Shown here piece after piece: positions 1 through 64,000 of a stretch of DNA of 64,000 nucleotides (position 1 is the first letter of the stretch; each line of letters starts with the position of its first letter). Made by a program: the position numbers and the translations under genes. This DNA is from Bradyrhizobium sp. AZCC 2176 (GTDB lineage Bacteria > Pseudomonadota > Alphaproteobacteria > Rhizobiales > Xanthobacteraceae), in NCBI RefSeq assembly GCF_036924645.1, contig NZ_JAZHRX010000001.1:2046001-2110000 (forward strand), read 5' to 3'. A model generated the notes under the pieces. That model saw nothing but the letters and a program-made list of their open reading frames with translations. It searched no databases and was not told where the DNA came from.

Positions 1-398
1 GTGCCGATATGATGTACCTTCTTGACCGCGTAATCGCCGTTTTCGTTCTTCAGAAATCGGATGCCGAAGCTGTCGAGTTCCTCGATGATCTTATAGCAAT
101 TCTGCGCGTACTTATAGACAGCCTTCTGGTCGACAATGCCGTCGTTCGCGATGGTTATTTCCTTGGTGTATTGCTCCGGCGTCGCGTAACCGGGAATGAC
201 GGCGTTGTTCAGCCCGTCCATCCCCATTGAGATCGCACCCGACCGCTTGACGTTCGCCTTTTCAAGCAGAACGACATTAGCCTTCGGATTTTTCAGCTTG
301 GCCTTGAGTGCAGCCATCGGACCGGCCGTACCGCCGCCGATAACGAGCACATCGCAGGAAACTTCCGAAAGCCCGTCGATGATCTCATCCATTGCCAT
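1..398 (-). CDS. AprA/fumarate reductase-like flavoprotein (N-terminal part, runs off left edge)
   Basis: Only the first 132 codons are in the window. After a short leader the protein has the FAD dinucleotide-binding fold VLVIGGGTAG at about residues 17-26, then VVLLEKANVKRSGAISMG. The RSGA motif and the following GLNNA/EQY stretch resemble the flavoprotein subunit of adenylylsulfate reductase and fumarate reductase. The ATG at 398 is preceded by AGGAG with about 7 nt spacing. It lies downstream of the ferredoxin-NADP reductase on the same strand, so the two may be co-transcribed. The C-terminal catalytic part is not visible, so the substrate cannot be assigned; an anabolic or sulfur-linked flavoprotein is the most one can say. 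Confidence 0.75.
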   Translation of the reverse strand, partial: MAMDEIIDGLSEVSCDVLVIGGGTAGPMAALKAKLKNPKANVVLLEKANVKRSGAISMGMDGLNNAVIPGYATPEQYTKEITIANDGIVDQKAVYKYAQNCYKIIEELDSFGIRFLKNENGDYAVKKVHHIG

Positions 399-560
399 CA
401 CTTGCTCCTGTTCGGCGTGTTCGCCGTCTTAGCGCTTAGGTTTGTTCGGTTGGCCCTTCGACGATAGCAATTAGTTGTCGCCGGTGAGAGAAACCCAATG
501 TTTGGGCCTGCTGCCGAAATCGAAGTCAGCCCTTGAACAACAAATAGGCAGGCGCGGCCA

Positions 561-1334
561 TTATCGTTCAACAAAGGCTTTCTCGACCACGAAATGCCCC
601 GGCTCGCTGTGATTGCCTTCGACAAAGCCGCGCTCCATGAACATCACACGGAGTTCCTCCAGCATGCCGGGGCTGCCGCACAACATGACGCGGTCGGCTT
701 CCCGGTCCAGCACGGGTAGCCCGACATCGTTGAAGAGTTGACCCGATTCGATCAAGTCGGTGATGCGGCCACGGTTGCGAAACGGCTCGCGGGTCACGGT
801 CGGATAGTAGATGAGCTTGTCGGCGAGCAGCGGCCCGAACAGTTCGTCCTGTCGAAGCTTCTCCACCAGGCGTTCGCCATAGGCCAATTCGGAGACCTGG
901 CGGCAGCCATGAGCGACAATGATCGTCTCATAGGACTCATAGACGTCGGGATCCTTGATGAGGCTGGCGAAGGGCGCGATTCCGGTACCGGTCGAAAGCA
1001 GCAGCAGGCGCTTTCCCGGTATGAGGTTTGCGGTGATGAGCGTACCGGTCGGCTTGCGGCCAACGAGAATGATGTCGCCCTCCTTGATCTTCTGCAGGCG
1101 CGAGGTCAGCGGTCCATCGGCAACCTTGATGCTGAAGAATTCGAGGGCGTCCTCGTGATTGGCGCTGGCCATACTATAGGCACGGACAAGCGGACGCCCT
1201 TCGACCTCCAGCCCGATCATCGCGAACTGTCCATTCTGAAAGCGAAAACCCGGATCGCGCGTGGCTGTAAAGCTGAACAGGGAATCGGTCCAGTGTTTCA
1301 CTGAGAGAACCGTTTCCTTCTGAAAAGCGCTCAT
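561..1334 (-). CDS. fpr: Ferredoxin--NADP+ reductase
   Basis: This 257-residue flavoenzyme transfers electrons between NADPH and ferredoxin or flavodoxin in the cytoplasm. Visible family motifs are the FAD-binding RAYSMAS at about residue 51, the nucleotide-binding STGTGIAPFASLI, the CGSPGML segment and the bacterial Fpr C-terminus VVEKAFVER. I chose ATG 1334 because a strong AAGGAGGAG site lies just upstream; a longer reading from 1370 adds an Arg-rich stretch unlike the family. It sits between an AprA/fumarate-reductase-like gene and a YeiH-type transporter, all on the minus strand, so it may feed electrons to the neighbouring flavoprotein. Confidence 0.92.
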   Translation of the reverse strand: MSAFQKETVLSVKHWTDSLFSFTATRDPGFRFQNGQFAMIGLEVEGRPLVRAYSMASANHEDALEFFSIKVADGPLTSRLQKIKEGDIILVGRKPTGTLITANLIPGKRLLLLSTGTGIAPFASLIKDPDVYESYETIIVAHGCRQVSELAYGERLVEKLRQDELFGPLLADKLIYYPTVTREPFRNRGRITDLIESGQLFNDVGLPVLDREADRVMLCGSPGMLEELRVMFMERGFVEGNHSEPGHFVVEKAFVER

Positions 1335-1474
1335 CGTCCTTCTCCTCCTTCGATCGCTTGATCGCCACAACGCGCATGAGAGCGCGATGATGGAACGTTG
1401 GGTGAGAAGCGAAAATGCCGCAACGACAGACTTGAGTTCTTGGTCGATTAGTTTCTAATTTTTCGCCGACTTCA

Positions 1475-2486
1475 TCAGAACGAACGATATTTAACGTAAG
1501 TTAACGACAATCCGATCAGGATCGCAGAAAGAATAAGCAGAAGTATGATGGGTCTTAAGCCGAAGGCGCGGATGCTTCTCCAGGGTAACGTCAATCCGAT
1601 TGCCGCCATCGACGTGACGAGACAGAAACGCGAAAGCGGCGTGGTCACCTGAGATAGTTCGTGCGGGACAAGCCCCGAAGCATTGAGCAACGCCGCCACG
1701 ACAAAGCCGATCAAAAAGACTGGCGGCAACGGCAAAAGGGGCTTTTGCGAAACTTCCCCACCCGTTGCGATGAAGGATACAGCGATGCACGCTGGTGCAA
1801 GGAGCGCCACACGTAGAAGCTTTGCCACCGTGGCCATATCGCCGGTCTCGGGATTGACGCTGTAGCCGGCGGCAATCGCGTGGGCCACTTCGTGAACACT
1901 CCCACCGAGAAAGATGCCGCCTGCAGCCGAGCCCAGTCCGGCCATGTGAACCAGGAGCGGATATAGGATCATCGCCACGGACGAAATGATGCTGACAGCG
2001 CCAATAGTGCAGGCAACATCTCTGTTAGCCGAATCATTGCGCATGACGACACAGGCAACCGCGGCGGCGGCCGAGGCGCCGCAAATGGCGACGGAAGCGG
2101 CGGCGACCAGTGACAACTCCCTTGTGATTCCGAGCATCGGGCCTGAACCAGCCTATCGCCAGAACGATCGCTACGTTGATCGCGAGGGCAGCGACATCAG
2201 CCACGTCCAGAATCTGAAGGGTCGCGAGCGAGATTTGAAATCCAAGCAGCGCGACGCCGATGCGCATCACCTGTCTTGCAGCAAACGAAATACCCGTTTG
2301 AAACAGTGCCGGGGGCGACCAGATCGCGGCGAGAACGAGACCGAGGATCAAGCCCCAGATGACGGCCGACCCGGCCAGAAGCGCCATCCAGGTCGCAGCG
2401 CAGGCGATAAGCGCGCAGAGGACGATACCCGGGATATCTCTCCAAAGCCAGTTCGGTTCAATGACCCCTCCCGACCGGTGCAACAT
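1475..2486 (-). pseudogene. YeiH/UPF0324-family putative sulfate exporter, frameshifted
   Basis: Two overlapping reading frames together give a full-length (about 337 residue) member of the YeiH/Cons_hypoth698 family of multi-helix membrane proteins, sometimes called putative sulfate exporters. The N-terminal half starts at ATG 2486 and includes VALLGFQISLATLQILD. The C-terminal half resumes with MLGITRELSLVAAA and the family motif AICGASAAAAV. The frame changes between about 2138 and 2147; one extra base (or two missing) accounts for it. Either the gene is inactive or the sequence has an error there. A sulfate/sulfite export role would fit the adjacent sulfonate-type ABC importer, but that is inference. 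Confidence 0.8.
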
Positions 2487-2628
2487 TGTCCTACCCCGCG
2501 CGATGTTCGCGAAGTGGTGCTCGCGATACTGACGCGGAACAAGCAAGTAATTTCCAGAACCGGCATTCGGCGCCCGCCGGCAATTAGTTGCTATCTGTGC
2601 GATCGCTCGGAAAGTAGCCTGCCCCAGG

Positions 2629-2946
2629 ATGGATTCGCCGATGTTGATGTCACCACCGATTGCCGTAGAAGGACCGAGTTGCGAGGTAAGCGCCGATCTC
2701 GCCTCAATATCTGTGATCGCAAACGGCGGATTGTGGGTGACCGTTACGGCGGAGAAGCTTCGGCTATCCTGCAAATGCGCGCATTGCACTCGCGCGCGCT
2801 TCGACGAACGCTTCCCCGAACGTTTCCCCGGCATCGCCATCGTGGAGGTCGCGGACCTCGGCTACGGGCTGAATATTTCGTTCTCGGATGGACACAATCG
2901 GGGCATCTACCCCAAAAGCTATTTGGCCAACTTGGCTGAGCCTTGA
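2629..2946 (+). CDS. DUF971 domain protein
   Basis: The last 60 residues match the DUF971 domain (also found at the N-terminus of gamma-butyrobetaine hydroxylases): LRLSCKCAHC followed by VADLGYGLNISFSDGHNRG and IYPKSYLANL. Stand-alone DUF971 proteins are small and often sit near iron-sulfur genes; the biochemical role is unsettled. The N-terminal 40 residues are poorly conserved-looking and the start is uncertain: ATG 2629 and ATG 2641 are both possible and neither has a convincing ribosome-binding site. The gene is divergent from the yeiH-like gene and lies upstream of a Crp/Fnr gene on the same strand. Confidence 0.6.
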   Translation: MDSPMLMSPPIAVEGPSCEVSADLASISVIANGGLWVTVTAEKLRLSCKCAHCTRARFDERFPERFPGIAIVEVADLGYGLNISFSDGHNRGIYPKSYLANLAEP

Positions 2947-3015
2947 TTTTATTTGGGTTTTTCGCCCGCGTCTTTGACGGCAAAGACCAATCTGGCACGA
3001 AGATTGCTGCTTTTT

Positions 3016-3036
3016 AGATCAGTTCTCAAATGATCT
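3016..3036. promoter_or_regulatory. Inverted repeat upstream of Crp/Fnr gene (possible operator)
   Basis: AGATCA and TGATCT form 6-bp inverted arms separated by 9 nt, overlapping the first possible ATG (3030) and lying just before the preferred start (3048). The placement would suit autoregulation. It is not a canonical FNR or CRP box, so this is only a candidate. Confidence 0.25.
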
Positions 3037-3047
3037 GGAGACCGGCA

Positions 3048-3830
3048 ATGTTGCTGCAGGCTGGAAATGGGGTGCGCGGAAGCTCGCCTTCGACCGCGGC
3101 TGCCGCGGCGAAGCCAACCTCATCCCTGCTTCTCACCGAGAACCAGCAATTGATCGGCGGACCGCCGTCCCTGATGGAGAAACTGACGATACGCGAGCGG
3201 GAGATCGTCCTGAAGCAGGGGCGCCGCAAGGTCCTCAGTCGGGGGCAGACTATCTTCAGTCAGGGCGCGAAGCATGACGGTATTTTCCTGATTGAAAGCG
3301 GCCGAATCCGCGTATTTTATTCCTCACCGCTCGGGCGCGAAATCACCCTCGCCTATTGGCATGCCGGCAATTTTGTGGGCGGGCCAGAGGTTTTCGATAC
3401 CGGCATTCATCAATGGTCCGGCGTCGCCTCCAGCAATTGCAGCATCGTGCAGCTTCCCGGGAAAGAACTGCGCGCGCTCGCCGTCGAAATTCCCAATCTT
3501 GCGATCGGGCTGATTGAGGGGCTCGCGTTCAAGGGCAAATGCTATTCGGCGCTTGCGCAGATGCTGGGTACACGATCGATCACGCAGCGGCTCGCGCACC
3601 TTCTGTTGCACCTGATGGATCTATACGGCGTCGAGGATGCCGACGGTGTCGTTATCGCCGCAGCTTTCACGCACGCCGACCTGGCGCACATGGTAGGCGC
3701 GACCCGGCAATGGGTGACGATCAGCCTCAAGCGAATGCAAAAAAAGCGGATTGTGCTGACGAAGCGGTCGCAGATCGTCGTCTGCCTGCCAAATATTCTG
3801 GAAGAAATGCGCGGACAGGCGTCGGATTGA
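3048..3830 (+). CDS. Crp/Fnr-family transcriptional regulator
   Basis: A 260-residue regulator with an N-terminal cyclic-nucleotide-type beta-barrel (about residues 45-160, including DGIFLIESGRIRVFY) and a C-terminal winged helix (ADLAHMVGATRQWVTISLKRM). The barrel lacks the FGE...R(S/T)A signature needed for cAMP binding, and there is no N-terminal cysteine cluster of the FNR type, so the ligand is unknown. The recognition helix TRQWVT also differs from CRP (RETVGR). ATG 3048 has GGAG 7 nt upstream and is preferred over 3030. It lies directly upstream of the ABC importer and between it and the redox genes, so it probably controls this locus. Confidence 0.85.
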   Translation: MLLQAGNGVRGSSPSTAAAAAKPTSSLLLTENQQLIGGPPSLMEKLTIREREIVLKQGRRKVLSRGQTIFSQGAKHDGIFLIESGRIRVFYSSPLGREITLAYWHAGNFVGGPEVFDTGIHQWSGVASSNCSIVQLPGKELRALAVEIPNLAIGLIEGLAFKGKCYSALAQMLGTRSITQRLAHLLLHLMDLYGVEDADGVVIAAAFTHADLAHMVGATRQWVTISLKRMQKKRIVLTKRSQIVVCLPNILEEMRGQASD

Positions 3831-3993
3831 GTTTAGATGCACACGTAAGCGGCTTTGCACAGCAGAACTGCCCAACGAGTATGCAAACGGCCTTTAACGG
3901 CAACTAATCTACTCCGATGGCAAGTCCGCATTTGCCTGGAACGGTGGCCCAACCAATCATGGGTGCAGTGCTTCCAACCGAATGAGGATGAAC

Positions 3994-5415
3994 ATGGTCC
4001 GCCAAGTCAACTCACTCTCGATAGCGATATCCGTAGCGTCCGTGGCTTTGGCTCTCGCGCAGCCAGCCAGAGGCGAAACGGTCACAATCGGCATCGGCAC
4101 CCAGGACACTACGACCAATACCGTAACGACCGGTATCGTCATCCGCCAATTGCGCCTCCTGGAGAAGTACCTTCCGACGGACGGCAAGTATGCCAACATC
4201 AAGTTCGAACTCGAATGGCAGAACTTCACCTCGGGTCCTCCGGTCACCAACGGCATGATGGCCAACAAGCTGCAATTCGGTGCGATGGGAGACTATCCTC
4301 TCGTCGTCAACGGGTTCACGTTCGAGAAGAATCCTGAAAGCAAGAGCCGCCTGATCGCGGTCGCGGCTTACAGCATGTCCGGCTCCGGCAATGGTCTCGT
4401 CGTCCATAAGGACTCGCCGTATTACGAGTTCGCGGACCTCAAGGGTAAGCTGGTCAGCGTCCCTTTTGGGTCGGCCGCCCATGGCATGATGCTGAAGGCG
4501 ATGCAGGACCGGGGCTATCCGGCGGATTTCTTCCAGTTGGTCAGTCAAAGTCCCGAGGTCGGCTCGACGAACCTTCAGGAGAAGAAGATCGACGCCCACG
4601 CTGACTTTGTCCCGTTCGCAGAGCTGCTGCCGTTCCGCGGATTTGCCCGCAAGATCTTCGACGGCGTGGAAACGAACCTGCCGACCTGGCACGGCGTCGT
4701 AGTCCGTACCGACTTCGCCGAGAAGTATCCCGAGGTCGTCGTCGCCTACATGAAAGCGATCATCGCCGCCAACCAGTGGCTCCGCGCCGATCCCAAACTG
4801 GCGGCGGAAAAAATTGCGGAATGGACCGGCATCAGCAAGGAAGTCGTCTACATCTTCCTCGGTCCGAGCGGCAACATGACTACCGATCCCACCATCAAGC
4901 CAGCCTTGATCGACGCGGCAGAAGTCGATGTCAAGGTGCTGCAGAACCTTGGACGAATGAAGGAATTCGATCCGATGAAATGGGTTGACGACTCTTTCAT
5001 CCGCAAGGCCTATGCCGACATGAAACTGGACTACAACGCCCAGCTCGCCAGTACCAAGAACTACGAGATTTCCGGCGACGACAAGTTCTGCAAGAAGCCG
5101 ATCTCCGATCCCCGCAAGTCCGGTGAAGTCTGGGTCGATGACACCGGCATTCTTCCGTTCAGCAGCGCCACCTGCACGCTCGGCGCCTACGCGGATTTCA
5201 AGGCCAAGGGAAAGAAGATCAACGTCACGTACGTCTTCGATACTGCGCGCGGCATCAAATTATTTGCCGACCAGGCCTTCTTTGCGGTCGCGGGCGGCGA
5301 TATCGCACCGTTCCTGCTGAAGAAGGACGCCGAAGCTTACGCCGCAAAGAACAACGGCAAGGTCCTCGGCTTCGAGGAGGCGGTGAAGTCGGCCGTTGGC
5401 GGGGGCAAGACATGA
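3994..5415 (+). CDS. ABC importer binding protein, NMT1/SsuA type, with C-terminal NosL-like domain
   Basis: A 473-residue exported protein. A signal peptide ends near ALAQPARGE. Residues about 25-350 form a nitrate/sulfonate/taurine-type binding fold (IGIGTQDTTTN..., NKLQFGAMGDYPLVVNG, VSVPFGSAAHGMML). Such proteins are usually 310-340 residues; this one has about 110 extra. The extra part (PISDPRKSGEVWVDDTG... then FFAVAGGDIAPFLLKKDAEA and NNGKVLGFEEAV) resembles the NosL domain, which binds copper in nitrous oxide reductase maturation. ATG 3994 follows GAGGA with 5 nt spacing; 3982 and 3988 are alternatives. It overlaps the permease gene by the ATGA motif. The substrate is unknown. Confidence 0.85.
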   Translation: MVRQVNSLSIAISVASVALALAQPARGETVTIGIGTQDTTTNTVTTGIVIRQLRLLEKYLPTDGKYANIKFELEWQNFTSGPPVTNGMMANKLQFGAMGDYPLVVNGFTFEKNPESKSRLIAVAAYSMSGSGNGLVVHKDSPYYEFADLKGKLVSVPFGSAAHGMMLKAMQDRGYPADFFQLVSQSPEVGSTNLQEKKIDAHADFVPFAELLPFRGFARKIFDGVETNLPTWHGVVVRTDFAEKYPEVVVAYMKAIIAANQWLRADPKLAAEKIAEWTGISKEVVYIFLGPSGNMTTDPTIKPALIDAAEVDVKVLQNLGRMKEFDPMKWVDDSFIRKAYADMKLDYNAQLASTKNYEISGDDKFCKKPISDPRKSGEVWVDDTGILPFSSATCTLGAYADFKAKGKKINVTYVFDTARGIKLFADQAFFAVAGGDIAPFLLKKDAEAYAAKNNGKVLGFEEAVKSAVGGGKT

Positions 5416-6317
5416 GCAGCAGCCCTGCGCGTACGCTGCATCCGACGGTACGCGAAACACCCGCGCTCGCGGCCGAACCGGCTCTCAGCGCGGAGCCAGC
5501 CCACAAGGCCGTCACGGTCGGCGCGTTCGCCGCGCGCTGGTTCCGGCTCAACAAGGGCCGTCTACGCGCCACGCTGATCGGCGCGCTTTCCCTGGTCGCA
5601 TTTCTGATCGTCTGGCACCTCCTTACGAAATATCGCGTCGTGTTCTTTGTGCGATTCACCAACGTACCCTCGCCGCTCGCCGTCTACGACAGCTTCACAA
5701 AAGCAATGCACGACCCAAAATTCCTGATGCATGTCCTGCTGAGCTGTCGCAGAATTATATTCGGTTTTTCGTTGGCAGCACTTGTCGCGGTGCCGCTCGG
5801 TCTGGTCATGGGCCGTTTCAAGCTAATCCACGAAGTAGTGTTCCCGGTTTCCGAAGTCCTTCGTCCAATCCCTGCTATCGCCTGGGTGCCGATGGCGATC
5901 ATGCTCTGGCCGACTAACGAACAGAGCATCGTCTTCATCACTTTCCTTGGTTCGTTCTTTCCAATCCTGGTGAATACACTGCACGGCATGGTTCTGGTCG
6001 ATCCGGTTCTGGTTCGGGCCGCGCGATGCCTCGGAGCCAGGGAAACCTCGATCTTTCGCGAGGTCTATTTTCCGGCTTCACTTCCGCACATCTTCACCGG
6101 GCTCACCGTCGGGATGGGCGTGGCGTGGGTTTCGCTGATCGCAGCCGAGATGATCTCCGGCCAGTACGGAATCGGCTATTTCACTTGGGAAGCCTATTCG
6201 CTGGTCCAGTACGCCGACATCGCACTCGGCATGATCGCAATCGGCGTGCTCGGCCTGACGTCCAGTGTGTTGATCCGGTCTGCTGGAAGGCTCGCAATGC
6301 CTTGGGGGCGCACATGA
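5412..6317 (+). CDS. ABC importer permease, SsuC/TauC type
   Basis: A 301-residue inner-membrane permease of the nitrate/sulfonate/taurine family. It has about six hydrophobic segments and the EAA-type cytoplasmic loop near AARCLGARETSIFREVYFPA, which contacts the ATPase. The N-terminal 40 residues are Ala/Glu-rich and precede the first helix. The start ATG overlaps the stop of the binding-protein gene (ATGA) and its own stop overlaps the ATPase start in the same way, so the three genes form one translationally coupled operon. Confidence 0.92.
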   Translation: MSSSPARTLHPTVRETPALAAEPALSAEPAHKAVTVGAFAARWFRLNKGRLRATLIGALSLVAFLIVWHLLTKYRVVFFVRFTNVPSPLAVYDSFTKAMHDPKFLMHVLLSCRRIIFGFSLAALVAVPLGLVMGRFKLIHEVVFPVSEVLRPIPAIAWVPMAIMLWPTNEQSIVFITFLGSFFPILVNTLHGMVLVDPVLVRAARCLGARETSIFREVYFPASLPHIFTGLTVGMGVAWVSLIAAEMISGQYGIGYFTWEAYSLVQYADIALGMIAIGVLGLTSSVLIRSAGRLAMPWGRT

Positions 6318-7186
6318 GTCTAATCGAGGCAAAGGCGGGCGAAGGCCATATCGAGGTCAAGAATTTCGCGCTGAGCTATGAGACGATCGACGGGTCCGTT
6401 GCCGCCGTTACGAACACGCAGATCCACGTGAAGCCTGGTGAATTTGTTTCCATCGTCGGCCCATCAGGTTGTGGCAAATCTACCCTCTTGAATGCGGTCG
6501 CAGGCTTCCTGAAGCCGACCGCGGGAACGGTCACGGTCGACGGCGAAGAGGTAAAGGGTCCAAGCGCCGAACGCGGGATGGTCTTCCAACAGTATTCACT
6601 TTTCCCCTGGAAAACCGTGCAGGAAAACGTCGAATTCGGACTGAAGATGCGCGGAATGGATCGTTCCCGTCGTGATAGGGCTGCCCGCACCCTGCTCGGG
6701 CTGGCCGGACTTGAAGCGTTCGGAAAGCAATACCCCGACCGCCTTTCTGGCGGCATGAAGCAACGGGTTGGTATCGTGCGAGCCTTGGCGACAGGACCGA
6801 AAGTTCTTCTTATGGATGAGCCATTCGGCGCTCTGGATGCCCAGACGCGAGTCATCATGCAGCAAATCCTCAATAACATGTGGCAACGCCTGAAAATCTC
6901 AGTCCTGTTCGTGACCCACGACATCGACGAAGCGATCTTCCTTTCCGACCGCGTCTATTGCATGACGGCTCGCCCCGGCTCAATCAAGGCGGAAATTCCC
7001 ATTCCGCTGGAACGGCCGCGTCAGCAGTCGATGATGATGTCGTCGGAATTCCTCGCGTTGAAACGTGGCCTGATGTCGTTGATTCGCGAGGAAAGCCTGA
7101 AAGCAATGGGAGGCGAAATCAGCGACCAAGGTTTGCAGGGGCTGAATATAGACTTGCACGGGCAGTCGTTGGCTGACGTACTTTGA
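6314..7186 (+). CDS. ABC importer ATPase, SsuB/TauB type
   Basis: A 290-residue ATP-binding subunit. Walker A is GPSGCGKST (near residue 45), the Q-loop is VFQQYSLFPW, the signature is LSGGMKQRV, Walker B is VLLMDEPFGALD and the H-loop is VTHDIDEAIFL. These are the hallmarks of the nitrate/sulfonate/taurine importers. The C-terminus carries a further 40 residues after the usual end, with no recognised motif. ATG 6314 overlaps the permease stop. The permease and binding protein upstream complete the transporter. Confidence 0.95.
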   Translation: MSLIEAKAGEGHIEVKNFALSYETIDGSVAAVTNTQIHVKPGEFVSIVGPSGCGKSTLLNAVAGFLKPTAGTVTVDGEEVKGPSAERGMVFQQYSLFPWKTVQENVEFGLKMRGMDRSRRDRAARTLLGLAGLEAFGKQYPDRLSGGMKQRVGIVRALATGPKVLLMDEPFGALDAQTRVIMQQILNNMWQRLKISVLFVTHDIDEAIFLSDRVYCMTARPGSIKAEIPIPLERPRQQSMMMSSEFLALKRGLMSLIREESLKAMGGEISDQGLQGLNIDLHGQSLADVL

Positions 7187-7265
7187 ATAGCCGTTCCTGG
7201 AGAGAACCGTTCAGCGACCGAAATTTCGGCCGCTCGCTCAACGGCTTGTGTCCGGTGAGGATGCC

Positions 7266-7460
7266 ATGACATTCGCCATTCACGCATCACGAGACGGACA
7301 AAGCGCCGTCACCATTCGCATCAACCCTGTTGCTGCTGTCGACAAGGCTCGTCTGCTCGAACGCCTTGGTTGGCGGGTTCATATTACAGACTCGGCTGGG
7401 CACCAGTTCGACACATCTGACTTTTGTCTGCTGCTTATGGTTGATCGAGAGACGGCTTAA
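7266..7460 (+). CDS. Small hypothetical protein
   Basis: A 64-residue protein with no motif I recognise. It follows the ABC ATPase by 80 nt on the same strand. ATG 7266 is preceded by GTGAGGAT, a plausible ribosome-binding site; GTG 7248 is an in-frame alternative. The composition is that of a soluble alpha/beta protein (VDKARLLERLGWRVHITD). The function is unknown. Confidence 0.5.
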   Translation: MTFAIHASRDGQSAVTIRINPVAAVDKARLLERLGWRVHITDSAGHQFDTSDFCLLLMVDRETA

Positions 7461-7596
7461 GCGCCGATAGCTCGCTACCCTCGTATGCTTAATTCCCGAA
7501 AGCGGAGAGTTCGCGCGAGAACAGCGACGTCCCATGAGCGCCCAAAAGGCGACGGTCGGGTTTTGGTGACCGCCAACCTCCCATCTGGTTTGCTCG

Positions 7597-7623
7597 CTGG
7601 GGGTCAAGAGTCTGGGGGTCAAG
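7597..7623. repeat. Two 12-bp direct repeats
   Basis: CTGGGGGTCAAG occurs at 7597-7608 and again at 7612-7623, followed by TCCCCTCCCGACC. The pair lies in the 180-bp gap between the small hypothetical gene and the SulP remnant, at the edge of the accessory block. It may be a scar of recombination or integration; nothing more can be supported. Confidence 0.45.
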
Positions 7624-7640
7624 TCCCCTCCCGACCATCG

Positions 7641-9120
7641 TCAGTGCGCCAACTTCTGCCGCGCATTTGGCTTGTGGTGAGTGCCGAATCGCTCGACCAT
7701 AGTTGCACTCGCCTCGTTCAGGCCGATCACCTCAACATGCGCTCCGTGGCGACGAAGCTTCAGAACTATATCGTCTAGCGCTCCGATTGCGGTGATGTCC
7801 CAGAAATGCGCGTCACTCACGTCAATGCAGACGCGCTCGGGGACGTCCTGGTAATCAAATGCATCGACAAGGCTATTGGAGGACGCGAAAAACACCTGCC
7901 CGGTTACAAGATAGGTGATCTCGACCGTCTTCCGACAGCTCGGTGACGATCCCGAGCAACCGGGCAACTTTTGCGGCAAAGAAGACACCGCTCAGGACGA
8001 CCCCGGTGAGAACACCCATCGAAAGGTCGCCTGTGGCCACCACGACCACGACGGTTGCCAACATCACCACGCTTGAACTCAATGGGTGCGACCGCAAGTT
8101 GGTGACGGACGACCAGTTGAAGGTGCTGATCGAGACCATGATCATAACAGCAACCAGCGCCGCCATCGGGATTTGCTTGACCCAATCGCCCAGAACAACG
8201 ATCAGGAACAGCAGGAATGCACCGGCGAAGAATGTCGAAAGTCTCGTCCGGGCACCAGCGGTGACATTGATCACCGATTGGCCGATCATCGCACACCCGC
8301 CCATCGCGCCCAGGAAGCCCGTGACGAAGTTGGCGACACCCTGGCCGACGCATTCCCTGTTCTTGTTGCTGCCCGTGTCGGTCATGTCATCCACGATCGA
8401 GGCGGTCAGAAGGCTCTCCAGCAATCCCACCGCAGCCATCGTCAACGAATAAGGCAGGATGATCTTCAGCGTCTCCAGATTGAGCGGGACCTGAGGCACC
8501 GCGAAGAAGGGAAGGGTTGACGGCAATTCACCCATATCTCCGACAGTGCGCAGCTTGATGCCGGAATAGATCGTGAAGCCAGTCAGGACGACGATGCTGA
8601 CAAGCGCCGACGGCACCCGCTTTGTGACGTACGGGAAAAGATAGATGATCGCGAGGCCGACGCCAACCATCGCGTAGGCTTCCCAACCGACGTGCATCAG
8701 CTGCGGCAACTGGGCCAGGAAGATCAGGATGGCAAGAGCATTGACGAAGCCAGTCATCACCGAGCGCGATACAAACTTCATCAGCAGACCGAGGCGCAAG
8801 GCTCCGGCCACTATCTGGATCGCACCCATGAGGACCGTGGCTGCGAACAGGTATTGCAGGCCGTGGTCTCGCACCAGCGTGATCATGAGAACGGCTGTAG
8901 AGGCGGTTGCCGCCGAGATCATGGCCGGTCGGCCACCTACGATGGCGGTTACGCAGGCAATCGAGAAGGAGGCGTAGAGGCCGACCTTGGGATCAACGCC
9001 GGCAACAATCGAGAACCCGATTGCCTCTGGGATAAGCGCCAGTGCGACGAGCGCGCCTGACAGCAGTTCGGTCGGGATGTTCGTCAGCCACTCGCGGCGC
9101 AACGATTGGAGGAACTTCAT
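7641..9120 (-). pseudogene. SulP-family anion transporter with STAS domain, frameshifted
   Basis: Reading from ATG 9120 ([12 protein letters not shown]) gives a SulP/SLC26 inner-membrane transporter: [20 protein letters not shown] in helix 1-2, [12 protein letters not shown], then about ten helices to about residue 400. The C-terminal STAS domain ([37 protein letters not shown]) is in another frame. The break is at about 7923-7930. The expected reading is SEDGRTVEITY; the sequence is explained by loss of 8 nt between two copies of ACGGTCG, though a 1-nt insertion also fits. An upstream ATG at 9201 would add 27 residues but is not family-like. The natural substrate (sulfate, bicarbonate or other) is unknown. 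Confidence 0.85.
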
Positions 9121-9183
9121 TCTTAGAACCAAAATGACCAGCGCGGCGACGGGCAATGCCCTGTCGGCCTTGATCAGGCGCGT

Positions 9184-9700
9184 GAAAATATAGGCCGACA
9201 ACAGGCGGGCCGGTTTCAGAAAGGCAGAAGCGGCAATCCACGGGGCCGCCCCAAGGGTGCGCGCAACGCCGCCACCATCGCATGCGAACGGCTGCTTGAC
9301 GGTCAGGCGGCGGCGTTGACACAGAAAGCCATCCAGATGGCGCTATCAGGGGACAATGTAGCGCTTCGGCTCTGCCTCGACCGAATTTGCCCGCCGCGCA
9401 AAGATAGACCGACGATGTTCCACTTGCCGCCGATCACTAGTGCCCGTGCTGCTGCCGATCTCATGGCCGCCGTCACGGAAGCGGTGGCGGCCGGTCATAT
9501 CACGCCGGGTGGAAGCTGGCGAAATTGGCAAGCTGATCGATGTCTACGTGAAGGCGTATCAAACCGCCGAACTGGACGACCGTATCGCGCGTGTTGAGCA
9601 GTTGAGCGACGCCGAACTGATGCACATCGCCGCAGGCGGGTTGACGGACGCCGTGTCTACGCAGCGACCTCAGAAACTAATGCTTCTCAATTCGCGCTGA
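9184..9700 (+). pseudogene. DUF5681-family remnant
   Basis: The N-terminal motif [15 protein letters not shown], followed by ALRLCLDRICPPRKDRP, identifies the DUF5681 family, small proteins often found on phages and mobile elements. No in-frame ATG precedes the motif, so the start is missing. A single extra G near 9508-9513 (GGGTGGAAG instead of GGGTGAAG) shifts the frame; the second half (EIGKLIDVYVKAYQTAELDD) then continues to the stop at 9700. The piece abuts the SulP start and overlaps the convergent HNH gene by 24 nt, which marks a degraded mobile-DNA junction. Confidence 0.7.
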
Positions 9701-10571
9701 TAAGGCTGGGTGTGCCCTGCCAATGGTAGGCAATTCAACGCGCCTTCGTCTTGGGATAATTATCCCTCCTTCTCGACGCAAGCGGCCGTCGCGCCCCCAC
9801 TCATCATGCAGTTCCGCCAATCGATGTCCTATCTGAACGGTGGTGTCGATGGCGCCCCGCGAGTAAATGAACGAAATTGGCGGCCGGAACGTCTTGTTGG
9901 CTCTTTCCGCGATGGGTGACCCGAAGCGGAACTTGCCATAAACGTCAGGGATTTCATCGGCGAATTGAGACAACGAACAGATTAGAGCGATCCGCCCGAA
10001 CACTCCGCTCATGGTCAATGCGTTTTCACTTGGCGGCGTGTCCAATCCCATGGGCCAGTCTTTATGGTCTGGATCGTTGTTGCGTATCAGCGCAACTGCC
10101 AACACCATGTCATTGCGCACTTCGTTAAAGGCCTCAGACGTGACCACTCGCTCACGGAGCGTGTAGCGGCGTGTGTAAACACCTTCCGGCTTATTGGTTC
10201 TTGCCGTCCATTGAAGGTCCCTCAAACTTCCACAGCCAGCGCACGAGAAGTTCAGCGTCATCCTCGCTGATGGCTGCTTCCCGATCCAGTTCGCGGAATA
10301 TCTCAGCCACCCGACCTTCTAGGGCATTCCCAAAACCTTCGTTGCATTCCTGGCAGAGCGGAATGGTTGCCTTGTCCGGGTCAATGGTTTGCTCGTCGAG
10401 CCACGTAATGCCCTCGTGGTGAACTTCGGCGTGTTCAATCAGCCATTTTGGAAAAAAGTGTTCTTTGGTCATCCTTAGACCAACCCGGTCGCAGCCAGAG
10501 CAACGTAGTCTCAGCAGTCGCAGCGATTTACGCTCGACCGCCTGTGCCTTGCGGCGCTCATGTCGGTTCAT
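9677..10571 (-). pseudogene. HNH endonuclease-like protein, frameshifted
   Basis: From ATG 10571 (good GGGAGCCAA site) the protein shows CSGCDR, then KEHFFPKWL and LCQECNEGFGNALEGRV. These Cys and His residues look like a zinc-supported HNH nuclease core. The frame breaks at about 10216, where one extra base turns the expected KFEGLQWT into KFEGPSMDG and an early stop. The remainder (YTRRYTLRERV to the stop at 9677) stays open in the next frame, about 298 residues in total. It lies beside an Mrr-type endonuclease, so it may be part of a defence or mobile module. The HNH call is motif-based. Confidence 0.6.
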
Positions 10572-10667
10572 TTGGCTCCCAGCTGCCTCCCCTCGGGCAG
10601 GAAAATATTCGAATTGGAACGCAGTATTCATTCAGCAAGGACAACGTATATCTGGGCCCACAAGGCC

Positions 10668-11597
10668 TCATTCCTCTGGGAAGAATTCGTCATCAATTTT
10701 TTTGTAGTGCAACGTCTCGACAATGCGAACACCAACTGAATGATGGATCATCAGCCGCGCAAGCATATCGCCGTTGATTAAGACGACCTTATATTCATGG
10801 CGCTTCGCAAAATCTTCTGCGGGTCGCGTGAAATATGACGTCGTCACGAAAACGCCTTTCGAAGCCTTGTTTGCGCCAAGGCTTCCGCAGAAATTTCGGA
10901 CTTCGGGTTCGCTGACTGCCGTGTTGGCGTCGTATTTTTTTGCCTGGATGTAGATGCGGTCAAGCCCAAGCTGATCTTGATCGATTACTCCGTCAATTCC
11001 CCCGTCACCTGTTTTACCAATTGCTCGGCCCGCTTCTACGCGTGAACCGCCGTAGCCCATCTTCAACAGCAATTCGACCACGAGCCTTTCAAAGAAGGCT
11101 GGCGATGCTGCGCATATGCGTTCAATTAATTCGCTCGCAAGTGCGCTCTCGACTTCCTTGATGGTGGAGCGCAGCAATTCGTCGGGCGTGCTCTTAATTA
11201 AGACTTCCTCTCCAGATGGAGAAGCGACGGGGGATGCCGAAGGGGCGCCATTATTCCCGCCAACAAATGCATTGAATTCGTCGAACCGCCTCAAAAATTT
11301 AGCGTCAATACGTTCAACGTTCTCGGCAAGCACGCCACGCCCTCGATCCGTGATCTTGAAAAAGCCCCGCCTAGTCCTCGCCAGCAATTTTGCTTGGGAA
11401 AGATAGGTCTTCGCCCAATGAACCCTATTGTTGAAAACTGGTTGCTTGCCGCTGGGCAGTAGTTCATCGCGCTCCGAATTGGTGAGCCTAAATTGCGCTG
11501 CTAATGCGCTGACCACCTCGGAAACGCGATGTTCATTGTCGTCGCTTGCCAGTTTTAGCACTGGCAACATCAGCGATTGATAATCGGGGATTGGCAC
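10668..11597 (-). CDS. Mrr-type restriction endonuclease
   Basis: A 309-residue protein. The N-terminal 90 residues form a winged-helix Mrr_N-like domain (SLMLPVLKLASDD..., RVHWAKTYLSQAKLL). The C-terminal part has the Mrr catalytic core with GDGGIDGVIDQDQLGLD and IYIQAKKY, that is the D...(Q/E)xK nuclease signature, intact. Mrr proteins cleave DNA carrying foreign methylation. Base composition here is more AT-rich than in the flanking core genes, consistent with transfer. Its neighbours are a frameshifted HNH gene downstream and a small HTH gene upstream, with tRNA-Ser beyond. No methyltransferase partner is present, as is usual for type IV enzymes. Confidence 0.85.
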   Translation of the reverse strand: MPIPDYQSLMLPVLKLASDDNEHRVSEVVSALAAQFRLTNSERDELLPSGKQPVFNNRVHWAKTYLSQAKLLARTRRGFFKITDRGRGVLAENVERIDAKFLRRFDEFNAFVGGNNGAPSASPVASPSGEEVLIKSTPDELLRSTIKEVESALASELIERICAASPAFFERLVVELLLKMGYGGSRVEAGRAIGKTGDGGIDGVIDQDQLGLDRIYIQAKKYDANTAVSEPEVRNFCGSLGANKASKGVFVTTSYFTRPAEDFAKRHEYKVVLINGDMLARLMIHHSVGVRIVETLHYKKIDDEFFPEE

Positions 11598-11603
11598 GGG
11601 CGT

Positions 11604-11915
11604 CTAACCTGCTGCTGCGCGTTCGCGGATCAGCGCCAGCGCGGCGTTGATTGTCTCGGCTGCTGCTTCGAGAGCAATGATTGCTGCATGGGCGTCGCGA
11701 CCCGCGATGTAAGGTCCGGGCGGAGGCAGTTTGTCGTCGGGCGCTGCGACAATTTCCCGGAATTTCGCCCCGGTTGCAATGTCGTTGATCCGTCCGGGAT
11801 TTACACCGAACCACGCCGCTATGTCGTGCTGCCGATCGCCCCTTGCTATCATGCCCTTCGCAATTGCTGCGTCGATCGCCGTTAGCGAAATGCCGCTCGG
11901 CTCTGCCCTTGCCAT
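11604..11915 (-). CDS. Small HTH-containing protein
   Basis: A 103-residue protein with a helix-turn-helix-like segment (RGDRQHDIAAWFGVNPGRIN) followed by ATGAKF and a Pro-rich linker, then a C-terminal helix rich in Ala and Ile. Similar small proteins are common in Bradyrhizobium accessory regions. It ends 7 nt before the Mrr gene starts, on the same strand, so the two are likely co-transcribed. It may regulate the nuclease, but that is inference. Confidence 0.6.
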   Translation of the reverse strand: MARAEPSGISLTAIDAAIAKGMIARGDRQHDIAAWFGVNPGRINDIATGAKFREIVAAPDDKLPPPGPYIAGRDAHAAIIALEAAAETINAALALIRERAAAG

Positions 11916-12086
11916 TCCGTGCCCCCACTACCTCCGATGGAACCGCACATTATTGGCTCAGCGGCCGGAAGCGCCGCAAGGCAAAAAGGGCTTTCTGGGG
12001 ACAATTGCGATTGGGGACCTGATTGGGGACTGCCTCACCAGTTCGGAATAAAAATCCAATTATATCAATAGCTAACCGATCGCCTC

Positions 12087-12176
12087 TGGCGGAGAGAGTG
12101 GGATTCGAACCCACGGTACGGTTTCCCGCACACACGCTTTCCAAGCGTGCGCCTTAAGCCACTCGGCCATCTCTCC
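12087..12176 (-). tRNA. tRNA-Ser(GGA)
   Basis: The minus strand folds into a class II tRNA: acceptor GGAGAGA/TCTCTCC, D-arm GCCGAGTGGCTTAAGGC, anticodon stem ACGCT...AGCGT with GGA anticodon, a long variable arm, the T-arm GTGGG-TTCGAAT-CCCAC, discriminator G and an encoded CCA (12087-12089). The accessory block lies off its 3' end, the usual side for integrated elements, but no integrase or second copy of the 3' end is visible. Confidence 0.97.
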
Positions 12177-12373
12177 GGAGGCCTCCTCTTGAAGGGACAG
12201 GACTGATTTTGCAAGGGACGCCGGGCGCGGTCGCCAAAATTTCTCCAATTCATTGAATTTATTTGATAATTTTGATCGCTCGCCATCGGATGAATGGCGC
12301 CTTGTCGGACCTTGAACCGGAATCCGGCCACGATCGACGACGATAAGTGGCAACTGTTTCGGCGGAGGACGGC

Positions 12374-12718
12374 ATGATGATCGCGCGCGCGCTTCAATTC
12401 TCCATCCTGGCATCGGCACTTGCGCTAGGCGCCGCCGGCCCGGCGATGGCGCAGTCCTGTACCCGCCAGGGCGTGGACGTGACCTGCGACGACGGCAGGC
12501 GCGGAATATTCGCGGGCGAAACGATCATCTGGGCGGACGGCACGCGATCGAACCTGGCCTCGCCGCATCCGAGCGTCATCATCGGCAACAAGTCGTCCGT
12601 CGTCATCGGTCCCGGCGTGTTCGTCGGCAAGGGCAATGGTTACGTGCCGATGGAAAATCCGAGCGCGCCGAACAAGGCGCGCTGCCCGGTGCTGGATGGC
12701 GTGTCGTATTGTCATTGA
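12374..12718 (+). CDS. Small secreted hypothetical protein
   Basis: A 114-residue protein with a signal peptide ending at GPAMAQS. The mature part has four cysteines (SCTRQGVDVTCDDG near the start and RCPVLDGVSYC at the end) that could form two disulfides, and a central beta-rich segment SVIIGNKSSVVIGPG. ATG 12374 is preceded by GGAGGACGGC. It is divergent from the tRNA and upstream of the trehalose genes on the other strand. The function is unknown; it is likely periplasmic. Confidence 0.7.
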   Translation: MMIARALQFSILASALALGAAGPAMAQSCTRQGVDVTCDDGRRGIFAGETIIWADGTRSNLASPHPSVIIGNKSSVVIGPGVFVGKGNGYVPMENPSAPNKARCPVLDGVSYCH

Positions 12719-12733
12719 GATGAGTGCTTGGAC

Positions 12734-12862
12734 TCCCCCATGGTGAGAAGCGCGTAGCGCGTCTCCGGACGATGCTGCGCATCGACGGGAGCACCATGAG
12801 GCCACAGACGGGCCTTCATCCTTCGAGGCGCGGGCGTCGGCGCCGCCCCTCAGGATGAGAGG
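12734..12862. repeat. Intergenic inverted-repeat element
   Basis: ATGGTGAGAAGCGCG and GGAGCACCAT arms flank a GC-rich centre, followed by CCTTCATCCTTCGAGG and CCTCAGGATGAGAGG. This type of intergenic element is widespread in Bradyrhizobium by recollection. It lies between the secreted protein gene and the end of otsA. Confidence 0.55.
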
Positions 12863-12878
12863 AGATAGCTTGCCAATT

Positions 12879-14339
12879 CTAGTGATACCGCGCGCCGTTA
12901 TGGGTGCCGGAGCGCAACGGCCACAGCGCGGGCTCGGTCACCACGGGCGCCAGTTCTTCCCGGTCCAGCTGGCTTTCGCGCAGCGCGTCAGTGAAGTCGG
13001 CGAACCATTGCTGGATCGTATGGCCGCGCAGCTTCGCCATCATCGCTTCCCAGCGCATCCGCCGTTCGGTCAGCGGCATCGACAGCGCGATCGCAATGGT
13101 GCGCGCCATGCCGTCGATATCGTGCGGATTGACCAGCAGCGCAGTATCGAGCTCGTTGGCGGCGCCGGCGAATTTCGACAGCACCAGCACGCCGGGGTCG
13201 ACCGGGTTTTGCGCGGCGACATATTCCTTGGCGACCAGATTCATGCCGTCCTGCAGCGGCGTCACCACGCCGACCTGCGCGGTGCGATAGAGACCCGCCA
13301 GCACGGCCTGGCCGTAACCCTTGTTGAGATAGCGGATCGGCGTCCAGTCGACCTCGCCATGCATGCCGTTGACGTCGCTGACGAGCTTGGCGACCTCGCT
13401 CTGCAGGTTGCCATAGGCCTCGATCGCGCCGCGCGAGGGCGTTGCGATCTGCAGCAGCGACGCCGTGCGCGCCAGCGACGGATGTAGCGTCCACATCCGG
13501 TCGAACGCCTTGATGCGGTTGATCAGGCCCTTGGAATAATCCAGCCGGTCGACGCCGATCGCGAGCTTCTCGCCGTTCAGGCTGCGCCGCAGCCGCGAGA
13601 CGTCCGGATGGGTCGACGCCCTCGTCGCCAACTGGGCGAATTGCTGCGGATCGATGCCGATCGGAAATACCGCGGCGCGCGTCCGGCCGTGGCGCGAAAT
13701 GATGACGCCGTCATGCACGACGAGGCCGAGGTCGGCCTGCGCGTAAGACAGGAAGTTCTCGCAATCTTCCTCGGTCTGAAATCCAATAAGATCATAGGCC
13801 AGCATCGCCTCGATCAACTCGCGATGATGCGGCACGCCTGATATCACCGAGCGCGACGGCCACGGTGTATGCAGGAAGAAGCCGATCGGCTGCGTGACGC
13901 CGAGATCGCGCAACTCAGCGCCAAGCGCGAGGAAATGGTAGTCCTGAATCCAGAACCCGGAATCTGGTTTTCGGAATCGCAACAGCGCACGCGCCATGAA
14001 GGCGTTCACTTCGCGATAGCTGAGATAGTCCTCCTGCGAGGCGCGGATCAGATCGGCGCGCGAATGCAACGCCGGCCACAACGCGGAATTCGCAAAGCCT
14101 TCGTAATAGCCGCCGTAATGCGCGGCCGGCAGATCCAGCATCGCCAGTGCGCCGGCGCCAAGCGCCTCGATTTCAGCGAAAGGTTCCTTCTGGTTCCCAT
14201 CGCGGACCCGTCCGCTGGAACCGACCCAGATCGCGCCCGACTTCTCGACGATCGGCAACAATGCCGCCGCGAGTCCCCCCGTCATGGGTTCATTGGGTTT
14301 TCCGCGCGAAACGCGGTTTGAGACGACGACGAGGTTCAC
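12879..14339 (-). CDS. otsA: Alpha,alpha-trehalose-phosphate synthase
   Basis: This cytoplasmic GT20 enzyme joins UDP-glucose and glucose-6-phosphate to make trehalose-6-phosphate. Family motifs are VVVSNRVSRG at the N-terminus, WVGSSGR, QDYHFLALGAELR, FFLHTPWPS, the VDRLDYSKGL nucleotide-sugar motif and LQDGMNLVAKEYVAAQ near residue 355. The length (about 486) is normal. The start is GTG 14339 with AGGAGG 7 nt upstream; TTG 14342 is a close alternative. otsB lies 198 nt upstream on the same strand, so otsA may also have its own promoter. Trehalose is an osmotic and desiccation protectant in rhizobia. Confidence 0.95.
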   Translation of the reverse strand: MNLVVVSNRVSRGKPNEPMTGGLAAALLPIVEKSGAIWVGSSGRVRDGNQKEPFAEIEALGAGALAMLDLPAAHYGGYYEGFANSALWPALHSRADLIRASQEDYLSYREVNAFMARALLRFRKPDSGFWIQDYHFLALGAELRDLGVTQPIGFFLHTPWPSRSVISGVPHHRELIEAMLAYDLIGFQTEEDCENFLSYAQADLGLVVHDGVIISRHGRTRAAVFPIGIDPQQFAQLATRASTHPDVSRLRRSLNGEKLAIGVDRLDYSKGLINRIKAFDRMWTLHPSLARTASLLQIATPSRGAIEAYGNLQSEVAKLVSDVNGMHGEVDWTPIRYLNKGYGQAVLAGLYRTAQVGVVTPLQDGMNLVAKEYVAAQNPVDPGVLVLSKFAGAANELDTALLVNPHDIDGMARTIAIALSMPLTERRMRWEAMMAKLRGHTIQQWFADFTDALRESQLDREELAPVVTEPALWPLRSGTHNGARYH

Positions 14340-14536
14340 CAAGTCCCCTCCTGTTGGTTCGCTCGCGTTAACAACCGTTCATCAATATGGTTCCTGATCA
14401 CCCTTTCAACGAATTGAAACCAAATTCGGGCTGCGGCGTGCAGGAACTCACCGGAACTCACGAAAAATAAAATTTACCGCGAACCTCGGCATCAAGCGTG
14501 AGAATCTGTGTTCGAAAGCCGTCGAGACGAAAAACA

Positions 14537-15373
14537 TTATGGCAGTGATGCGTCCCTTTCGTCATCAAGCAGGTGTGCAAGGAATTCCCTGACATCGCTA
14601 GGCGCATCGAAGTGTCCGGCAACGCCCTTGGCGCGGCGGCCGACGGAGAAAGCGAGGCCATCGAGATCCGGCATGATCGCAAAAACGGTCTCGTCGGTGA
14701 CATCGTCGCCGATGAAGAACGGCCGGCGGCCCTTGAAAGGCTCGCGCGTCATCAACTCGCGCACGCCGCTCGCCTTGGTGAAGCCGGAATGCTTGATCTC
14801 GCAAACGCATTTGCCGGGCAGCACCTCGATCGGCGCGTTGGGCAGATCGGCCCTGATCAGCGATACCGCGGCATAGATCGCCTTCTCGGCGTGCGGCGCG
14901 AGGCGATAATGCAGCGCCAGCGAGTAGCCCTTGTCTTCCAGCAATATTCCGGGGCTGAGCTTTGCGATCGCCGCCAGCCGGCGCTTCAGCTCCTTGTCCA
15001 TCGGCGGGGCGTGGGCTGCCACCGACTCGCTGTCGGCTTCGATCCGCATTTCGGCGCCATGGCCGCCGACGGCCGGAAACTGATCGGGCGCAAAAATCAA
15101 ATCGATATCATTGAGCGAGCGTCCACTGACCAGTGCCAGCGCGCCGCTGGTTCGCACCAGCAGGCGATTCAAGGTCTTCGCCAGGCCCGGCGGCACCCAG
15201 ACTTCGCGCGGCGTCGGCATCAGATCGAGCAGCGTGCCGTCGATGTCGAGCAGGATCGCGGTTTCGCTCAAGTGCGGCACCAGCGAGCTCGGCACCGGAA
15301 CGGTCTCCGGCGCGGCGTCGTCTTCGCGGACGATATCTTCTTCCAATGGCATTTCCAACAGATCCTCATTCAT
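14537..15373 (-). CDS. otsB: Trehalose-6-phosphate phosphatase
   Basis: This 278-residue HAD-family phosphatase removes phosphate from trehalose-6-phosphate. HAD motif I is LLDIDGTLLD (near residue 44), motif II/III include VSGRSLNDID and KASGVRELM, and motif IV is FIGDDVTDE. The start ATG 15373 has GGATGAG upstream and sits 6 nt after the MFS transporter stop, so the two are one transcription unit. otsA follows downstream. The N-terminal 38 residues are acidic and not part of the fold. Confidence 0.95.
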   Translation of the reverse strand: MNEDLLEMPLEEDIVREDDAAPETVPVPSSLVPHLSETAILLDIDGTLLDLMPTPREVWVPPGLAKTLNRLLVRTSGALALVSGRSLNDIDLIFAPDQFPAVGGHGAEMRIEADSESVAAHAPPMDKELKRRLAAIAKLSPGILLEDKGYSLALHYRLAPHAEKAIYAAVSLIRADLPNAPIEVLPGKCVCEIKHSGFTKASGVRELMTREPFKGRRPFFIGDDVTDETVFAIMPDLDGLAFSVGRRAKGVAGHFDAPSDVREFLAHLLDDERDASLP

Positions 15374-15379
15374 CTCATC

Positions 15380-16888
15380 CTACTCCACAAATGCGAGCGG
15401 CCGTGCGACAGATTCGAGCGACTTGCGCTCGGCCGCGATGGCGTATTTCCAGGCCACGATGGCGGCCACGATCATCAATGTCGACCCGAACAGGTAACCG
15501 GCGAAGACACTGTTGCGCGATCCGGTATCGACCAGCGCACCGAATAGCGCAGGCCCCGCCACGCCGCCGATGCCCGTTCCGATCGCGTAGAACAGTGCAA
15601 TTGCCAGCGCGCGCACCTCCAGCGGAAACGTCTCGCTGACGGTGAGATAGGCGGCACTCGCCGCCGGCGAGGCAAAGAAGAAGATCACCATCCAGGCGAT
15701 GGTCTGGGTCTGCGCGCTCAGGACACCGATCGAGAACAGATAGCCCGACAGCGCGAGCAGGACACCCGATACGCCATAGGTGGTCGCGATCATCGCGCGC
15801 CGGCCCAGCGTGTCGAACAGGCGGCCAAGCAGCAGCGGTCCGAGGAAATTGCCCGCCGCAAAGGGCAGGATGTACCAGCCGACATCATTTGACGGGATAC
15901 CGAAGAAGTCGGTCAACACCAGCGCGAAGGTAAAGAAGATGGCGTTATAGAAGAACGCCTGCGACGCCATCAGCACCAAGCCCACCAGCGAACGCTGCCG
16001 GTACCTCGTGAACAATGTATGCGCCACTTCTCCAAGCGGCGTGTGGCTGCGCATCTTCAGCCTGATCTTCGGGAAGACCTCGTCGGCCGGATGATCCGAA
16101 TGTCTTGTCGATGCCCTCTCGATATCGTCGACGATCGCGTGCGCCTCCTCGGGACGGCCGTGGATCATCAGCCAGCGCGGGCTTTCCGGAATCCACATCC
16201 GCATCACGAAGACGATCAGGCCCAGCGCTGCACCGATGAAATAGGCCAGCCGCCAGCCGAGATCCGGTGCCAGCACCTTGGGATCGAGCAGCACGATGGC
16301 GGCGACCGCGCCGATCGCGGCGCCAATCCAGAAGCTGCCGTTGATCACCAGATCAGTCCAGCCGCGATAGCGCGCCGGCACCAGTTCCTGGATCGTCGAA
16401 TTGATCGCGGTATATTCGCCGCCGATCCCCGCGCCGGTCAGGAAGCGAAACAGCGCGTAACTCGCCACGTTCCACGACAGCGCGGTGGCTGCTGTTGCAG
16501 TGAGATAGAGCGCGAGCGTGATGAAGAATAGTTTCTTGCGCCCGATCCGGTCCGTCAGCCAGCCGAAACCAAGCGCGCCGAGCACGGCGCCCGCGAGATA
16601 GGCGCTGTTGGCGAGGCCAACATCGAAATTCGAAAATTGCAGCGTCGGGCTTTCCTTCAGCGCGCCCGACAAGGCGCCGGCCAGCGTCACTTCCAGCCCA
16701 TCCAGAATCCATGTGATGCCGAGCGCGGCGACGACACGGGTATGAAAGCCGCCCCAGCGCAAGCAATCGAGCCGCGCAGGGATGCTGGTCTCGACGACGC
16801 CGTGGTCATCCTGCCGCAGAGAAGTGGAAGCACTTTCACCCACTGCAGCACCCTGCCGTATTGCTGTCACATCCATCGGATTGGACAT
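15380..16888 (-). CDS. MFS transporter, sugar/acid-symporter type
   Basis: A 502-residue inner-membrane protein with about 12 helices. The loop motif GWLTDRIGRKK after helix 2 and the segment GAGIGGEYTAINSTIQEL after helix 4 place it in the major facilitator superfamily, near the metabolite/H+ symporter groups. The cytoplasmic N-terminus of about 50 residues is longer than usual. It is the first gene of a unit with otsB, which hints at a sugar or osmolyte, but the substrate cannot be read from sequence. No strong ribosome-binding site precedes ATG 16888; ATG 16876 is an alternative. Confidence 0.85.
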   Translation of the reverse strand: MSNPMDVTAIRQGAAVGESASTSLRQDDHGVVETSIPARLDCLRWGGFHTRVVAALGITWILDGLEVTLAGALSGALKESPTLQFSNFDVGLANSAYLAGAVLGALGFGWLTDRIGRKKLFFITLALYLTATAATALSWNVASYALFRFLTGAGIGGEYTAINSTIQELVPARYRGWTDLVINGSFWIGAAIGAVAAIVLLDPKVLAPDLGWRLAYFIGAALGLIVFVMRMWIPESPRWLMIHGRPEEAHAIVDDIERASTRHSDHPADEVFPKIRLKMRSHTPLGEVAHTLFTRYRQRSLVGLVLMASQAFFYNAIFFTFALVLTDFFGIPSNDVGWYILPFAAGNFLGPLLLGRLFDTLGRRAMIATTYGVSGVLLALSGYLFSIGVLSAQTQTIAWMVIFFFASPAASAAYLTVSETFPLEVRALAIALFYAIGTGIGGVAGPALFGALVDTGSRNSVFAGYLFGSTLMIVAAIVAWKYAIAAERKSLESVARPLAFVE

Positions 16889-17161
16889 CAGATTGGACCA
16901 ATGAAAAACACCCCGGAACGCCCCAGCCCCAGGGTTTTCACGTCAAATTGCGGCAAACTTGATGCCCGCCACCAAGATAACACCCTCGCGGGATGGGGGT
17001 TCCGCGGGCATTCGCATAGCTAAATTGCATAGCTGTCGCAGTGAGCAGGCACTCGCAATGACGTGGCGATTAGTGACATTGCGAAGAACGACAAGGGAAC
17101 CGAACGATCGGACGTCTGTTTTCGGCAAAACAAGAAATCAAAACAAGAAATGGAGCCGAAC

Positions 17162-17515
17162 ATGGCCGAACGCAGCAAGACCACACGCCCGCGGAAGACC
17201 GCGGCCCGCAAAAGCAGCCGCACGATAACCGCGAAGAAATCATCGCCAAAGCGATGGTCGCAACGGGTAACACAGGAAAGCGACGCACTCGATCTTAAAC
17301 GCGGCGTCTTCAAGCTGACCAGCGCAAAGAAAATCGCGGCATCGCTCAAGCGATCCGCCAAACATAGTTCGCGCCGCAAGGCCGGCGCCTATCGTTCGGC
17401 GCTGTCGATGCTGACCTTCTATATCAACCGCGCCGGCAAGACTTTGCCCAAGACGCAGCGTGCGCGGCTGGAGCGCGCGAAGGTGGAGTTGAAGCAACAG
17501 TTCGGGAAAGACTAG
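17162..17515 (+). CDS. DUF3175 domain protein
   Basis: A 117-residue highly basic protein. The Lys/Arg-rich N-terminus (RKTAARKSSRTITAKK) precedes a conserved region RWSQRVTQESDALDL, then KIAASLKRSAKHSSRRK and SALSMLTFYINRAGKTL typical of DUF3175. The composition suggests nucleic acid contact, but the role is unknown. ATG 17162 has GGAG with 6 nt spacing; ATG 17150 is an alternative. It is convergent with the chemoreceptor gene. Confidence 0.8.
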   Translation: MAERSKTTRPRKTAARKSSRTITAKKSSPKRWSQRVTQESDALDLKRGVFKLTSAKKIAASLKRSAKHSSRRKAGAYRSALSMLTFYINRAGKTLPKTQRARLERAKVELKQQFGKD

Positions 17516-17518
17516 TTT

Positions 17519-17575
17519 CGACGCTGTCCCTGCCTAGTGCGCAATTGCGCACGGGCGCAGGGGCGACGACAGAGT
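17519..17575. repeat. Palindromic element with core GTGCGCAATTGCGCAC
   Basis: The 16-bp perfect palindrome at 17537-17552 is flanked by GTCCCTGCC and GGCGCAGGGGCGAC-like arms. The same core occurs at 50386-50401. It lies between convergent genes and could act as a terminator or be a mobile palindromic repeat. Confidence 0.7.
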
Positions 17576-17585
17576 GCAAACGTCC

Positions 17586-19624
17586 TCACGCCGCCCTGAT
17601 ATTTGCCATGAAGCGGTCGAGCTCTTCGCGCAGGCGGGTGCTTTCGCTCGACAGCGTGCGCGCCGAATTCAGCACTTCCTCAGACGCCGAGCCGGTTTCG
17701 GTCGCGCCGCGATTGACGTGCATGACGTTGGCGGCGGCCTCCTGCGTGCCTTGCGCGACATTCTGAACGTTGCGCGCAATTTCCTGCGTCGCCGAGCTCT
17801 GCTGCTCGACGGCGCTGGCGATCGTCGAGGCGATGTCGGAAATTTTTCCGATGGTGCCGCCGATCTCCTTGATCGCGGCGACCGATTCCTGCGTCGCGCC
17901 CTGCATGCCCGAGATGTGATTGGAAATTTCGTCAGTTGCTTTCGCCGTCTGGCTGGCAAGCGATTTGACTTCCGATGCCACCACGGCAAAGCCGCGGCCG
18001 GCATCGCCCGCACGCGCGCCGCCTCGATGGTAGCATTCAGCGCCAACAGGTTGGTCTGCTCGGCGATCGCCGTGATCAGCTTGACGACGTCGCCGATCTC
18101 CTGCGCAGCGCGCGAAAGTTTGCCGATCCGCCCGTCGGTCTGTTCGGCCTGACGGACGGCGGATTCCGCAATCTGGCTGCTTTCCTTGACGCGCCGCCCG
18201 ATCTCGTCGACGGACGCCGACAATTCCTCGGTCGCTGACGCTACCGACTGCATGTTGGTGGAGGCTTCCTCCGAGGCGCCGGCGACCTGGCTCGACAGGC
18301 TTTGGGTGGTTTCAGCGGTGCGCGTCAGTGTGCCTGCCGCGGCTTCGAGCTGCACGGCTGACGAAGAAACGTTGGCGACGATGGCGCCGACCGCTTCTTC
18401 GAACTCGTCGGCGAAACGAATGAGTTCGGCGCGGCGCGCGGCGCTCGCGGCCTTGTTCTGCGTTTCCTGGGTGGCGGCGTCGCGCTCGGCGCGGGCGATG
18501 GCCTGCACCTTGAACTCCTCGACCGCGCTCGCCATCTCGCCGAGCTCGTCCTTGCGGCCGAGGCCGGGCAGCACGACTTCGAAATTGCCGGCCGCGAGTT
18601 TGCGCATCGCGTTGCACATCGCCGTCATCGGACGGGAAATGCCCTTGCCGAGCAAGAAAGCCCAGACACAGCCGAGCAGGAAGCCGCCGGCGGCGAGGAT
18701 TGCGATCAGCCGTTCGGTCTCGCCGATGGCCGTATCCGATTCGGCTTCGAGCCGTTTCTGATCGGCCAAGAGGTCCGACTTCATCGCGCCCGAGCCCTTG
18801 TTGATGGCCGCGGCCGACTCCGTCATCTCCAGCGTCAGCTCATCGATCTCCTTGGCATTATCGACCAGCTTCGTCAGCGCTTTCTGATATTCTTCGAGCA
18901 GACTCGAGATGTCCTGAACTCCTTGGCGAATCTTGTCATTGTTCGCCGGGATCGCCTTCAACGAGTTGCCGAGAAATTTCAACCGCGCGAGTGCGCTGGA
19001 TGCGACTGTCTTGTCCGAATTGATGACGAACGTATTGGCCAGCCCGACCACGGCCTGAAACTCATCAGCCACTTTTTTAGCGCTGAAGGTGACCGCCTGA
19101 AGCTCGGATTCATCGGCGTCACTGGGCAGATCGTCGAGCTTGTAGTAGAGCGACTGGCCGCTGCGCATGAGTTGGTTCTGCGCGATCCGCGCGCTCTCGT
19201 CCTTGACCTTGAGGATGTCGGCGAAAATCTTGGTGAAGGCGCGGAACTCCCGCTCCAGTTTCGCGACCTGCTCGAGCCGCGTCGGATTGGTGGTGCTCTT
19301 CATCGAGGCGATGATCGCTTCCTTCAGATTGGCTTCGGCCGCCAGCGCGGCCTTGCCGTCCTCGTCCTTCCCCGTCGCCACGAAATAGCGAGCAAGCGAC
19401 CGGTAGGAGATCAGCTCGCGATCGATGTCGCGCGCCAGATCGGCTTCCTGCACGCTGCGCCGGTAGGAATCCACCCCGGCCGAAACACGCTCGAATCCAA
19501 GATAGGCAAAACCCATGCTGGCGGCCGAAATCGCCAGCACGACGGCAAAGCCGAGCATGATCTTGGCGCGGAACCGCAGGGTTGGGAGCCTGAAAGACGA
19601 ACCGCCACGTTTCAGAAATCGCAC
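17586..19624 (-). pseudogene. Methyl-accepting chemotaxis protein, frameshifted
   Basis: From GTG 19624 the protein has a first membrane helix (IMLGFAVVLAISAASMGFAY), a helical periplasmic sensor of about 270 residues, a second helix (LIAILAAGGFLLGCVWAFLL), a HAMP domain (ISRPMTAMCNAMRKLAAGNF) and a signalling domain. The highly conserved hairpin tip is intact up to NATIEAAR, but two extra bases at about 18010-18013 break the expected [11 protein letters not shown]; the rest ([18 protein letters not shown]) is in another frame to 17586. The inserted CA lies in an alternating GC run. If real, the receptor loses its C-terminal methylation helix and is inactive. Confidence 0.88.
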
Positions 19625-19754
19625 GTCATCCCCCCGTTTTCGTTCTGAAAAACAGGCATCGGGAGGCCCACCCCCCAATCCGGTGCGCAAACTTAAGGCA
19701 GAATGGATAAGGGTGCGTAAATCTGGGCAAAAGTTGCAGGGGGCCTCGGACGAT

Positions 19755-19990
19755 CGTCCCAGGCTCACCCTCGCCTGGAGGGGTCCGAGACGAGCGAAGC
19801 TCGCTCGAGGGTAGGCTCACATTGAGCAAAGCGAAATGTGAGACGGGGTGGGGTGATCTCTCCACTCGGACACTGTTGGATGTGGAGAGACCGTCACCCC
19901 ACCCTGGCGCGCATCTGGCGATGCGTGCCGACCCTCCCCCTTCAGGGGAGGGCAGGAAATTCGTCGAGAGTTTTCCTCACGCCCGCGCGC
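19755..19990. repeat. Cluster of intergenic inverted repeats
   Basis: The 470-bp gap between the chemoreceptor and the molybdenum hydroxylase holds nested inverted repeats. Examples are GAGCGAAGCTCGCTC, and GGGTGGGGTGATCTCTCCA pairing with TGGAGAGACCGTCACCCC about 60 nt later, then CCTCCCCCTTCAGGGGAGG. These match the style of Bradyrhizobium intergenic repeat units. No gene is visible. Confidence 0.65.
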
Positions 19991-20095
19991 GGCGAATGTC
20001 ATCACAATGACGGGCCCCATCAAAATCTTGGTTGCAAGTTCCGGCTCCGCTGTTTCTAATTGGAATAATTATAAAACATTGGGGAGGTACCACGC

Positions 20096-20581
<486 letters not shown>

Positions 20582-20665
20582 AGCCGCCGGCCAGCAATTT
20601 TTCGAATTCAACACCGCGTTTCGATGGAATCGCGGGAACAATAACTCCGGTTGGGAGGACAGGAC

Positions 20666-23005
<2,340 letters not shown>

Positions 23006-23019
23006 GAGGAGCAAGCATC

Positions 23020-23820
23020 ATGTATCAGACAACCTATCACCGCCCCTCTTCGGTCGACGAAGCAGCAAGCCTGTTCGCCAAGGGCGCGGACGCGAAATAC
23101 CTGGCCGGCGGCCACACGCTGATCCCTGTCATGAAGCAGCGGCTGGCCTCGCCATCAGACGTCATCGATCTCGGCAAGATCACGGAGCTTGTCGGCATCG
23201 AGCCGACCGGTGACGGAATCATGATCAAGGCGGCGACGACCCATTCCGACGTGGCCACGAGCGATACCGTGCAAAAGGCGATTCCCGCGCTGGCCTACCT
23301 CGCCTCGCTGATCGGCGATCCGGCCGTGCGGCATCGCGGCACCATCGGCGGCTCGCTCGCCAACAACGATCCCGCGGCCGACTATCCGGCGGCGGTGCTG
23401 GCGCTCGGTGCCACCGTGAAGACCAACAAGCGTTCGATATCGGCGGATGATTTCTTCAAGGGCCTGTTCTCCACGGCGCTTGAGGATGGCGAAATCATCA
23501 CCGCCGTGTCGTTCCCGGTTCAGGCCAAAGCGGGCTACGCAAAGTTCAACCATCCCGCGTCGCGCTTCGCCCTGACCGGCGTGTTCGTGGCCAGGACTCC
23601 GGCAGGTGACGTCCGCGTCGCAGCCACCGGCGCCTCGCAAAGCGGGGTGATGCGGGTACCGGCGATCGAGGCGGCGCTGAAGTCGAACTGGTCGGCGGGC
23701 GCGCTTGACAACGTCAAGATTTCCGCTGACGGCTTGATGAGCGATATCCATGGAACATCGGACTATCGCGCCAACCTGATCAAGGTGATGGCGCAGCGTG
23801 CGGTGACCGCTGCGGGCTGA
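23020..23820 (+). CDS. Molybdenum hydroxylase FAD subunit, CoxM type
   Basis: A 266-residue FAD-binding subunit. The two family motifs [11 protein letters not shown] (near residue 32) and [15 protein letters not shown] (near residue 108) bind the FAD diphosphate. The C-terminal CO_deh_flav_C region follows. ATG 23020 has AGAGGAG upstream. It completes the S-L-M three-subunit set in that order and is followed by a hairpin terminator. Confidence 0.93.
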
Positions 23821-23847
23821 CAGCACCTCAACACAACATTTTGGGCG

Positions 23848-23880
23848 AGCGGCGCGCAGCAATGCGCGCCGCTTTCTCAT
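23848..23880 (+). terminator. Rho-independent terminator after the hydroxylase genes
   Basis: An 11-bp stem AGCGGCGCGCA/TGCGCGCCGCT with loop GCAA (23848-23873) is followed by TTCTCATTT. It ends the three-gene hydroxylase unit. Confidence 0.7.
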
Positions 23881-23980
23881 TTGGTTCGATTCTCGGCAAA
23901 AGATACTTGCCACACTCTCGCTTCGGCGTGACAATTTAGCTAATCAACTAATTAAGACGGCCCCTTGGGAGAGAAAACAA

Positions 23981-25093
23981 GTGCTCGACAAACCAGCCAC
24001 CCAATCCGCTACCCGCACGTCCGGCCCGCTCGCCGGCTTCCGCATCGTCGAATTCGCCGGCATCGGCCCGGGTCCGTTCGCCTGCATGATGCTGGCCGAC
24101 ATGGGCGCGGAGGTCGTCACGCTCGATCGCGTCGGCGCGAAGAAGAATTTGAAGTCGGTCGCCGGGCGCGGCCGCAAGGTGGTCGAGCTGGATTTGAAGG
24201 ATAAGGCCGCTATCGCGCAGGTGCTCGACCTTCTCGCTGGCGCCGATGCGTTGATCGAAGGTTTTCGCCCCGGCGTGATGGAACGGCTCGGCCTCGGACC
24301 CGATGTCGTGATGGCGCGCAATCCGCGGCTGGTGTTCGGCCGCATGACCGGCTGGGGCCAGGAAGGCCCGCTGGCGCACGCGGCCGGCCATGACATCAAC
24401 TACATCTCGGTGACCGGCGCGCTTGCCGCGATCGGAACGAAGGAAAAGCCGGTGCCACCGCTCAACCTCGTCGGCGATTTCGGCGGCGGCGCGCTTTATC
24501 TCGTGGTCGGCGTGCTGGCCGCGCTGCTGGAGGCCTCGAAATCCGGCAAGGGCCAGGTGGTCGACGCCGCGATGTGCGACGGCGCGGCGTCGCTGATGTC
24601 GATGTTCTTCGACATGACCGCGATCGGCCGCTGGGTCGAAGGGCGCGAGCAGAATTTCCTCGACGGCGGCGCGCACTTCTACGGCATCTATGAATGCTCC
24701 TGCGGCAATTTCATTTCGATCGGCTCGATCGAACCGCAGTTCTACGCGCTGTTGCGCCAGCATGCCGGCCTCAGCGACGCCGATTTCGACGCCCAGATGG
24801 ACCGCGAGGCCTGGCCGGCGCTGAAGGACAAGCTGACCAAGGTGTTCAAGAGCAAGACTCGCGAGGACTGGTGCAGGATCATGGAAGGCACCGACATCTG
24901 CTTCGCGCCGATCCTGACCATGGCGGAGGCGCCGAAGCACCCACACAACGCCGCACGCAATATCTTCGTCGAGCGTCACGGCGTGACCCAGCCGGCGCCC
25001 GCGCCGCGGTTTTCACGCACGCCATCGGCGATCAGGGATGCGGAGAAGGCCGATATCGGCGAACTGACAAACGCGTGGAAGGCGGGGAGATAA
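23981..25093 (+). CDS. CaiB/BaiF-family CoA enzyme, alpha-methylacyl-CoA racemase type
   Basis: A 370-residue class III CoA-transferase-fold protein. The stretch [13 protein letters not shown] contains the His/Asp region typical of alpha-methylacyl-CoA racemases, and [18 protein letters not shown] carries the second catalytic Asp. These racemases epimerise 2-methyl-branched acyl-CoAs before beta-oxidation. A transferase activity cannot be excluded. The start is GTG 23981 with GGGAGAG upstream. It is separated from the hydroxylase genes by a terminator, so it is probably its own unit. Confidence 0.85.
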
Positions 25094-25103
25094 ATTCTCC
25101 GTC

Positions 25104-25121
25104 GTCGTCCCCGCACACGCG
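25104..25121. repeat. Left half-arm of interrupted intergenic repeat, with target duplication
   Basis: GTCGTCCC runs into the 10-bp target duplication CGCACACGCG (25112-25121). The remainder of the repeat, with the same 10 bp at 26607-26616, continues on the far side of the insertion sequence. Confidence 0.8.
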
Positions 25122-26606
25122 CTAGTTGATGCACACATCGTGGCTGCGACTGAATGACTCGGCCTTTTGATTTGGCCTTCCGTAGGGAGAAGTTAGTGTG
25201 ATTCTATGTCTGGCACTTCGATTCTGTTGAGGTGCCAAGATGTTGAACGAACAATTCAGGCTTGGTCGGTTCGGGGACGGTCGTCTCGATAAAGGGGGGC
25301 GGCCCTGCTCGAAGGAATGGTCACGCGCGCCAGTTCGTGCTTGCGGCGAGTGGCGGAGGGTGATCGGGCCAAGATCGTCCAATTCGGCCGATTTCTCGCC
25401 AATGAGAACGTGACCCTGGAAGCGCTGCTCGCAGGCTGGGGGGAACAAACGGCCGTTGCAGTGGCTGGCCGGCACGTGCTGGCGATCCAGGATACAAGCG
25501 AGATCAACTTTAGAACCAAGCCCGAGCGCCGGCGCGGGCTGGGTGAGATCGGCAAAGGGACCGGCCACGGTTTGCTGTTGCATGCAATGGCCGCGGTGGA
25601 TGCCGACAGCGACGCATGTCTGGGTCTGGTTGCCGGCAAGATCTGGACGCGCCAGGGCCGGGTAACGGTGCCGCATGACAAGCGGCCGCTGGAGCAGAAG
25701 GAATCGGAGCGTTGGATCAGCACGGCCAATCGGGCCAAGCAGGTATTGTCTGCGGCCGCGAGGGTCACGGTGATCGACGATCGCGAGGGCGATATCTATG
25801 CCAAATGGGCGAGCGTATCGGCCTCAAACTTCCATCTGCTGACGCGGAGCATGCATGATCGCCTGCTGGCGGACCGGGCGAGCATGTATGCCACCACCGC
25901 CAGCTGGCCCATCATCGACACCGCGACCATTGATGTTGTGGCGCGTGCCGATCGACCCGCCCGGCAAGCCAAACTCGTGCTGCGTTTCGGTCGGGTCACC
26001 CTCAAAAGGCCGCAGAACGCATCGTTCGATTTACCCAAGACAGTCGAGCTTACTCTGGTCGAGGTCGCTGAAGTCGATCCGCCAGCAGGCGTCGAGCCGC
26101 TGCATTGGTACCTGCTGACGACCCATGACGTGAGCGATGTCGCGTCCGCCTGGCAGATCGTCAATTGGTACAAAAGGCGCTGGATTATCGAACAGCTGTT
26201 TCGCCTGATCAAAACTCAGGGTCTCCAGCTCGAGGACAGCCGGATCGAAACGGCCGATCGGCTGCTCAAGCTCACCGCGATTGCCGCCAAAGCTGCCGTC
26301 ATGATCCTGCAGCTCGTTCAAGCGCGCGACGGACGCAGCACCGAGCCAGCCAGCAACGTGTTCAATGAAGAGCAGATCAAACTCCTCGCCGCGCTTGCCA
26401 CCAAATACGAGGGCAGGACCGCACTCCAAAGCAATCCACATCCCCCGCAAAGCCTGGCTTGGGCCTCATGGATCATCGCTCGCCTCGGCGGATGGGACGG
26501 TTACCCACGCACCAAACCGGGACCCATCACCATGCGGCACGGCCTCCAATACTTCTTGGGCGTGGCGGCGGCGTGGGAGACCCTCAAAGATGTGCGAATC
26601 AACTAG
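25122..26606 (+). mobile_element. IS4-family (IS50-like group) insertion sequence
   Basis: A 1485-bp element. Its ends are imperfect 18-bp inverted repeats: CTAGTTGATGCACACATC on the left and CTAGTTGATTCGCACATC read inward from the right (16/18 identical). It is flanked by an exact 10-bp direct duplication CGCACACGCG (25112-25121 and 26607-26616), in the IS4-family range. The right repeat includes the transposase stop codon TAG. It is inserted in an intergenic palindromic repeat between the CoA enzyme and hppD genes, so no gene is interrupted. Confidence 0.93.
25240..26606 (+). pseudogene. IS4-family transposase with N-terminal frameshift
   Basis: ATG 25240 opens MLNEQFRLGRFGDGRLDKGG, then the frame is lost at a run of six G (25294-25299). 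One more G would give DKGGAALLEGMVTRAS and join the long frame, which is otherwise intact to 26606. Catalytic features are present: LAIQDTSEI (first Asp), VIDDREGDIY (second Asp) and YKRRWIIEQLFRLIK, the Y(2)R(3)E(6)K signature of IS4. As read, the protein could start only internally (ATG 25317), losing about 26 residues. Confidence 0.85.
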
Positions 26607-26729
26607 CGCACACGCGGGGACCCATAACCACCGGATTTGGTTGTTGGACGAAAGCCGTCGAGCGACCGCTCTCAATACAAGCAACACGGCGTATGAGCAC
26701 CGGCTCGCGCTTCGCCTGGCCGGGACGAC
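26607..26729. repeat. Right part of interrupted intergenic repeat
   Basis: It starts with the second target duplication and GGGGACCCATAACCACCGG and ends with GGCCGGGACGAC, the partner of GTCGTCCC on the left side of the IS. Joining both sides without the IS restores a single long inverted-repeat unit with ends GTCGTCCCC.../...GGGACGAC. Confidence 0.7.
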
Positions 26730-26735
26730 AACGGC

Positions 26736-27854
26736 CTACGCCGCATTCCCTACCTTCAACACGCCTCTTCGAATCTGATCCTCTTCGATCGATTCGAACA
26801 GCGCCTTGAAATTGCCCTCGCCAAATCCATCATCGCCCTTGCGCTGGATGAATTCGAAGAAGATCAGCCCGATCGCATTCGCCGAGAAAATCTGCAGCAG
26901 GACTTTTGTGTGGTCGCCGTCGACGACGCCCTCGCCGTCGATGAGAATGCCGTCGCGCTGAAGCCGCGCGACGTCCTCGCCATGCTGCGGCAGCCGCGCG
27001 TCGATCCTCTCGAAATAGGTATCGGGCGGCGACGGCATGAACGGCAATCCTGCTTCGCGGAGCGACTCGACGGTAGCGTAGATGTCCCGCGCGCCGCAGG
27101 CGATGTGCTGGATGCCCTCGCCGCAATAGATGTTGAGGTACTCCTCGATCTGTCCGGAATCGCCGGCGTCCTCGTTGATCGGAATCCGGATCTTGCCGTC
27201 CGGGCTGGTCAGCGCGCGGGAGAACAGGCCGGAGGCGCGGCCCTCGATGTCGAAGAAGCGAATCTGGCGGAAGTTGAACAGTTTTTCATAGAATCCAGTC
27301 CAGACATCCATGCGGCCGCGATGGACGTTGTGGGTGAGGTGATCGATGTAATAGAGCCCCGCGCCCGTGGGACGCGGATCCCTCGCGCCGAGCCATTCGA
27401 ACTCGATGTCATAGGCCGAGCCCTTGGCGCCGTAGCGGTCGACGAAATAAAGCACGCTGCCGCCGATGCCCTTGATGGCGGGAACATCGAGCGTCTTCTG
27501 CGCGGAAGAGACATCAGCCGCCTCCGCACCGAGCGCGAGCGCCCGCTCATAGGCCTTTCTCGCATCGACCACGCGAAACGCCATCGACGGCGCGCAAGGA
27601 CCATGCGCGGCGACGAAGCCATGGCCATGGGTGCCCGGCTCCTCGTTGACCAGATAGTTGATGTCGCCCTGGCGATAGACCGTGATCTTCTTGGTCTTGT
27701 GGCGGGCAACCGGCACATAGCCCATCAGCTCGAACAGCGCGTGCAGCTCTTCAGGCTTCGGGTGGGCATACTCGACGAACTCAAAGCCGTCGGTGCCCAT
27801 CGGGTTGTCGGCGCTGATGGTGGCGGCCGGTGCATCGTGCGGAAACGGACCCAT
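26736..27854 (-). CDS. hppD: 4-hydroxyphenylpyruvate dioxygenase
   Basis: This 372-residue cytoplasmic Fe(II) enzyme turns 4-hydroxyphenylpyruvate into homogentisate in tyrosine breakdown. The three iron ligands are visible: His in YIDHLTHNV, His in GIQHIACG and Glu in FFEFIQRKG. The length and the two-domain vicinal-oxygen-chelate layout are normal. It is divergent from an Lrp-type regulator. A perfect FNR/FixK-type box lies 17 nt upstream of the start codon. fahA and hmgA, the later pathway steps, follow at 29-31.7 kb on the same strand. Confidence 0.96.
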   Translation of the reverse strand: MGPFPHDAPAATISADNPMGTDGFEFVEYAHPKPEELHALFELMGYVPVARHKTKKITVYRQGDINYLVNEEPGTHGHGFVAAHGPCAPSMAFRVVDARKAYERALALGAEAADVSSAQKTLDVPAIKGIGGSVLYFVDRYGAKGSAYDIEFEWLGARDPRPTGAGLYYIDHLTHNVHRGRMDVWTGFYEKLFNFRQIRFFDIEGRASGLFSRALTSPDGKIRIPINEDAGDSGQIEEYLNIYCGEGIQHIACGARDIYATVESLREAGLPFMPSPPDTYFERIDARLPQHGEDVARLQRDGILIDGEGVVDGDHTKVLLQIFSANAIGLIFFEFIQRKGDDGFGEGNFKALFESIEEDQIRRGVLKVGNAA

Positions 27855-27871
27855 GGCGAATCTCCCGAAAA

Positions 27872-27885
27872 TTGATCTGGATCAA
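27872..27885. promoter_or_regulatory. FNR/FixK-type box
   Basis: TTGAT-CTGG-ATCAA matches the FNR/FixK consensus TTGAT-N4-ATCAA at all ten positions. It lies between hppD (start 27854, minus) and the Lrp-type gene (start 27977, plus). For hppD it would overlap the promoter or leader, as a repressor site would; for the regulator gene it is about 98 nt upstream of the start, suitable for activation. Confidence 0.6.
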
Positions 27886-27976
27886 TATCGATCGAAACCG
27901 ACGCAAAGTGCATGCAAACGGGCTCGCGCTAGGCTAGGATGGCGCACATTTCGTGCACAAAACAGGTAATTTACGC

Positions 27977-28444
27977 ATGACACCTGTAGACGCCTTCGAC
28001 CTCAGAATGCTGGCCGCGCTGCAGGACGATGGCCGGCTGACCAACCAGCAGCTCGCCGACCTCGTCGGCCTGTCGGCCTCGCAATGCTCGCGGCGGCGGA
28101 TGCGGCTGGAGGAAGAGAAGGTGATCGTGGGCTACCACGCCGACCTCGCCGGCGAAGCCCTCGGCTTCAACCTGATCGCCTTCATCCACGTCACGCTGGC
28201 GACGCATTCGCCCGACAACTCCAAGAAATTCCGCGCGCTGGTGGGCCGCGTCGACGACATCCAGGAGGCCTACTCGCTGACCGGCGACGCCGACTACGTG
28301 CTCAAGGTCGTGCTGCGCGACCTCAAGGACCTCTCCGGCCTCGTCAATGACGTGCTGATGCCGCACCAGAGCGTCGCGCATGTGCGCTCATCGATCGTGT
28401 TAGACCGGCTGAAGGAGAGCGCGAGGCTGCCGTTGAAGTCCTAA
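27977..28444 (+). CDS. Lrp/AsnC-family regulator
   Basis: A 155-residue regulator. The N-terminal winged HTH is DFDLRMLAALQDDGR-like here (AFDLRMLAALQDDGRLT) with recognition part LADLVGLSASQCSRR; the C-terminal RAM domain follows (VDDIQEAYSLTGDADYVLKV). Lrp/AsnC proteins sense amino acids. Being divergent from hppD, it probably senses tyrosine or a related compound and controls hppD. ATG 27977 has only a weak upstream site; GTG 27953 is an alternative. Confidence 0.9.
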   Translation: MTPVDAFDLRMLAALQDDGRLTNQQLADLVGLSASQCSRRRMRLEEEKVIVGYHADLAGEALGFNLIAFIHVTLATHSPDNSKKFRALVGRVDDIQEAYSLTGDADYVLKVVLRDLKDLSGLVNDVLMPHQSVAHVRSSIVLDRLKESARLPLKS

Positions 28445-28529
28445 CGTGGCGCGATTCGAGGGAAATTTGTCATTCGCGTTTTCCCTCCGATTTGCGATGA
28501 TCCCCTGCGATTCACATCACGAGACCTCC

Positions 28530-28841
28530 ATGGCGCTGCAACTCCGGCCGAACTGCGAATATTGCGACAAGGACCTGCCGCCAAATGCGATGGACGCGCG
28601 GATATGCTCCTACGAGTGCACGTTCTGCGCGGATTGCGTGGAGAACAAGCTGCACAATGTCTGCCCGAACTGCGGCGGCGGTTTTGTGCCGCGGCCAATC
28701 CGGCCCGCCACCGAGCGGCGGCCCGGCGTGTGCGTCACCAAGCAGTTGCCCTCGGACAAGCGCGTGCATTTGAAATACAGCGTAGAGGACATCGCCGCGC
28801 ATTCGGCGAAGCTGCGGGATATACCGCCGCAGGAGCGGTGA
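28530..28841 (+). CDS. DUF1272 zinc-ribbon-like protein
   Basis: A 103-residue protein with three cysteine groups: CEYCDKDLPP, ICSYECTFCADCVE and CPNCGGGFVPRPIRP. This is the DUF1272 pattern, likely binding zinc. The function is not known. ATG 28530 is chosen because the conserved region begins directly after it. It lies between the Lrp-type regulator and the convergent fahA. Confidence 0.85.
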   Translation: MALQLRPNCEYCDKDLPPNAMDARICSYECTFCADCVENKLHNVCPNCGGGFVPRPIRPATERRPGVCVTKQLPSDKRVHLKYSVEDIAAHSAKLRDIPPQER

Positions 28842-28850
28842 ACGCGGTCG

Positions 28851-28948
28851 CGTAGGGTGGGCAAAGGCGCCCTTTGCGCCGTGCCCACCACTCCCATCTC
28901 GATACATTGCTTGAAATGGTGGGCACGCTTCGCTTTGCCCACCCTACG
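28851..28948. repeat. Intergenic inverted repeat
   Basis: CGTAGGGTGGGCAAAG at the left pairs with CTTTGCCCACCCTACG at the right, with an inner pair GTGCCCACCA/TGGTGGGCAC. It lies between the convergent DUF1272 and fahA genes. Confidence 0.8.
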
Positions 28949-28973
28949 ACTCTTCGCAATGACGGAGAGAGTG

Positions 28974-30245
28974 TCACTCCGCCGCCAAAATCGTCCCTTC
29001 GACCTCGCCAAATCCGACGCGGTAGCCGTTGCCCTGGCACCAGCCGCGCAGCACGAGCGAGTCGCCATCCTCCAGGAACGAGCGCTTCACGCCCTCGGTC
29101 AGTTCGACCGGCTCGGTGCCGTTCCAGCTTATCTCCAACAGACTGCCGCGCTGGTCCTTCTCCGGACCGGAGATGGTGCCGGACCCCAAGAGATCTCCGA
29201 CGTTCATGGCGCAGCCGCACGCAGCATGGTGCACGAGCTGCTGCACCGACGACCAGTACATGTATTTGAAATTGGTGCGGCTGATATTTTTCGGCGCATT
29301 CATCGGCGCCGCGCGCAAGTCCACCTCTAGCGCCATATCGTAATTGTTGGGCTGCGCCTGCTGCAGATAGGCCAGCGGCTTCGGGTCCTGCGCAGGGCCG
29401 TACAGGCGAAACGGCTCCAGCGCCTCGCGCGTCACCACCCACGGGCTGATCGAGGTCGCGAATACTTTTGCCTGGAACGGCCCGAGCGGTACATACTCCC
29501 ACTGCTGGATGTCGCGCGCGCTCCAGTCGTTCAGGATCACGAAGCCGAAGATCATTTCCTCGGCCTGCTTTTCGGTGAGCATTTCGCCCATCACCGACGG
29601 CTGGCCGACCACCGCGCCCATTTCCAGCTCGAAATCGAGCCGCTTGCAAGGCCCAAAACTGGGCAGATCAGCGGTCGGCGGCTTCAATTGCCCACGCGGA
29701 CGGCGCACCGGCGTGCCGCTGACGACGACGGTCGAGGCCCGGCCGTTGTAGCCGATCGGCATATGCAGCCAGTTCGGCTGCAGCGCATTGTCCTTGCCGC
29801 GGAACATCACACCGACGTTGGTGGCATGCTCCTTTGACGAATAGAAGTCGGTGTAGCCGGAGACCGCGAATGGCAGATGCAGCTTGACGTCGGCCATCGG
29901 TACCATCGCCCGCTTGCGCAGCTTCTCATTGTCACGGAGTTCGGGATGATCATCCCGCAGAAGCTCGCTGATCCGCGCACGCGTGCTCGACCACGCCCTG
30001 GGCCCCAGCGCCATGAACGGGTTGAGCTGCTGCGCGGCGAACACCGCGGGTTCGACGACGTCGAACCGGCAATCCTGCGCGAGCTGCCAGAGATCGAGCA
30101 CGTAATCGCCGATCGCGACGCCTATGCGTGGAGCAAGGCCGTCCTTCGCGGAGAACACGCCGTAAGGGAGATTCTGGATCGGAAAATGGGAATCGGGCGC
30201 GACTTCGATGAAGGAGCGGAGTTTGGGGTCGTTGGGATGGGGCAT
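28974..30245 (-). CDS. fahA: Fumarylacetoacetase
   Basis: A 423-residue enzyme that cleaves fumarylacetoacetate to fumarate and acetoacetate, the last step of homogentisate breakdown. The FAH catalytic domain includes YTDFYSSKEHATNVG, LDFELEMGAVVG (metal-binding Glu residues) and FVILNDWSARDIQQWEY. ATG 30245 is preceded by AGGAAACC; a start at 30269 would add eight residues. hmgA lies upstream on the same strand, separated by an inverted repeat. No maleylacetoacetate isomerase gene is visible in the window. Confidence 0.95.
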   Translation of the reverse strand: MPHPNDPKLRSFIEVAPDSHFPIQNLPYGVFSAKDGLAPRIGVAIGDYVLDLWQLAQDCRFDVVEPAVFAAQQLNPFMALGPRAWSSTRARISELLRDDHPELRDNEKLRKRAMVPMADVKLHLPFAVSGYTDFYSSKEHATNVGVMFRGKDNALQPNWLHMPIGYNGRASTVVVSGTPVRRPRGQLKPPTADLPSFGPCKRLDFELEMGAVVGQPSVMGEMLTEKQAEEMIFGFVILNDWSARDIQQWEYVPLGPFQAKVFATSISPWVVTREALEPFRLYGPAQDPKPLAYLQQAQPNNYDMALEVDLRAAPMNAPKNISRTNFKYMYWSSVQQLVHHAACGCAMNVGDLLGSGTISGPEKDQRGSLLEISWNGTEPVELTEGVKRSFLEDGDSLVLRGWCQGNGYRVGFGEVEGTILAAE

Positions 30246-30278
30246 GGTTTCCTGCCGAGTTTCTGACACGCTCTATCC

Positions 30279-30383
30279 GCCGCCATTCCGGGATGCGCCG
30301 AAGGCGCAGGCCCGGAATCCATTGGGCCGCGGAAGCCGCCGGAGAAATGGATTCCGGGCTCGCGCTTCGCGCGCCCCGGAATG
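30279..30383. repeat. Intergenic inverted repeat
   Basis: CATTCCGGG...GCCCGGAATCCATT pairs with AATGGATTCCGGGC...CCCCGGAATG. It fills the gap between hmgA and fahA. Confidence 0.8.
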
Positions 30384-30398
30384 ACAACGAGTGTTACC

Positions 30399-31751
30399 TC
30401 ACGGCTTGTTCGGATCGAACCGCTTCTCCAGGCCCTTCCAGCAATCGGCATAGTCATCCTGCAACGTCGCCGACGTCGCCGCATGCTGAGTAACGCGCTG
30501 CGGGAAACGCGTTTCGAACATGAACGCCATAGTGCCGGTCAATTTCACCGGCTTCAATTCGCCGTTGCTGGCGTGATCGAAGGCCTGGCGATCCGGACCA
30601 TGTGGCAGCATCATGTTGTGCAACGAAATGCCGCCGGGGACAAAACCTTCCGGCTTGGCGTCGTAGACGCCGTAGATCAGCCCCATGAACTCCGACATGA
30701 TATTCATGTGATACCAGGGCGGACGGAACGTGTTTTCCGCCACCGCCCAGCGTTCCGGGAAGATGACAAAATCGATATTCGCGGTGCCCGCGGTTTCCGA
30801 TGGCGAGGTCAGCACCGTGAAGATCGAGGGATCGGGATGGTCGAAGCCGATGGCGCCGACCGGCGAGAAGGTGCGCAGATCGTATTTGTAGGGCGCGTAG
30901 TTGCCGTGCCACGCCACCACGTCGATCGGCGAATGCGGCAAGATGGCCTTGAACAGCGAACCGCCCCACTTCACGTAGAGTTCGGTCGGCGCATCCTTGT
31001 CCTCGTACGCCGCTACGGGGGTAAGAAAGTCGCGCGAATTGGCTAGGCAGTTGGCGCCGATCGGCCCGCGCTCCGGCAGCGTGAAGGCGCCGCCGTAGTT
31101 TTCGCAGAGATAGCCGCGCGCGGGCCCTGACGGAATCTCGACGCGGAATTTCACGCCGCGCGGGATCACGGCGATCTCGCCCGGCTCGATATCGATACGA
31201 CCGAACTCGGTGACGAGGCACAGATTGCCCTGCTGAGCCACGAACATCATCTCGCCGTCGGCATTGTAGAAGTGCTGATCGACCATCGACTTGGTGATGA
31301 GATAAACATGCGCCGCCATGCCCGCCTGGGTGTTGGCGTCACCTGCGGTGGTCATGGTCTGCACGCCCTGCAGGAAGGTCACGTCTTCCTTCGGAATCGG
31401 CGCCGGATCCCAACGCAGTTGCGCGATCGGCAGATCATATTCGTGGCACGGCGCGGTGCGCCACAGCCCGGCGTCGGCTTTCGCAAACCGGCCAGAATGC
31501 TTCACCGACGGGCGGATGCGATAGAGCCAGGAGCGCTCGTTGCTGCCGCGTGGCGCGGTGAAGGGCGAGCCTGAAAGCTGCTCGGCATAGAGCCCGTAGG
31601 CGCAGCGCTGCGGCGAGTTGCGCCCCATCGGTAGCGCGCCGGGCAGCGCTTCGGTCTCAAAGCTGTTGCCGAAGCCGGACATGTAGCCCGGCGTCAGTTG
31701 CGCCGAGCTTCGAACGATCTGATTGGGCGAGGTGTTGATATTCATGGTCAT
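30399..31751 (-). CDS. hmgA: Homogentisate 1,2-dioxygenase
   Basis: This Fe(II) enzyme opens homogentisate to maleylacetoacetate using O2. The metal ligand region is visible as [19 protein letters not shown] and [13 protein letters not shown] (two His and one Glu). The N-terminus [17 protein letters not shown] is typical. ATG 31751 overlaps the stop of the upstream metallo-hydrolase gene (ATGA), implying coupling; ATG 31745 has better spacing from AAGGAGG and gives 448 residues, the usual length. Confidence 0.96.
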
Positions 31752-32704
31752 CCTCCTCCTTGCAGGGCGGCCCACATTTCCTGGTCGCGCTTGTCGGTCC
31801 AGATTACGGGATCGTCGATCCCGGACGCCTCGTCGAACGCGCGCGAGACGTTGAACGGCAGGCAGTGTTCGTAAATGGCAAAGCTGGAAAACTTCGGATC
31901 CATTACCTCGCGCGTCGTGGCAAAGGTCTCCTTCAGCGTGCGGCCCTTGGCGACCGAGCTCTCCGCCGCGCCGTAAAGCGAGGTGACGAAATCGCGCGTC
32001 ATCGCGATCGCGTCGCGCCCGGTTGAAAGTCCCTTCAGCGCATCGCCACGGCCCGGCGCGATCGCTTTGGGATTGAAGGCGCGGATTTCATTCAGCGTGG
32101 CCGGCCATTCGCGCAAATGCGCGTCGCCGCAATAGCAGGCCGAGTGATATTCAATGAGGTCGCCGGAGAACATCACTTCGGCATCCGGCACCCAGGCCAC
32201 GATATCGCCCGACGTGTGCCCGGCGCCTAGCTGCATCAGCCGCACCTCGCGTTTTCCCAGATAGATCGACATCTCGCCTTCAAAGGTCAGCGTCGGCCAG
32301 GTCAGGCCGGGAATGCTCTGCGCATCCTGGAACAGGCGCGGGAAGCGGCCATACTCGGAATCCCAATCCTGCTGGCCGCGCTCCCCGATCAGCCGGTGGG
32401 TTTCGGCCGAGGCCACGATGCCCTGTGCCTTGTAGGCAGAGGCGCCCAGCACGCGCACGGCGTGATAATGCGACAGCACGACATATTTGATAGGCTTGTC
32501 GGTAACGGTGCGAACGCGCTCGATCACTTTATTCGCCATCGCCGGCGTCGACTGCGCGTCGAACACCAGGCAGCCGTCGTCGCCGACGATGATCGCGGAG
32601 TTCGGATCGCCCTCGGCGGTGAACGCGTAGAGGTCAGTGCCGATTTCGGAGAAGGTGATCTTCTTCTCCGCCAGATCCGTGGTGGACGCGAAACCTTTGG
32701 CCAT
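31748..32704 (-). CDS. Metallo-beta-lactamase-fold protein with altered metal motif
   Basis: A 318-residue MBL-fold protein. The usual HxHxDH metal motif reads HYHAVRVLG: the first two His remain but the Asp and last His are gone. Later ligands seem present ([22 protein letters not shown]). This could be a one-metal or catalytically different enzyme. It is directly upstream of and coupled to hmgA and downstream of the DUF2783/flavin hydroxylase pair, so a role in aromatic acid breakdown is likely. ATG 32704 has AGGAAT upstream. The reaction is unknown. Confidence 0.85.
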
Positions 32705-32737
32705 CAATTCGATTCCTGACTTCGTTCGAGACTTGAA

Positions 32738-32965
32738 TTATTGCTGCTGTTGTTGCTGCTGCTGGCTCGCATCGAGCATCCGCCGCTTGGCGAGCGCGAT
32801 GGCCTCGTTCAGCACATCGAGATCGCCGATGTGATTGGCGAGCACGAGCACCAGCGCCGCGTCGAGATCGGCGCTCTGCTCGTCGTTCAGCCCGCGGTGC
32901 GCCTCGACGATGGCGCGGAACGCATCATCGGGTTTGGCAAAATTCGAAGCGGTCGACAGCGCCAT
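32738..32965 (-). CDS. DUF2783 small protein with poly-Gln tail; possible hydroxylase coupling protein
   Basis: A 75-residue protein. The conserved DUF2783 core is LNDEQSADLDAALVLVLANH and IGDLDVLNEAIALAKRRM, predicted helical. The C-terminus is a run of eight glutamines encoded by CAG/CAA repeats, unusual for a bacterial protein. It lies 21 nt after the flavin hydroxylase on the same strand. By analogy with the small MhaB coupling protein next to MhaA in the Pseudomonas putida 3-hydroxyphenylacetate 6-hydroxylase, it may be a coupling subunit; this is inference from size and position. Confidence 0.8.
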   Translation of the reverse strand: MALSTASNFAKPDDAFRAIVEAHRGLNDEQSADLDAALVLVLANHIGDLDVLNEAIALAKRRMLDASQQQQQQQQ

Positions 32966-32986
32966 GAGAAACCTCAGTTCGAAACC

Positions 32987-34600
32987 TCAGTTGATGCCGG
33001 CAGCACGCGCCAGCGCAGCGTCGAGCCCCTCGCGGGTTGGATGCCGGAACCGCGCTGCGACATAGCCGTCGGGCCGCAACAGATAGGCGGTGCCGGGTTC
33101 GGCGTCGTAGCGCGTGGCGGCGAGGCCTGCAGAATCGGTCAGGCCATCTGTGCCGCCAATCCTGATCGCGCCCAGTCCTTCGGGCAGTTCCGGCGCGGCG
33201 CCATTATTAAACTCCAGCAGCGTGAACCGCGTTCCGGCGCCGATGAAGGCATCGGTGAGGAACATCGGTTCGCCGCGCCGGGCTGCCACCGGCGCGTCCG
33301 GCATCGAGGCGCCGGGACGCGGGCCGCCGCGCCAGGAATCGCCGTCGGCGGTCGAGAGCGGCGTCGCATAGACCGACGGCGTGGAGAGACGCCCGCCGTT
33401 CACCATGCGTTTGCCGAACTCGGTTTCCCTGGCGAGCGACAGCACCGCCTTGCGCAGCCGCGCTTCCTGGTGCGAGTTGGGCGCCATGAAGTCGGTCGAG
33501 CGGGTCGATTCGCGGATGTTCTCGTCCGCCGCCGCGCTGCGCTCGGTGTGGTAGCTCTCCAGCAGCGCCTCGGGCGACGTGCCCCGCAGCACGCGATCGA
33601 GCTTCCACGCCAGATTCTCGGCGTCCTCGAGCCCGGAATTGGCGCCGCGGGCGCCGAATGGCGAGACCTGATGCGCGGCATCGCCGGCAAAGATCACCCG
33701 GCCATGGATGAACTTGTTCATCCGCCGGCACTGGAATTTGTACAGCGAGATCCATTCGAAATCGAACTTGTCATGCCCGAGCATGCGGGCGATGCGCGGC
33801 CGCACGTTCTCCGGCTGCTTTTCGACTGCCGGATCGGCAGAGCGATCGAGCTGCAGGTCAATCCGCCAGATGTCGTCGGGCTGCTTGTGCAGCAGTGCGG
33901 AGCGTCCGGCATGGAACGGCGGATCGAACCAGAACCAGCGCTCAGTCGGGAACGCCGCCGTCATCCTGACGTCGGCGATCAGGAACTGGTCCTCGAACAT
34001 CTGGCCTGCGAATTCCGCGCCCACCATTTGCCGCACCGAGGACCGGGCACCATCGCAGGCGATGACGTATTGCGCGGCCAGCCGGTAGGCACCATCCGGC
34101 GTCTGGACCGTCAAAGCCACGTGGTCGTTGCGCGGCTCAAGCGCCGTCACCTTGTTACGCCAGCGCAGGTCGACAGCAGGCAGTTCTCCAACGCGATCGA
34201 CCAGATAGGCTTCGGCGTAGAATTGCTGCAGGTTGATGAAGGCTGGCCGCTTGTGGCCCTCCTCCGGCAGCAGATTGAACTGGTAGAGCTGCTGCTCGCC
34301 GTGAAAGATCTTGCCGACGCTCCACACCACGCCCTTGTCGACCATGCGTTGGCCGATGCCGAGCCGGTCCCAGAATTCGAGCGAGCGTTTTGAGAAGCAG
34401 ATCGCTCGCGAGCCCTCGCCGATCCGGTCGGCGTCGTCGAGCAGCACCACGGATTGCCCGCGCTGCGCCAGATCAATTGCCAGCGACAGCCCCACCGGGC
34501 CTGCGCCGACCACGACGATCGGGTGTTCGGCGATATCAGTGCCGGCCCGATCCTGATCGGGATGGCGGCGATAGCCGAATTGGGTCTTAGTCAGCGCCAT
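32987..34600 (-). CDS. FAD-dependent aromatic hydroxylase (MhpA/MhaA-like)
   Basis: A 537-residue class A flavin monooxygenase. The three diagnostic motifs are VVVGAGPVGLSLA (FAD), YVIACDGARSSVR (the DG motif) and IFAGDAAHQVSPFGARGANS (the GD motif). A C-terminal thioredoxin-like region of about 130 residues follows, as in phenol and MhpA-type hydroxylases. Clustered with hmgA and the DUF2783 gene, it may hydroxylate a hydroxyphenylacetate to homogentisate. It is divergent from a MarR-type regulator. The substrate is not proven by sequence. Confidence 0.9.
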   Translation of the reverse strand: MALTKTQFGYRRHPDQDRAGTDIAEHPIVVVGAGPVGLSLAIDLAQRGQSVVLLDDADRIGEGSRAICFSKRSLEFWDRLGIGQRMVDKGVVWSVGKIFHGEQQLYQFNLLPEEGHKRPAFINLQQFYAEAYLVDRVGELPAVDLRWRNKVTALEPRNDHVALTVQTPDGAYRLAAQYVIACDGARSSVRQMVGAEFAGQMFEDQFLIADVRMTAAFPTERWFWFDPPFHAGRSALLHKQPDDIWRIDLQLDRSADPAVEKQPENVRPRIARMLGHDKFDFEWISLYKFQCRRMNKFIHGRVIFAGDAAHQVSPFGARGANSGLEDAENLAWKLDRVLRGTSPEALLESYHTERSAAADENIRESTRSTDFMAPNSHQEARLRKAVLSLARETEFGKRMVNGGRLSTPSVYATPLSTADGDSWRGGPRPGASMPDAPVAARRGEPMFLTDAFIGAGTRFTLLEFNNGAAPELPEGLGAIRIGGTDGLTDSAGLAATRYDAEPGTAYLLRPDGYVAARFRHPTREGLDAALARAAGIN

Positions 34601-34622
34601 GCGGGCTCAACCCCGTGACTAG

Positions 34623-34720
34623 AGCTTATCGGTTCTGATTGAATCAGAACCGATAAGCTTAGATTCCTGTTTTGACGCGTTTTCTTGACGCGAACCGGTA
34701 TCCACTTCGCTCGAAAACGC
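34623..34720. repeat. Intergenic palindromes
   Basis: Arms AGCTTATCGGTTCTGATT and AATCAGAACCGATAAGCT (18 bp, one base apart) lie at 34623-34659. GCGTTTTC...GAAAACGC follows at about 34677-34720. They sit between the divergent flavin hydroxylase and MarR genes. The first could serve as an operator, but similar units occur widely in Bradyrhizobium by recollection. Confidence 0.75.
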
Positions 34721-34865
34721 TGGCTAGTGGCGTGCGACCCTGCTAAATTAGTCGCACCTGCAACTATCTTAAATCCCGAGCCGACCCCGGCGTCAACTCA
34801 AATTGAGGCGATCCTTGCCAAAAGCGATTTCAGGCGAAGTAGCCGCCGGCCAGCGCGAAGGAGGC

Positions 34866-35354
34866 GTGTCCAAGCGAAGTCCCAGGCTGGACCTGTTCGG
34901 ATTCGTGCCGTTCCGCCTGAACCGGCTGGCCGCCGAAGTCAGTTCGGCGCTCTCGGTCGAATATGCCACGCGCTACGGGCTCGATATTCCGGAATGGCGT
35001 GTGCTGGCGACGCTCGGCTTCCGCCACGATGCCTGCAGCGCGCAATACATTGCCCACTGCACCCGCACGCATAAGTCCACCATCAGCCGCGCGGTCACGT
35101 CGCTGATGAAGCGGCAGATCATCGAGCGCGTCGAGAACGAGGACGACCGCCGCGAATTCCGCCTGCGCCTGACGCACAAGGGCGCGGCGCTCTACGAGGA
35201 ACTGATCCCGCGCCTGTTGCGCAAGGAGCAGGAAATCCTGTCAGGCCTCTCCGCGCAGGAGCGGCGCGATTTCGCGCGGCTGCTCGGCAAGATCGAGCAG
35301 AGCCTCGATCTGGTGCAGACCAGCGAGGAGGTGGACGCGAAGGAAGCCTACTAA
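34866..35354 (+). CDS. MarR-family regulator
   Basis: A regulator of about 162 residues with a winged HTH: YIAHCTRTHKSTISRAVTSL as the recognition region and EDDRREFRLRLTHKG as the wing. MarR proteins often sense aromatic acids. It is divergent from the flavin hydroxylase operon and so probably controls it. The start is uncertain: GTG 34866 lies too close to an AAGGAGG; TTG 34815 and TTG 34803 are in-frame alternatives that add a poorly conserved leader. Its stop lies 6 nt from that of the convergent RidA gene. Confidence 0.88.
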   Translation: MSKRSPRLDLFGFVPFRLNRLAAEVSSALSVEYATRYGLDIPEWRVLATLGFRHDACSAQYIAHCTRTHKSTISRAVTSLMKRQIIERVENEDDRREFRLRLTHKGAALYEELIPRLLRKEQEILSGLSAQERRDFARLLGKIEQSLDLVQTSEEVDAKEAY

Positions 35355-35359
35355 ATCAC

Positions 35360-35704
35360 TCACTTCACTGCCGTCACCACAATCTCCACGATGTGCGGCG
35401 GCTCGAGATCGACACCGAGGCAAGCGCGCATCGGCGGGTTCTTGGTATCGACCCATTCATCCCAGGCGCGGTTCATCTCGCCCTTGCGCGTGATGTCGGT
35501 GACATAGACGATGGCCGACAGGATCTTGCTCTTGTCCGTGCCACACAGCGCGAGGCTTTCGTCGATCCGGGCGAGCGCCTTTGCGCTCTGCTCATACATA
35601 GAGGAACTGACCGGATCGGGCGCGACGGCTACCGTGAAAACCAGGTCGTCGTGAGCGACGGCGCGGCTGCGGGTGGGTGTGAGCCCGGCAAAGCGATGGA
35701 TCAT
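35360..35704 (-). CDS. RidA-family protein
   Basis: A 114-residue protein of the RidA/YjgF/UK114 family, trimeric enamine/imine deaminases or relatives. The C-terminal family motif appears as NPPMRACLGVDLEPPHIVEI, where the Arg before the Cys-type position and the Glu are conserved. It is the last gene of a minus-strand unit with a beta-hydroxyacid dehydrogenase and a metallo-hydrolase. The specific substrate is unknown. Confidence 0.88.
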   Translation of the reverse strand: MIHRFAGLTPTRSRAVAHDDLVFTVAVAPDPVSSSMYEQSAKALARIDESLALCGTDKSKILSAIVYVTDITRKGEMNRAWDEWVDTKNPPMRACLGVDLEPPHIVEIVVTAVK

Positions 35705-35716
35705 GAGAATCTCCGG

Positions 35717-36607
35717 TTAGCGGCCTGCAATATGCTTCGCGATGACAGGGAAATAATTTGCCCCTGAACCGGCATCGATGGCTTCCTGCAACACATTGGC
35801 CATCAGTTCCGCGCCGCGAATCCTGATGCCGGCGTCGGACGCCAGCTCCAGCGCGTAGGACAAATCCTTCAGCGCATATTCGGTCGAGAATGCACGCTCC
35901 GGAAAATCACCCGGCACGATCGCCTTCATGCCGTGATTGCGCAGCGCAAAACTGTCGGCCGAGCCCTTCGAAAGCGTATCGAGCAGCAGCTTGGGATCGA
36001 CGCCATTATGGCTGGCGACCGCAACCGCTTCGGCCAGCGCATTGACGGTTTCGAACAGCACCATGTTGTTGAGGATCTTCGTCACCTGCCCGGCACCGAC
36101 ATCGCCACAGAGCGTGACATCGGTGGAAAAGCACCGGATCAGCGGCTCGATATCGGCGTAAAGCGCAGACGCCGCTCCAACCATCACGCTGAGCGTGCCG
36201 TCCTGCGCCGCCTGTCGCGTCCGCGCAATCGGCGCATCGGCCCAGGACGCGCCCTTGGCCTGCAACTGCTTGGCAAAATCGCGGGTCTGGTTGACCGAGG
36301 ACGTGCCGAGATCGACGACGATCTGCCCGCTCCGGATGTTCTTGAGAATGCCGTCGCCCTCGAATACCGCGCGGACATGTTTGGCGCTCGGCAGGCAGAG
36401 GAACAGCAGTTCGCTTTGCTTGATGACATCAGCAACGGAGGCCGCGACGACGGCGCCGCCGGCATGCAACCGCTCCAAAGGCTCGGGCGACAGGTCAAAT
36501 GCGAGCACCCGCCTGCCGCTCTTCTTCACGAGATTGCGGCAGATCGGCTCGCCCATCACGCCGAGGCCGATGAAACCGATCGTCTTGTACGTTGACATCA
36601 CAACCAT
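35717..36607 (-). CDS. NAD(P)-dependent beta-hydroxyacid dehydrogenase (HIBADH family)
   Basis: A 296-residue enzyme. The N-terminal Rossmann motif is IGFIGLGVMGEPICRNL; the substrate motif is DAPIARTRQAAQDGTLSVMV; the catalytic Lys lies in GAGQVTKILNN. These define the 3-hydroxyisobutyrate dehydrogenase/tartronate semialdehyde reductase family. ATG 36607 follows the metallo-hydrolase stop by 3 nt; ATG 36598 is an alternative. It belongs to a three-gene unit with that gene and ridA. The substrate is unknown. Confidence 0.9.
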   Translation of the reverse strand: MVVMSTYKTIGFIGLGVMGEPICRNLVKKSGRRVLAFDLSPEPLERLHAGGAVVAASVADVIKQSELLFLCLPSAKHVRAVFEGDGILKNIRSGQIVVDLGTSSVNQTRDFAKQLQAKGASWADAPIARTRQAAQDGTLSVMVGAASALYADIEPLIRCFSTDVTLCGDVGAGQVTKILNNMVLFETVNALAEAVAVASHNGVDPKLLLDTLSKGSADSFALRNHGMKAIVPGDFPERAFSTEYALKDLSYALELASDAGIRIRGAELMANVLQEAIDAGSGANYFPVIAKHIAGR

Positions 36608-36610
36608 CAG

Positions 36611-37417
36611 CTATTTTGCGAACGAGCGTGATGGCGCAAGGTGCAGCGCGAACGCATCGACCTTATCGCTGGCGCGCGGATAGATCTCGCTCACGATCGG
36701 ATCATGGCCGGGGATGAAACGGTCGGGATGGCCGGCCAGCCGCTCGACGATTTCCCAGCCCAGCGCCATGTCGCCGACATTGTAGACGATCGGAAACGGG
36801 CTGCGCTTGTGCAGATTGGCGTAGTAATGCGAGGCGTCCGACGCCAGCACCACCGGCCCGCGCGCGGTCTCGACGCGGACCACCTGCAGGCCATCGGAAT
36901 GGCCGCCGACGCGATGCACCGTCACGCCGGGCGCGATCTCGCCGTCACCGGAATGGAAGGTGACGCGCTCGCCATAGACATGGCGCACCATCGTGGTGAC
37001 GTGTTCGACCGAAAACGGATGCCGCAGCATGCCGTTGCACATGCAGCGCCCGGTCGCGTAGCTCATCTCGCGGTCCTGCAGATGAAACCGCGCGTTCGGG
37101 AAGCGATCGAGATTGCCGGCGTGGTCGTAATGCAAATGGGTGACGATCACATCGCGAATCGTGTCGGCGGCGACGCCGAAATTCGCCAGCGCGTCGACCG
37201 GATTGAGCGTCAGCTTACGGGCGCGCGCCTTCGCCTCGTCGGCATTGAAGCCGGTGTCGACCAGGATGTCGCGGCCACCCCCTCGGATCAGCCAGACGAA
37301 ATAATCCAGATCCTGCGCCGTGGTCTCGTGCGGATCGGGGATCAGAAAATTCAAATGGGGGGTGCGCGGCGACATCGTCGCATAGCGCAACGCATAGATT
37401 TCGTAGGCATTTCCCAT
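36611..37417 (-). CDS. N-acyl homoserine lactonase-like metallo-hydrolase
   Basis: A 268-residue MBL-fold hydrolase with an intact metal motif THLHYDHAGN (HxHxDH), then HRVGGHSDGLQVV and VLASDASHYY. The pattern fits the AHL-lactonase-like group. ATG 37417 has GAAGG 8 nt upstream. It is first in an operon with a beta-hydroxyacid dehydrogenase and ridA, which suggests stepwise opening and oxidation of a lactone or ester rather than quorum quenching; this is inference. A perfect CRP-type palindrome lies 127 nt upstream. Confidence 0.87.
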   Translation of the reverse strand: MGNAYEIYALRYATMSPRTPHLNFLIPDPHETTAQDLDYFVWLIRGGGRDILVDTGFNADEAKARARKLTLNPVDALANFGVAADTIRDVIVTHLHYDHAGNLDRFPNARFHLQDREMSYATGRCMCNGMLRHPFSVEHVTTMVRHVYGERVTFHSGDGEIAPGVTVHRVGGHSDGLQVVRVETARGPVVLASDASHYYANLHKRSPFPIVYNVGDMALGWEIVERLAGHPDRFIPGHDPIVSEIYPRASDKVDAFALHLAPSRSFAK

Positions 37418-37900
37418 CGGTGTCACCTTCTTCTTGAATGTTTCTTGGATGCGTGGATGTTGGCCGATCCCGGCAACAAGCCATTGTCATCCGCAAAGGT
37501 CAAACCGGGACGCCGATGACGGCCGTGACAACGCAGCGCGCTGTGTGAGAGGGATCACATTACCATCGACGGAATCGCGCGCGCGGCGGACATGATCCCC
37601 GCCAAAGCCCGTCGTCGGGCTCGCCTAACAGCGAAGCCCAATGGCAGGGCATAACGGCCAAGCAGGAACTCTGAAGAAAGCCTCACGATCTGTGGCCGAC
37701 CGTTGCCGGGGCGCCACTTACTCCCTTCATCCGCGATGGCGTGTCGCGGTTAATTGTCGCAATTAGTGACGACATCGCAAGCGGTTGACGGGCTGCGGGC
37801 GCGGTTTGATAATGCCGATAGCGTAGAGTAAGGTCGCCGCGGCGCGAGCTGGCATCGGCGCTATTTTGGCTGGACTGCCGTGATCTGGACTGCCGTCATT
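37418..37900. other. Long intergenic region without a gene
   Basis: This 483-bp gap separates the divergent metallo-hydrolase and caspase-like genes. I see no coding signal. It contains a CRP-type site at 37544-37559 and presumably both promoters. Confidence 0.6.
37544..37559. promoter_or_regulatory. CRP-type palindrome (10/10)
   Basis: TGTGA-GAGGGA-TCACA matches the CRP consensus TGTGA-N6-TCACA exactly. It is 127 nt upstream of the metallo-hydrolase operon and 342 nt upstream of the first caspase-like gene. A Crp with a CRP-like recognition helix is encoded at 44681-45355. Confidence 0.6.
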
Positions 37901-39364
37901 ATGAAAATCCGCCTCGTATTGCTCCTCACATTGCTTTTGTCAGTCGCGTCGGTAGCCCCGTCGTTGGCCGCCGGTGAACGCTATGCGCTGGTGATTGGCA
38001 ACGCGAAATATCCGGACGCCGAGGCGCCGCTGAAGGAGCCGATCAACGATGCCCGCGACATCGCCGAAGAACTCAAGCGCGACGGCTTCAATGTCGATAT
38101 CGGCGAGAACCTGACCGGCGAGCAGATGCGCCGCGCCTTCGAGCGCCTGTACGGCAAGATCAAGCCGGGCTCCGTCGCGCTGATTTTCTTCTCCGGCTTT
38201 GGCGTGCAATCGAGCCGCCAGAGCTACATGATCCCGGTCGATGCGCAGATCTGGACCGAGCCGGACGTTCGCCGCGACGGTTTCAGCCTCGAAACTGTGC
38301 TGGGCGAGATCAACAGCCGCGGCGCCGGCGTCAAGATCGCGCTGATCGATGCCTCCAGGCGCAATCCGTTCGAGCGCCGCTTTCGCAGCTTTTCGGCCGG
38401 CCTTGCGCCGGTGATTGCGCCGAACGGCACATTGGTGATGTATTCGGCCGCGCTCTCGTCCGTCGTTTCCGACAATGGCAGCGACCGCAGCCTGTTCGTG
38501 AAAGAACTGCTGAAGGAAATCCGCACCCCCGATCTGATGGCGGAGGAAACGCTAAATCGCACCCGTGTCGGCGTGACCCGCGCCTCGCGCCAGGAACAGG
38601 TGCCGTGGATTTCGTCGTCGCTCGCCGAGGATTTCTCCTTCATTCCCAGCGGCTCAGGCCCGCGGCCGGCGAGCCCGCCGTCGACTCCGGTGGCCACGGC
38701 GCCTGCAACGCCACCTGCTCCCGCGCCTGCGCCTCCTGCACCTCCCCCGGTGGCCGCACCGGCACCGCCGCCTCCTCCAGCGCCAGCGAAACCGGCTGAA
38801 GCGATTCCGCCGCCTCCACCACCGGCCAAGCCGGCCGAAAGCCCAAGCCCGACCGCGGTCGCACTTAACGACGACCCGACCATCAAGAGCCTGACCGCCA
38901 AGCTCAACGATAATCCGGACGATGCGGCCGCGCTGTACCGGCGCGGGCAGGTCTATGCAAGCAAGGGCGCCTACGAACTCGCCATCAAGGACTTCAACAA
39001 TTCGCTGCGGCTGAACCCGAAGGACGTGGAAGCCTTCAATAACCGCTGCTGGGCGCGCACGGTGATCGGCGACCTGCAGGCGGCCCTGAAGGATTGCAAC
39101 GAGGCGTTGCGGCTACGCCCGAATTTCGTCGACGCGCTCGACAGCCGCGGCCTCGTCAACCTGAAGAGCGGCCAGAACAAGAATGCAATTGCTGATTTCG
39201 ATGCCGCCCTCAAGATCAACCCGAGATTGACCTCGTCGCTGTACGGTCGCGGCCTTGCCAAGAAACGCAACGGCTCGATTCCGGAAGGCGACCTGGACAT
39301 CAACAATGCGAAGGCGATGGACCCCAATATCGTCAAGGAATTTGCCGATTACGGGGTGCAGTGA
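37901..39364 (+). CDS. Caspase-fold protein lacking the catalytic dyad, with TPR repeats
   Basis: A 487-residue exported protein. After a signal peptide (ending near PSLAAGER) comes a caspase p20-like domain: YALVIGNAKY, then IFFSGFGVQ where the catalytic His of AGHG is Phe (residue 100), and IALIDASRRNP where the catalytic Cys of DACR is Ser (residue 152). A Pro/Ala-rich linker (about residues 255-320) leads to three TPR repeats (AALYRRGQVYASKGAYELAI and following). It should be an inactive scaffold, probably periplasmic. A paralogue lies at 55975-56814. Confidence 0.88.
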   Translation: MKIRLVLLLTLLLSVASVAPSLAAGERYALVIGNAKYPDAEAPLKEPINDARDIAEELKRDGFNVDIGENLTGEQMRRAFERLYGKIKPGSVALIFFSGFGVQSSRQSYMIPVDAQIWTEPDVRRDGFSLETVLGEINSRGAGVKIALIDASRRNPFERRFRSFSAGLAPVIAPNGTLVMYSAALSSVVSDNGSDRSLFVKELLKEIRTPDLMAEETLNRTRVGVTRASRQEQVPWISSSLAEDFSFIPSGSGPRPASPPSTPVATAPATPPAPAPAPPAPPPVAAPAPPPPPAPAKPAEAIPPPPPPAKPAESPSPTAVALNDDPTIKSLTAKLNDNPDDAAALYRRGQVYASKGAYELAIKDFNNSLRLNPKDVEAFNNRCWARTVIGDLQAALKDCNEALRLRPNFVDALDSRGLVNLKSGQNKNAIADFDAALKINPRLTSSLYGRGLAKKRNGSIPEGDLDINNAKAMDPNIVKEFADYGVQ

Positions 39365-39511
39365 CGATTTTTTTTAGATGAAGGCTGACGCCCCCTCGAA
39401 CCCTGTGGCGGGCGTCCAGACTAAATTAAAGCAGCCGGCCGCAACCTTAAGGTCCGGCGGCTCATTTGAATGATTGGAACCGCGCGGGAAGCCCGCAGGA
39501 GGGGACTGGCA

Positions 39512-40180
39512 ATGGCAACTATCTCAGCAGCGAGAACCTTTACCGCAATCGTCTCGGTTGCGGCGCTCGGCGCCGCAATTTCCTTTGGTGCGGGAACCGC
39601 CCTGGCCCAGAATGTCACCGAGGATCAGATCGTCCGTGCGCTGGCACCCGAAAAAAAGCCGCTGACCCGCGGCCTTTCTACCGGTCCGCAGACCGTCGCC
39701 GACCCGGCCGTAGCCGCCGCCGAGGGCAAGTTCGTCCAGAAGATCCGCGGCCGCTCCACGCGTTCGCTTTCGATCGCCGAACGCGAAGAGATCGCCGCCA
39801 TCGTCAAGGACAAGCCGAAGATCGATCTGGAGATCAACTTCGACTACAACTCGGCCGATATCAGCGCGAAGTCGATGCCGTCGGTTCAGGCGCTCGGCCG
39901 CGCACTCACCAACAATGATCTCAAAGGCTCGACCTTCGTGGTCGCGGGCCATACCGATGCGGCCGGCGGCGAAGCCTATAACCAGGACCTCTCCGAGCGC
40001 CGCGCCGACGCGATCAAGCGCTATCTCGTCGACAAATACGGCATCAACGGCACCGATCTCGTCACCGTCGGATACGGCAAGAGCAAGCTCAAGGATCCGA
40101 GCCAGCCGATGGCGGAAGTGAACCGCCGCGTCCAGGTCGTGAACATGGAAAACAAGGCCACGGCGAACGCGTCCAAGTAA
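39512..40180 (+). CDS. OmpA-family protein
   Basis: A 222-residue exported protein with a signal peptide ending at GTALAQN and a C-terminal OmpA domain that binds peptidoglycan: INFDYNSADISAKSMPSV, VVAGHTDAAGGEAYNQDLS, ERRADAIKRYL and VNRRVQVVN. There is no beta-barrel; the middle 60 residues form a linker. It would sit in the periplasm, anchored to the wall. ATG 39512 has GGAGGGGACTGGCA upstream. A strong terminator follows. Confidence 0.92.
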   Translation: MATISAARTFTAIVSVAALGAAISFGAGTALAQNVTEDQIVRALAPEKKPLTRGLSTGPQTVADPAVAAAEGKFVQKIRGRSTRSLSIAEREEIAAIVKDKPKIDLEINFDYNSADISAKSMPSVQALGRALTNNDLKGSTFVVAGHTDAAGGEAYNQDLSERRADAIKRYLVDKYGINGTDLVTVGYGKSKLKDPSQPMAEVNRRVQVVNMENKATANASK

Positions 40181-40240
40181 GAATTGCAAGTAAGGGATTG
40201 CAAGTTAAGGGCGTGGCGTCGACCAATAGTTTCCGGCTAC

Positions 40241-40277
40241 AATACGTCCCGCAGCCATGCGGGACGTATTCGTTTTT
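40241..40277 (+). terminator. Rho-independent terminator after the OmpA-family gene
   Basis: A 13-bp perfect stem AATACGTCCCGCA/TGCGGGACGTATT with loop GCCA, then CG and five T. It isolates the OmpA gene from the RND genes downstream. Confidence 0.85.
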
Positions 40278-40351
40278 GGGCGCCATTGCAGGTCTTCGGC
40301 CAGCCAAATGCGCCCTGTTTGATTTGACTTCCAGTCTGGATTGATCCGGCG

Positions 40352-41275
40352 ATGAAATTCTCCGAATACCTCAAACCTGCGCTCGGAGTGGCTTTCGTTG
40401 CCGCTCTGGCCGTCGGCTATTACTGGTTCGAACACCGTCCGCGCGCCGAAGAAAAAGACACGCCGGGCCAGGCGCTGGTGATCGTGACCAAGTCTACCAA
40501 TGCCTGCTTCTCCGACATGGTGCGGGTCACCGGCTTCATCGTGCCGCGCCGCGAGGCCCAGGTCGGTGTCGACCAGGAAGGCTCACGGGTGACCGACCTG
40601 TTCGTCCGCGAAGGCGACATGGTCACCGAAAATCAGGAACTGGCGCGCCTCACCGCTCCGCCGCAGCAGCCGGGAGCCCCCGGCGGCCGAACCGGGCCGA
40701 TCTCGCTGCGCGCGCCTGCGGCCGGGCTCGTCACCGAAGCCAGGACCGCGGTCGGCGCTCCCGCCTCGCCGCAGGCAGGCCCGATGTTCCGCATTTCCGT
40801 GAACAATGAAATCGAACTCGAGGCCGAAGTGCCGAGCGTTCATCTGCTCAAGCTCAATCCGGGTGCTACGGTGCGCATCAGCCGTGACGACGCACCCGAC
40901 GTTGTCGGCAAGGTCCGGCAGATATCGCCGCAGATCGACCGCACGACCCAGCTCGGCAAGGTCCGGATTTCGCTGAACAACAATCCATCCCTCAAGGTCG
41001 GCATGTTTGCCCGCGCCAATATCGACGCCAAGCGTTCCTGCGGCGTCGCCGTGCCGCGCACCGCCATCGACCGCCTGACCTTGCAGGTCGTGAAAGGCAA
41101 CACCATCGAGACGCGACGAGTGCGCGTCGGCCTGACCTCCGAAACCTCCACCGAAATTCTTGAAGGCCTCGACGTCGGCGAAATCGTCGTGGCCGATGCT
41201 GGTACCTCGCTGCATGACGGCGACCAGATCAAGATCATGTTCGCCGACGAACTCGAGCGCACGCGGGCACGCTAA
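40352..41275 (+). CDS. RND efflux periplasmic adaptor
   Basis: A 307-residue membrane-fusion protein. It has an N-terminal anchor (LGVAFVAALAVGYYWF), a short biotinyl-lipoyl-like hairpin region (VGVDQEGSRVTDLFVREGDM ... ISLRAPAAGLV) and a beta-barrel (EIELEAEVPSVHLLKLNPGA). The stop TAA shares one base with the permease ATG (TAATG), so the two are co-translated. No outer-membrane factor is encoded nearby. A related orphan adaptor is at 54900-55796; both share an early CF motif after the signal region. Confidence 0.9.
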   Translation: MKFSEYLKPALGVAFVAALAVGYYWFEHRPRAEEKDTPGQALVIVTKSTNACFSDMVRVTGFIVPRREAQVGVDQEGSRVTDLFVREGDMVTENQELARLTAPPQQPGAPGGRTGPISLRAPAAGLVTEARTAVGAPASPQAGPMFRISVNNEIELEAEVPSVHLLKLNPGATVRISRDDAPDVVGKVRQISPQIDRTTQLGKVRISLNNNPSLKVGMFARANIDAKRSCGVAVPRTAIDRLTLQVVKGNTIETRRVRVGLTSETSTEILEGLDVGEIVVADAGTSLHDGDQIKIMFADELERTRAR

Positions 41276-44200
41276 TGGCTTTGAATATCTCGGCATGGTC
41301 GATCCGGAACCCGCTGCCTTCGATCGTCTTTTCGATCATTCTCCTGGTGCTGGGCTGGGTCAGCTTCACCAAGCTCGCGGTGACGCGGTTGCCGAGCGCC
41401 GACATCCCCGTGATTTCGGTCGCTGTCGCGCAATTCGGCGCCGCGCCATCGGAGCTGGAATCGCAGGTCACCAAGACCATCGAGGACGGCGTATCCGGCG
41501 TCGAGGGCGTGCGGCATATTTCGTCGTCGATCACCGACGGCTTGTCCGTGACCACGATCCAGTTCGCGCTGGAAACCAACACCGATCGCGCACTCAATGA
41601 CGTCAAGGATGCCGTCACCCGCGTTCGCGCCAACCTGCCGCAAAACGTCAACGAACCGCTGATCCAGCGTGTCGACGTGATCGGCCTGCCGATCGTCACC
41701 TATGCCGCGATCTCGCCCGGCAAGACACCCGAACAGCTTTCCTATTTCGTCGACGACGTCGTCAAGCGCGCATTGCAGGGCGTGCGCGGCGTGGCGCAAG
41801 TCGAGCGCATCGGCGGTGTCGAGCGCGAGATTCTCGTCTCGCTCGATCCCGACCGGCTGCAGGCCGCAGGCCTCACCGCCGTCAATGTCAGCCAGATCCT
41901 GCGCGGCACCAATGTCGACGTCGCCGGCGGCCGCGCCCAGATCGGCAAGAACGACCAGGCGATCCGTACGCTCGCTGGCGCCAAGACACTGAACGAACTT
42001 GCCGGCACCATGATCCCGCTGTTCGGCGGCGGCGAGGTGCGCCTCGACGACCTCGGCACCGTCACCGACACCATCGCCGATCGCAGCACCTTTGCCCGGT
42101 TCAACGGCGAACCCGTGGTCGCACTCGGCATCAAGCGCTCCAAGGGCGCCAGCGACGTGGTGGTGGCCGCCGCCGTGCAGAAGCGTATCGATGCGCTGAA
42201 GGTCGCCTATCCCGACGTCGACCTCAAACTTATCGATACCTCGGTCAACTTCACCAAGGGCAATTACGATGCAGCGATCTCGACCTTGTTCGAGGGCGCG
42301 ATCCTCGCGGTGGTTGTCGTGCTGTTGTTCCTGCGCGACATCCGCGCCACCATCATCGCCGCGATCTCGCTGCCGCTGTCGATCTTCCCGGCGTTCTGGG
42401 CGATGGACCTGCTCGGCTTCTCGCTGAACCTGGTCTCCTTCCTCGCCATAACGCTATCGACGGGTATTCTGGTCGACGACGCCATCGTCGAGATCGAGAA
42501 CATCGTGCGCCATATGCGCATGGGCAAGTCGCCCTATCGCGCAGCGCTCGAAGCCGCCGACGAAATCGGCCTCGCGGTGATCGCGATTTCGCTGACGATC
42601 ATCGCGATCTTTGCCCCCGCCAGCTTCATGTCCGGGATCGCCGGGCAGTTCTTCAAGCAGTTCGGCATTACGGTGTCGGTGCAGGTGTTCTTCTCGCTGC
42701 TCGCCGCCCGATTTGTGACGCCGGTGCTGGCCGCTTACTTCCTGAAGGATCACCCGCACGAGGATCCGCCGCCCGGGCGCATTCTGCAATCCTACACCAG
42801 GCTCGTGACCTGGTCGGTGAGGCACTATTTCATCACCGTGCTGATCGGCTTCGGCATCTTCGCGGCCTCGATCTGGAGCATCACGCTGCTGCCGCAAGGC
42901 TTCCTGCCGGCACAGGACACTGCGCGCTCGCTGCTGGCGATGGAGCTGCCGCCGGGCTCGCAGCTCGCCTACACCGAGAAGGTGACGGAGGAAATCGTCG
43001 CCCGCCTGCGCAAACGGCCCGAGGTGAAGAGCATCTTCGTCGATGGCGGAAGGGTGCCGCCGGGAACGCAGGAAGTCCGCCGCGCCGCGCTGATCATCAA
43101 TTACACGCCGAAGGCCGATCGCAAGATCACGCAGCGGCAGCTCGAACTCGAGATCGGCCAGGAGCTCGAGAACGTTCCCGACATTCGCTTCTGGTTCCTC
43201 GACGAGAATGGCCTGCGCGCGATTTCGCTCGTCGTGACCGGCGTCGACAGCAACATCGTCAACAACGTCGCCAGCGAGCTGGCGACGCAGATGAAGCGGA
43301 TTCCGATTATCGCCAACGTGATTTCGGAAACCTCGCTCGACCGGCCTGAGCTGCGCATCCGGCCGCGAGCCGAACTCGCGGCGCGGCTCGGCGTCTCCAC
43401 CGAAAGCCTGTCACAGACCATCCGTGTCGCCACCATCGGCGATGTCGGCCCGGCGTTGGCAAAATTCGACGCCGGCGACCGTCAGGTGCCGATCCGCGTC
43501 CAGCTCGAGGACAGCGCGCGCAGCGATCTGCAGATGCTGCAGCAGTTGCGGGTGCCGCTCGGACAGCGCGGCGAACGCGGTGGCGTGCCGCTGTCGGTTG
43601 TCGCCGACATCCAGCTCGATCAGGGCCCGACCAGCATCAACCGCTACGACCGCGAACGGCAGGCGACGGTGGCCGCCGACCTTGTCGGCACCGCGGCGCT
43701 GGGCGACGCCACCAAGAAGATCTACGACCTTCCGGTCATGAAGAGCCTGCCGAAGGGCGTGAGGGTGAGCCCGTCGGGCGACGCCGAGAGCCTCAACGAA
43801 TTGTCGGAAGGCTTTGCCACTGCGATCACCGCCGGCCTGATGATGGTCTATGCGGTGCTGGTGCTGCTGTTCGGCACCTTCCTGCAGCCGATCACCATCC
43901 TGTTCTCGCTGCCGCTGTCGATCGGCGGCGCGATCGCGGCGCTGCTGCTGACCGGCAAGCAGCTCACCACGCCGGTGTGGATCGGCATTTTGATGCTGAT
44001 GGGCATCGTGACCAAGAACGCGATCATGCTGGTGGAATTCGCGGTGGAAGCAATCCGCGAAGGCAAGAAGCGCGACGAAGCCATCATCGACGCCGGCATG
44101 AAGCGGGCGCGCCCGATCGTGATGACGACGATCGCGATGGCCGCGGGCATGATGCCGTCAGCACTCGCGTTCGGCGCCGGTGGCGAATTCCGCTCGCCGA

Positions 44201-44436
44201 TGGCGCTCGCCGTGATCGGCGGCCTGATCTTCTCCACCATCCTGTCGCTGGTGTTCGTGCCGGCGATGTTCATGGTGATGGACGATCTCGGTGCTCTGTG
44301 CTGGCGCTTCGGCCAGAAGCTGCTGGTTTCCAGCGGCGAGCCAGAGCCCGCCGGTCATGGACCGGATCATCACAACGAGCCGCCAGCCAAGGGCCCCCCA
44401 TCCGCACCGCCGGCGATGTCACCCGCGGCGAAGTAG
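41275..44436 (+). CDS. RND efflux pump permease (AcrB/HAE1-like)
   Basis: A 1053-residue inner-membrane proton-driven transporter, the normal RND length, with about 12 helices and two large periplasmic loops. The proton-relay motif in helix 4 is GILVDDAIVEIENI, and the repeat-2 equivalent is GIVTKNAIMLVEFA. The C-terminal tail is Pro-rich. It forms a pump with the upstream adaptor. The substrate cannot be read from sequence. Confidence 0.95.
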   Translation: MALNISAWSIRNPLPSIVFSIILLVLGWVSFTKLAVTRLPSADIPVISVAVAQFGAAPSELESQVTKTIEDGVSGVEGVRHISSSITDGLSVTTIQFALETNTDRALNDVKDAVTRVRANLPQNVNEPLIQRVDVIGLPIVTYAAISPGKTPEQLSYFVDDVVKRALQGVRGVAQVERIGGVEREILVSLDPDRLQAAGLTAVNVSQILRGTNVDVAGGRAQIGKNDQAIRTLAGAKTLNELAGTMIPLFGGGEVRLDDLGTVTDTIADRSTFARFNGEPVVALGIKRSKGASDVVVAAAVQKRIDALKVAYPDVDLKLIDTSVNFTKGNYDAAISTLFEGAILAVVVVLLFLRDIRATIIAAISLPLSIFPAFWAMDLLGFSLNLVSFLAITLSTGILVDDAIVEIENIVRHMRMGKSPYRAALEAADEIGLAVIAISLTIIAIFAPASFMSGIAGQFFKQFGITVSVQVFFSLLAARFVTPVLAAYFLKDHPHEDPPPGRILQSYTRLVTWSVRHYFITVLIGFGIFAASIWSITLLPQGFLPAQDTARSLLAMELPPGSQLAYTEKVTEEIVARLRKRPEVKSIFVDGGRVPPGTQEVRRAALIINYTPKADRKITQRQLELEIGQELENVPDIRFWFLDENGLRAISLVVTGVDSNIVNNVASELATQMKRIPIIANVISETSLDRPELRIRPRAELAARLGVSTESLSQTIRVATIGDVGPALAKFDAGDRQVPIRVQLEDSARSDLQMLQQLRVPLGQRGERGGVPLSVVADIQLDQGPTSINRYDRERQATVAADLVGTAALGDATKKIYDLPVMKSLPKGVRVSPSGDAESLNELSEGFATAITAGLMMVYAVLVLLFGTFLQPITILFSLPLSIGGAIAALLLTGKQLTTPVWIGILMLMGIVTKNAIMLVEFAVEAIREGKKRDEAIIDAGMKRARPIVMTTIAMAAGMMPSALAFGAGGEFRSPMALAVIGGLIFSTILSLVFVPAMFMVMDDLGALCWRFGQKLLVSSGEPEPAGHGPDHHNEPPAKGPPSAPPAMSPAAK

Positions 44437-44680
44437 GTAACTTGTCTGCGATGGCCGGCGAGAGAGACCTCTACAGACCATCGATAGATGATAGATTCTG
44501 CCTCAGGATTCCGGCGCTCGGAATGTCAACTGACGATCCCGAAATTCGTCAGGTCGTAATCTGATCCGCTTCGGCGCATCAGGCTACATCGTACGTTACG
44601 TCGTTCTTCCTGAGACGGCTGATGTTCTCGTCACGAGGATCTGGCATGGCCGCGAAGCGCGCACGTAACGGCTCGCGGTC

Positions 44681-45355
44681 CTACTCGTTCCTAGCCACCG
44701 CCGTCAGCTTGGTCATGTTCTGCAGCAAGATACGTCCGCGCTGCAGGTCCAGAATGCCGTCCTTGCGCCAGAGCTGCAGTTGACGGTTGACGCTTTCGCG
44801 GGCGGCGCCGACGAAGACGCCGAGCTGCTCCTGCGAGATGTGCACCTCGGAACCGAAATCGGAGGCGAGTGCGCAGAGCCGCCGCGCCAGGCGGACCGGC
44901 AGCGGCTGCAGCACGGATTCTTCCATCCGCTCGCTCTGCCAGCGGATGCGCTGGCACAACAGCATCATGATCTTGATCGCGACCTTGGGCTCGCGTTCGA
45001 GGAAGGCGAGGAAGTCCTCGCGCCGCAGCACGAACAGCTCCGACGGCTCGCCGGCGGTGGCGTCCGCGGTGCGGCTTTGGCCGTCAAGCACGGCGACCTC
45101 GCCGAACAGATCGCCGGGGCCCATGAAATTCAGCGTCAGGCGGCTGCCGTCGGAGGCGCCGGTCTCGATCCTGATCTGGCCGCGGCGGACCCCGTAGAGG
45201 GCATTGCCCGCATCGCCCTTCTGGAACAACATTTCGCCAACGCTGAGCTGCTCGGTGTGGCAAAGGCCGGAGATGCGCTGCAACTCGTCGGCGCCCAGAT
45301 CCGCAAACATCGGGTTCATTTTCAGAATGACCGCAAATTCGGCCTGTTTGCTCAT
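44681..45355 (-). CDS. Crp/Fnr-family regulator with cAMP-type signatures
   Basis: A 224-residue regulator. The nucleotide pocket reads FGEVAVLDGQSRTADATA, keeping the Glu and the Arg-Thr-Ala of cAMP-binding CRP proteins. The recognition helix is ARESVNRQL, in which Arg, Glu and Arg are at the positions that contact TGTGA in E. coli CRP (RETVGR). No FNR cysteines are present. ATG 45355 has GGAAGG upstream. A near-consensus CRP site lies 69 nt upstream, suggesting autoregulation. A class III cyclase is encoded 2.5 kb away. Confidence 0.9.
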   Translation of the reverse strand: MSKQAEFAVILKMNPMFADLGADELQRISGLCHTEQLSVGEMLFQKGDAGNALYGVRRGQIRIETGASDGSRLTLNFMGPGDLFGEVAVLDGQSRTADATAGEPSELFVLRREDFLAFLEREPKVAIKIMMLLCQRIRWQSERMEESVLQPLPVRLARRLCALASDFGSEVHISQEQLGVFVGAARESVNRQLQLWRKDGILDLQRGRILLQNMTKLTAVARNE

Positions 45356-45423
45356 TGTATTACCTTCCAAATCGGCCCGGACCCGCCCCTCAAGGCCGTT
45401 AGCAAGATTCTCATGCCAACGAG

Positions 45424-45439
45424 TGTGTCATAAGTCACA
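45424..45439. promoter_or_regulatory. CRP-type palindrome (9/10)
   Basis: TGTGT-CATAAG-TCACA differs from the CRP consensus at one base. It lies between the divergent crp-like gene (69 nt upstream of its start) and the AsmA gene (135 nt upstream). Confidence 0.5.
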
Positions 45440-45574
45440 TAACTTTGCAGTAGCCTCGGAATATTTTTGGCTTCTTTGGGCCCCACCCCTTTCCGGGATA
45501 AGCTCGCCTGACCGGTTGCGCCCGCGTATCGCGCCACCGAAATAAGTGCCGTTTGCGCGGTCTGGAATGTCGAT

Positions 45575-47629
45575 ATGAAAGCACTGAAAATTGCCGGCGC
45601 CGCCATTGGCGCCGTGGTCGTCGTCATCGTGCTGCTGCTGGTGATCGGCATCCCGTCCAGCTTCCTGACGGCGCAAATCCAGGAGCGGGTCGAGCGCGAG
45701 ACCGGCTACACGCTCGCCATCAATGGCGGGGCGAAGATCGGCCTGTGGCCATCGCTCAACATCACGCTGAACGATGTCACGCTGCAGGATCCGAAGGACC
45801 GCGACATCAACCACCGCTTCACGGCCTCGAGCATCGAGGCGGACGTCACGCTTGCGAGCCTGTGGGCCGGCCGGCCGCACATCACCGAACTCGTCGTCAT
45901 CCGCCCGGTGGTGAACTTGCCGCTGAAACGCGAGCGCGTGAGAGAGGTCAGCCCTCCTTCGAAGCCCGCTGCCGGCAAGGCGACTGACAAGGCGACCGAT
46001 GCCCTTTCGATCGAGCATATCAGCGTCACCGGCGGCACCATCGTGTTCGCCAACCTGCGCGACCGCGTCGAGAACAGGATCGAGACCGTCAACGCCGACG
46101 TCACCATCGATGCCGACCGCAAGGTCGTGCTGACCGGCAGCGCCCGCAGCAGCGGCAATCCGCTGAAATTCGAGATCAAGGCGGCACCGCCCGCGGCTCC
46201 GGTCGAGCGGCAGAATATCCCGGCCGAGATCAAGATCGATGCGCCCGGCCTGTTGCGCGCCCCGCTCGCGGCCAAGGCCGAAGTCCGGCTCAACGGCTCG
46301 GTCGTGATGATCAACGGCGTCACCGGCGCGCTCGGCGACGGCGCGTTCAACGGCTGGGCCTCGGTCGATCTGTCGAGCAAGCCGCTGGTGAAGCTCGACC
46401 TCGATTTCCAGAAGCTCGCGGTCGCGATGTCGCGCAGCACCGACAGTTCCGCGGGCCAGCCCTGGAGCAGTGCCACGATCGACGTCAACGGCCTCAACTA
46501 TGTCGACTTCCAGGCACGCATTTCCGCGGCCGAGCTCAATGTCGGCGACGCGCGCTTCACCCCCGCCGCGATCGACGCCACGCTCACCAGCGGCGTGCTG
46601 AAGGCGCAGGTTTCCAACCTCGGCGCCTATGAGGGCAACGCCAATGGCGATCTGACCGTCGACGTCTCCGCGGCCAATCCCACCTACACGATGCGGGCCG
46701 ACCTCACCAGCGTGCGCGCGCTTCCGCTGCTGCATGGCCTCGCCGACTTCGACCGGATCGACGGCCGGATGCAGGCGAAGATCAGCGTGCGCTCCACCGG
46801 CACCAGCCAGCGCGCGATCATGTCGAATGTGGCCGGCACCGCCTTCGTCGTATTCCAGGACGGCGCCATCAAGGGCCTCAATATCGCGCAGATGATCCGC
46901 TCGCTGACGGCGAGCACCTTGTCCGGCTGGCAGGAGAGCGAGGAGAAGGCGACGGATCTTTCGCAATTGTCGGCGTCGTTCAGGATCGACAAGGGCCAGG
47001 CGCAGACCACCGATCTCAATCTCGTCGGCCCGCTGGTCAAGCTGACCGGCGCAGGCACCATTGATCTCGGCACCAAGCAGATCGGATTCCGCGTCGAGCC
47101 GAAGCTCGTGATGACCACCGAAGGCCAGGGCCGCGCCACCGACCCGCTCGGGCTCGGCATTCCCGTGATGATCGAGGGCCCGTGGGGGAGCCCACGGATC
47201 TATCCGGAGATGCAGGGCATTCTCGACAATCCCGACGCGGCCTATGCCAAGCTGAAGGAGATGGGCAAGGGCCTGTTCGGCCAGAACGGCGCCGGGCTTG
47301 GCGCTGCGATCGGCAATCTGCTCGGCGGAAGGCCCGGGGCGACCGACGGACAGCAAGGCGGCGCCGGCGGCCAGCAGCCGGGCAATCCGCTCGGCGGCCA
47401 GCTCGGCGAGACCATCGGCAATCTGTTGCAGCAGGGCCTGGGCGGATTGAATCAAGGCGGCGCGCGGCCGGGCGGCCAGCGCAGCATCCCGAGCCCCGCC
47501 TCGCCCGCACAGGCGCCGACCGAGGCCGCCCCGGCCGAGCCCGCGCCCTCCGCGGTGCCGAGCGATACGACCGCCCAGCAGGACAGTCAGCCAATGAACG
47601 AGGTCTTGCGGCAGTTGTTCAACCGGTGA
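45575..47629 (+). CDS. AsmA-family protein
   Basis: A 684-residue protein with an N-terminal membrane anchor (AIGAVVVVIVLLLVIGIPSS) and the AsmA repeat-beta-groove body (VERETGYTLAINGGAKIG near the start, then TDLNLVGPLVKLTGAGTIDL near residue 475). AsmA-like proteins span the periplasm and are linked to phospholipid transport to the outer membrane. The last 120 residues are rich in Gly, Gln and Pro. It is divergent from the crp-like gene. Confidence 0.9.
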   Translation: MKALKIAGAAIGAVVVVIVLLLVIGIPSSFLTAQIQERVERETGYTLAINGGAKIGLWPSLNITLNDVTLQDPKDRDINHRFTASSIEADVTLASLWAGRPHITELVVIRPVVNLPLKRERVREVSPPSKPAAGKATDKATDALSIEHISVTGGTIVFANLRDRVENRIETVNADVTIDADRKVVLTGSARSSGNPLKFEIKAAPPAAPVERQNIPAEIKIDAPGLLRAPLAAKAEVRLNGSVVMINGVTGALGDGAFNGWASVDLSSKPLVKLDLDFQKLAVAMSRSTDSSAGQPWSSATIDVNGLNYVDFQARISAAELNVGDARFTPAAIDATLTSGVLKAQVSNLGAYEGNANGDLTVDVSAANPTYTMRADLTSVRALPLLHGLADFDRIDGRMQAKISVRSTGTSQRAIMSNVAGTAFVVFQDGAIKGLNIAQMIRSLTASTLSGWQESEEKATDLSQLSASFRIDKGQAQTTDLNLVGPLVKLTGAGTIDLGTKQIGFRVEPKLVMTTEGQGRATDPLGLGIPVMIEGPWGSPRIYPEMQGILDNPDAAYAKLKEMGKGLFGQNGAGLGAAIGNLLGGRPGATDGQQGGAGGQQPGNPLGGQLGETIGNLLQQGLGGLNQGGARPGGQRSIPSPASPAQAPTEAAPAEPAPSAVPSDTTAQQDSQPMNEVLRQLFNR

Positions 47630-47640
47630 GCTTCCTTCTC

Positions 47641-47727
47641 CGTCACGGCCGGGCTTGTCCCGGCCATCCACGTCTTTGCTGAGGCGATCGAAGAGCGTGG
47701 ATGCCCGGGACAAGCCCGGGCATGACG
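47641..47727. repeat. Intergenic inverted repeat
   Basis: CACGGCCGGGCTTGTCCCGGCCATCCACG pairs loosely with CGTGGATGCCCGGGACAAGCCCGGGCATG; each half is itself palindromic. A related unit is at 55803-55968. Confidence 0.8.
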
Positions 47728-47894
47728 ATTCCTCCAGGGATTCCTGCCCATAATTGGGGCTAACCATGTCGGCGGGCTCACAGCCCAGCCCGCCAATTCG
47801 TGCTAAAGAGCCCCTCATGCCGGGCTGCCGAGACAGACCGGCGCCAGTGACAAACGGATGCGCGCGCCCCGCGTGGGCCGGCACGAGGGTCCGG

Positions 47895-50366
47895 ATGGAC
47901 GAGGTCAAGGACAGAGTAAACTTCCTGCGCGAAGGCCTGTTCGCCAAATACGTCGTCGCGCTGGTCGGCCTCGTCGTGTTCGTGCTGGCGGTCAACGGCG
48001 CGATGGAAATCTGGATCACCTACCGCGGCATCAGGAGCTCGCTCAACGACGGCATGAGCGAGAAGGCGGAGGCGACCGCCAAGCGGATCCAGCAATCCTT
48101 GTCCGACCTCGAGCGGCAGATCTCCTGGGTGACGCGCGCCAGCGCCACCAAGATCACCGAAGCCGCAACGCTGGAGCAGCACCGCGAAGACTATGCGCAA
48201 CTGCTGCGCCAGGTGCCGCAAGTCAGCCAGCTCTCGTTCCTCAACGCCCAGGGCCGCGAGCAACTCCGCCACACCCGCCAGACCGTCACGCTCGGCAGCG
48301 ACGCCGATTTTTCCCGCGATGTCAGGTTCATCGAGACCGTCAGGCGCGGCACCAGCTTTGCGCCGGCCTACTTCCGCGACCAGCGGCCGTTGATGTCGAT
48401 CACGCTGCCGCATGCCGATGGCAGCGTCACCGTGGCCGAGATCGACCTCGGCTTCCTGGCCGACTTTTTTGACGATGCGCAGGTCGGCAAGTTGGCGTAC
48501 GCCTATGTCATCGATCCCAAGGGCGAGGTGCTGGCGAGCTCCGCGAAGGGCCCTGAAACCGGCAAGACTCTCTCGGCGCTGCCGCAGGTCGCCGCCGTCA
48601 TCGCGCCCGGCGGCAAGGCGCCGGCGTCCGGCACTGATATTCGCGGCGATGCGGTGCTGACGACGGCCGCCAGGGTGCCGAAGCTCGGCTGGCATGTATT
48701 CTTCGAACAGCCGACCGCGCAGGCGCTGACGCCGATCCGGGATCAACTGGTGCGGATCGCGCTTTTGATCGCGCTCGGCCTCGTGGTCGCGCTCATCGCC
48801 GGCACCATCATGGCCCGCCGCATGCTGGTGCCGATCACGGCGCTGCAGGCCGGCGCCAGGCGTCTCGGCGCCGGCGATTTCGGCCACCGTATCGAGGTGA
48901 AGACATCCGACGAGCTGGAGGAGCTGGCCAACCAGTTCAACGGCATGGCGGGCCAGCTCGCCGCGACCTATTCCGACCTCGAAGACAAGGTGAACGAGCG
49001 GACGCGGGATCTGGCGCAATCGATCAACGAACTCAAGGTGCTCGAGGAAGTCGGCCGCGCGGTCGCCTCCTCGCTCGATCTCAATGCGGTGCTGCCGACC
49101 GTCGCCGCGCGTGCGCTGGAGATCACGCATGCCGACGCGGTGCTGATCTATGGCTATGACGCCGGCAATTACCAGTTCAGCCTCGCCGAATCCATCGGCA
49201 TCGACAAGGCGGCCGAAGGCGTCCACCGCGCCATCGACGCCGACAACTCCCCGCTCGGCGAGGCCGCAACGCAGGGCGAGCCGATCACGATTCCCGATCT
49301 CGACGCCACGCCGGCGCATCCGCTGCGCGATCTCGCCGTCGAGGCCGGCTTTCATTCGGTGCTGGTGGTGCCGCTGGTCGACCAGACCGGCATTCTGGGA
49401 TCGCTGGTGGTGCTGCGGCGGAACGCCGGCGAATTTTCACCGAACCTGACCGGGCTGATGAAGACGTTTGCGCACCAGGCGGTGCTGGCGATGCGCAATG
49501 CGCGGCTGTTCACCGAAGTCGACTACAAGAGCCGCGAACTCGAGACTGCGCACTCCACGGTGCGCCAGCAGGCCGACAAGCTGCAGGAACAGACCGACCA
49601 ACTCAAGGATTGGAACCGCTCGCTGGAGGAGCGCGTGGAAACCCAGCTCGGCGAGATCGAGCGCATCCGCAGGCTGGAGCGCTTCCTCGCGCCGCAGGTG
49701 GCACAACTGATCGCCTCTTCCGACGGCCATGAAGGCCTGCTCGACAGCCACCGCCGCGAAGTCACCGTCGTGTTCTGCGACCTGCGCGGTTTTACGAGTT
49801 TCACCGAGACCACCGAGCCGGAAGAGGCGATGAACGTGCTGCGCGAATATCACGCCGCGCTGGGCGAATTGATCTTCAAGTACGAAGGCACGCTCGACCG
49901 CTATGCCGGCGACGGCGTGATGATCCTGTTCAACGCGCCGATCCAGTTCGAAGATCACACCGCGCGCGCCGTCCGCATGGCGGTGGAGATGCGCGACACC
50001 ATCGGGCAACTCACCGAAAAATGGCGCAACCGCGGCCACAATCTCGGCTTTGGCATCGGCATCGCGCTCGGCTACGCCACGCTCGGCCAGATCGGCTTCG
50101 AGCAGCGGCTGGAATACGCCGCGATCGGCAGCGTCACCAACCTTGCGTCCAGGCTGTGCGACGAGGCCAAGGCCAACCAGATCGTGGTGTCGAGGCGCGT
50201 CTACGGCATGGTCGAACAGTGGGTGGAAGGACGGCCGATCGACGATTTGAATCTGAAGGGGTTCAATCATCCTATCCTGGCGGCGGAGATTTTGGCGTGG
50301 CGCGAGGCGGTCGACAATGTGGTGGATGCGGCTGCAGCGGCGGCACGAAGGAAGAAGATGCAGTAG
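47895..50366 (+). CDS. Class III adenylate/guanylate cyclase with sensor, HAMP and GAF domains
   Basis: An 823-residue membrane sensor. In order: helix 1 (about 20-40), a periplasmic double-Cache-like sensor (to about 280), helix 2 (LLIALGLVVALIAGTIMA, about 288-306), HAMP (to about 365), GAF (about 390-530), a coiled coil and the cyclase domain (about 615-790). The metal-binding Asp residues are in VFCDLRGFTSF and YAGDGVMILFN; the Asn/Arg of catalysis are in GSVTNLASRL. All are present. Whether ATP or GTP is used is not certain. ATG 47895 has GAGGGT upstream; longer readings start at 47754 or 47817. Confidence 0.92.
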   Translation: MDEVKDRVNFLREGLFAKYVVALVGLVVFVLAVNGAMEIWITYRGIRSSLNDGMSEKAEATAKRIQQSLSDLERQISWVTRASATKITEAATLEQHREDYAQLLRQVPQVSQLSFLNAQGREQLRHTRQTVTLGSDADFSRDVRFIETVRRGTSFAPAYFRDQRPLMSITLPHADGSVTVAEIDLGFLADFFDDAQVGKLAYAYVIDPKGEVLASSAKGPETGKTLSALPQVAAVIAPGGKAPASGTDIRGDAVLTTAARVPKLGWHVFFEQPTAQALTPIRDQLVRIALLIALGLVVALIAGTIMARRMLVPITALQAGARRLGAGDFGHRIEVKTSDELEELANQFNGMAGQLAATYSDLEDKVNERTRDLAQSINELKVLEEVGRAVASSLDLNAVLPTVAARALEITHADAVLIYGYDAGNYQFSLAESIGIDKAAEGVHRAIDADNSPLGEAATQGEPITIPDLDATPAHPLRDLAVEAGFHSVLVVPLVDQTGILGSLVVLRRNAGEFSPNLTGLMKTFAHQAVLAMRNARLFTEVDYKSRELETAHSTVRQQADKLQEQTDQLKDWNRSLEERVETQLGEIERIRRLERFLAPQVAQLIASSDGHEGLLDSHRREVTVVFCDLRGFTSFTETTEPEEAMNVLREYHAALGELIFKYEGTLDRYAGDGVMILFNAPIQFEDHTARAVRMAVEMRDTIGQLTEKWRNRGHNLGFGIGIALGYATLGQIGFEQRLEYAAIGSVTNLASRLCDEAKANQIVVSRRVYGMVEQWVEGRPIDDLNLKGFNHPILAAEILAWREAVDNVVDAAAAAARRKKMQ

Positions 50367-50370
50367 TTTC

Positions 50371-50415
50371 TGTCGTCCCTGCCTCCGTGCGCAATTGCGC
50401 ACTAGGCAGGGACGA
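50371..50415. repeat. Palindromic element with core GTGCGCAATTGCGCAC
   Basis: Outer arms GTCGTCCCTGCC and GGCAGGGACGAC enclose the perfect 16-bp palindrome at 50386-50401, also seen at 17537-17552. It follows the cyclase stop by 4 nt and may terminate its transcript. Confidence 0.85.
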
Positions 50416-50427
50416 CGCGGAGTGTTA

Positions 50428-51013
50428 GGCGCGCGCTCGCTCTGCATTTCAAACAGCAGCAAATCTCCCGCGGCGCCACGCGCCCGAGGATTTGCAATTT
50501 CGTTTCGCCCTCGAAAAGCGAGAGGGCGCAGGGAAAGCCGGGTGCCCTCAGCACCCGCGATCGTGCGCACAAAATGCACACGGGTGACCGCAAGGTGCGC
50601 CGGAACACCCGGCCTTCCCTGCGCAATGGTGTTACGGCTTATAGCGCGCTCTTCCCGGCGACGAATTCCTCTTGCCACCGTCGCTGACGGATTGGCGATC
50701 CGCCGAAGCCCGGTTGGGCCCGACAAATCTCCATCAGCTTGACACCAGCCACGGGTGCCAGAACCACACGCCTTTGCCGTCCGCGGCTTCCTCTGCCAAA
50801 ACGCCTCGACCGGCTCATGTGCTGCCGATCGAAATCCTGGCGAAGGCGTTTAAGCGCCGGTCGTCTGCGCGCCGGCCGATCGCTCACAAGCCGAAGCCCG
50901 CCCTGCGACCCCTTGCGCGCCCGACGCTGCCGCGTCCATCGCATCCCGCACCCAACGTCCGTGACGATCGCGATACGCCCCTCTCATGGGTGCGGGATGC
51001 GCGGAGTTGTAAG
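50428..51013. repeat. Long noncoding region resembling a dispersed Bradyrhizobiaceae repeat
   Basis: About 590 bp without a credible gene. From memory, the stretch around GGTGACCGCAAGGTGCGCCG and TTACGGCTTATAGCGCGCTC occurs in many copies in Bradyrhizobium and Rhodopseudomonas genomes. It shows mixed short palindromes (CGAAAAGCGAGAGGGCG, GTGCGCACAAAATGCACACG) and ends before GGTGATTTGGATCAATC. I could not verify copy number here. Confidence 0.5.
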
Positions 51014-51169
51014 GGTGATTTGGATCAATCGGGAAGCGAATTATTTTCGAGGGCGAGACTGGACGGGGCAAATCACGTTGAAACCGTTGGAAAAATTTGC
51101 TCGACAGCGCAAGCGCCGCTGCAACCGTTGCGGCCGACAGACAACAAGCGGCGACGCCGTACCCGCCGG

Positions 51170-51436
51170 TCAGTGCCAACCGGGCTGCTGCATTCGCGCG
51201 CGGGTCTGCGCCAGTTCTTCGAGACTGTTATCGATCTGCTCGCGGTACATGCCGATATCCTCGAGATGGCGATCGTCGAGCATGCGCAGGGCCTCACGCG
51301 CGGCGTGACGCTCGTGGCGCGCGATCACCGCTGCGAGGAAGCGGTTGATGTGACGGCGCAGGCGCGCCAGCCAAACCGCGGTGCGCCAGGCAAATGGCCT
51401 GGTGGCGGAGGTCGGAATGGTGGTCAGCATAGTCAT
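51170..51436 (-). CDS. DUF1127 small protein
   Basis: An 88-residue basic protein. The C-terminal part LRMLDDRHLEDIGMYREQID is the DUF1127 signature (L...L.D..L.DIG..R..I). Small DUF1127 proteins act in phosphate, stress and RNA-linked regulation in other alphaproteobacteria. The start ATG 51436 has only a weak purine stretch upstream; ATG 51430 is an alternative. Confidence 0.85.
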   Translation of the reverse strand: MTMLTTIPTSATRPFAWRTAVWLARLRRHINRFLAAVIARHERHAAREALRMLDDRHLEDIGMYREQIDNSLEELAQTRARMQQPGWH

Positions 51437-51651
51437 GGCTATTTCTTTCAAACAGTAGCCGGAATCCGGTGAGCTTGCCGGGTCCCCTTTTCTATCGAAG
51501 GCCTGCTGCCAGCATAGTGTTAGCAGCGTTCGGCGCGCACGCCTAAAGGCGCGACGAGCACCGGGCACGGCTGGATCGAGGATCCAAACGCGGAAACGAT
51601 GAGCCGCACCGCCGGCAGGGCCAGCCCGCCGCCGATGCAAGGCGAGGCTCG

Positions 51652-51879
51652 TCAGGCCACCTTTCGGCCGGCCGCGAGATCCTTGACGGCTTCGGTGGTC
51701 AGCGGCTGGCCGCCGACGCCCCAATCGCCGCTCGCGACCTCGGAAATCTTGACCCAGGTAACGCCGCGCATGTTCTCGCCTTCGATCGACACCATGGCGT
51801 CCGTGAGCTTCCGGATCATCTGGCTCTTCTGCTCGGAACTGAACACGTTCTCGATGACGTGAACCTCTATCAATGGCAT
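51652..51879 (-). CDS. Tautomerase-family protein (4-oxalocrotonate tautomerase-like)
   Basis: A 75-residue protein beginning Met-Pro; removal of Met exposes the catalytic Pro1 of the tautomerase superfamily. The conserved pattern PLIEVHVIENVFSSEQKSQM and the later WVKISEV fit the 4-OT/MSAD-like short class, which form hexamers. The true substrate is unknown. It lies upstream of the DUF1127 gene on the same strand, but 215 nt away. Confidence 0.88.
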   Translation of the reverse strand: MPLIEVHVIENVFSSEQKSQMIRKLTDAMVSIEGENMRGVTWVKISEVASGDWGVGGQPLTTEAVKDLAAGRKVA

Positions 51880-52003
51880 GCAGTTCTCCTTGATGCTTTC
51901 CTCGCAAAACCGAGGGCAGCGTCAACATGCCTGTGACAGCGGACCGAGACTTTGAGACAGCTATGATTTGCGGTCCAGACCCGCTTGAGATGTCGCCGCG
52001 CAG

Positions 52004-53584
52004 CTATTGCAGGCCGGCGCGCTGAAACCCCTCCAGATAATGCGCCTTGTCCGCCTCGTGCTCGAACGGCAGTCCGCTGGCGAGCCAGGCGAGCGAGATG
52101 TTGGGCTGGGCGCGGCGGAGGCCGTCGAGGGCTGCCTTGGCGGCATCGCGGCCGCCGGCCATGCCGAGGGAGGCGGTCAGCACGCGGTGGGCGCCGACAA
52201 AGTCGGCGCGCTGCCGCAGCGCTTCACGCGACAGGCGGATCGCCTCCGCGTAATTTTTGCCGACATACTGGCAATAGGCGGCGACGCCGCAATAGATCGC
52301 GGCAAAGGGATCGCGCGGTGAGAGTTTCAGCGCCTCGCGCGCGGCGCGATCGCCGTCCTCCCAGCGCCCGCGATAGGACAGCGCGACGCCATAGAGGCCG
52401 CGCGCGGGCGAAAAATTCGGATTGAGCCGCAACGCGAGCTCGAATTCGGCGATGCAATCATCGAAGCGCCGGTTGAACAGATAGACGCTGGCCAGCGCAT
52501 AGTGCGCCCACGCATCCTCGCTGTCGGCCCGGATCGCCGCCAGCGCCGCGCGCTCCGCTGTCGGCACGGCGCTCGACATTTCCTGCCAGCCCATATGGGC
52601 AGAGAACATGTGGCAGGCAGCCAGCAGGCTGAGCGCCTGGCCGTAGGAAGGATCGACACTGATCGCCTTTTCCAGAAGCGCCTGCGCGACCAGATTGTCC
52701 TGCCGCGTGACGCGCCAATAGTGCGACAGCGCGCGCATCACCAGGTCCCACGCATCCATGTTGTCAGGCGTCTTGCGCCGGGCCCGGAAATCCTCCGCCG
52801 CATAGAGTTGCGGCTCGATCGCCGCGACGACGGCCTGGGTGATTTCGTCCTGCACCGCGAACACGTCGGCGAGATCGCGGTCGTAACGCTCCGCCCAGAG
52901 GTGACTGCCGGTGGCCACATCGACGAGCTGGGCCGTGATGCGCACATGGTCGCCGTCCTTGCGCACGCTGCCCTCGACGACGTAGCCGACACCGAGCTCC
53001 TCGCCGATCTGCTGGTGATGGACGGATTTTCCCCGGTAGCTGAACGAGGAATTCCGCGCGATCACATAGAACCAGCGCAGCTTCGACAGCGCGGTGATGA
53101 TGTCCTCGCTGATGCCTTCCGAAAAATATTCCTGCTCCGGCTCGCCGCTAAGATTGACAAACGGTAGCACCGCGATCGCGGTGCGATCGAGCACCGGGAG
53201 CTGCGGGTGCAACGGTTCGCCGGTGAGGTCGAGCGGCTGGGGCGCACCGGCGCGCACTGCGCCGCCGTTCGCGGCTTTCGGCTGCACGTCGCCGACGAAG
53301 CGAAAGCCTTTTCGCGCCAGGGTGCGGATCATGATCTGATCCTTGCCGCTGTCGCCGACCGCCTTGCGCGCGGCGTTGATCCGGCTCGTCAACGTGGATT
53401 CGGAGACAATGCGGCCATCCCACACCGTCTCGATCAGATCGTCCTTGGTGACGACATGGTCGCGGTTTTCGATCAGGTGAACCAAGAGATCGAACACCTG
53501 CGGCTCGACCGCCACGCTCTCGCCGCCGCGGGTCAGCTCGCGAAGGTCGACATCAAGCACATGGTTGGAAAAATGAAATTGCAC
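52004..53584 (-). CDS. Winged-helix regulator with TolB-like and TPR domains
   Basis: A 526-residue protein. The N-terminal OmpR/CadC-type winged helix covers about residues 1-100 (VFDLLVHLIENRDHVVTKDD, SRINAARKAVGDSG). A TolB-N-like part follows (IAVLPFVNLSGEPEQEYFSEG), then TPR-like repeats from about residue 270. There is no membrane helix, so it is a cytoplasmic regulator. It is divergent from a methyltransferase gene, with a CRP-type site between them. Confidence 0.87.
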   Translation of the reverse strand: MQFHFSNHVLDVDLRELTRGGESVAVEPQVFDLLVHLIENRDHVVTKDDLIETVWDGRIVSESTLTSRINAARKAVGDSGKDQIMIRTLARKGFRFVGDVQPKAANGGAVRAGAPQPLDLTGEPLHPQLPVLDRTAIAVLPFVNLSGEPEQEYFSEGISEDIITALSKLRWFYVIARNSSFSYRGKSVHHQQIGEELGVGYVVEGSVRKDGDHVRITAQLVDVATGSHLWAERYDRDLADVFAVQDEITQAVVAAIEPQLYAAEDFRARRKTPDNMDAWDLVMRALSHYWRVTRQDNLVAQALLEKAISVDPSYGQALSLLAACHMFSAHMGWQEMSSAVPTAERAALAAIRADSEDAWAHYALASVYLFNRRFDDCIAEFELALRLNPNFSPARGLYGVALSYRGRWEDGDRAAREALKLSPRDPFAAIYCGVAAYCQYVGKNYAEAIRLSREALRQRADFVGAHRVLTASLGMAGGRDAAKAALDGLRRAQPNISLAWLASGLPFEHEADKAHYLEGFQRAGLQ

Positions 53585-53692
53585 GGCTTCATCCCGGTTA
53601 GAACATCATAAGTCTTTTCAGACCGGCAGGTAATTTCCGGTCACTTTCGTCCCGCACGCGAGGAAGGTAGAGCGAATTTACCTTCGCGAATG

Positions 53693-53708
53693 TGTGCGAA
53701 ATCTCACA
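53693..53708. promoter_or_regulatory. CRP-type palindrome (9/10)
   Basis: TGTGC-GAAATC-TCACA differs from the consensus at one base. It is 109 nt upstream of the winged-helix/TPR regulator and 142 nt upstream of the methyltransferase. Confidence 0.5.
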
Positions 53709-53849
53709 GAAAAAGAAATCTCACTGAAAAATCAGGATGGTCTCAAGGCAAAATCAGCCCGGCATCACAGTCTTTAGGTCCTGACAGGGCCATGTTTGGT
53801 TCATCGCGGCCCCTTCCGTGGCCGCATGATCCCGATCAAGGAGACCCCG

Positions 53850-54725
53850 ATGACCGGCCAGACCGCGACCGCAGCGACCCAGATCCAAGCCGATTCTGCC
53901 CAAACCAATTCTGCCCAACCTGCTCCCGACCTTGCCGCCCTCAAGACGCGTCAACAGGCCGCATGGTCGTCGGGCGATTACGCCATTGTCGGCGCGACGC
54001 TGCAGATCGTCGGCGAGGAACTCTGCGAGGCGCTCGATCTCAAGGCCGGCTCGAAGGTGCTCGATGTCGCCGCCGGCAACGGCATGGCGAGCCTCGCCGC
54101 GGCACGGCGGTGGTGCGACGTCACCTCGACCGACTACGTGCCGGCGTTGCTGGAGCGCGGCCGGGCGCGCGCCGCCGCTGAAGGCATGGCAATCGAATTC
54201 AGGGAAGCCGACGCGGAAAACCTGCCGTTCGACGACAACAGGTTTGACACCGTGCTCTCCACCTTCGGCGTCATGTTCACGCCGAACCAGGACCGCGCGG
54301 CGGCCGAGCTGATGCGGGTCTGCAAGCCCAAGGGCAAGATCGGCCTGGCGAACTGGACACCGGACGGTTTTATCGGACAGGTCTTCAAGACGCTCGGCAA
54401 ATATCTGCCGCCGCCCGCCGGGACCAAATCGCCGGCGCTGTGGGGAACGAGCGCGCGGCTGACCGAAATGTTCGACGCTGACGCACGCTCGATCAGGGCG
54501 GAATCGCGCCTGTTCAAGTTTCGCTATCGCTCGCCAGCGCACTTCCTCGACATCTTCAAGACGTACTACGGCCCGGTGCTGAAAGCGTTCGCAGCCCTCG
54601 AGCCCGCGAAACAGGAAGAGTTGCATAACGATCTGCATGCCCTGATCGTTCGCATGAACCGCTCCGGCGACGGCACGATGGTCGTGCCCAGCGAGTATCT
54701 CGAGGTCGTCATCACCAAGCGGTGA
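53850..54725 (+). CDS. Class I SAM-dependent methyltransferase
   Basis: A 291-residue protein. SAM motif I is VLDVAAGNGMASLAAA (near residue 73), and FREADAENLPFDDNRFDTVL gives motifs II and III. The closest look is to the UbiE/methyltransferase-11 type. The N-terminal 35 residues are Ala/Gln-rich. ATG 53850 has AAGGAGACCCCG upstream; ATG 53826 is an alternative. The substrate is unknown. Confidence 0.88.
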   Translation: MTGQTATAATQIQADSAQTNSAQPAPDLAALKTRQQAAWSSGDYAIVGATLQIVGEELCEALDLKAGSKVLDVAAGNGMASLAAARRWCDVTSTDYVPALLERGRARAAAEGMAIEFREADAENLPFDDNRFDTVLSTFGVMFTPNQDRAAAELMRVCKPKGKIGLANWTPDGFIGQVFKTLGKYLPPPAGTKSPALWGTSARLTEMFDADARSIRAESRLFKFRYRSPAHFLDIFKTYYGPVLKAFAALEPAKQEELHNDLHALIVRMNRSGDGTMVVPSEYLEVVITKR

Positions 54726-54899
54726 AGCCGAACGCCGGCAAGATCGGCGGAGCCATTGGCGTGGCTCCGCTGGTGGCGGGTGCGCGGGCCTGACGCTGAT
54801 CGAGCCGATGCTGCGGGCGGAGGGGTGACATTCTTGGCGCTTGGCTTTCCCGTCGGCCTTCTGGTATCGGTTAAGACCGAAACCGGGAACAAAACGCAG

Positions 54900-55796
54900 A
54901 TGACCACCTTCCGCGCGCGCGGCCTTTCACTGACGCTGCCCCCCCTGATTGCCGTCGGCATGATCTGCTTTTCCAGCCACCCCCTGCTCGCCGCCGACGA
55001 TGAAGCCCCGGCGAAGGGCGCCGCCGTCACCGTGCTCAAAGCCGCAAAGTCCTGCTTCGCCAATATCGTCGAGGTCTCCGGCACCGTCATTCCGCGCGAG
55101 GAGAACCAGGTGCGCCCCGAACGGATGGGCCTGAAAGTGGCCGAGGTGATGGTGGATGCGGGCGACAGCGTTACCGCAGGCCAGGTGCTGGCGAAGCTGA
55201 GCCTGCCCGAGGGCGGGCAGATCACGGTGCAGGCGCCGGTGGGCGGGGTGATCTCGGCCTCCACCGCGTCGGTCGGTGCGATGGCCTCGGGCAAGGGCGA
55301 GGCGCTATTCTCGATCATCGCGCGCGGCGAGTTCGACCTGGTCGGCATGGTGCCGACGCGCGACATCCAGAAGCTTCAGGTCAACCAGACCGCGCGGATC
55401 AAGGTGATCGGCGCCGGCGAGGTCGATGGAAAAGTGCGGCGGCTGTCGACCACGGTCGAGCCGAACAGCCAGCTCGCGCAGGTGTTCGTCGGCGTCACCA
55501 CCAACCGGCGGCTCCTGGTCAATTCCAGCGGCCGCGCGCAGATCAAGACCGGGCAGAGCTGCGGCGTCTCGGTGCCGCTCACCGCGATCCTCTACGGCTC
55601 CGCCGGCACCGTGGTGCAGGTGGTGCGGCGCGCGCGCGTCGAAACCCGGCGGGTGGAGACCGGGCTGATGGCGGCCGGCCAGGTCGAGATCACCTCGGGC
55701 CTGCAGGAAGGCGACATCGTGGTGGCGCGCGCCGGTGCGCTGCTGCGCGAAGGCGATCCGGTGCGGCCGGTGACCGCGAGCGCGGATGTGAAATAG
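54900..55796 (+). CDS. Orphan efflux adaptor (HlyD/RND type)
   Basis: A 298-residue exported protein with a signal peptide ending near PLLAADDE. It contains the adaptor hairpin/lipoyl region (VRPERMGLKVAEVMVDAGDS, ITVQAPVGGVISASTASVG) and a beta-barrel (EFDLVGMVPTRDIQKLQVNQ). It is similar in layout to the adaptor at 40352-41275. No permease lies next to it, so it may serve that pump or another. The start is not certain: ATG 54900 lacks a strong site and an upstream GTG is possible. Confidence 0.83.
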   Translation: MTTFRARGLSLTLPPLIAVGMICFSSHPLLAADDEAPAKGAAVTVLKAAKSCFANIVEVSGTVIPREENQVRPERMGLKVAEVMVDAGDSVTAGQVLAKLSLPEGGQITVQAPVGGVISASTASVGAMASGKGEALFSIIARGEFDLVGMVPTRDIQKLQVNQTARIKVIGAGEVDGKVRRLSTTVEPNSQLAQVFVGVTTNRRLLVNSSGRAQIKTGQSCGVSVPLTAILYGSAGTVVQVVRRARVETRRVETGLMAAGQVEITSGLQEGDIVVARAGALLREGDPVRPVTASADVK

Positions 55797-55802
55797 GTAT
55801 CG

Positions 55803-55968
55803 CCGTCATGCCCGGGCAGAAGCGCGAAGCGCGTCTTCGCGCTAGATGTCCCGGGCATCCACGTTCTACACTTCGGCGGATGCAAAGACGTGGATGGCCG
55901 GGACAAGCCCGGCCATGACGAAGAGAGCGATGTCTTGATGATGCGCGGGTCAAGCCCGCGCATGACAG
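55803..55968. repeat. Cluster of intergenic inverted repeats
   Basis: GTCATGCCCGGGC...GCCCGGGAC-type units, then CGTGGATGGCCGGGACAAGC and CCGGCCATGACG, then ATGCGCGGGTCAAGCCCGCGCATGAC. These resemble the element at 47641-47727. They separate the convergent adaptor and caspase-like genes. Confidence 0.8.
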
Positions 55969-55974
55969 CCTGAA

Positions 55975-56814
55975 TTACCCGCCGATGCGGACGTCTTCCA
56001 GCAGGGACGACGACACCTGCGGCACCTGCTCGCCGTCGGAGGCGCGGGAGACGGAGATGCGGGTCTTGTTGAAGGCGCTGGCTGCGCCGGACTGCGAATT
56101 CAAATTGTTGAGCAGCTCGGTCACCAGCACGCTGTACTGGCCCTTGCCGTCATCGGCGACCTTGCCCGGGGTCGCCGAGGTCAGGATCAGCGCGTTCTCC
56201 GGCGCCGAGATCGGGGCGAGGCCATGGGAGTAGGAACGGAAGCGGCGCTCATAGGGGTTACGGCGGGAGGCGTCGACGACGACGAGCTTGGCCTTGGCGC
56301 CCTTTTCGGTCATCGCGTCCAGCACCTGTTCGATCGAGACGCCGTCGCGGCGGACGTCAGCTTCCTTCCAGATCGCGGCATCGACCGGAATCATGAAGCT
56401 CTCGCGGCCTACCTGCACGCCATAACCGCCGAAGAACAGCATCGCCACGGTGTCCTGCTTGATCTTGGCCTTGAGCCGGACGATGGCGCGGGCCATGTCG
56501 TCCTTGGTGGCGTCCTCGACCACGTCGACGTCAAAACCCTTGGCGCGCAAGGCGGCGGTGAGGCCGCGGGCATCGTTGATGGGCTGGGCGAGCGGGGCTG
56601 AGGCATCCGGGTAATGGCCGTTGCCGATCACGAGCGCAACCCGGCTGGCAGACGTGCCGATCGAGCCGGTCTGTTCGGTTCCGATCGCCTTGGCGGCGTC
56701 GAGCGAGCGCTTGTTCAACGCCGCATGGGCGCCGATAGCCAGCGACACCAGGCCGACAAACGCAACGGCAATGGTGAGGCTGCGGCGGGAGATGCGGAGC
56801 TGACCGAGGTTCAT
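55975..56814 (-). CDS. Caspase-fold protein lacking the catalytic dyad (second copy)
   Basis: A 279-residue protein with an N-terminal hydrophobic anchor or signal (TIAVAFVGLVSLAIGAHA) and one caspase p20-like domain. The His position is Tyr (FFGGYGVQ, residue 131) and the Cys position is Ser (VVVDASRRNP, residue 183). The 52-residue spacing and the flanks (MIPVDAAIWKEADVRRDG, RRNPYERRFRSYSHGLAP) match the copy at 37901-39364 closely, but TPR repeats are absent. It is likely an inactive, membrane- or periplasm-located protein. ATG 56814 has GGATGG upstream. Confidence 0.88.
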   Translation of the reverse strand: MNLGQLRISRRSLTIAVAFVGLVSLAIGAHAALNKRSLDAAKAIGTEQTGSIGTSASRVALVIGNGHYPDASAPLAQPINDARGLTAALRAKGFDVDVVEDATKDDMARAIVRLKAKIKQDTVAMLFFGGYGVQVGRESFMIPVDAAIWKEADVRRDGVSIEQVLDAMTEKGAKAKLVVVDASRRNPYERRFRSYSHGLAPISAPENALILTSATPGKVADDGKGQYSVLVTELLNNLNSQSGAASAFNKTRISVSRASDGEQVPQVSSSLLEDVRIGG

Positions 56815-57188
56815 CGCGTTACCATCCCAAGTTTGTCCAAAGGCACCAAGCAAGACCGGCGCCAGTTAGTCGCGTGAGGACCGTTCAGGTTTGAAGGGGT
56901 TGCCGGGTGTGTGCCGTCCAATTGCGCTCAATTTGCGGCACCGCAACAGGCGGGCTTTTAGCCTGCTGGGCCCTCCCGAACAACCTCATTTGGTGCATGG
57001 AGCCAATTGCCGTCGACTATGGCGGAGTGTTAGTTCCCGTTAAGTGACCTACATCACATTTGTGTTTTTCGTCGATTTATATAGTTTTCAAGGGCTTGCG
57101 GGCCCGATCCGGCCGGCGGTGGCCGCCTTAAGTAATATGCCATGCTTAATGGGGCCCTTCCTTCACCGTTCCGGCGGAAAGAAATTGC
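56815..57188. other. Intergenic region between divergent genes
   Basis: This 374-bp gap has no coding signal. It is more AT-rich than its surroundings near 57040-57090 and contains a CRP-type site; it should hold both promoters. Confidence 0.55.
57043..57058. promoter_or_regulatory. CRP-type palindrome (9/10)
   Basis: AGTGA-CCTACA-TCACA differs from the CRP consensus at one base. It is 131 nt upstream of the DxDTTA-motif gene and 229 nt upstream of the second caspase-like gene. Confidence 0.5.
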
Positions 57189-58919
57189 ATGGGCTTCCAC
57201 ACCATCGCCGGCGCCGCATTTCGGGCGCTGACCGCGCGGAAAGACGGCCCCTCGCTGTACGACGTCTGCGATCCCGTGCTGCTGAAATACCGCGACGGCG
57301 ACCCCCATCTCGGCAAGTTCTATCGGACGGCGCTCGGCAATCCGGCGCTGCGGCCGCTGTTGCGGCGGACCGGGCTGCCCGCGCTGCGGGACGAGAAGCG
57401 GCTTGGCGCCCTGCAGGAGGCGCTGCGGCAGGCGCGCGACGAGGCCGAGCCGGACTGGGCCGCGGTCGGCGCCCCGATCGCCGAGCTGATGGCCGATATC
57501 GGAGTGCGCCACCCCTCCCCGCAGCCGGTGGCGGCCGCTGGCCGGGCGCCCGACGGAAGCGAGATCGACCGGGTGATCCGCCGCTGCGGCGCGCATCTGC
57601 TGGGCTCGTTCGCCAAAAACGGCTTCATCCCGACCTATGCGGCATTCAACCTGATCGGCGACCCCGACATGGGCGGGCGCGAGATGCTGATGGCGCTGAC
57701 CGGGCTGAACTCGCGCGGCTACAAGAACTCGACGCTGCTGTTCAGCCTGGCGCGGATCTTCATCGCGCATTCACCGGCCCGCGCCCTGATCAACCCGCCG
57801 TGGACGGGGATCGCCGAGCCGATGTGGGAGCCGATGCAGATCCGCCACCGCTCGGCCTATTACGACGCCTTCTTCACCGAGGCGCTGCTGAGCTATGTCG
57901 AGACCGGCCTGGCCTCATCAGATGAGGCTGCGGCGTCGCGGCGCGCGATTTCGGAGATGGTCGATTTCTGCCTGAAGACCTCGGCCGAGCAAGTGGCCTC
58001 GCATGACGGCTCGACGGTGCGTGTGGTCACCGCGCTGGCGCCGCTGCCGCATCCGCGCTTCTCGCGCTTCTTCGCTCAGATCAAGCAGGATTTGGGCTTC
58101 GGCATCTACGTGCCGGACTGCGACACCACCGCCTGCTCGTTCTCGGCGGCGACCCAGGCTGGCTCCGCCGATCCGATCCTCGACCAGCCGCTGCTGGATT
58201 TCTACCGCGGTTATCAGGTGCGCGAGGGCGCCAACGAGCCGCGCGTCACCGTGCCCTTGAACGACAATATCGATTACGAGGGCGGCGTCGTCACCTGGAT
58301 CGACAATCTCGCGGGCGACCGGCCCTACGGCAACGACCTCGATCCGACCCTCAATCTCGACATTCTCGAAGTCTCGTTCCGGAATCTAAAGCGCTGGAAG
58401 ATTCTGGTGACGCCGCAGCGACTGGAGACGGTGCATCGCATCCTGGGCTTCCAGCGGCGGCTGGTGGAAAGCGGCGCCTTCGCCAATCCGCGCTCGCACA
58501 TCTATTATCTGCCGGAACTCTACTCCGCCTATTTCGGCCGCTGCCATGCCGCGTTCATGGCGTTGCCTGAAGCCGCGCGACAGGCGATCGATCCGGACGG
58601 CACCTTCGAAGTTATCCGCGGACGCGTGCTGGCCTATGTCGAGGGGGAATTGATCGCGCGCGAGATGAACGTGTTCGACGCCGCGCTGGCGCTGATGGCG
58701 CTGGCGCATCTCGGCGCCGACGTCTCGACCTTCGCGCCGGCGCTGAATTGTATTACGGCCCATTTCGGCGAAGGCGGCAGGCACGGGCCCTACAAGGCCT
58801 ATGAGTGGAACAAGATGAAGACGCCGACGCGGATCCTGGTCGGCGGCCCCGAGGTGACGTCGGCGTTTGTATTGATGGGCTTGGCGCTGGCGCGAAGAAA
58901 GTTGGCGAGTAGCGAATAG
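57189..58919 (+). CDS. Unknown 576-residue protein with DxDTTA motif
   Basis: I do not recognise the family with certainty. The protein has no signal peptide or membrane helix and looks largely helical. Near residue 315 it has VPDCDTTACSF, which resembles the DxDD(T)A catalytic motif of class II terpene cyclases, with the third Asp replaced by Thr as in reported DxDTT-type cyclases. Helical repeats flank it (LETVHRILGFQRRLVESGAF, LGADVSTFAPALNCI). A terpene-cyclase-like alpha-barrel is possible but unproven; no prenyl synthase gene is near. The ATG follows a modest GGCGGAAAG. A CRP-type site lies upstream. Confidence 0.7.
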   Translation: MGFHTIAGAAFRALTARKDGPSLYDVCDPVLLKYRDGDPHLGKFYRTALGNPALRPLLRRTGLPALRDEKRLGALQEALRQARDEAEPDWAAVGAPIAELMADIGVRHPSPQPVAAAGRAPDGSEIDRVIRRCGAHLLGSFAKNGFIPTYAAFNLIGDPDMGGREMLMALTGLNSRGYKNSTLLFSLARIFIAHSPARALINPPWTGIAEPMWEPMQIRHRSAYYDAFFTEALLSYVETGLASSDEAAASRRAISEMVDFCLKTSAEQVASHDGSTVRVVTALAPLPHPRFSRFFAQIKQDLGFGIYVPDCDTTACSFSAATQAGSADPILDQPLLDFYRGYQVREGANEPRVTVPLNDNIDYEGGVVTWIDNLAGDRPYGNDLDPTLNLDILEVSFRNLKRWKILVTPQRLETVHRILGFQRRLVESGAFANPRSHIYYLPELYSAYFGRCHAAFMALPEAARQAIDPDGTFEVIRGRVLAYVEGELIAREMNVFDAALALMALAHLGADVSTFAPALNCITAHFGEGGRHGPYKAYEWNKMKTPTRILVGGPEVTSAFVLMGLALARRKLASSE

Positions 58920-58967
58920 CGAGTGGCGAGTAGCTTTCCATTCGCCATTCGCTACTCGCCATTCGCT
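58913..58967. repeat. Intergenic inverted repeat
   Basis: GCGAATAGCGAGTGGCGAGT and the opposite-strand equivalents ATTCGCCATTCGCTACTCGC form a hairpin directly at the stop of the DxDTTA gene. Confidence 0.75.
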
Positions 58968-59067
58968 CCTTCAATGACGGGAAGTTGAAAGCGATGCGAC
59001 GCTGCGGCTCTGGCAAGACGGCCCCATTGTCCGCACTATCCGCATCATTACGCTGCTGGGACCGTCG

Positions 59068-59799
59068 ATGAATTTACGGAAATTGCTGTTCGCCGTTTTG
59101 CTGCTGTCTTTCCCCGCCATGGCGCAGGCGGCCGACATCACCGGCGTCCCGAAAATCCGCGAAGGCGATCAGCTCCAGATCGGCACCCACCGCATTCGCC
59201 TGGGTGGCATCGACGCGCCGGCGGTCGATCAGCTCTGCCTCAACACCAAGGGCGAGCGCTGGACCTGCGGCGCGGCTGCGCGCGACGAACTGATCAAACG
59301 CTTCGGCGGCAAGAGCTGGACCTGTCATACCAGGCCCGTCACCGACCGCCGCGGCCGCACGGTGGCGCGCTGCGATGCCGACGGCGAGGACATCCAGAAA
59401 TGGCTGGTGTCGAACGGCTGGGCGCTGGCGCTGACGCGCATCTCGCGGGACTACGAGGCCGACGAGAAGGCCGCGCGCGAGGCCAAGGCCGGGATGTGGC
59501 AGGGCGCGTTCATCGCGCCATGGGACTGGCGCATCCGCAACAAGAAGACCGCCGTTCTCGGCGCCATCAAGCCGCCGGAGAACGCCAAGGCGATCCTGCT
59601 GGCATCGGCATCCGGATCGGTCGCGCCCTCGCCCGATTGCACCATCAAGGGCAACGTCAACCGCTCTGGCGAATGCATCTATCATCAACCGACGAGCCGC
59701 TGGTATGCGAAGATCGAGATGAAGATCTCAAAGGGCACCCGCTGGTTCTGCTCGGTCGAGGAGGCCGAAGCGGCTGGCTGTAGAGAGACGCGGCGCTAG
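59068..59799 (+). CDS. Secreted thermonuclease-fold protein
   Basis: A 243-residue protein with a signal peptide ending at AMAQAAD and an SNase-like domain (HRIRLGGIDAPAVDQLC, TDRRGRTVARCDADG, WALALTRISRDYEADEKAAR). The usual catalytic Glu after GIDAP is not obvious (DAPAVDQ). A C-terminal Cys-containing region (NVNRSGECIYHQPTSRWYAK) follows, common in rhizobial versions. It is likely periplasmic or secreted. Activity is uncertain. Confidence 0.85.
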   Translation: MNLRKLLFAVLLLSFPAMAQAADITGVPKIREGDQLQIGTHRIRLGGIDAPAVDQLCLNTKGERWTCGAAARDELIKRFGGKSWTCHTRPVTDRRGRTVARCDADGEDIQKWLVSNGWALALTRISRDYEADEKAAREAKAGMWQGAFIAPWDWRIRNKKTAVLGAIKPPENAKAILLASASGSVAPSPDCTIKGNVNRSGECIYHQPTSRWYAKIEMKISKGTRWFCSVEEAEAAGCRETRR

Positions 59800-59807
59800 A
59801 TCTTTTC

Positions 59808-59944
59808 TTAACCTCGCCCCGCTTGCGGGGAGAGGTCGGATCGCCCTTCGCGATCCGGGGTACCGGTCCATCCATCGGCATCAGAATTTGCGGAGAGAGC
59901 CCCTTACCCCGACCCTCTCCCCGCGAAGAGCGGGGAGAGGGAGA
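59808..59944. repeat. Intergenic inverted repeats
   Basis: CCCCGCTTGCGGGGAGAGG and CCCTCTCCCCGCGAAGAGCGGG form two hairpins that can also pair with each other. They lie between the nuclease and LssY_C genes. Confidence 0.75.
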
Positions 59945-59954
59945 AGCAGCTACG

Positions 59955-60791
59955 GTGACTAATTCTCAATCGGATCGACGATTGCCGCGGCGCAAGCGCG
60001 GCGGGTTGCGGCGCGCCCTTACGCTCACGTTCGTCATCCTCGGCGGCTACGGCCTGCTCGCCTATCTGGTGCTGCCGGGGTTCTGGACGCATTACGAGCA
60101 TCAGCGCGGGCTTGCCGAGATGCCGATGGTGACGCGCACCGCGCAGGGTATTCCCGGCGATCCCATGAATGTCGGGCTGATCGGCGACATCGGCGACGTG
60201 GTCTGTGCGATGCACGCGGCCGGCTGGTATCCGGCCGACCGGATCACGCTGAAATCCTCGATCGAGATCGTCGGCAGCGTGCTGCTGGACCGTCCCTACA
60301 AGGACGCGCCGGTGAGCAATCTCTATTATCTCGGCCGCCGCGAGGATCTCGCCTATGAAAAGCCGATCGGGACCAGTGCCGACCAGCGCAACCATGTGCG
60401 CTATTGGAAGGTGCTGGAGAGCGGCGCGGAGAAGCGGCCGGTCTGGCTTGGGGCTGCGACGCAGGATCGCGGCGTCGGCGTCAGCAAATACACCGCTGAA
60501 GTCACGCACCACATCGGCCCCGATCTCGACGCCGAGCGCGCGCTGCTTGCAGCCGATCTGGAAAACGCCGGCATGGTCGAGGCGAAATATCAGGTCACCG
60601 GCATCGGGCCGACGATTGCGGGCCATAATGGCGGCGGCGACCTCTATTACACCGACGGCGAAATCTGGGTGCTGCGGCTGGTCGAAGCCTGCAAGAAGCG
60701 CGAGGGGCCTGCGGTGACGATCCCGAGCCCGCCGGCGACCGAATTGAAGGACCAGATCTGGCGCGCCATCGCCAATGCGGTGGGGAAATAG
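59955..60791 (+). CDS. LssY C-terminal-domain protein
   Basis: A 278-residue protein with one N-terminal helix (LTLTFVILGGYGLLAYLVLP) and the LssY_C domain: MNVGLIGDIGDVVCAMHAAG, SSIEIVGSVLLDRPYKDAPV, NLYYLGRREDLAYEKP and THHIGPDLDAERALL. In many bacteria this domain is fused to a phosphatase or membrane part; here it stands alone. The role is unknown. The start is GTG 59955. Confidence 0.82.
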   Translation: MTNSQSDRRLPRRKRGGLRRALTLTFVILGGYGLLAYLVLPGFWTHYEHQRGLAEMPMVTRTAQGIPGDPMNVGLIGDIGDVVCAMHAAGWYPADRITLKSSIEIVGSVLLDRPYKDAPVSNLYYLGRREDLAYEKPIGTSADQRNHVRYWKVLESGAEKRPVWLGAATQDRGVGVSKYTAEVTHHIGPDLDAERALLAADLENAGMVEAKYQVTGIGPTIAGHNGGGDLYYTDGEIWVLRLVEACKKREGPAVTIPSPPATELKDQIWRAIANAVGK

Positions 60792-60939
60792 CCCGCGCTG
60801 TCACGGTCAGGGGCGGAGCAATGAGTGCAATCAACTCTTTTTGCGGCTCTGGATTGCTGCAGTGCGCTCGCAATGGCGGCGTCAATCGCCTATTGTGACG
60901 CCGAGCTTTGAATCTCCTGCCGACAAGGAAAACCAACAA

Positions 60940-62124
60940 ATGACCGTTCGCGCGGGCCGGGAATTTCTGGCCATCCCGGGACCCACCACCATGCCCGACG
61001 AGGTGCTGCAGGCGATGCATCGCCCGGCGCTCGATATCTATTCCGAACAGATGCTGGAACTGACCGACAGCCTGCTCGCCGACCTGTCGAAACTGTTCGC
61101 CACCAAGGGCCAATCCTACATCTACATCGCCAACGGCCATGGCGCCTGGGAAGCAACGCTTTCCAACGTGCTGTCGCGCGGCGACAAGCTGCTGGTGCTG
61201 GAAAGCGGACGCTTTGCGATCGGCTGGGGCCAGGCCGCCGCCGCCATGGGCGCCGAAGTCGAGGTACTGAAAGGCGACTGGCGCCGGGCGATCCGTCCTG
61301 CCGAAGTCGAGGCGCGGCTCCGGCAAGACAAGGATCACACCATCAAGGCGATCGTCGCGGTGCAGGTCGATACCGCCTCGGGCGCCTATAACGACGTCGA
61401 AGCCATCGGCAAGGCGATCAAATCGACCGGGCATCCGGCGCTGTTCATGGTCGACACGGTCGCTTCGCTCGGCTGCATGCCGTTCGAGATGGACAAATGG
61501 GGCATCGATGTCGCGATGTCCGGCTCACAGAAGGGCCTGATGACGCCGCCGGGCCTGGGCTTCGTCGCCGCCAACGAGCGCGCCCGCGAAGTACACAGAC
61601 GCGCCAACCTGCGCACGCCCTATTGGGACTGGACCGAACGTGAAGGAGCTGAGCACTACCGCAAATATGCCGGCACCGCGCCGGTGCATTTGCTGTTCGC
61701 GCTGCGCAAGGCGATCGATATGCTGCATGCCGAGGGGCTGGAGAACGCGCATCTGCGCCACCGGCTACTCGCCGAAGCGGTGCGCCGCGCGGTCGCCGTC
61801 TGGAGCGAGGGTCAGGTGATCGGCTTCAACATCGCGGAAGCCAATGAGCGCTCCAACACGGTGACGACGGTGACGATGAACGGCTTCGATCCGGCCGCGC
61901 TGCAGCGCTACTGCAAGGAAAAATGCGGCGTGGTGCTCGGCACCGGCATCGGTGATTTGTCCGGCCAGGCTTTTCGCATCGCCCATATGGGCCATGTGAA
62001 TGCGCCGATGATCTTGGGCACGCTCGGCGTCGTCGAGGTCGGCCTCAACGCGCTCAATATTCCCCACGGCAAGGGCGGAACCGAAGCCGCGATCGAATAT
62101 CTCGGCGAGAACGTCGGGGCGTAA
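60940..62124 (+). CDS. Class V aminotransferase, serine-glyoxylate type
   Basis: A 394-residue PLP enzyme. The N-terminal IPGPTTMPDEVLQAMHRPAL and the PLP-lysine site SGSQKGLMTPPGLGF mark the alanine/serine-glyoxylate aminotransferase family. ANGHGAWEATLSNVLSRGDK binds the cofactor phosphate. ATG 60940 has AAGGAAAACC upstream. An ABC importer follows 300 nt downstream. Serine-glyoxylate transamination is likely but other donor/acceptor pairs are possible. Confidence 0.9.
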   Translation: MTVRAGREFLAIPGPTTMPDEVLQAMHRPALDIYSEQMLELTDSLLADLSKLFATKGQSYIYIANGHGAWEATLSNVLSRGDKLLVLESGRFAIGWGQAAAAMGAEVEVLKGDWRRAIRPAEVEARLRQDKDHTIKAIVAVQVDTASGAYNDVEAIGKAIKSTGHPALFMVDTVASLGCMPFEMDKWGIDVAMSGSQKGLMTPPGLGFVAANERAREVHRRANLRTPYWDWTEREGAEHYRKYAGTAPVHLLFALRKAIDMLHAEGLENAHLRHRLLAEAVRRAVAVWSEGQVIGFNIAEANERSNTVTTVTMNGFDPAALQRYCKEKCGVVLGTGIGDLSGQAFRIAHMGHVNAPMILGTLGVVEVGLNALNIPHGKGGTEAAIEYLGENVGA

Positions 62125-62157
62125 GCTCGACTATCGCCGGCTCGCGTACCGCTAGCG

Positions 62158-62312
62158 GTCGTCCCTGCGAAAGCAAGGGACCCATACCGCGTGATCCATC
62201 GATGAAGCGCCATGGCTGACGCTTTGCGTTGGCCAGCTAGCGCTCTGAGTTCTTGGGGCAGAGCCGTCTCCCGCTGTGCCACTTTCGCGGACAGCGGCGT
62301 CCGCAGGGACGA
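62158..62312. repeat. Intergenic inverted-repeat unit
   Basis: GGTCGTCCCTGCGAAAGCAAGGGACCCATA at the left and GTCCGCAGGGACGAC at the right form the ends of a unit like the one interrupted by the IS at 25104-26729. It fills the 304-bp gap before the second ABC importer; no gene is visible in it. Confidence 0.7.
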
Positions 62313-62428
62313 CAAAGTCGTTAGTTCGTTTCCGAACTCAACTCCCTTTCCCATCCCGTTTTTGTCCGTATACTGGCATACCAAGCCGGGCGCTGATCCG
62401 TGCACGAACAAGAGTGGGAGTGAGGCGA

Positions 62429-63490
62429 TTGGCGTCCGTTGATTTGCGCGGCCTGACCAAGCGATTTGGCTCGCTTGCGGTGGTCGATAACGTCTCATTG
62501 AAAATCGACCATGGACAACTGGTCTGCCTGCTTGGGCCCTCCGGCTGCGGCAAGACCACCACACTGCGGCTGATCGCCGGTTTCCTGGAACCCTCCGACG
62601 GCGAGATCCATGTCGGCGACCGGCTGGTGTCGTCGAAGGCGCGCACGCTGCCGCCCGAGCAGCGCAACATGTCGATGATTTTTCAGAGCTACGCGCTGTG
62701 GCCGCACATGACGGTGACGGAAAACATCGTCTACGGCCTGCGCCTGCGCAAGCTCGACCGCGATACGATTGCAAAGAAGCTCGCGGCGATCCTTGCTACC
62801 ACCAAGCTCGAAGCGCTGGCGCAGCGCTATCCCGGCGAACTCTCCGGCGGACAGCAGCAGCGCGTGGCGCTGGCACGCGCGCTGATCGTCGAACCGCAGA
62901 CGCTGCTGCTCGACGAGCCGCTCTCCAACCTCGATGCCAATTTGCGCGAGGAGATGCGGTTCGAAATCCGCCGCCTGCATGATGAATATCGCTACACCAC
63001 CGTCTATGTTACCCATGACCAGTCCGAGGCCATGACCACGGCCGACCTGATCGCGGTCATGAATGGCGGGCGGATCGACCAGCTCGGCACACCCGAAGAC
63101 ATCTATGCCCGCCCGGAATCCGAATTCGTCGCCCGCTTCATCGGCGCCAGCAACGTCATCAAGGGCACCGCGCGCGATGCCAACCATGTTGCCTTTGCGG
63201 ACGCGACGCTGAAGGTGGTCGGCGCACCGCTCACGGCTGGTGAGGGCGCCGTGGTCGCGATCCGCCAGCACGACATCGGGCTATCGACGCAGACGCCGGC
63301 TTCGCCTGAAAATGCGATCAAGGCGGTCGTCACGCGCCAGGTCTATCTCGGCGCTGCGCGCGACTACATGGTCGAGGTGGCCGACGGCACCAGTTTGCGC
63401 GCCACCACGCCGACCGAAACCAATGTGCCAAAGGGCAGCGAGGTCTGGCTGACACTGCCACCCGAGCGCTGCCGGGCGCTCAGCCGATAA
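62429..63490 (+). CDS. ABC importer ATPase, PotA/FbpC type
   Basis: A 353-residue ATP-binding subunit. Walker A is GPSGCGKTT, the signature is LSGGQQQRVALARAL, Walker B is LLLDEPLSNLD, and the H-loop is VTHDQSEAM. The C-terminal TOBE domain of about 100 residues is typical of polyamine/iron/sugar importers. The start is uncertain: TTG 62429 has GGGAG 8 nt upstream; GTG 62420 is an alternative. It is followed 23 nt later by a binding protein gene. Confidence 0.92.
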   Translation: MASVDLRGLTKRFGSLAVVDNVSLKIDHGQLVCLLGPSGCGKTTTLRLIAGFLEPSDGEIHVGDRLVSSKARTLPPEQRNMSMIFQSYALWPHMTVTENIVYGLRLRKLDRDTIAKKLAAILATTKLEALAQRYPGELSGGQQQRVALARALIVEPQTLLLDEPLSNLDANLREEMRFEIRRLHDEYRYTTVYVTHDQSEAMTTADLIAVMNGGRIDQLGTPEDIYARPESEFVARFIGASNVIKGTARDANHVAFADATLKVVGAPLTAGEGAVVAIRQHDIGLSTQTPASPENAIKAVVTRQVYLGAARDYMVEVADGTSLRATTPTETNVPKGSEVWLTLPPERCRALSR

Positions 63491-63513
63491 ACAAGAAACG
63501 ACGGAAGGACGCG

Positions 63514-64000
63514 ATGAACGGACGAAAACTTTCGCGGCGCGACATCCTGCAAGGCTCAGTGGCGCTGGCGGCCGGAACCGTGTTCGCCTCTCCCGTTCGC
63601 GCGCAGGCGCCGGAACCGGTCGCGATCACGCCGGCGCTGGTCGAGGCCGCGAAGAAGGAAGGCAAGCTGATCTTCTATTCATCGATGGACCTGCCGGTCG
63701 GTGAAAAACTCGGCAAGGCGTTCGAGGCCGCCTATCCCGGCATCACCATTCAGATCGAGCGTTCCGGCTCCGAGCGGTTGTTCCAGCGGATCGACCAGGA
63801 ATTTGCCAGCAACATTCGCGCCGCCGACATCGTCAACTCCTCCGACGCCTCGCACTTCATCGTCTGGAAGAAGAACGGCTGGCTGATGCCGTTCGTGCCC
63901 GAGGACGTCGCCAAGCATTTTCCGGAAAGCTATCGCGACCCCGACGGCATGTTCACGACCTCGCGCGTCTGGCTGTCGTCGATTGCCTATAACACCAACC
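63514..64000 (+). CDS. ABC importer binding protein, iron/extracellular solute type (runs off right edge)
   Basis: The first 162 residues are present. A twin-arginine signal (KLSRRDILQG) ends near PVRAQAP, so it is exported folded by Tat. The fold begins KKEGKLIFYSSMDLPVGEKL, typical of Fe3+/AEP-type binding proteins (FbpA/AfuA family). ATG 63514 has GGAAGG upstream. It pairs with the preceding ATPase; the permease should lie beyond the edge. The ligand is unknown. Confidence 0.88.
   Translation, partial: MNGRKLSRRDILQGSVALAAGTVFASPVRAQAPEPVAITPALVEAAKKEGKLIFYSSMDLPVGEKLGKAFEAAYPGITIQIERSGSERLFQRIDQEFASNIRAADIVNSSDASHFIVWKKNGWLMPFVPEDVAKHFPESYRDPDGMFTTSRVWLSSIAYNTN

Follow-up and report, generated by a model that had tools for sequence, protein, structure and literature searches.

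E. coli CRP/CAP recognizes the consensus TGTGA-N6-TCACA. In rhizobia, Clr of S. meliloti is likewise a cyclic-nucleotide-binding Crp, found in a host with many class III cyclases (28 AC/GC genes; PMC10127613). In that source, the Clr core site is given as GTNNCNNNNGNNAC, the E181 residue is described as not conserved in Clr, and the recognition helix of the main Crp cluster follows the motif RE(T/M)VGR. Caspase-like (PF00656) genes are abundant in rhizobia, and in Alphaproteobacteria metacaspases the Cys-His pair is often lost, with replacements overall mostly to Ser and Tyr, according to PMC3501461. Additionally, the regulon table of another CRP/FNR regulator, NnrR of Bradyrhizobium diazoefficiens, includes at least one caspase family gene, bll3611, although the boxes given alongside are mostly TTG-N8-CAA rather than TGTGA-N6-TCACA (PMC6710368). 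Our literature search, done mostly without full text, retrieved neither CRP-type control of Alphaproteobacteria metacaspases nor a defined TGTGA-type CRP regulon of Bradyrhizobium.

We analyzed a 64-kb stretch of DNA from Bradyrhizobium, a bacterium of soil and root nodules, hereafter the window, for which the initial annotation had reported four intergenic palindromes around a Crp and a cyclase. Our motif scan returned the same coordinates and scores (one exact site, three with a single mismatch), and gene calls placed all four between the genes that had been named. As far as can be judged from sequence, they correspond to E. coli CRP-type operators, and they look like genuine, conserved ones. 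We propose, with a probability of about 75%, that they act as operators in a CRP-type regulon spanning the genome and that its regulator is Crp, the product of the gene at 44681-45370. The features are as follows.

36611..37426, minus strand: MBL-fold hydrolase, likely target (domain search; conserved site)
37544..37559, no strand: predicted CRP-type site, exact, TGTGAGAGGGATCACA, 10/10 match to TGTGA-N6-TCACA, between the MBL-fold hydrolase (-) and pseudo-caspase 1 (+)
37880..39364, plus strand: casp1, signal-like N-terminus, caspase fold and TPR, catalytic His replaced by Phe and Cys by Ser
44681..45370, minus strand: crp, regulator with cNMP-binding and HTH_Crp_2 domains, recognition helix AARESVNRQL (domain search, alignments)
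45424..45439, no strand: predicted CRP-type site, one mismatch, TGTGTCATAAGTCACA, 9/10 match, between crp (-) and asmA (+)
45575..47629, plus strand: asmA-family gene, divergent from crp (domain search; syntenic in most relatives whose contig reaches it)
47754..50366, plus strand: cya, dCache-HAMP-GAF-class III cyclase (domain search; start may be 47895)
52004..53584, minus strand: CadC/HilA-like winged-helix and TPR regulator (below NCBIfam cut-offs)
53693..53708, no strand: predicted CRP-type site, one mismatch, TGTGCGAAATCTCACA, 9/10 match, between the winged-helix/TPR regulator (-) and the methyltransferase (+)
53796..54725, plus strand: SAM-dependent methyltransferase (start may be 53826)
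55975..56853, minus strand: casp2, caspase fold, catalytic His replaced by Tyr and Cys by Ser
57043..57058, no strand: predicted CRP-type site, one mismatch, AGTGACCTACATCACA, 9/10 match, between pseudo-caspase 2 (-) and the 576-aa gene (+)
57189..58919, plus strand: 576-aa protein, the "DxDTTA" gene (no Pfam/NCBIfam match at E<=0.001)

The sites had been considered unlikely to occur by chance and had been taken for a local regulon. At <=1 mismatch the window contains 4 matches versus 0.65-0.78 expected from Markov models of order 1-3, in which simulations reached a maximum of 3-4 (40 runs per model). At <=2 mismatches there is no excess (10 matches versus 14.7 expected). Genome-wide, we counted 91 near-perfect sites in 7.15 Mb, compared to 20 for the reversed control pattern, so that the density of the window is largely matched elsewhere; at the genome's own rate and with uniform placement, a cluster of four sites per 19.5 kb arises somewhere in 15% of simulations (P=0.15). 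The counts thus argue only weakly against chance, and the local character of the regulon was not supported. A Crp whose control is largely confined to this 20-kb block would fit the four sites per 19.5 kb, the seven sites at genome positions between 2,042 and 2,141 kb and the six exact sites in about 13 kb around the crp homolog of G058, a genome of another family (1 in 200,000 simulations). It is nevertheless very improbable given the 91 sites, the nonsignificant clustering and the four distant caspase genes that also carry sites. Those sites that were mapped are mostly intergenic (54/64, versus 4/15 examined of the 20 reversed-pattern sites; Fisher P=3e-5). Coordinates were printed for 68/91 genome sites, and the mapping left out 2385562 and 6709913 through a position filter; genes in retrieved loci were called by codon scoring, with 16 genes of the window as the training set, and their starts may be off by tens of bases. 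One retrieved locus contained an extra site, 4773247, absent from the printed site lists.

At least nine of 62 own site loci have a long homologous partner among 48 loci of the genome G035, a lower bound since these hold 50/103 of the G035 sites; for two of these nine, the match is to more than one caspase locus, the loci being paralogous. As a test of this Crp, we rejected the forward/reversed ratio of the motif in 249 genomes of the order. Because an excess is also seen in genomes lacking this Crp (24 forward matches versus 10 control in G077), the raw motif count is not Crp-specific. It is quite possible, if somewhat short of an even chance, that some of the sites in the genome are those of an unrelated regulator recognizing the longer palindrome TGTGAAC-N2-GTTCACA and that 91 overstates the Crp regulon. 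The extended GAAC..GTTC form, full or nearly so, occurs in several exact sites of two genomes. However, the full form is present in none of the four window sites, their printed counterparts or the printed caspase sites, and such a regulator would limit the size of the regulon, not the finding.

The case against chance is carried by phylogenetic conservation. The site upstream of crp was found with one mismatch in 80/80 related loci; its TGTGA and CACA columns are invariant (2.0 bits), and the flanks vary (1.19 and 0.77). In 50 relatives, the site between the MBL-fold hydrolase and casp1 was present at <=1 mismatch in 43 (36 exact), with two mismatches in one and not at <=2 mismatches in six. 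The regulator/methyltransferase site was found at <=1 mismatch in 7/7 relatives and the casp2/DxDTTA site in 17/17, five being exact in each case. With spacers that differ among relatives, this conservation leaves chance matching a negligible explanation, even though the window shows no excess at <=2 mismatches. The comparison intergenic regions contained a site in 0/51 (asmA-cya), 0/64 (rnd-crp) and 1/61 (casp1-ompA) loci. A further comparison region, ompA-hlyD, still had sites in 6/62 loci, which counts against the best explanation. In the 80 crp loci, a site lies within 400 bp of 282/306 orthologs of eight flanking genes versus 10/557 other genes. An undivided gene background (292/863 gene calls with a site) was discarded because the four conserved regions recur there.

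The site also follows the gene neighborhood. In 31 same-family loci outside Bradyrhizobium, the crp-upstream site was present in 14/19 with adjacent asmA and in 1/12 without it (Fisher P=0.0006, kinship ignored); in 16/31 of these crp orthologs it was not found at <=1 mismatch. In the relative G236, crp-asmA-cya is absent from an otherwise syntenic locus, and casp1 and casp2 are kept but their sites are absent. Another relative with crp but lacking asmA-cya has none of the sites either. In G429, whose Crp is 87-88% identical, no site at <=1 mismatch was found in 20 kb, indicating that Crp can persist without these operators. Among more distant homologs (L132-L154), 6/23 have an exact or one-mismatch site <=300 bp upstream of their own gene. 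Eight crp loci of other families, five being the closest other-family homologs and three chosen for having the site, comprised 6/8 with the site and 5/8 in which a class III cyclase lies no more than about 4 kb away, either divergent or downstream.

As had been annotated, Crp is a cyclic-nucleotide-type regulator of the CRP/FNR superfamily, with an N-terminal cNMP-binding domain (PF00027, 3.7e-23) and a C-terminal HTH (PF13545, 3.4e-14); its score for the NCBIfam CRP equivalog (62.3 bits) is below the cut-off of 266. The best solved-structure match is S. meliloti Clr (7PZA/7PZB, E=1.2e-28). Alignment to Clr bore out the proposed CRP-like recognition helix: RESVNR has Arg at the positions equivalent to R195 and R200 in Clr and to R180 and R185 in E. 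coli (equivalences from PMC10127613) and, unlike what is reported for Clr, Glu at the E181 position. Crp shares with E. coli CRP the consensus of its predicted operators and the equivalents of R180, E181 and R185. Compared to RE(T/M)VGR, the R, E and R residues are the same and T/M and G are replaced by S and N. By inspection, the published Clr core (PMC10127613) fits one of the four window sites, crp/asmA. The statement that the cAMP-pocket residues are kept was too strong. Based on the Clr pocket residues given in PMC10127613, Crp retains the G-E pair and the Arg, whereas Clr S96, T140 and T141 are replaced by Thr, Gln and Ser; relative to E. coli CRP, the pocket differs at two positions. 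In orthologs, the Clr T140 position (Gln here) holds Met, Ile, Ala or Thr.

We consider this Crp the best candidate binder of the sites because of the site upstream of crp in all related loci, its R-E-R triad and the absence of the casp1 and casp2 sites from the genome lacking crp-asmA-cya. Another CRP/FNR protein could instead be the main binder of real CRP-type operators, above all the Clr-like paralog G000:C1:4401151 (L097), a 38% identical homolog with a RESINK helix and a pocket (R-S, T-S) closer to those of Clr and E. coli CRP. The genome indeed has 20/29 PF13545 matches above the family cut-off; our survey of recognition helices covered the 11 of 29 loci that aligned (phmmer E<=0.01), 18 being dropped. 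However, L097 has Lys at the E. coli CRP R185 position and no site at <=2 mismatches within 300 bp upstream of its own gene, L137 with the same RESINK helix persists in G236, which lacks the casp1 and casp2 sites, and the fully conserved site lies upstream of crp, which makes this alternative unlikely.

The class III cyclase reported near crp was confirmed, with a dCache-HAMP-GAF-Guanylate_cyc architecture. Catalysis by such cyclases involves two metal-binding Asp residues and a transition-state Asn and Arg, and in CyaB a Lys specifies adenine. Aligned to CyaB (3R5G), cya has the metal Asp pair, the Asn and the Arg (FCDLRGFT, YAGDG, NLASR), but Arg instead of the adenine-specifying Lys (LDRYAGD) that would mark an adenylate rather than a guanylate cyclase. 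Since this position differs and the Clr T140 position varies, the ligand is uncertain. Furthermore, 41 class III cyclase matches were found in the genome, so the adjoining cya need not be the sole ligand source. The idea that Crp targets cyclase genes in general was set aside: only 2/41 have a listed site in the 900 bp preceding the cyclase domain, a lower bound given the 68/91 positioned sites and a poor control because the domain is often C-terminal.

Caspase-like genes are enriched behind these sites. In four Bradyrhizobium genomes, 27/53 scanned PF00656 genes have an upstream site (6/11 in the own genome, then 10/19, 6/12 and 5/11), compared to about 0.6 expected at the genome rate. In addition to casp1 and casp2, the own genome has four site-bearing caspase genes distant from the window, all of which keep the catalytic His and Cys. 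Across the genome, caspase-like genes thus appear to be a repeated target of the predicted operators beyond the window, a difference from E. coli CRP. Several intact-pair caspases have signal-like N-termini. Both dyad residues are substituted in 66/66 casp1 and 32/32 casp2 orthologs covering both motifs, and casp1 and casp2 are predicted to be conserved, catalytically dead caspases that lack the Cys-His dyad. The abundance of these genes and their dyad loss agree with what PMC3501461 describes for Alphaproteobacteria metacaspases.

In G236, 0/7 caspases have a site at <=1 mismatch (Fisher P=0.013 versus 27/53), a contrast that concerns a single genome. Likewise, a site at <=1 mismatch was present in 0/23 scanned caspase genes of five other-family genomes with Crp homologs of 43-52%, so that the caspase link was not found outside this clade; of the 34 caspase matches outside Bradyrhizobium, the 30 with loci were scanned, and G182 and G077 had none. 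In G247, a GTGA-N6-TCAC site with two mismatches lies 733 bp upstream of one gene.

We suggest the following circuit, inferring that this Crp is the protein that binds, that cAMP or cGMP is needed and in which direction transcription changes. An extracytoplasmic signal would act on a dCache cyclase, the neighboring cya and probably others, to produce a cyclic nucleotide; the Crp dimer would bind it and then TGTGA-N6-TCACA. At the crp/asmA site, Crp may exert feedback on asmA-cya, the divergent unit, and perhaps on its own gene. At the other sites it would control how caspase-like genes are transcribed, namely the two dead ones of the window and four that retain the His-Cys pair, and further targets may include the MBL-fold hydrolase, the winged-helix regulator, the methyltransferase and other genes. 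We would give even odds to a second-messenger programme for caspases in Bradyrhizobium and close relatives, in which a Clr-related Crp reading the DNA code of E. coli CRP, with its own sensor cyclase, sets the joint expression of several intact-pair caspases with signal-like N-termini and of two conserved dead ones as possible brakes.

To our knowledge, how bacterial caspase homologs are switched on is poorly understood. If true, our reading would amount to a circuit controlling prokaryotic caspases at the level of transcription, and it would suggest what one Crp and one cyclase are likely to do in a genome that has so many cyclases. A conserved predicted operator before about half of the examined caspases would offer a direct handle on their control, and it hints at a possible on-off control of these bacterial relatives of cell-death proteases.

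The four TGTGA-N6-TCACA palindromes of the window (positions 37544, 45424, 53693 and 57043) were confirmed, with scores of 10, 9, 9 and 9 of 10. All are intergenic, lying between MBL (an MBL-fold hydrolase gene) and the caspase-like gene casp1, between crp and asmA, between the winged-helix regulator and methyltransferase genes, and between casp2 and the 576-aa gene DxDTTA. At up to one mismatch, the window holds 4 matches versus 0.65 to 0.78 expected, and at up to two mismatches it holds 10 versus 14.7 expected. The source genome (a single contig of 7.15 Mb) contains 91 sites with no more than one mismatch, and when these are placed uniformly, 15% of simulations give four in some 19.5-kb stretch. 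Site count in the window is therefore not the argument, and the description of the regulon as local, made in the initial annotation, had to be abandoned. Separately, positions 1 to 12000 of the window have a G+C content of 57 to 58%, versus 62 to 65% in the remainder, possibly marking the edge of an island.

The 91 sites, 18 of them exact, compare with 20 for the reversed pattern, and the tighter GTGA-N6-TCACA gave 36 + 35 matches on the two strands versus 4 + 1 for the reversed control. We mapped 64 distinct sites, a count that excludes the three other window sites: 54 were intergenic, 4 at a gene edge and 6 coding, versus 4, 1 and 10, respectively, for the first 15 of the 20 reversed-pattern sites (Fisher P = 3e-5 for the intergenic excess). 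A second Bradyrhizobium, G035, has 103 sites; of the 50 examined, 40 were likewise intergenic. Comparison with 48 G035 loci identified nine loci with a long homologous partner bearing a site near the matching place, two of which match several paralogous caspase loci. Five exact sites (G000:C1 262301, 1464391, 3779388, 6001201 and 7007216, in our own genome) and similar G035 sites have the longer form TGTGAAC-N2-GTTCACA or one close to it; exact sites of this form may belong to another regulator.

The case for the window sites rests on their conservation. From 292 crp loci we took the best 80. Of these, 76 carry a Bradyrhizobium label, including every relative with a Crp at 97 to 98% identity, and the remaining four (L032, L033, L068 and L075) are labelled only Xanthobacteraceae, bacterium or Alphaproteobacteria. 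The best match upstream of crp had exactly one mismatch in 80/80 of these loci; across the 80 sequences TGTGA and CACA were invariant (2.0 bits each), with 1.1 to 1.8 bits at spacer positions and averages of 1.19 and 0.77 bits in the flanks. Where both flanking genes were found at ≥60% identity, a site with at most one mismatch was present in 43/50 MBL-casp1, 7/7 regulator-methyltransferase (at a different offset in L034) and 17/17 casp2-DxDTTA regions. In the comparison regions, sites were absent from asmA-cya (0/51) and rnd-crp (0/64) and few in casp1-ompA (1/61) and ompA-hlyD (6/62), and across the 80 loci 10 of the 557 remaining called genes had one within 400 bp upstream. The earlier statement that the sites are unlikely by chance is thus weakly supported by their number and strongly by their conservation.

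Aligned with Clr of Sinorhizobium meliloti, the window Crp has Arg at R195 and R200, which correspond to E. coli R180 and R185 according to PMC10127613. In the same paper, Clr, which lacks E181, has the core site GTNNCNNNNGNNAC, whereas Crp has Glu at this place (RESVNR); by inspection, only the crp/asmA site of the four fits the Clr core. The second Clr-like paralog of the genome carries a RESINK helix and no site upstream of its own gene. Among more distant Crp homologs from other loci of the order (L132 to L154), the 300 bp upstream of their own gene contained a site with no mismatch or one in 6/23. Eight crp loci from other families were also inspected, five being the closest homologs and three selected for having a site; a class III cyclase lay within about 4 kb, either divergent or downstream, in 5/8 (L351, L353, L354, L357 and L358). 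In a set of 31 loci from the same family but not from Bradyrhizobium, the site upstream of crp was present in 14/19 with adjacent asmA versus 1/12 without (P = 0.0006, uncorrected for relatedness, all six g120 loci being in the latter group), which suggests that asmA-cya is served by this site no less than crp is.

Two genomes have naturally lost parts of this locus. G236, from another genus of the family, lacks the regulator and methyltransferase genes as well as the following:

L359 (G236:C7:740500-760400), crp-asmA-cya absent, otherwise largely syntenic

The remaining order is MBL, casp1, ompA, hlyD, rnd, hlyD2, casp2 and DxDTTA. No site precedes casp1, casp2 or any of its 7 caspases, and the sole site within 20 kb lies inside the DxDTTA-matched region. 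In G429, which retains crp but not asmA-cya, the 20 kb contain no site; presence of crp by itself is thus no guarantee of the sites. Where same-family loci have crp and the casp2-DxDTTA pair, the intervening site is present in 10/13. Overall, the predicted CRP-type regulon is conserved, with exceptions such as G236 and G429.

The cyclase Cya (47754-50366) retains the two metal-binding Asp residues and the transition-state Asn and Arg, but has Arg in place of the Lys that specifies adenine in CyaB. Because of this replacement, its product is not readable from the sequence. At the place of Clr T140, Crp has Gln and its same-family orthologs have Met, Ile, Ala or Thr; at that of T141, Ser is found throughout, except in the six g120 loci. 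cAMP is therefore a likely ligand and cGMP a possible one. With 41 class III cyclase matches in the genome, crosstalk may occur.

A true local cluster is found in G058, from another family, where a 48% Crp homolog is surrounded by six exact sites in a stretch of about 13 kb:

L352 (G058:C1:4630000-4643000), exact sites at 431, 920, 2431, 4387 and 7546
L362, exact site at 72

The whole G058 genome has 34 sites with at most one mismatch, and such a cluster arose in 1 of 200,000 simulations; the local-regulon idea suits G058 better than our own genome. Near the clustered sites are genes for an ABC transporter, HlyD, a protein kinase and a caspase/peptidoglycan-binding protein. A CRP with its own cyclase is a kind of system already known. 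The target set was not found in a literature search that included parts of PMC10127613, PMC5449483, PMC3501461, PMC6710368 and PMC6321122.

As to targets, 20 site-near genes, chosen partly for conservation in G035, were checked first. Four were caspase-like (PF00656) and distant from the window. The others included OmpA, a cyclase fused to a sulfatase-modifying factor, an ECF sigma factor adjoining a GGDEF gene, and LuxR-type, SPFH, DUF2147, polysaccharide deacetylase, DXS, DnaB and FHIPEP families. The fusion (L207:1851-3299, G000:C1 from about 346950) joins a class III cyclase domain to an FGE-like domain; a CRP-type site lies 219 bp upstream of it, and G035 has a homologous locus that also bears a site. 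L241:1832-3142 combines an alpha/beta hydrolase and a class III cyclase domain.

We then scanned PF00656 genes for sites with at most one mismatch within 900 bp before the caspase domain. Sites were found for 6/11 genes in our genome (12 matches, one gene being split across two frames), 10/19 in G035, 6/12 in G143 and 5/11 in G194 (leaving out match 3069897), that is, 27/53 pooled versus 0.6 expected at the genome rate, or 31/53 if GTGA-N6-TCAC with two outer mismatches is included. Of the 25 genes located from 0.5 to 35 kb in the window, none had a site within 400 bp. Measured to our own start calls, the 27 sites lie at 66 to 178 bp (17 sites), 199 to 320 bp (8 sites, those of casp1, casp2 and their counterparts) or 436 bp (2 sites). 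At G000:C1:3864893-3865550, two PF00656 matches 5 bases apart in different frames possibly represent a decaying gene. MBL (36611-37426), with which casp1 shares its site, is similar to quorum-quenching AHL lactonases, though far under the NCBIfam cut-offs.

The window caspases differ from others at both catalytic motifs, AGHG and DACR:

37880-39364, casp1, FFSGFG and DASR, catalytic His to F and Cys to S
55975-56853, casp2, FFGGYG and DASR, catalytic His to Y and Cys to S

Both residues are replaced in 66/66 casp1 and 32/32 casp2 orthologs (≥60% identity, both motifs covered, 112 loci searched). According to PMC3501461, Alphaproteobacteria often lose this pair, the commonest substitutions overall being to Ser and Tyr. 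The four distant site-bearing caspases of our genome retain His and Cys. Caspases that keep the catalytic pair and those that have lost it have one operator in common, and the local regulon gives way to a genome-wide one with a caspase theme, in which the catalytically dead casp1 and casp2 might act as brakes.
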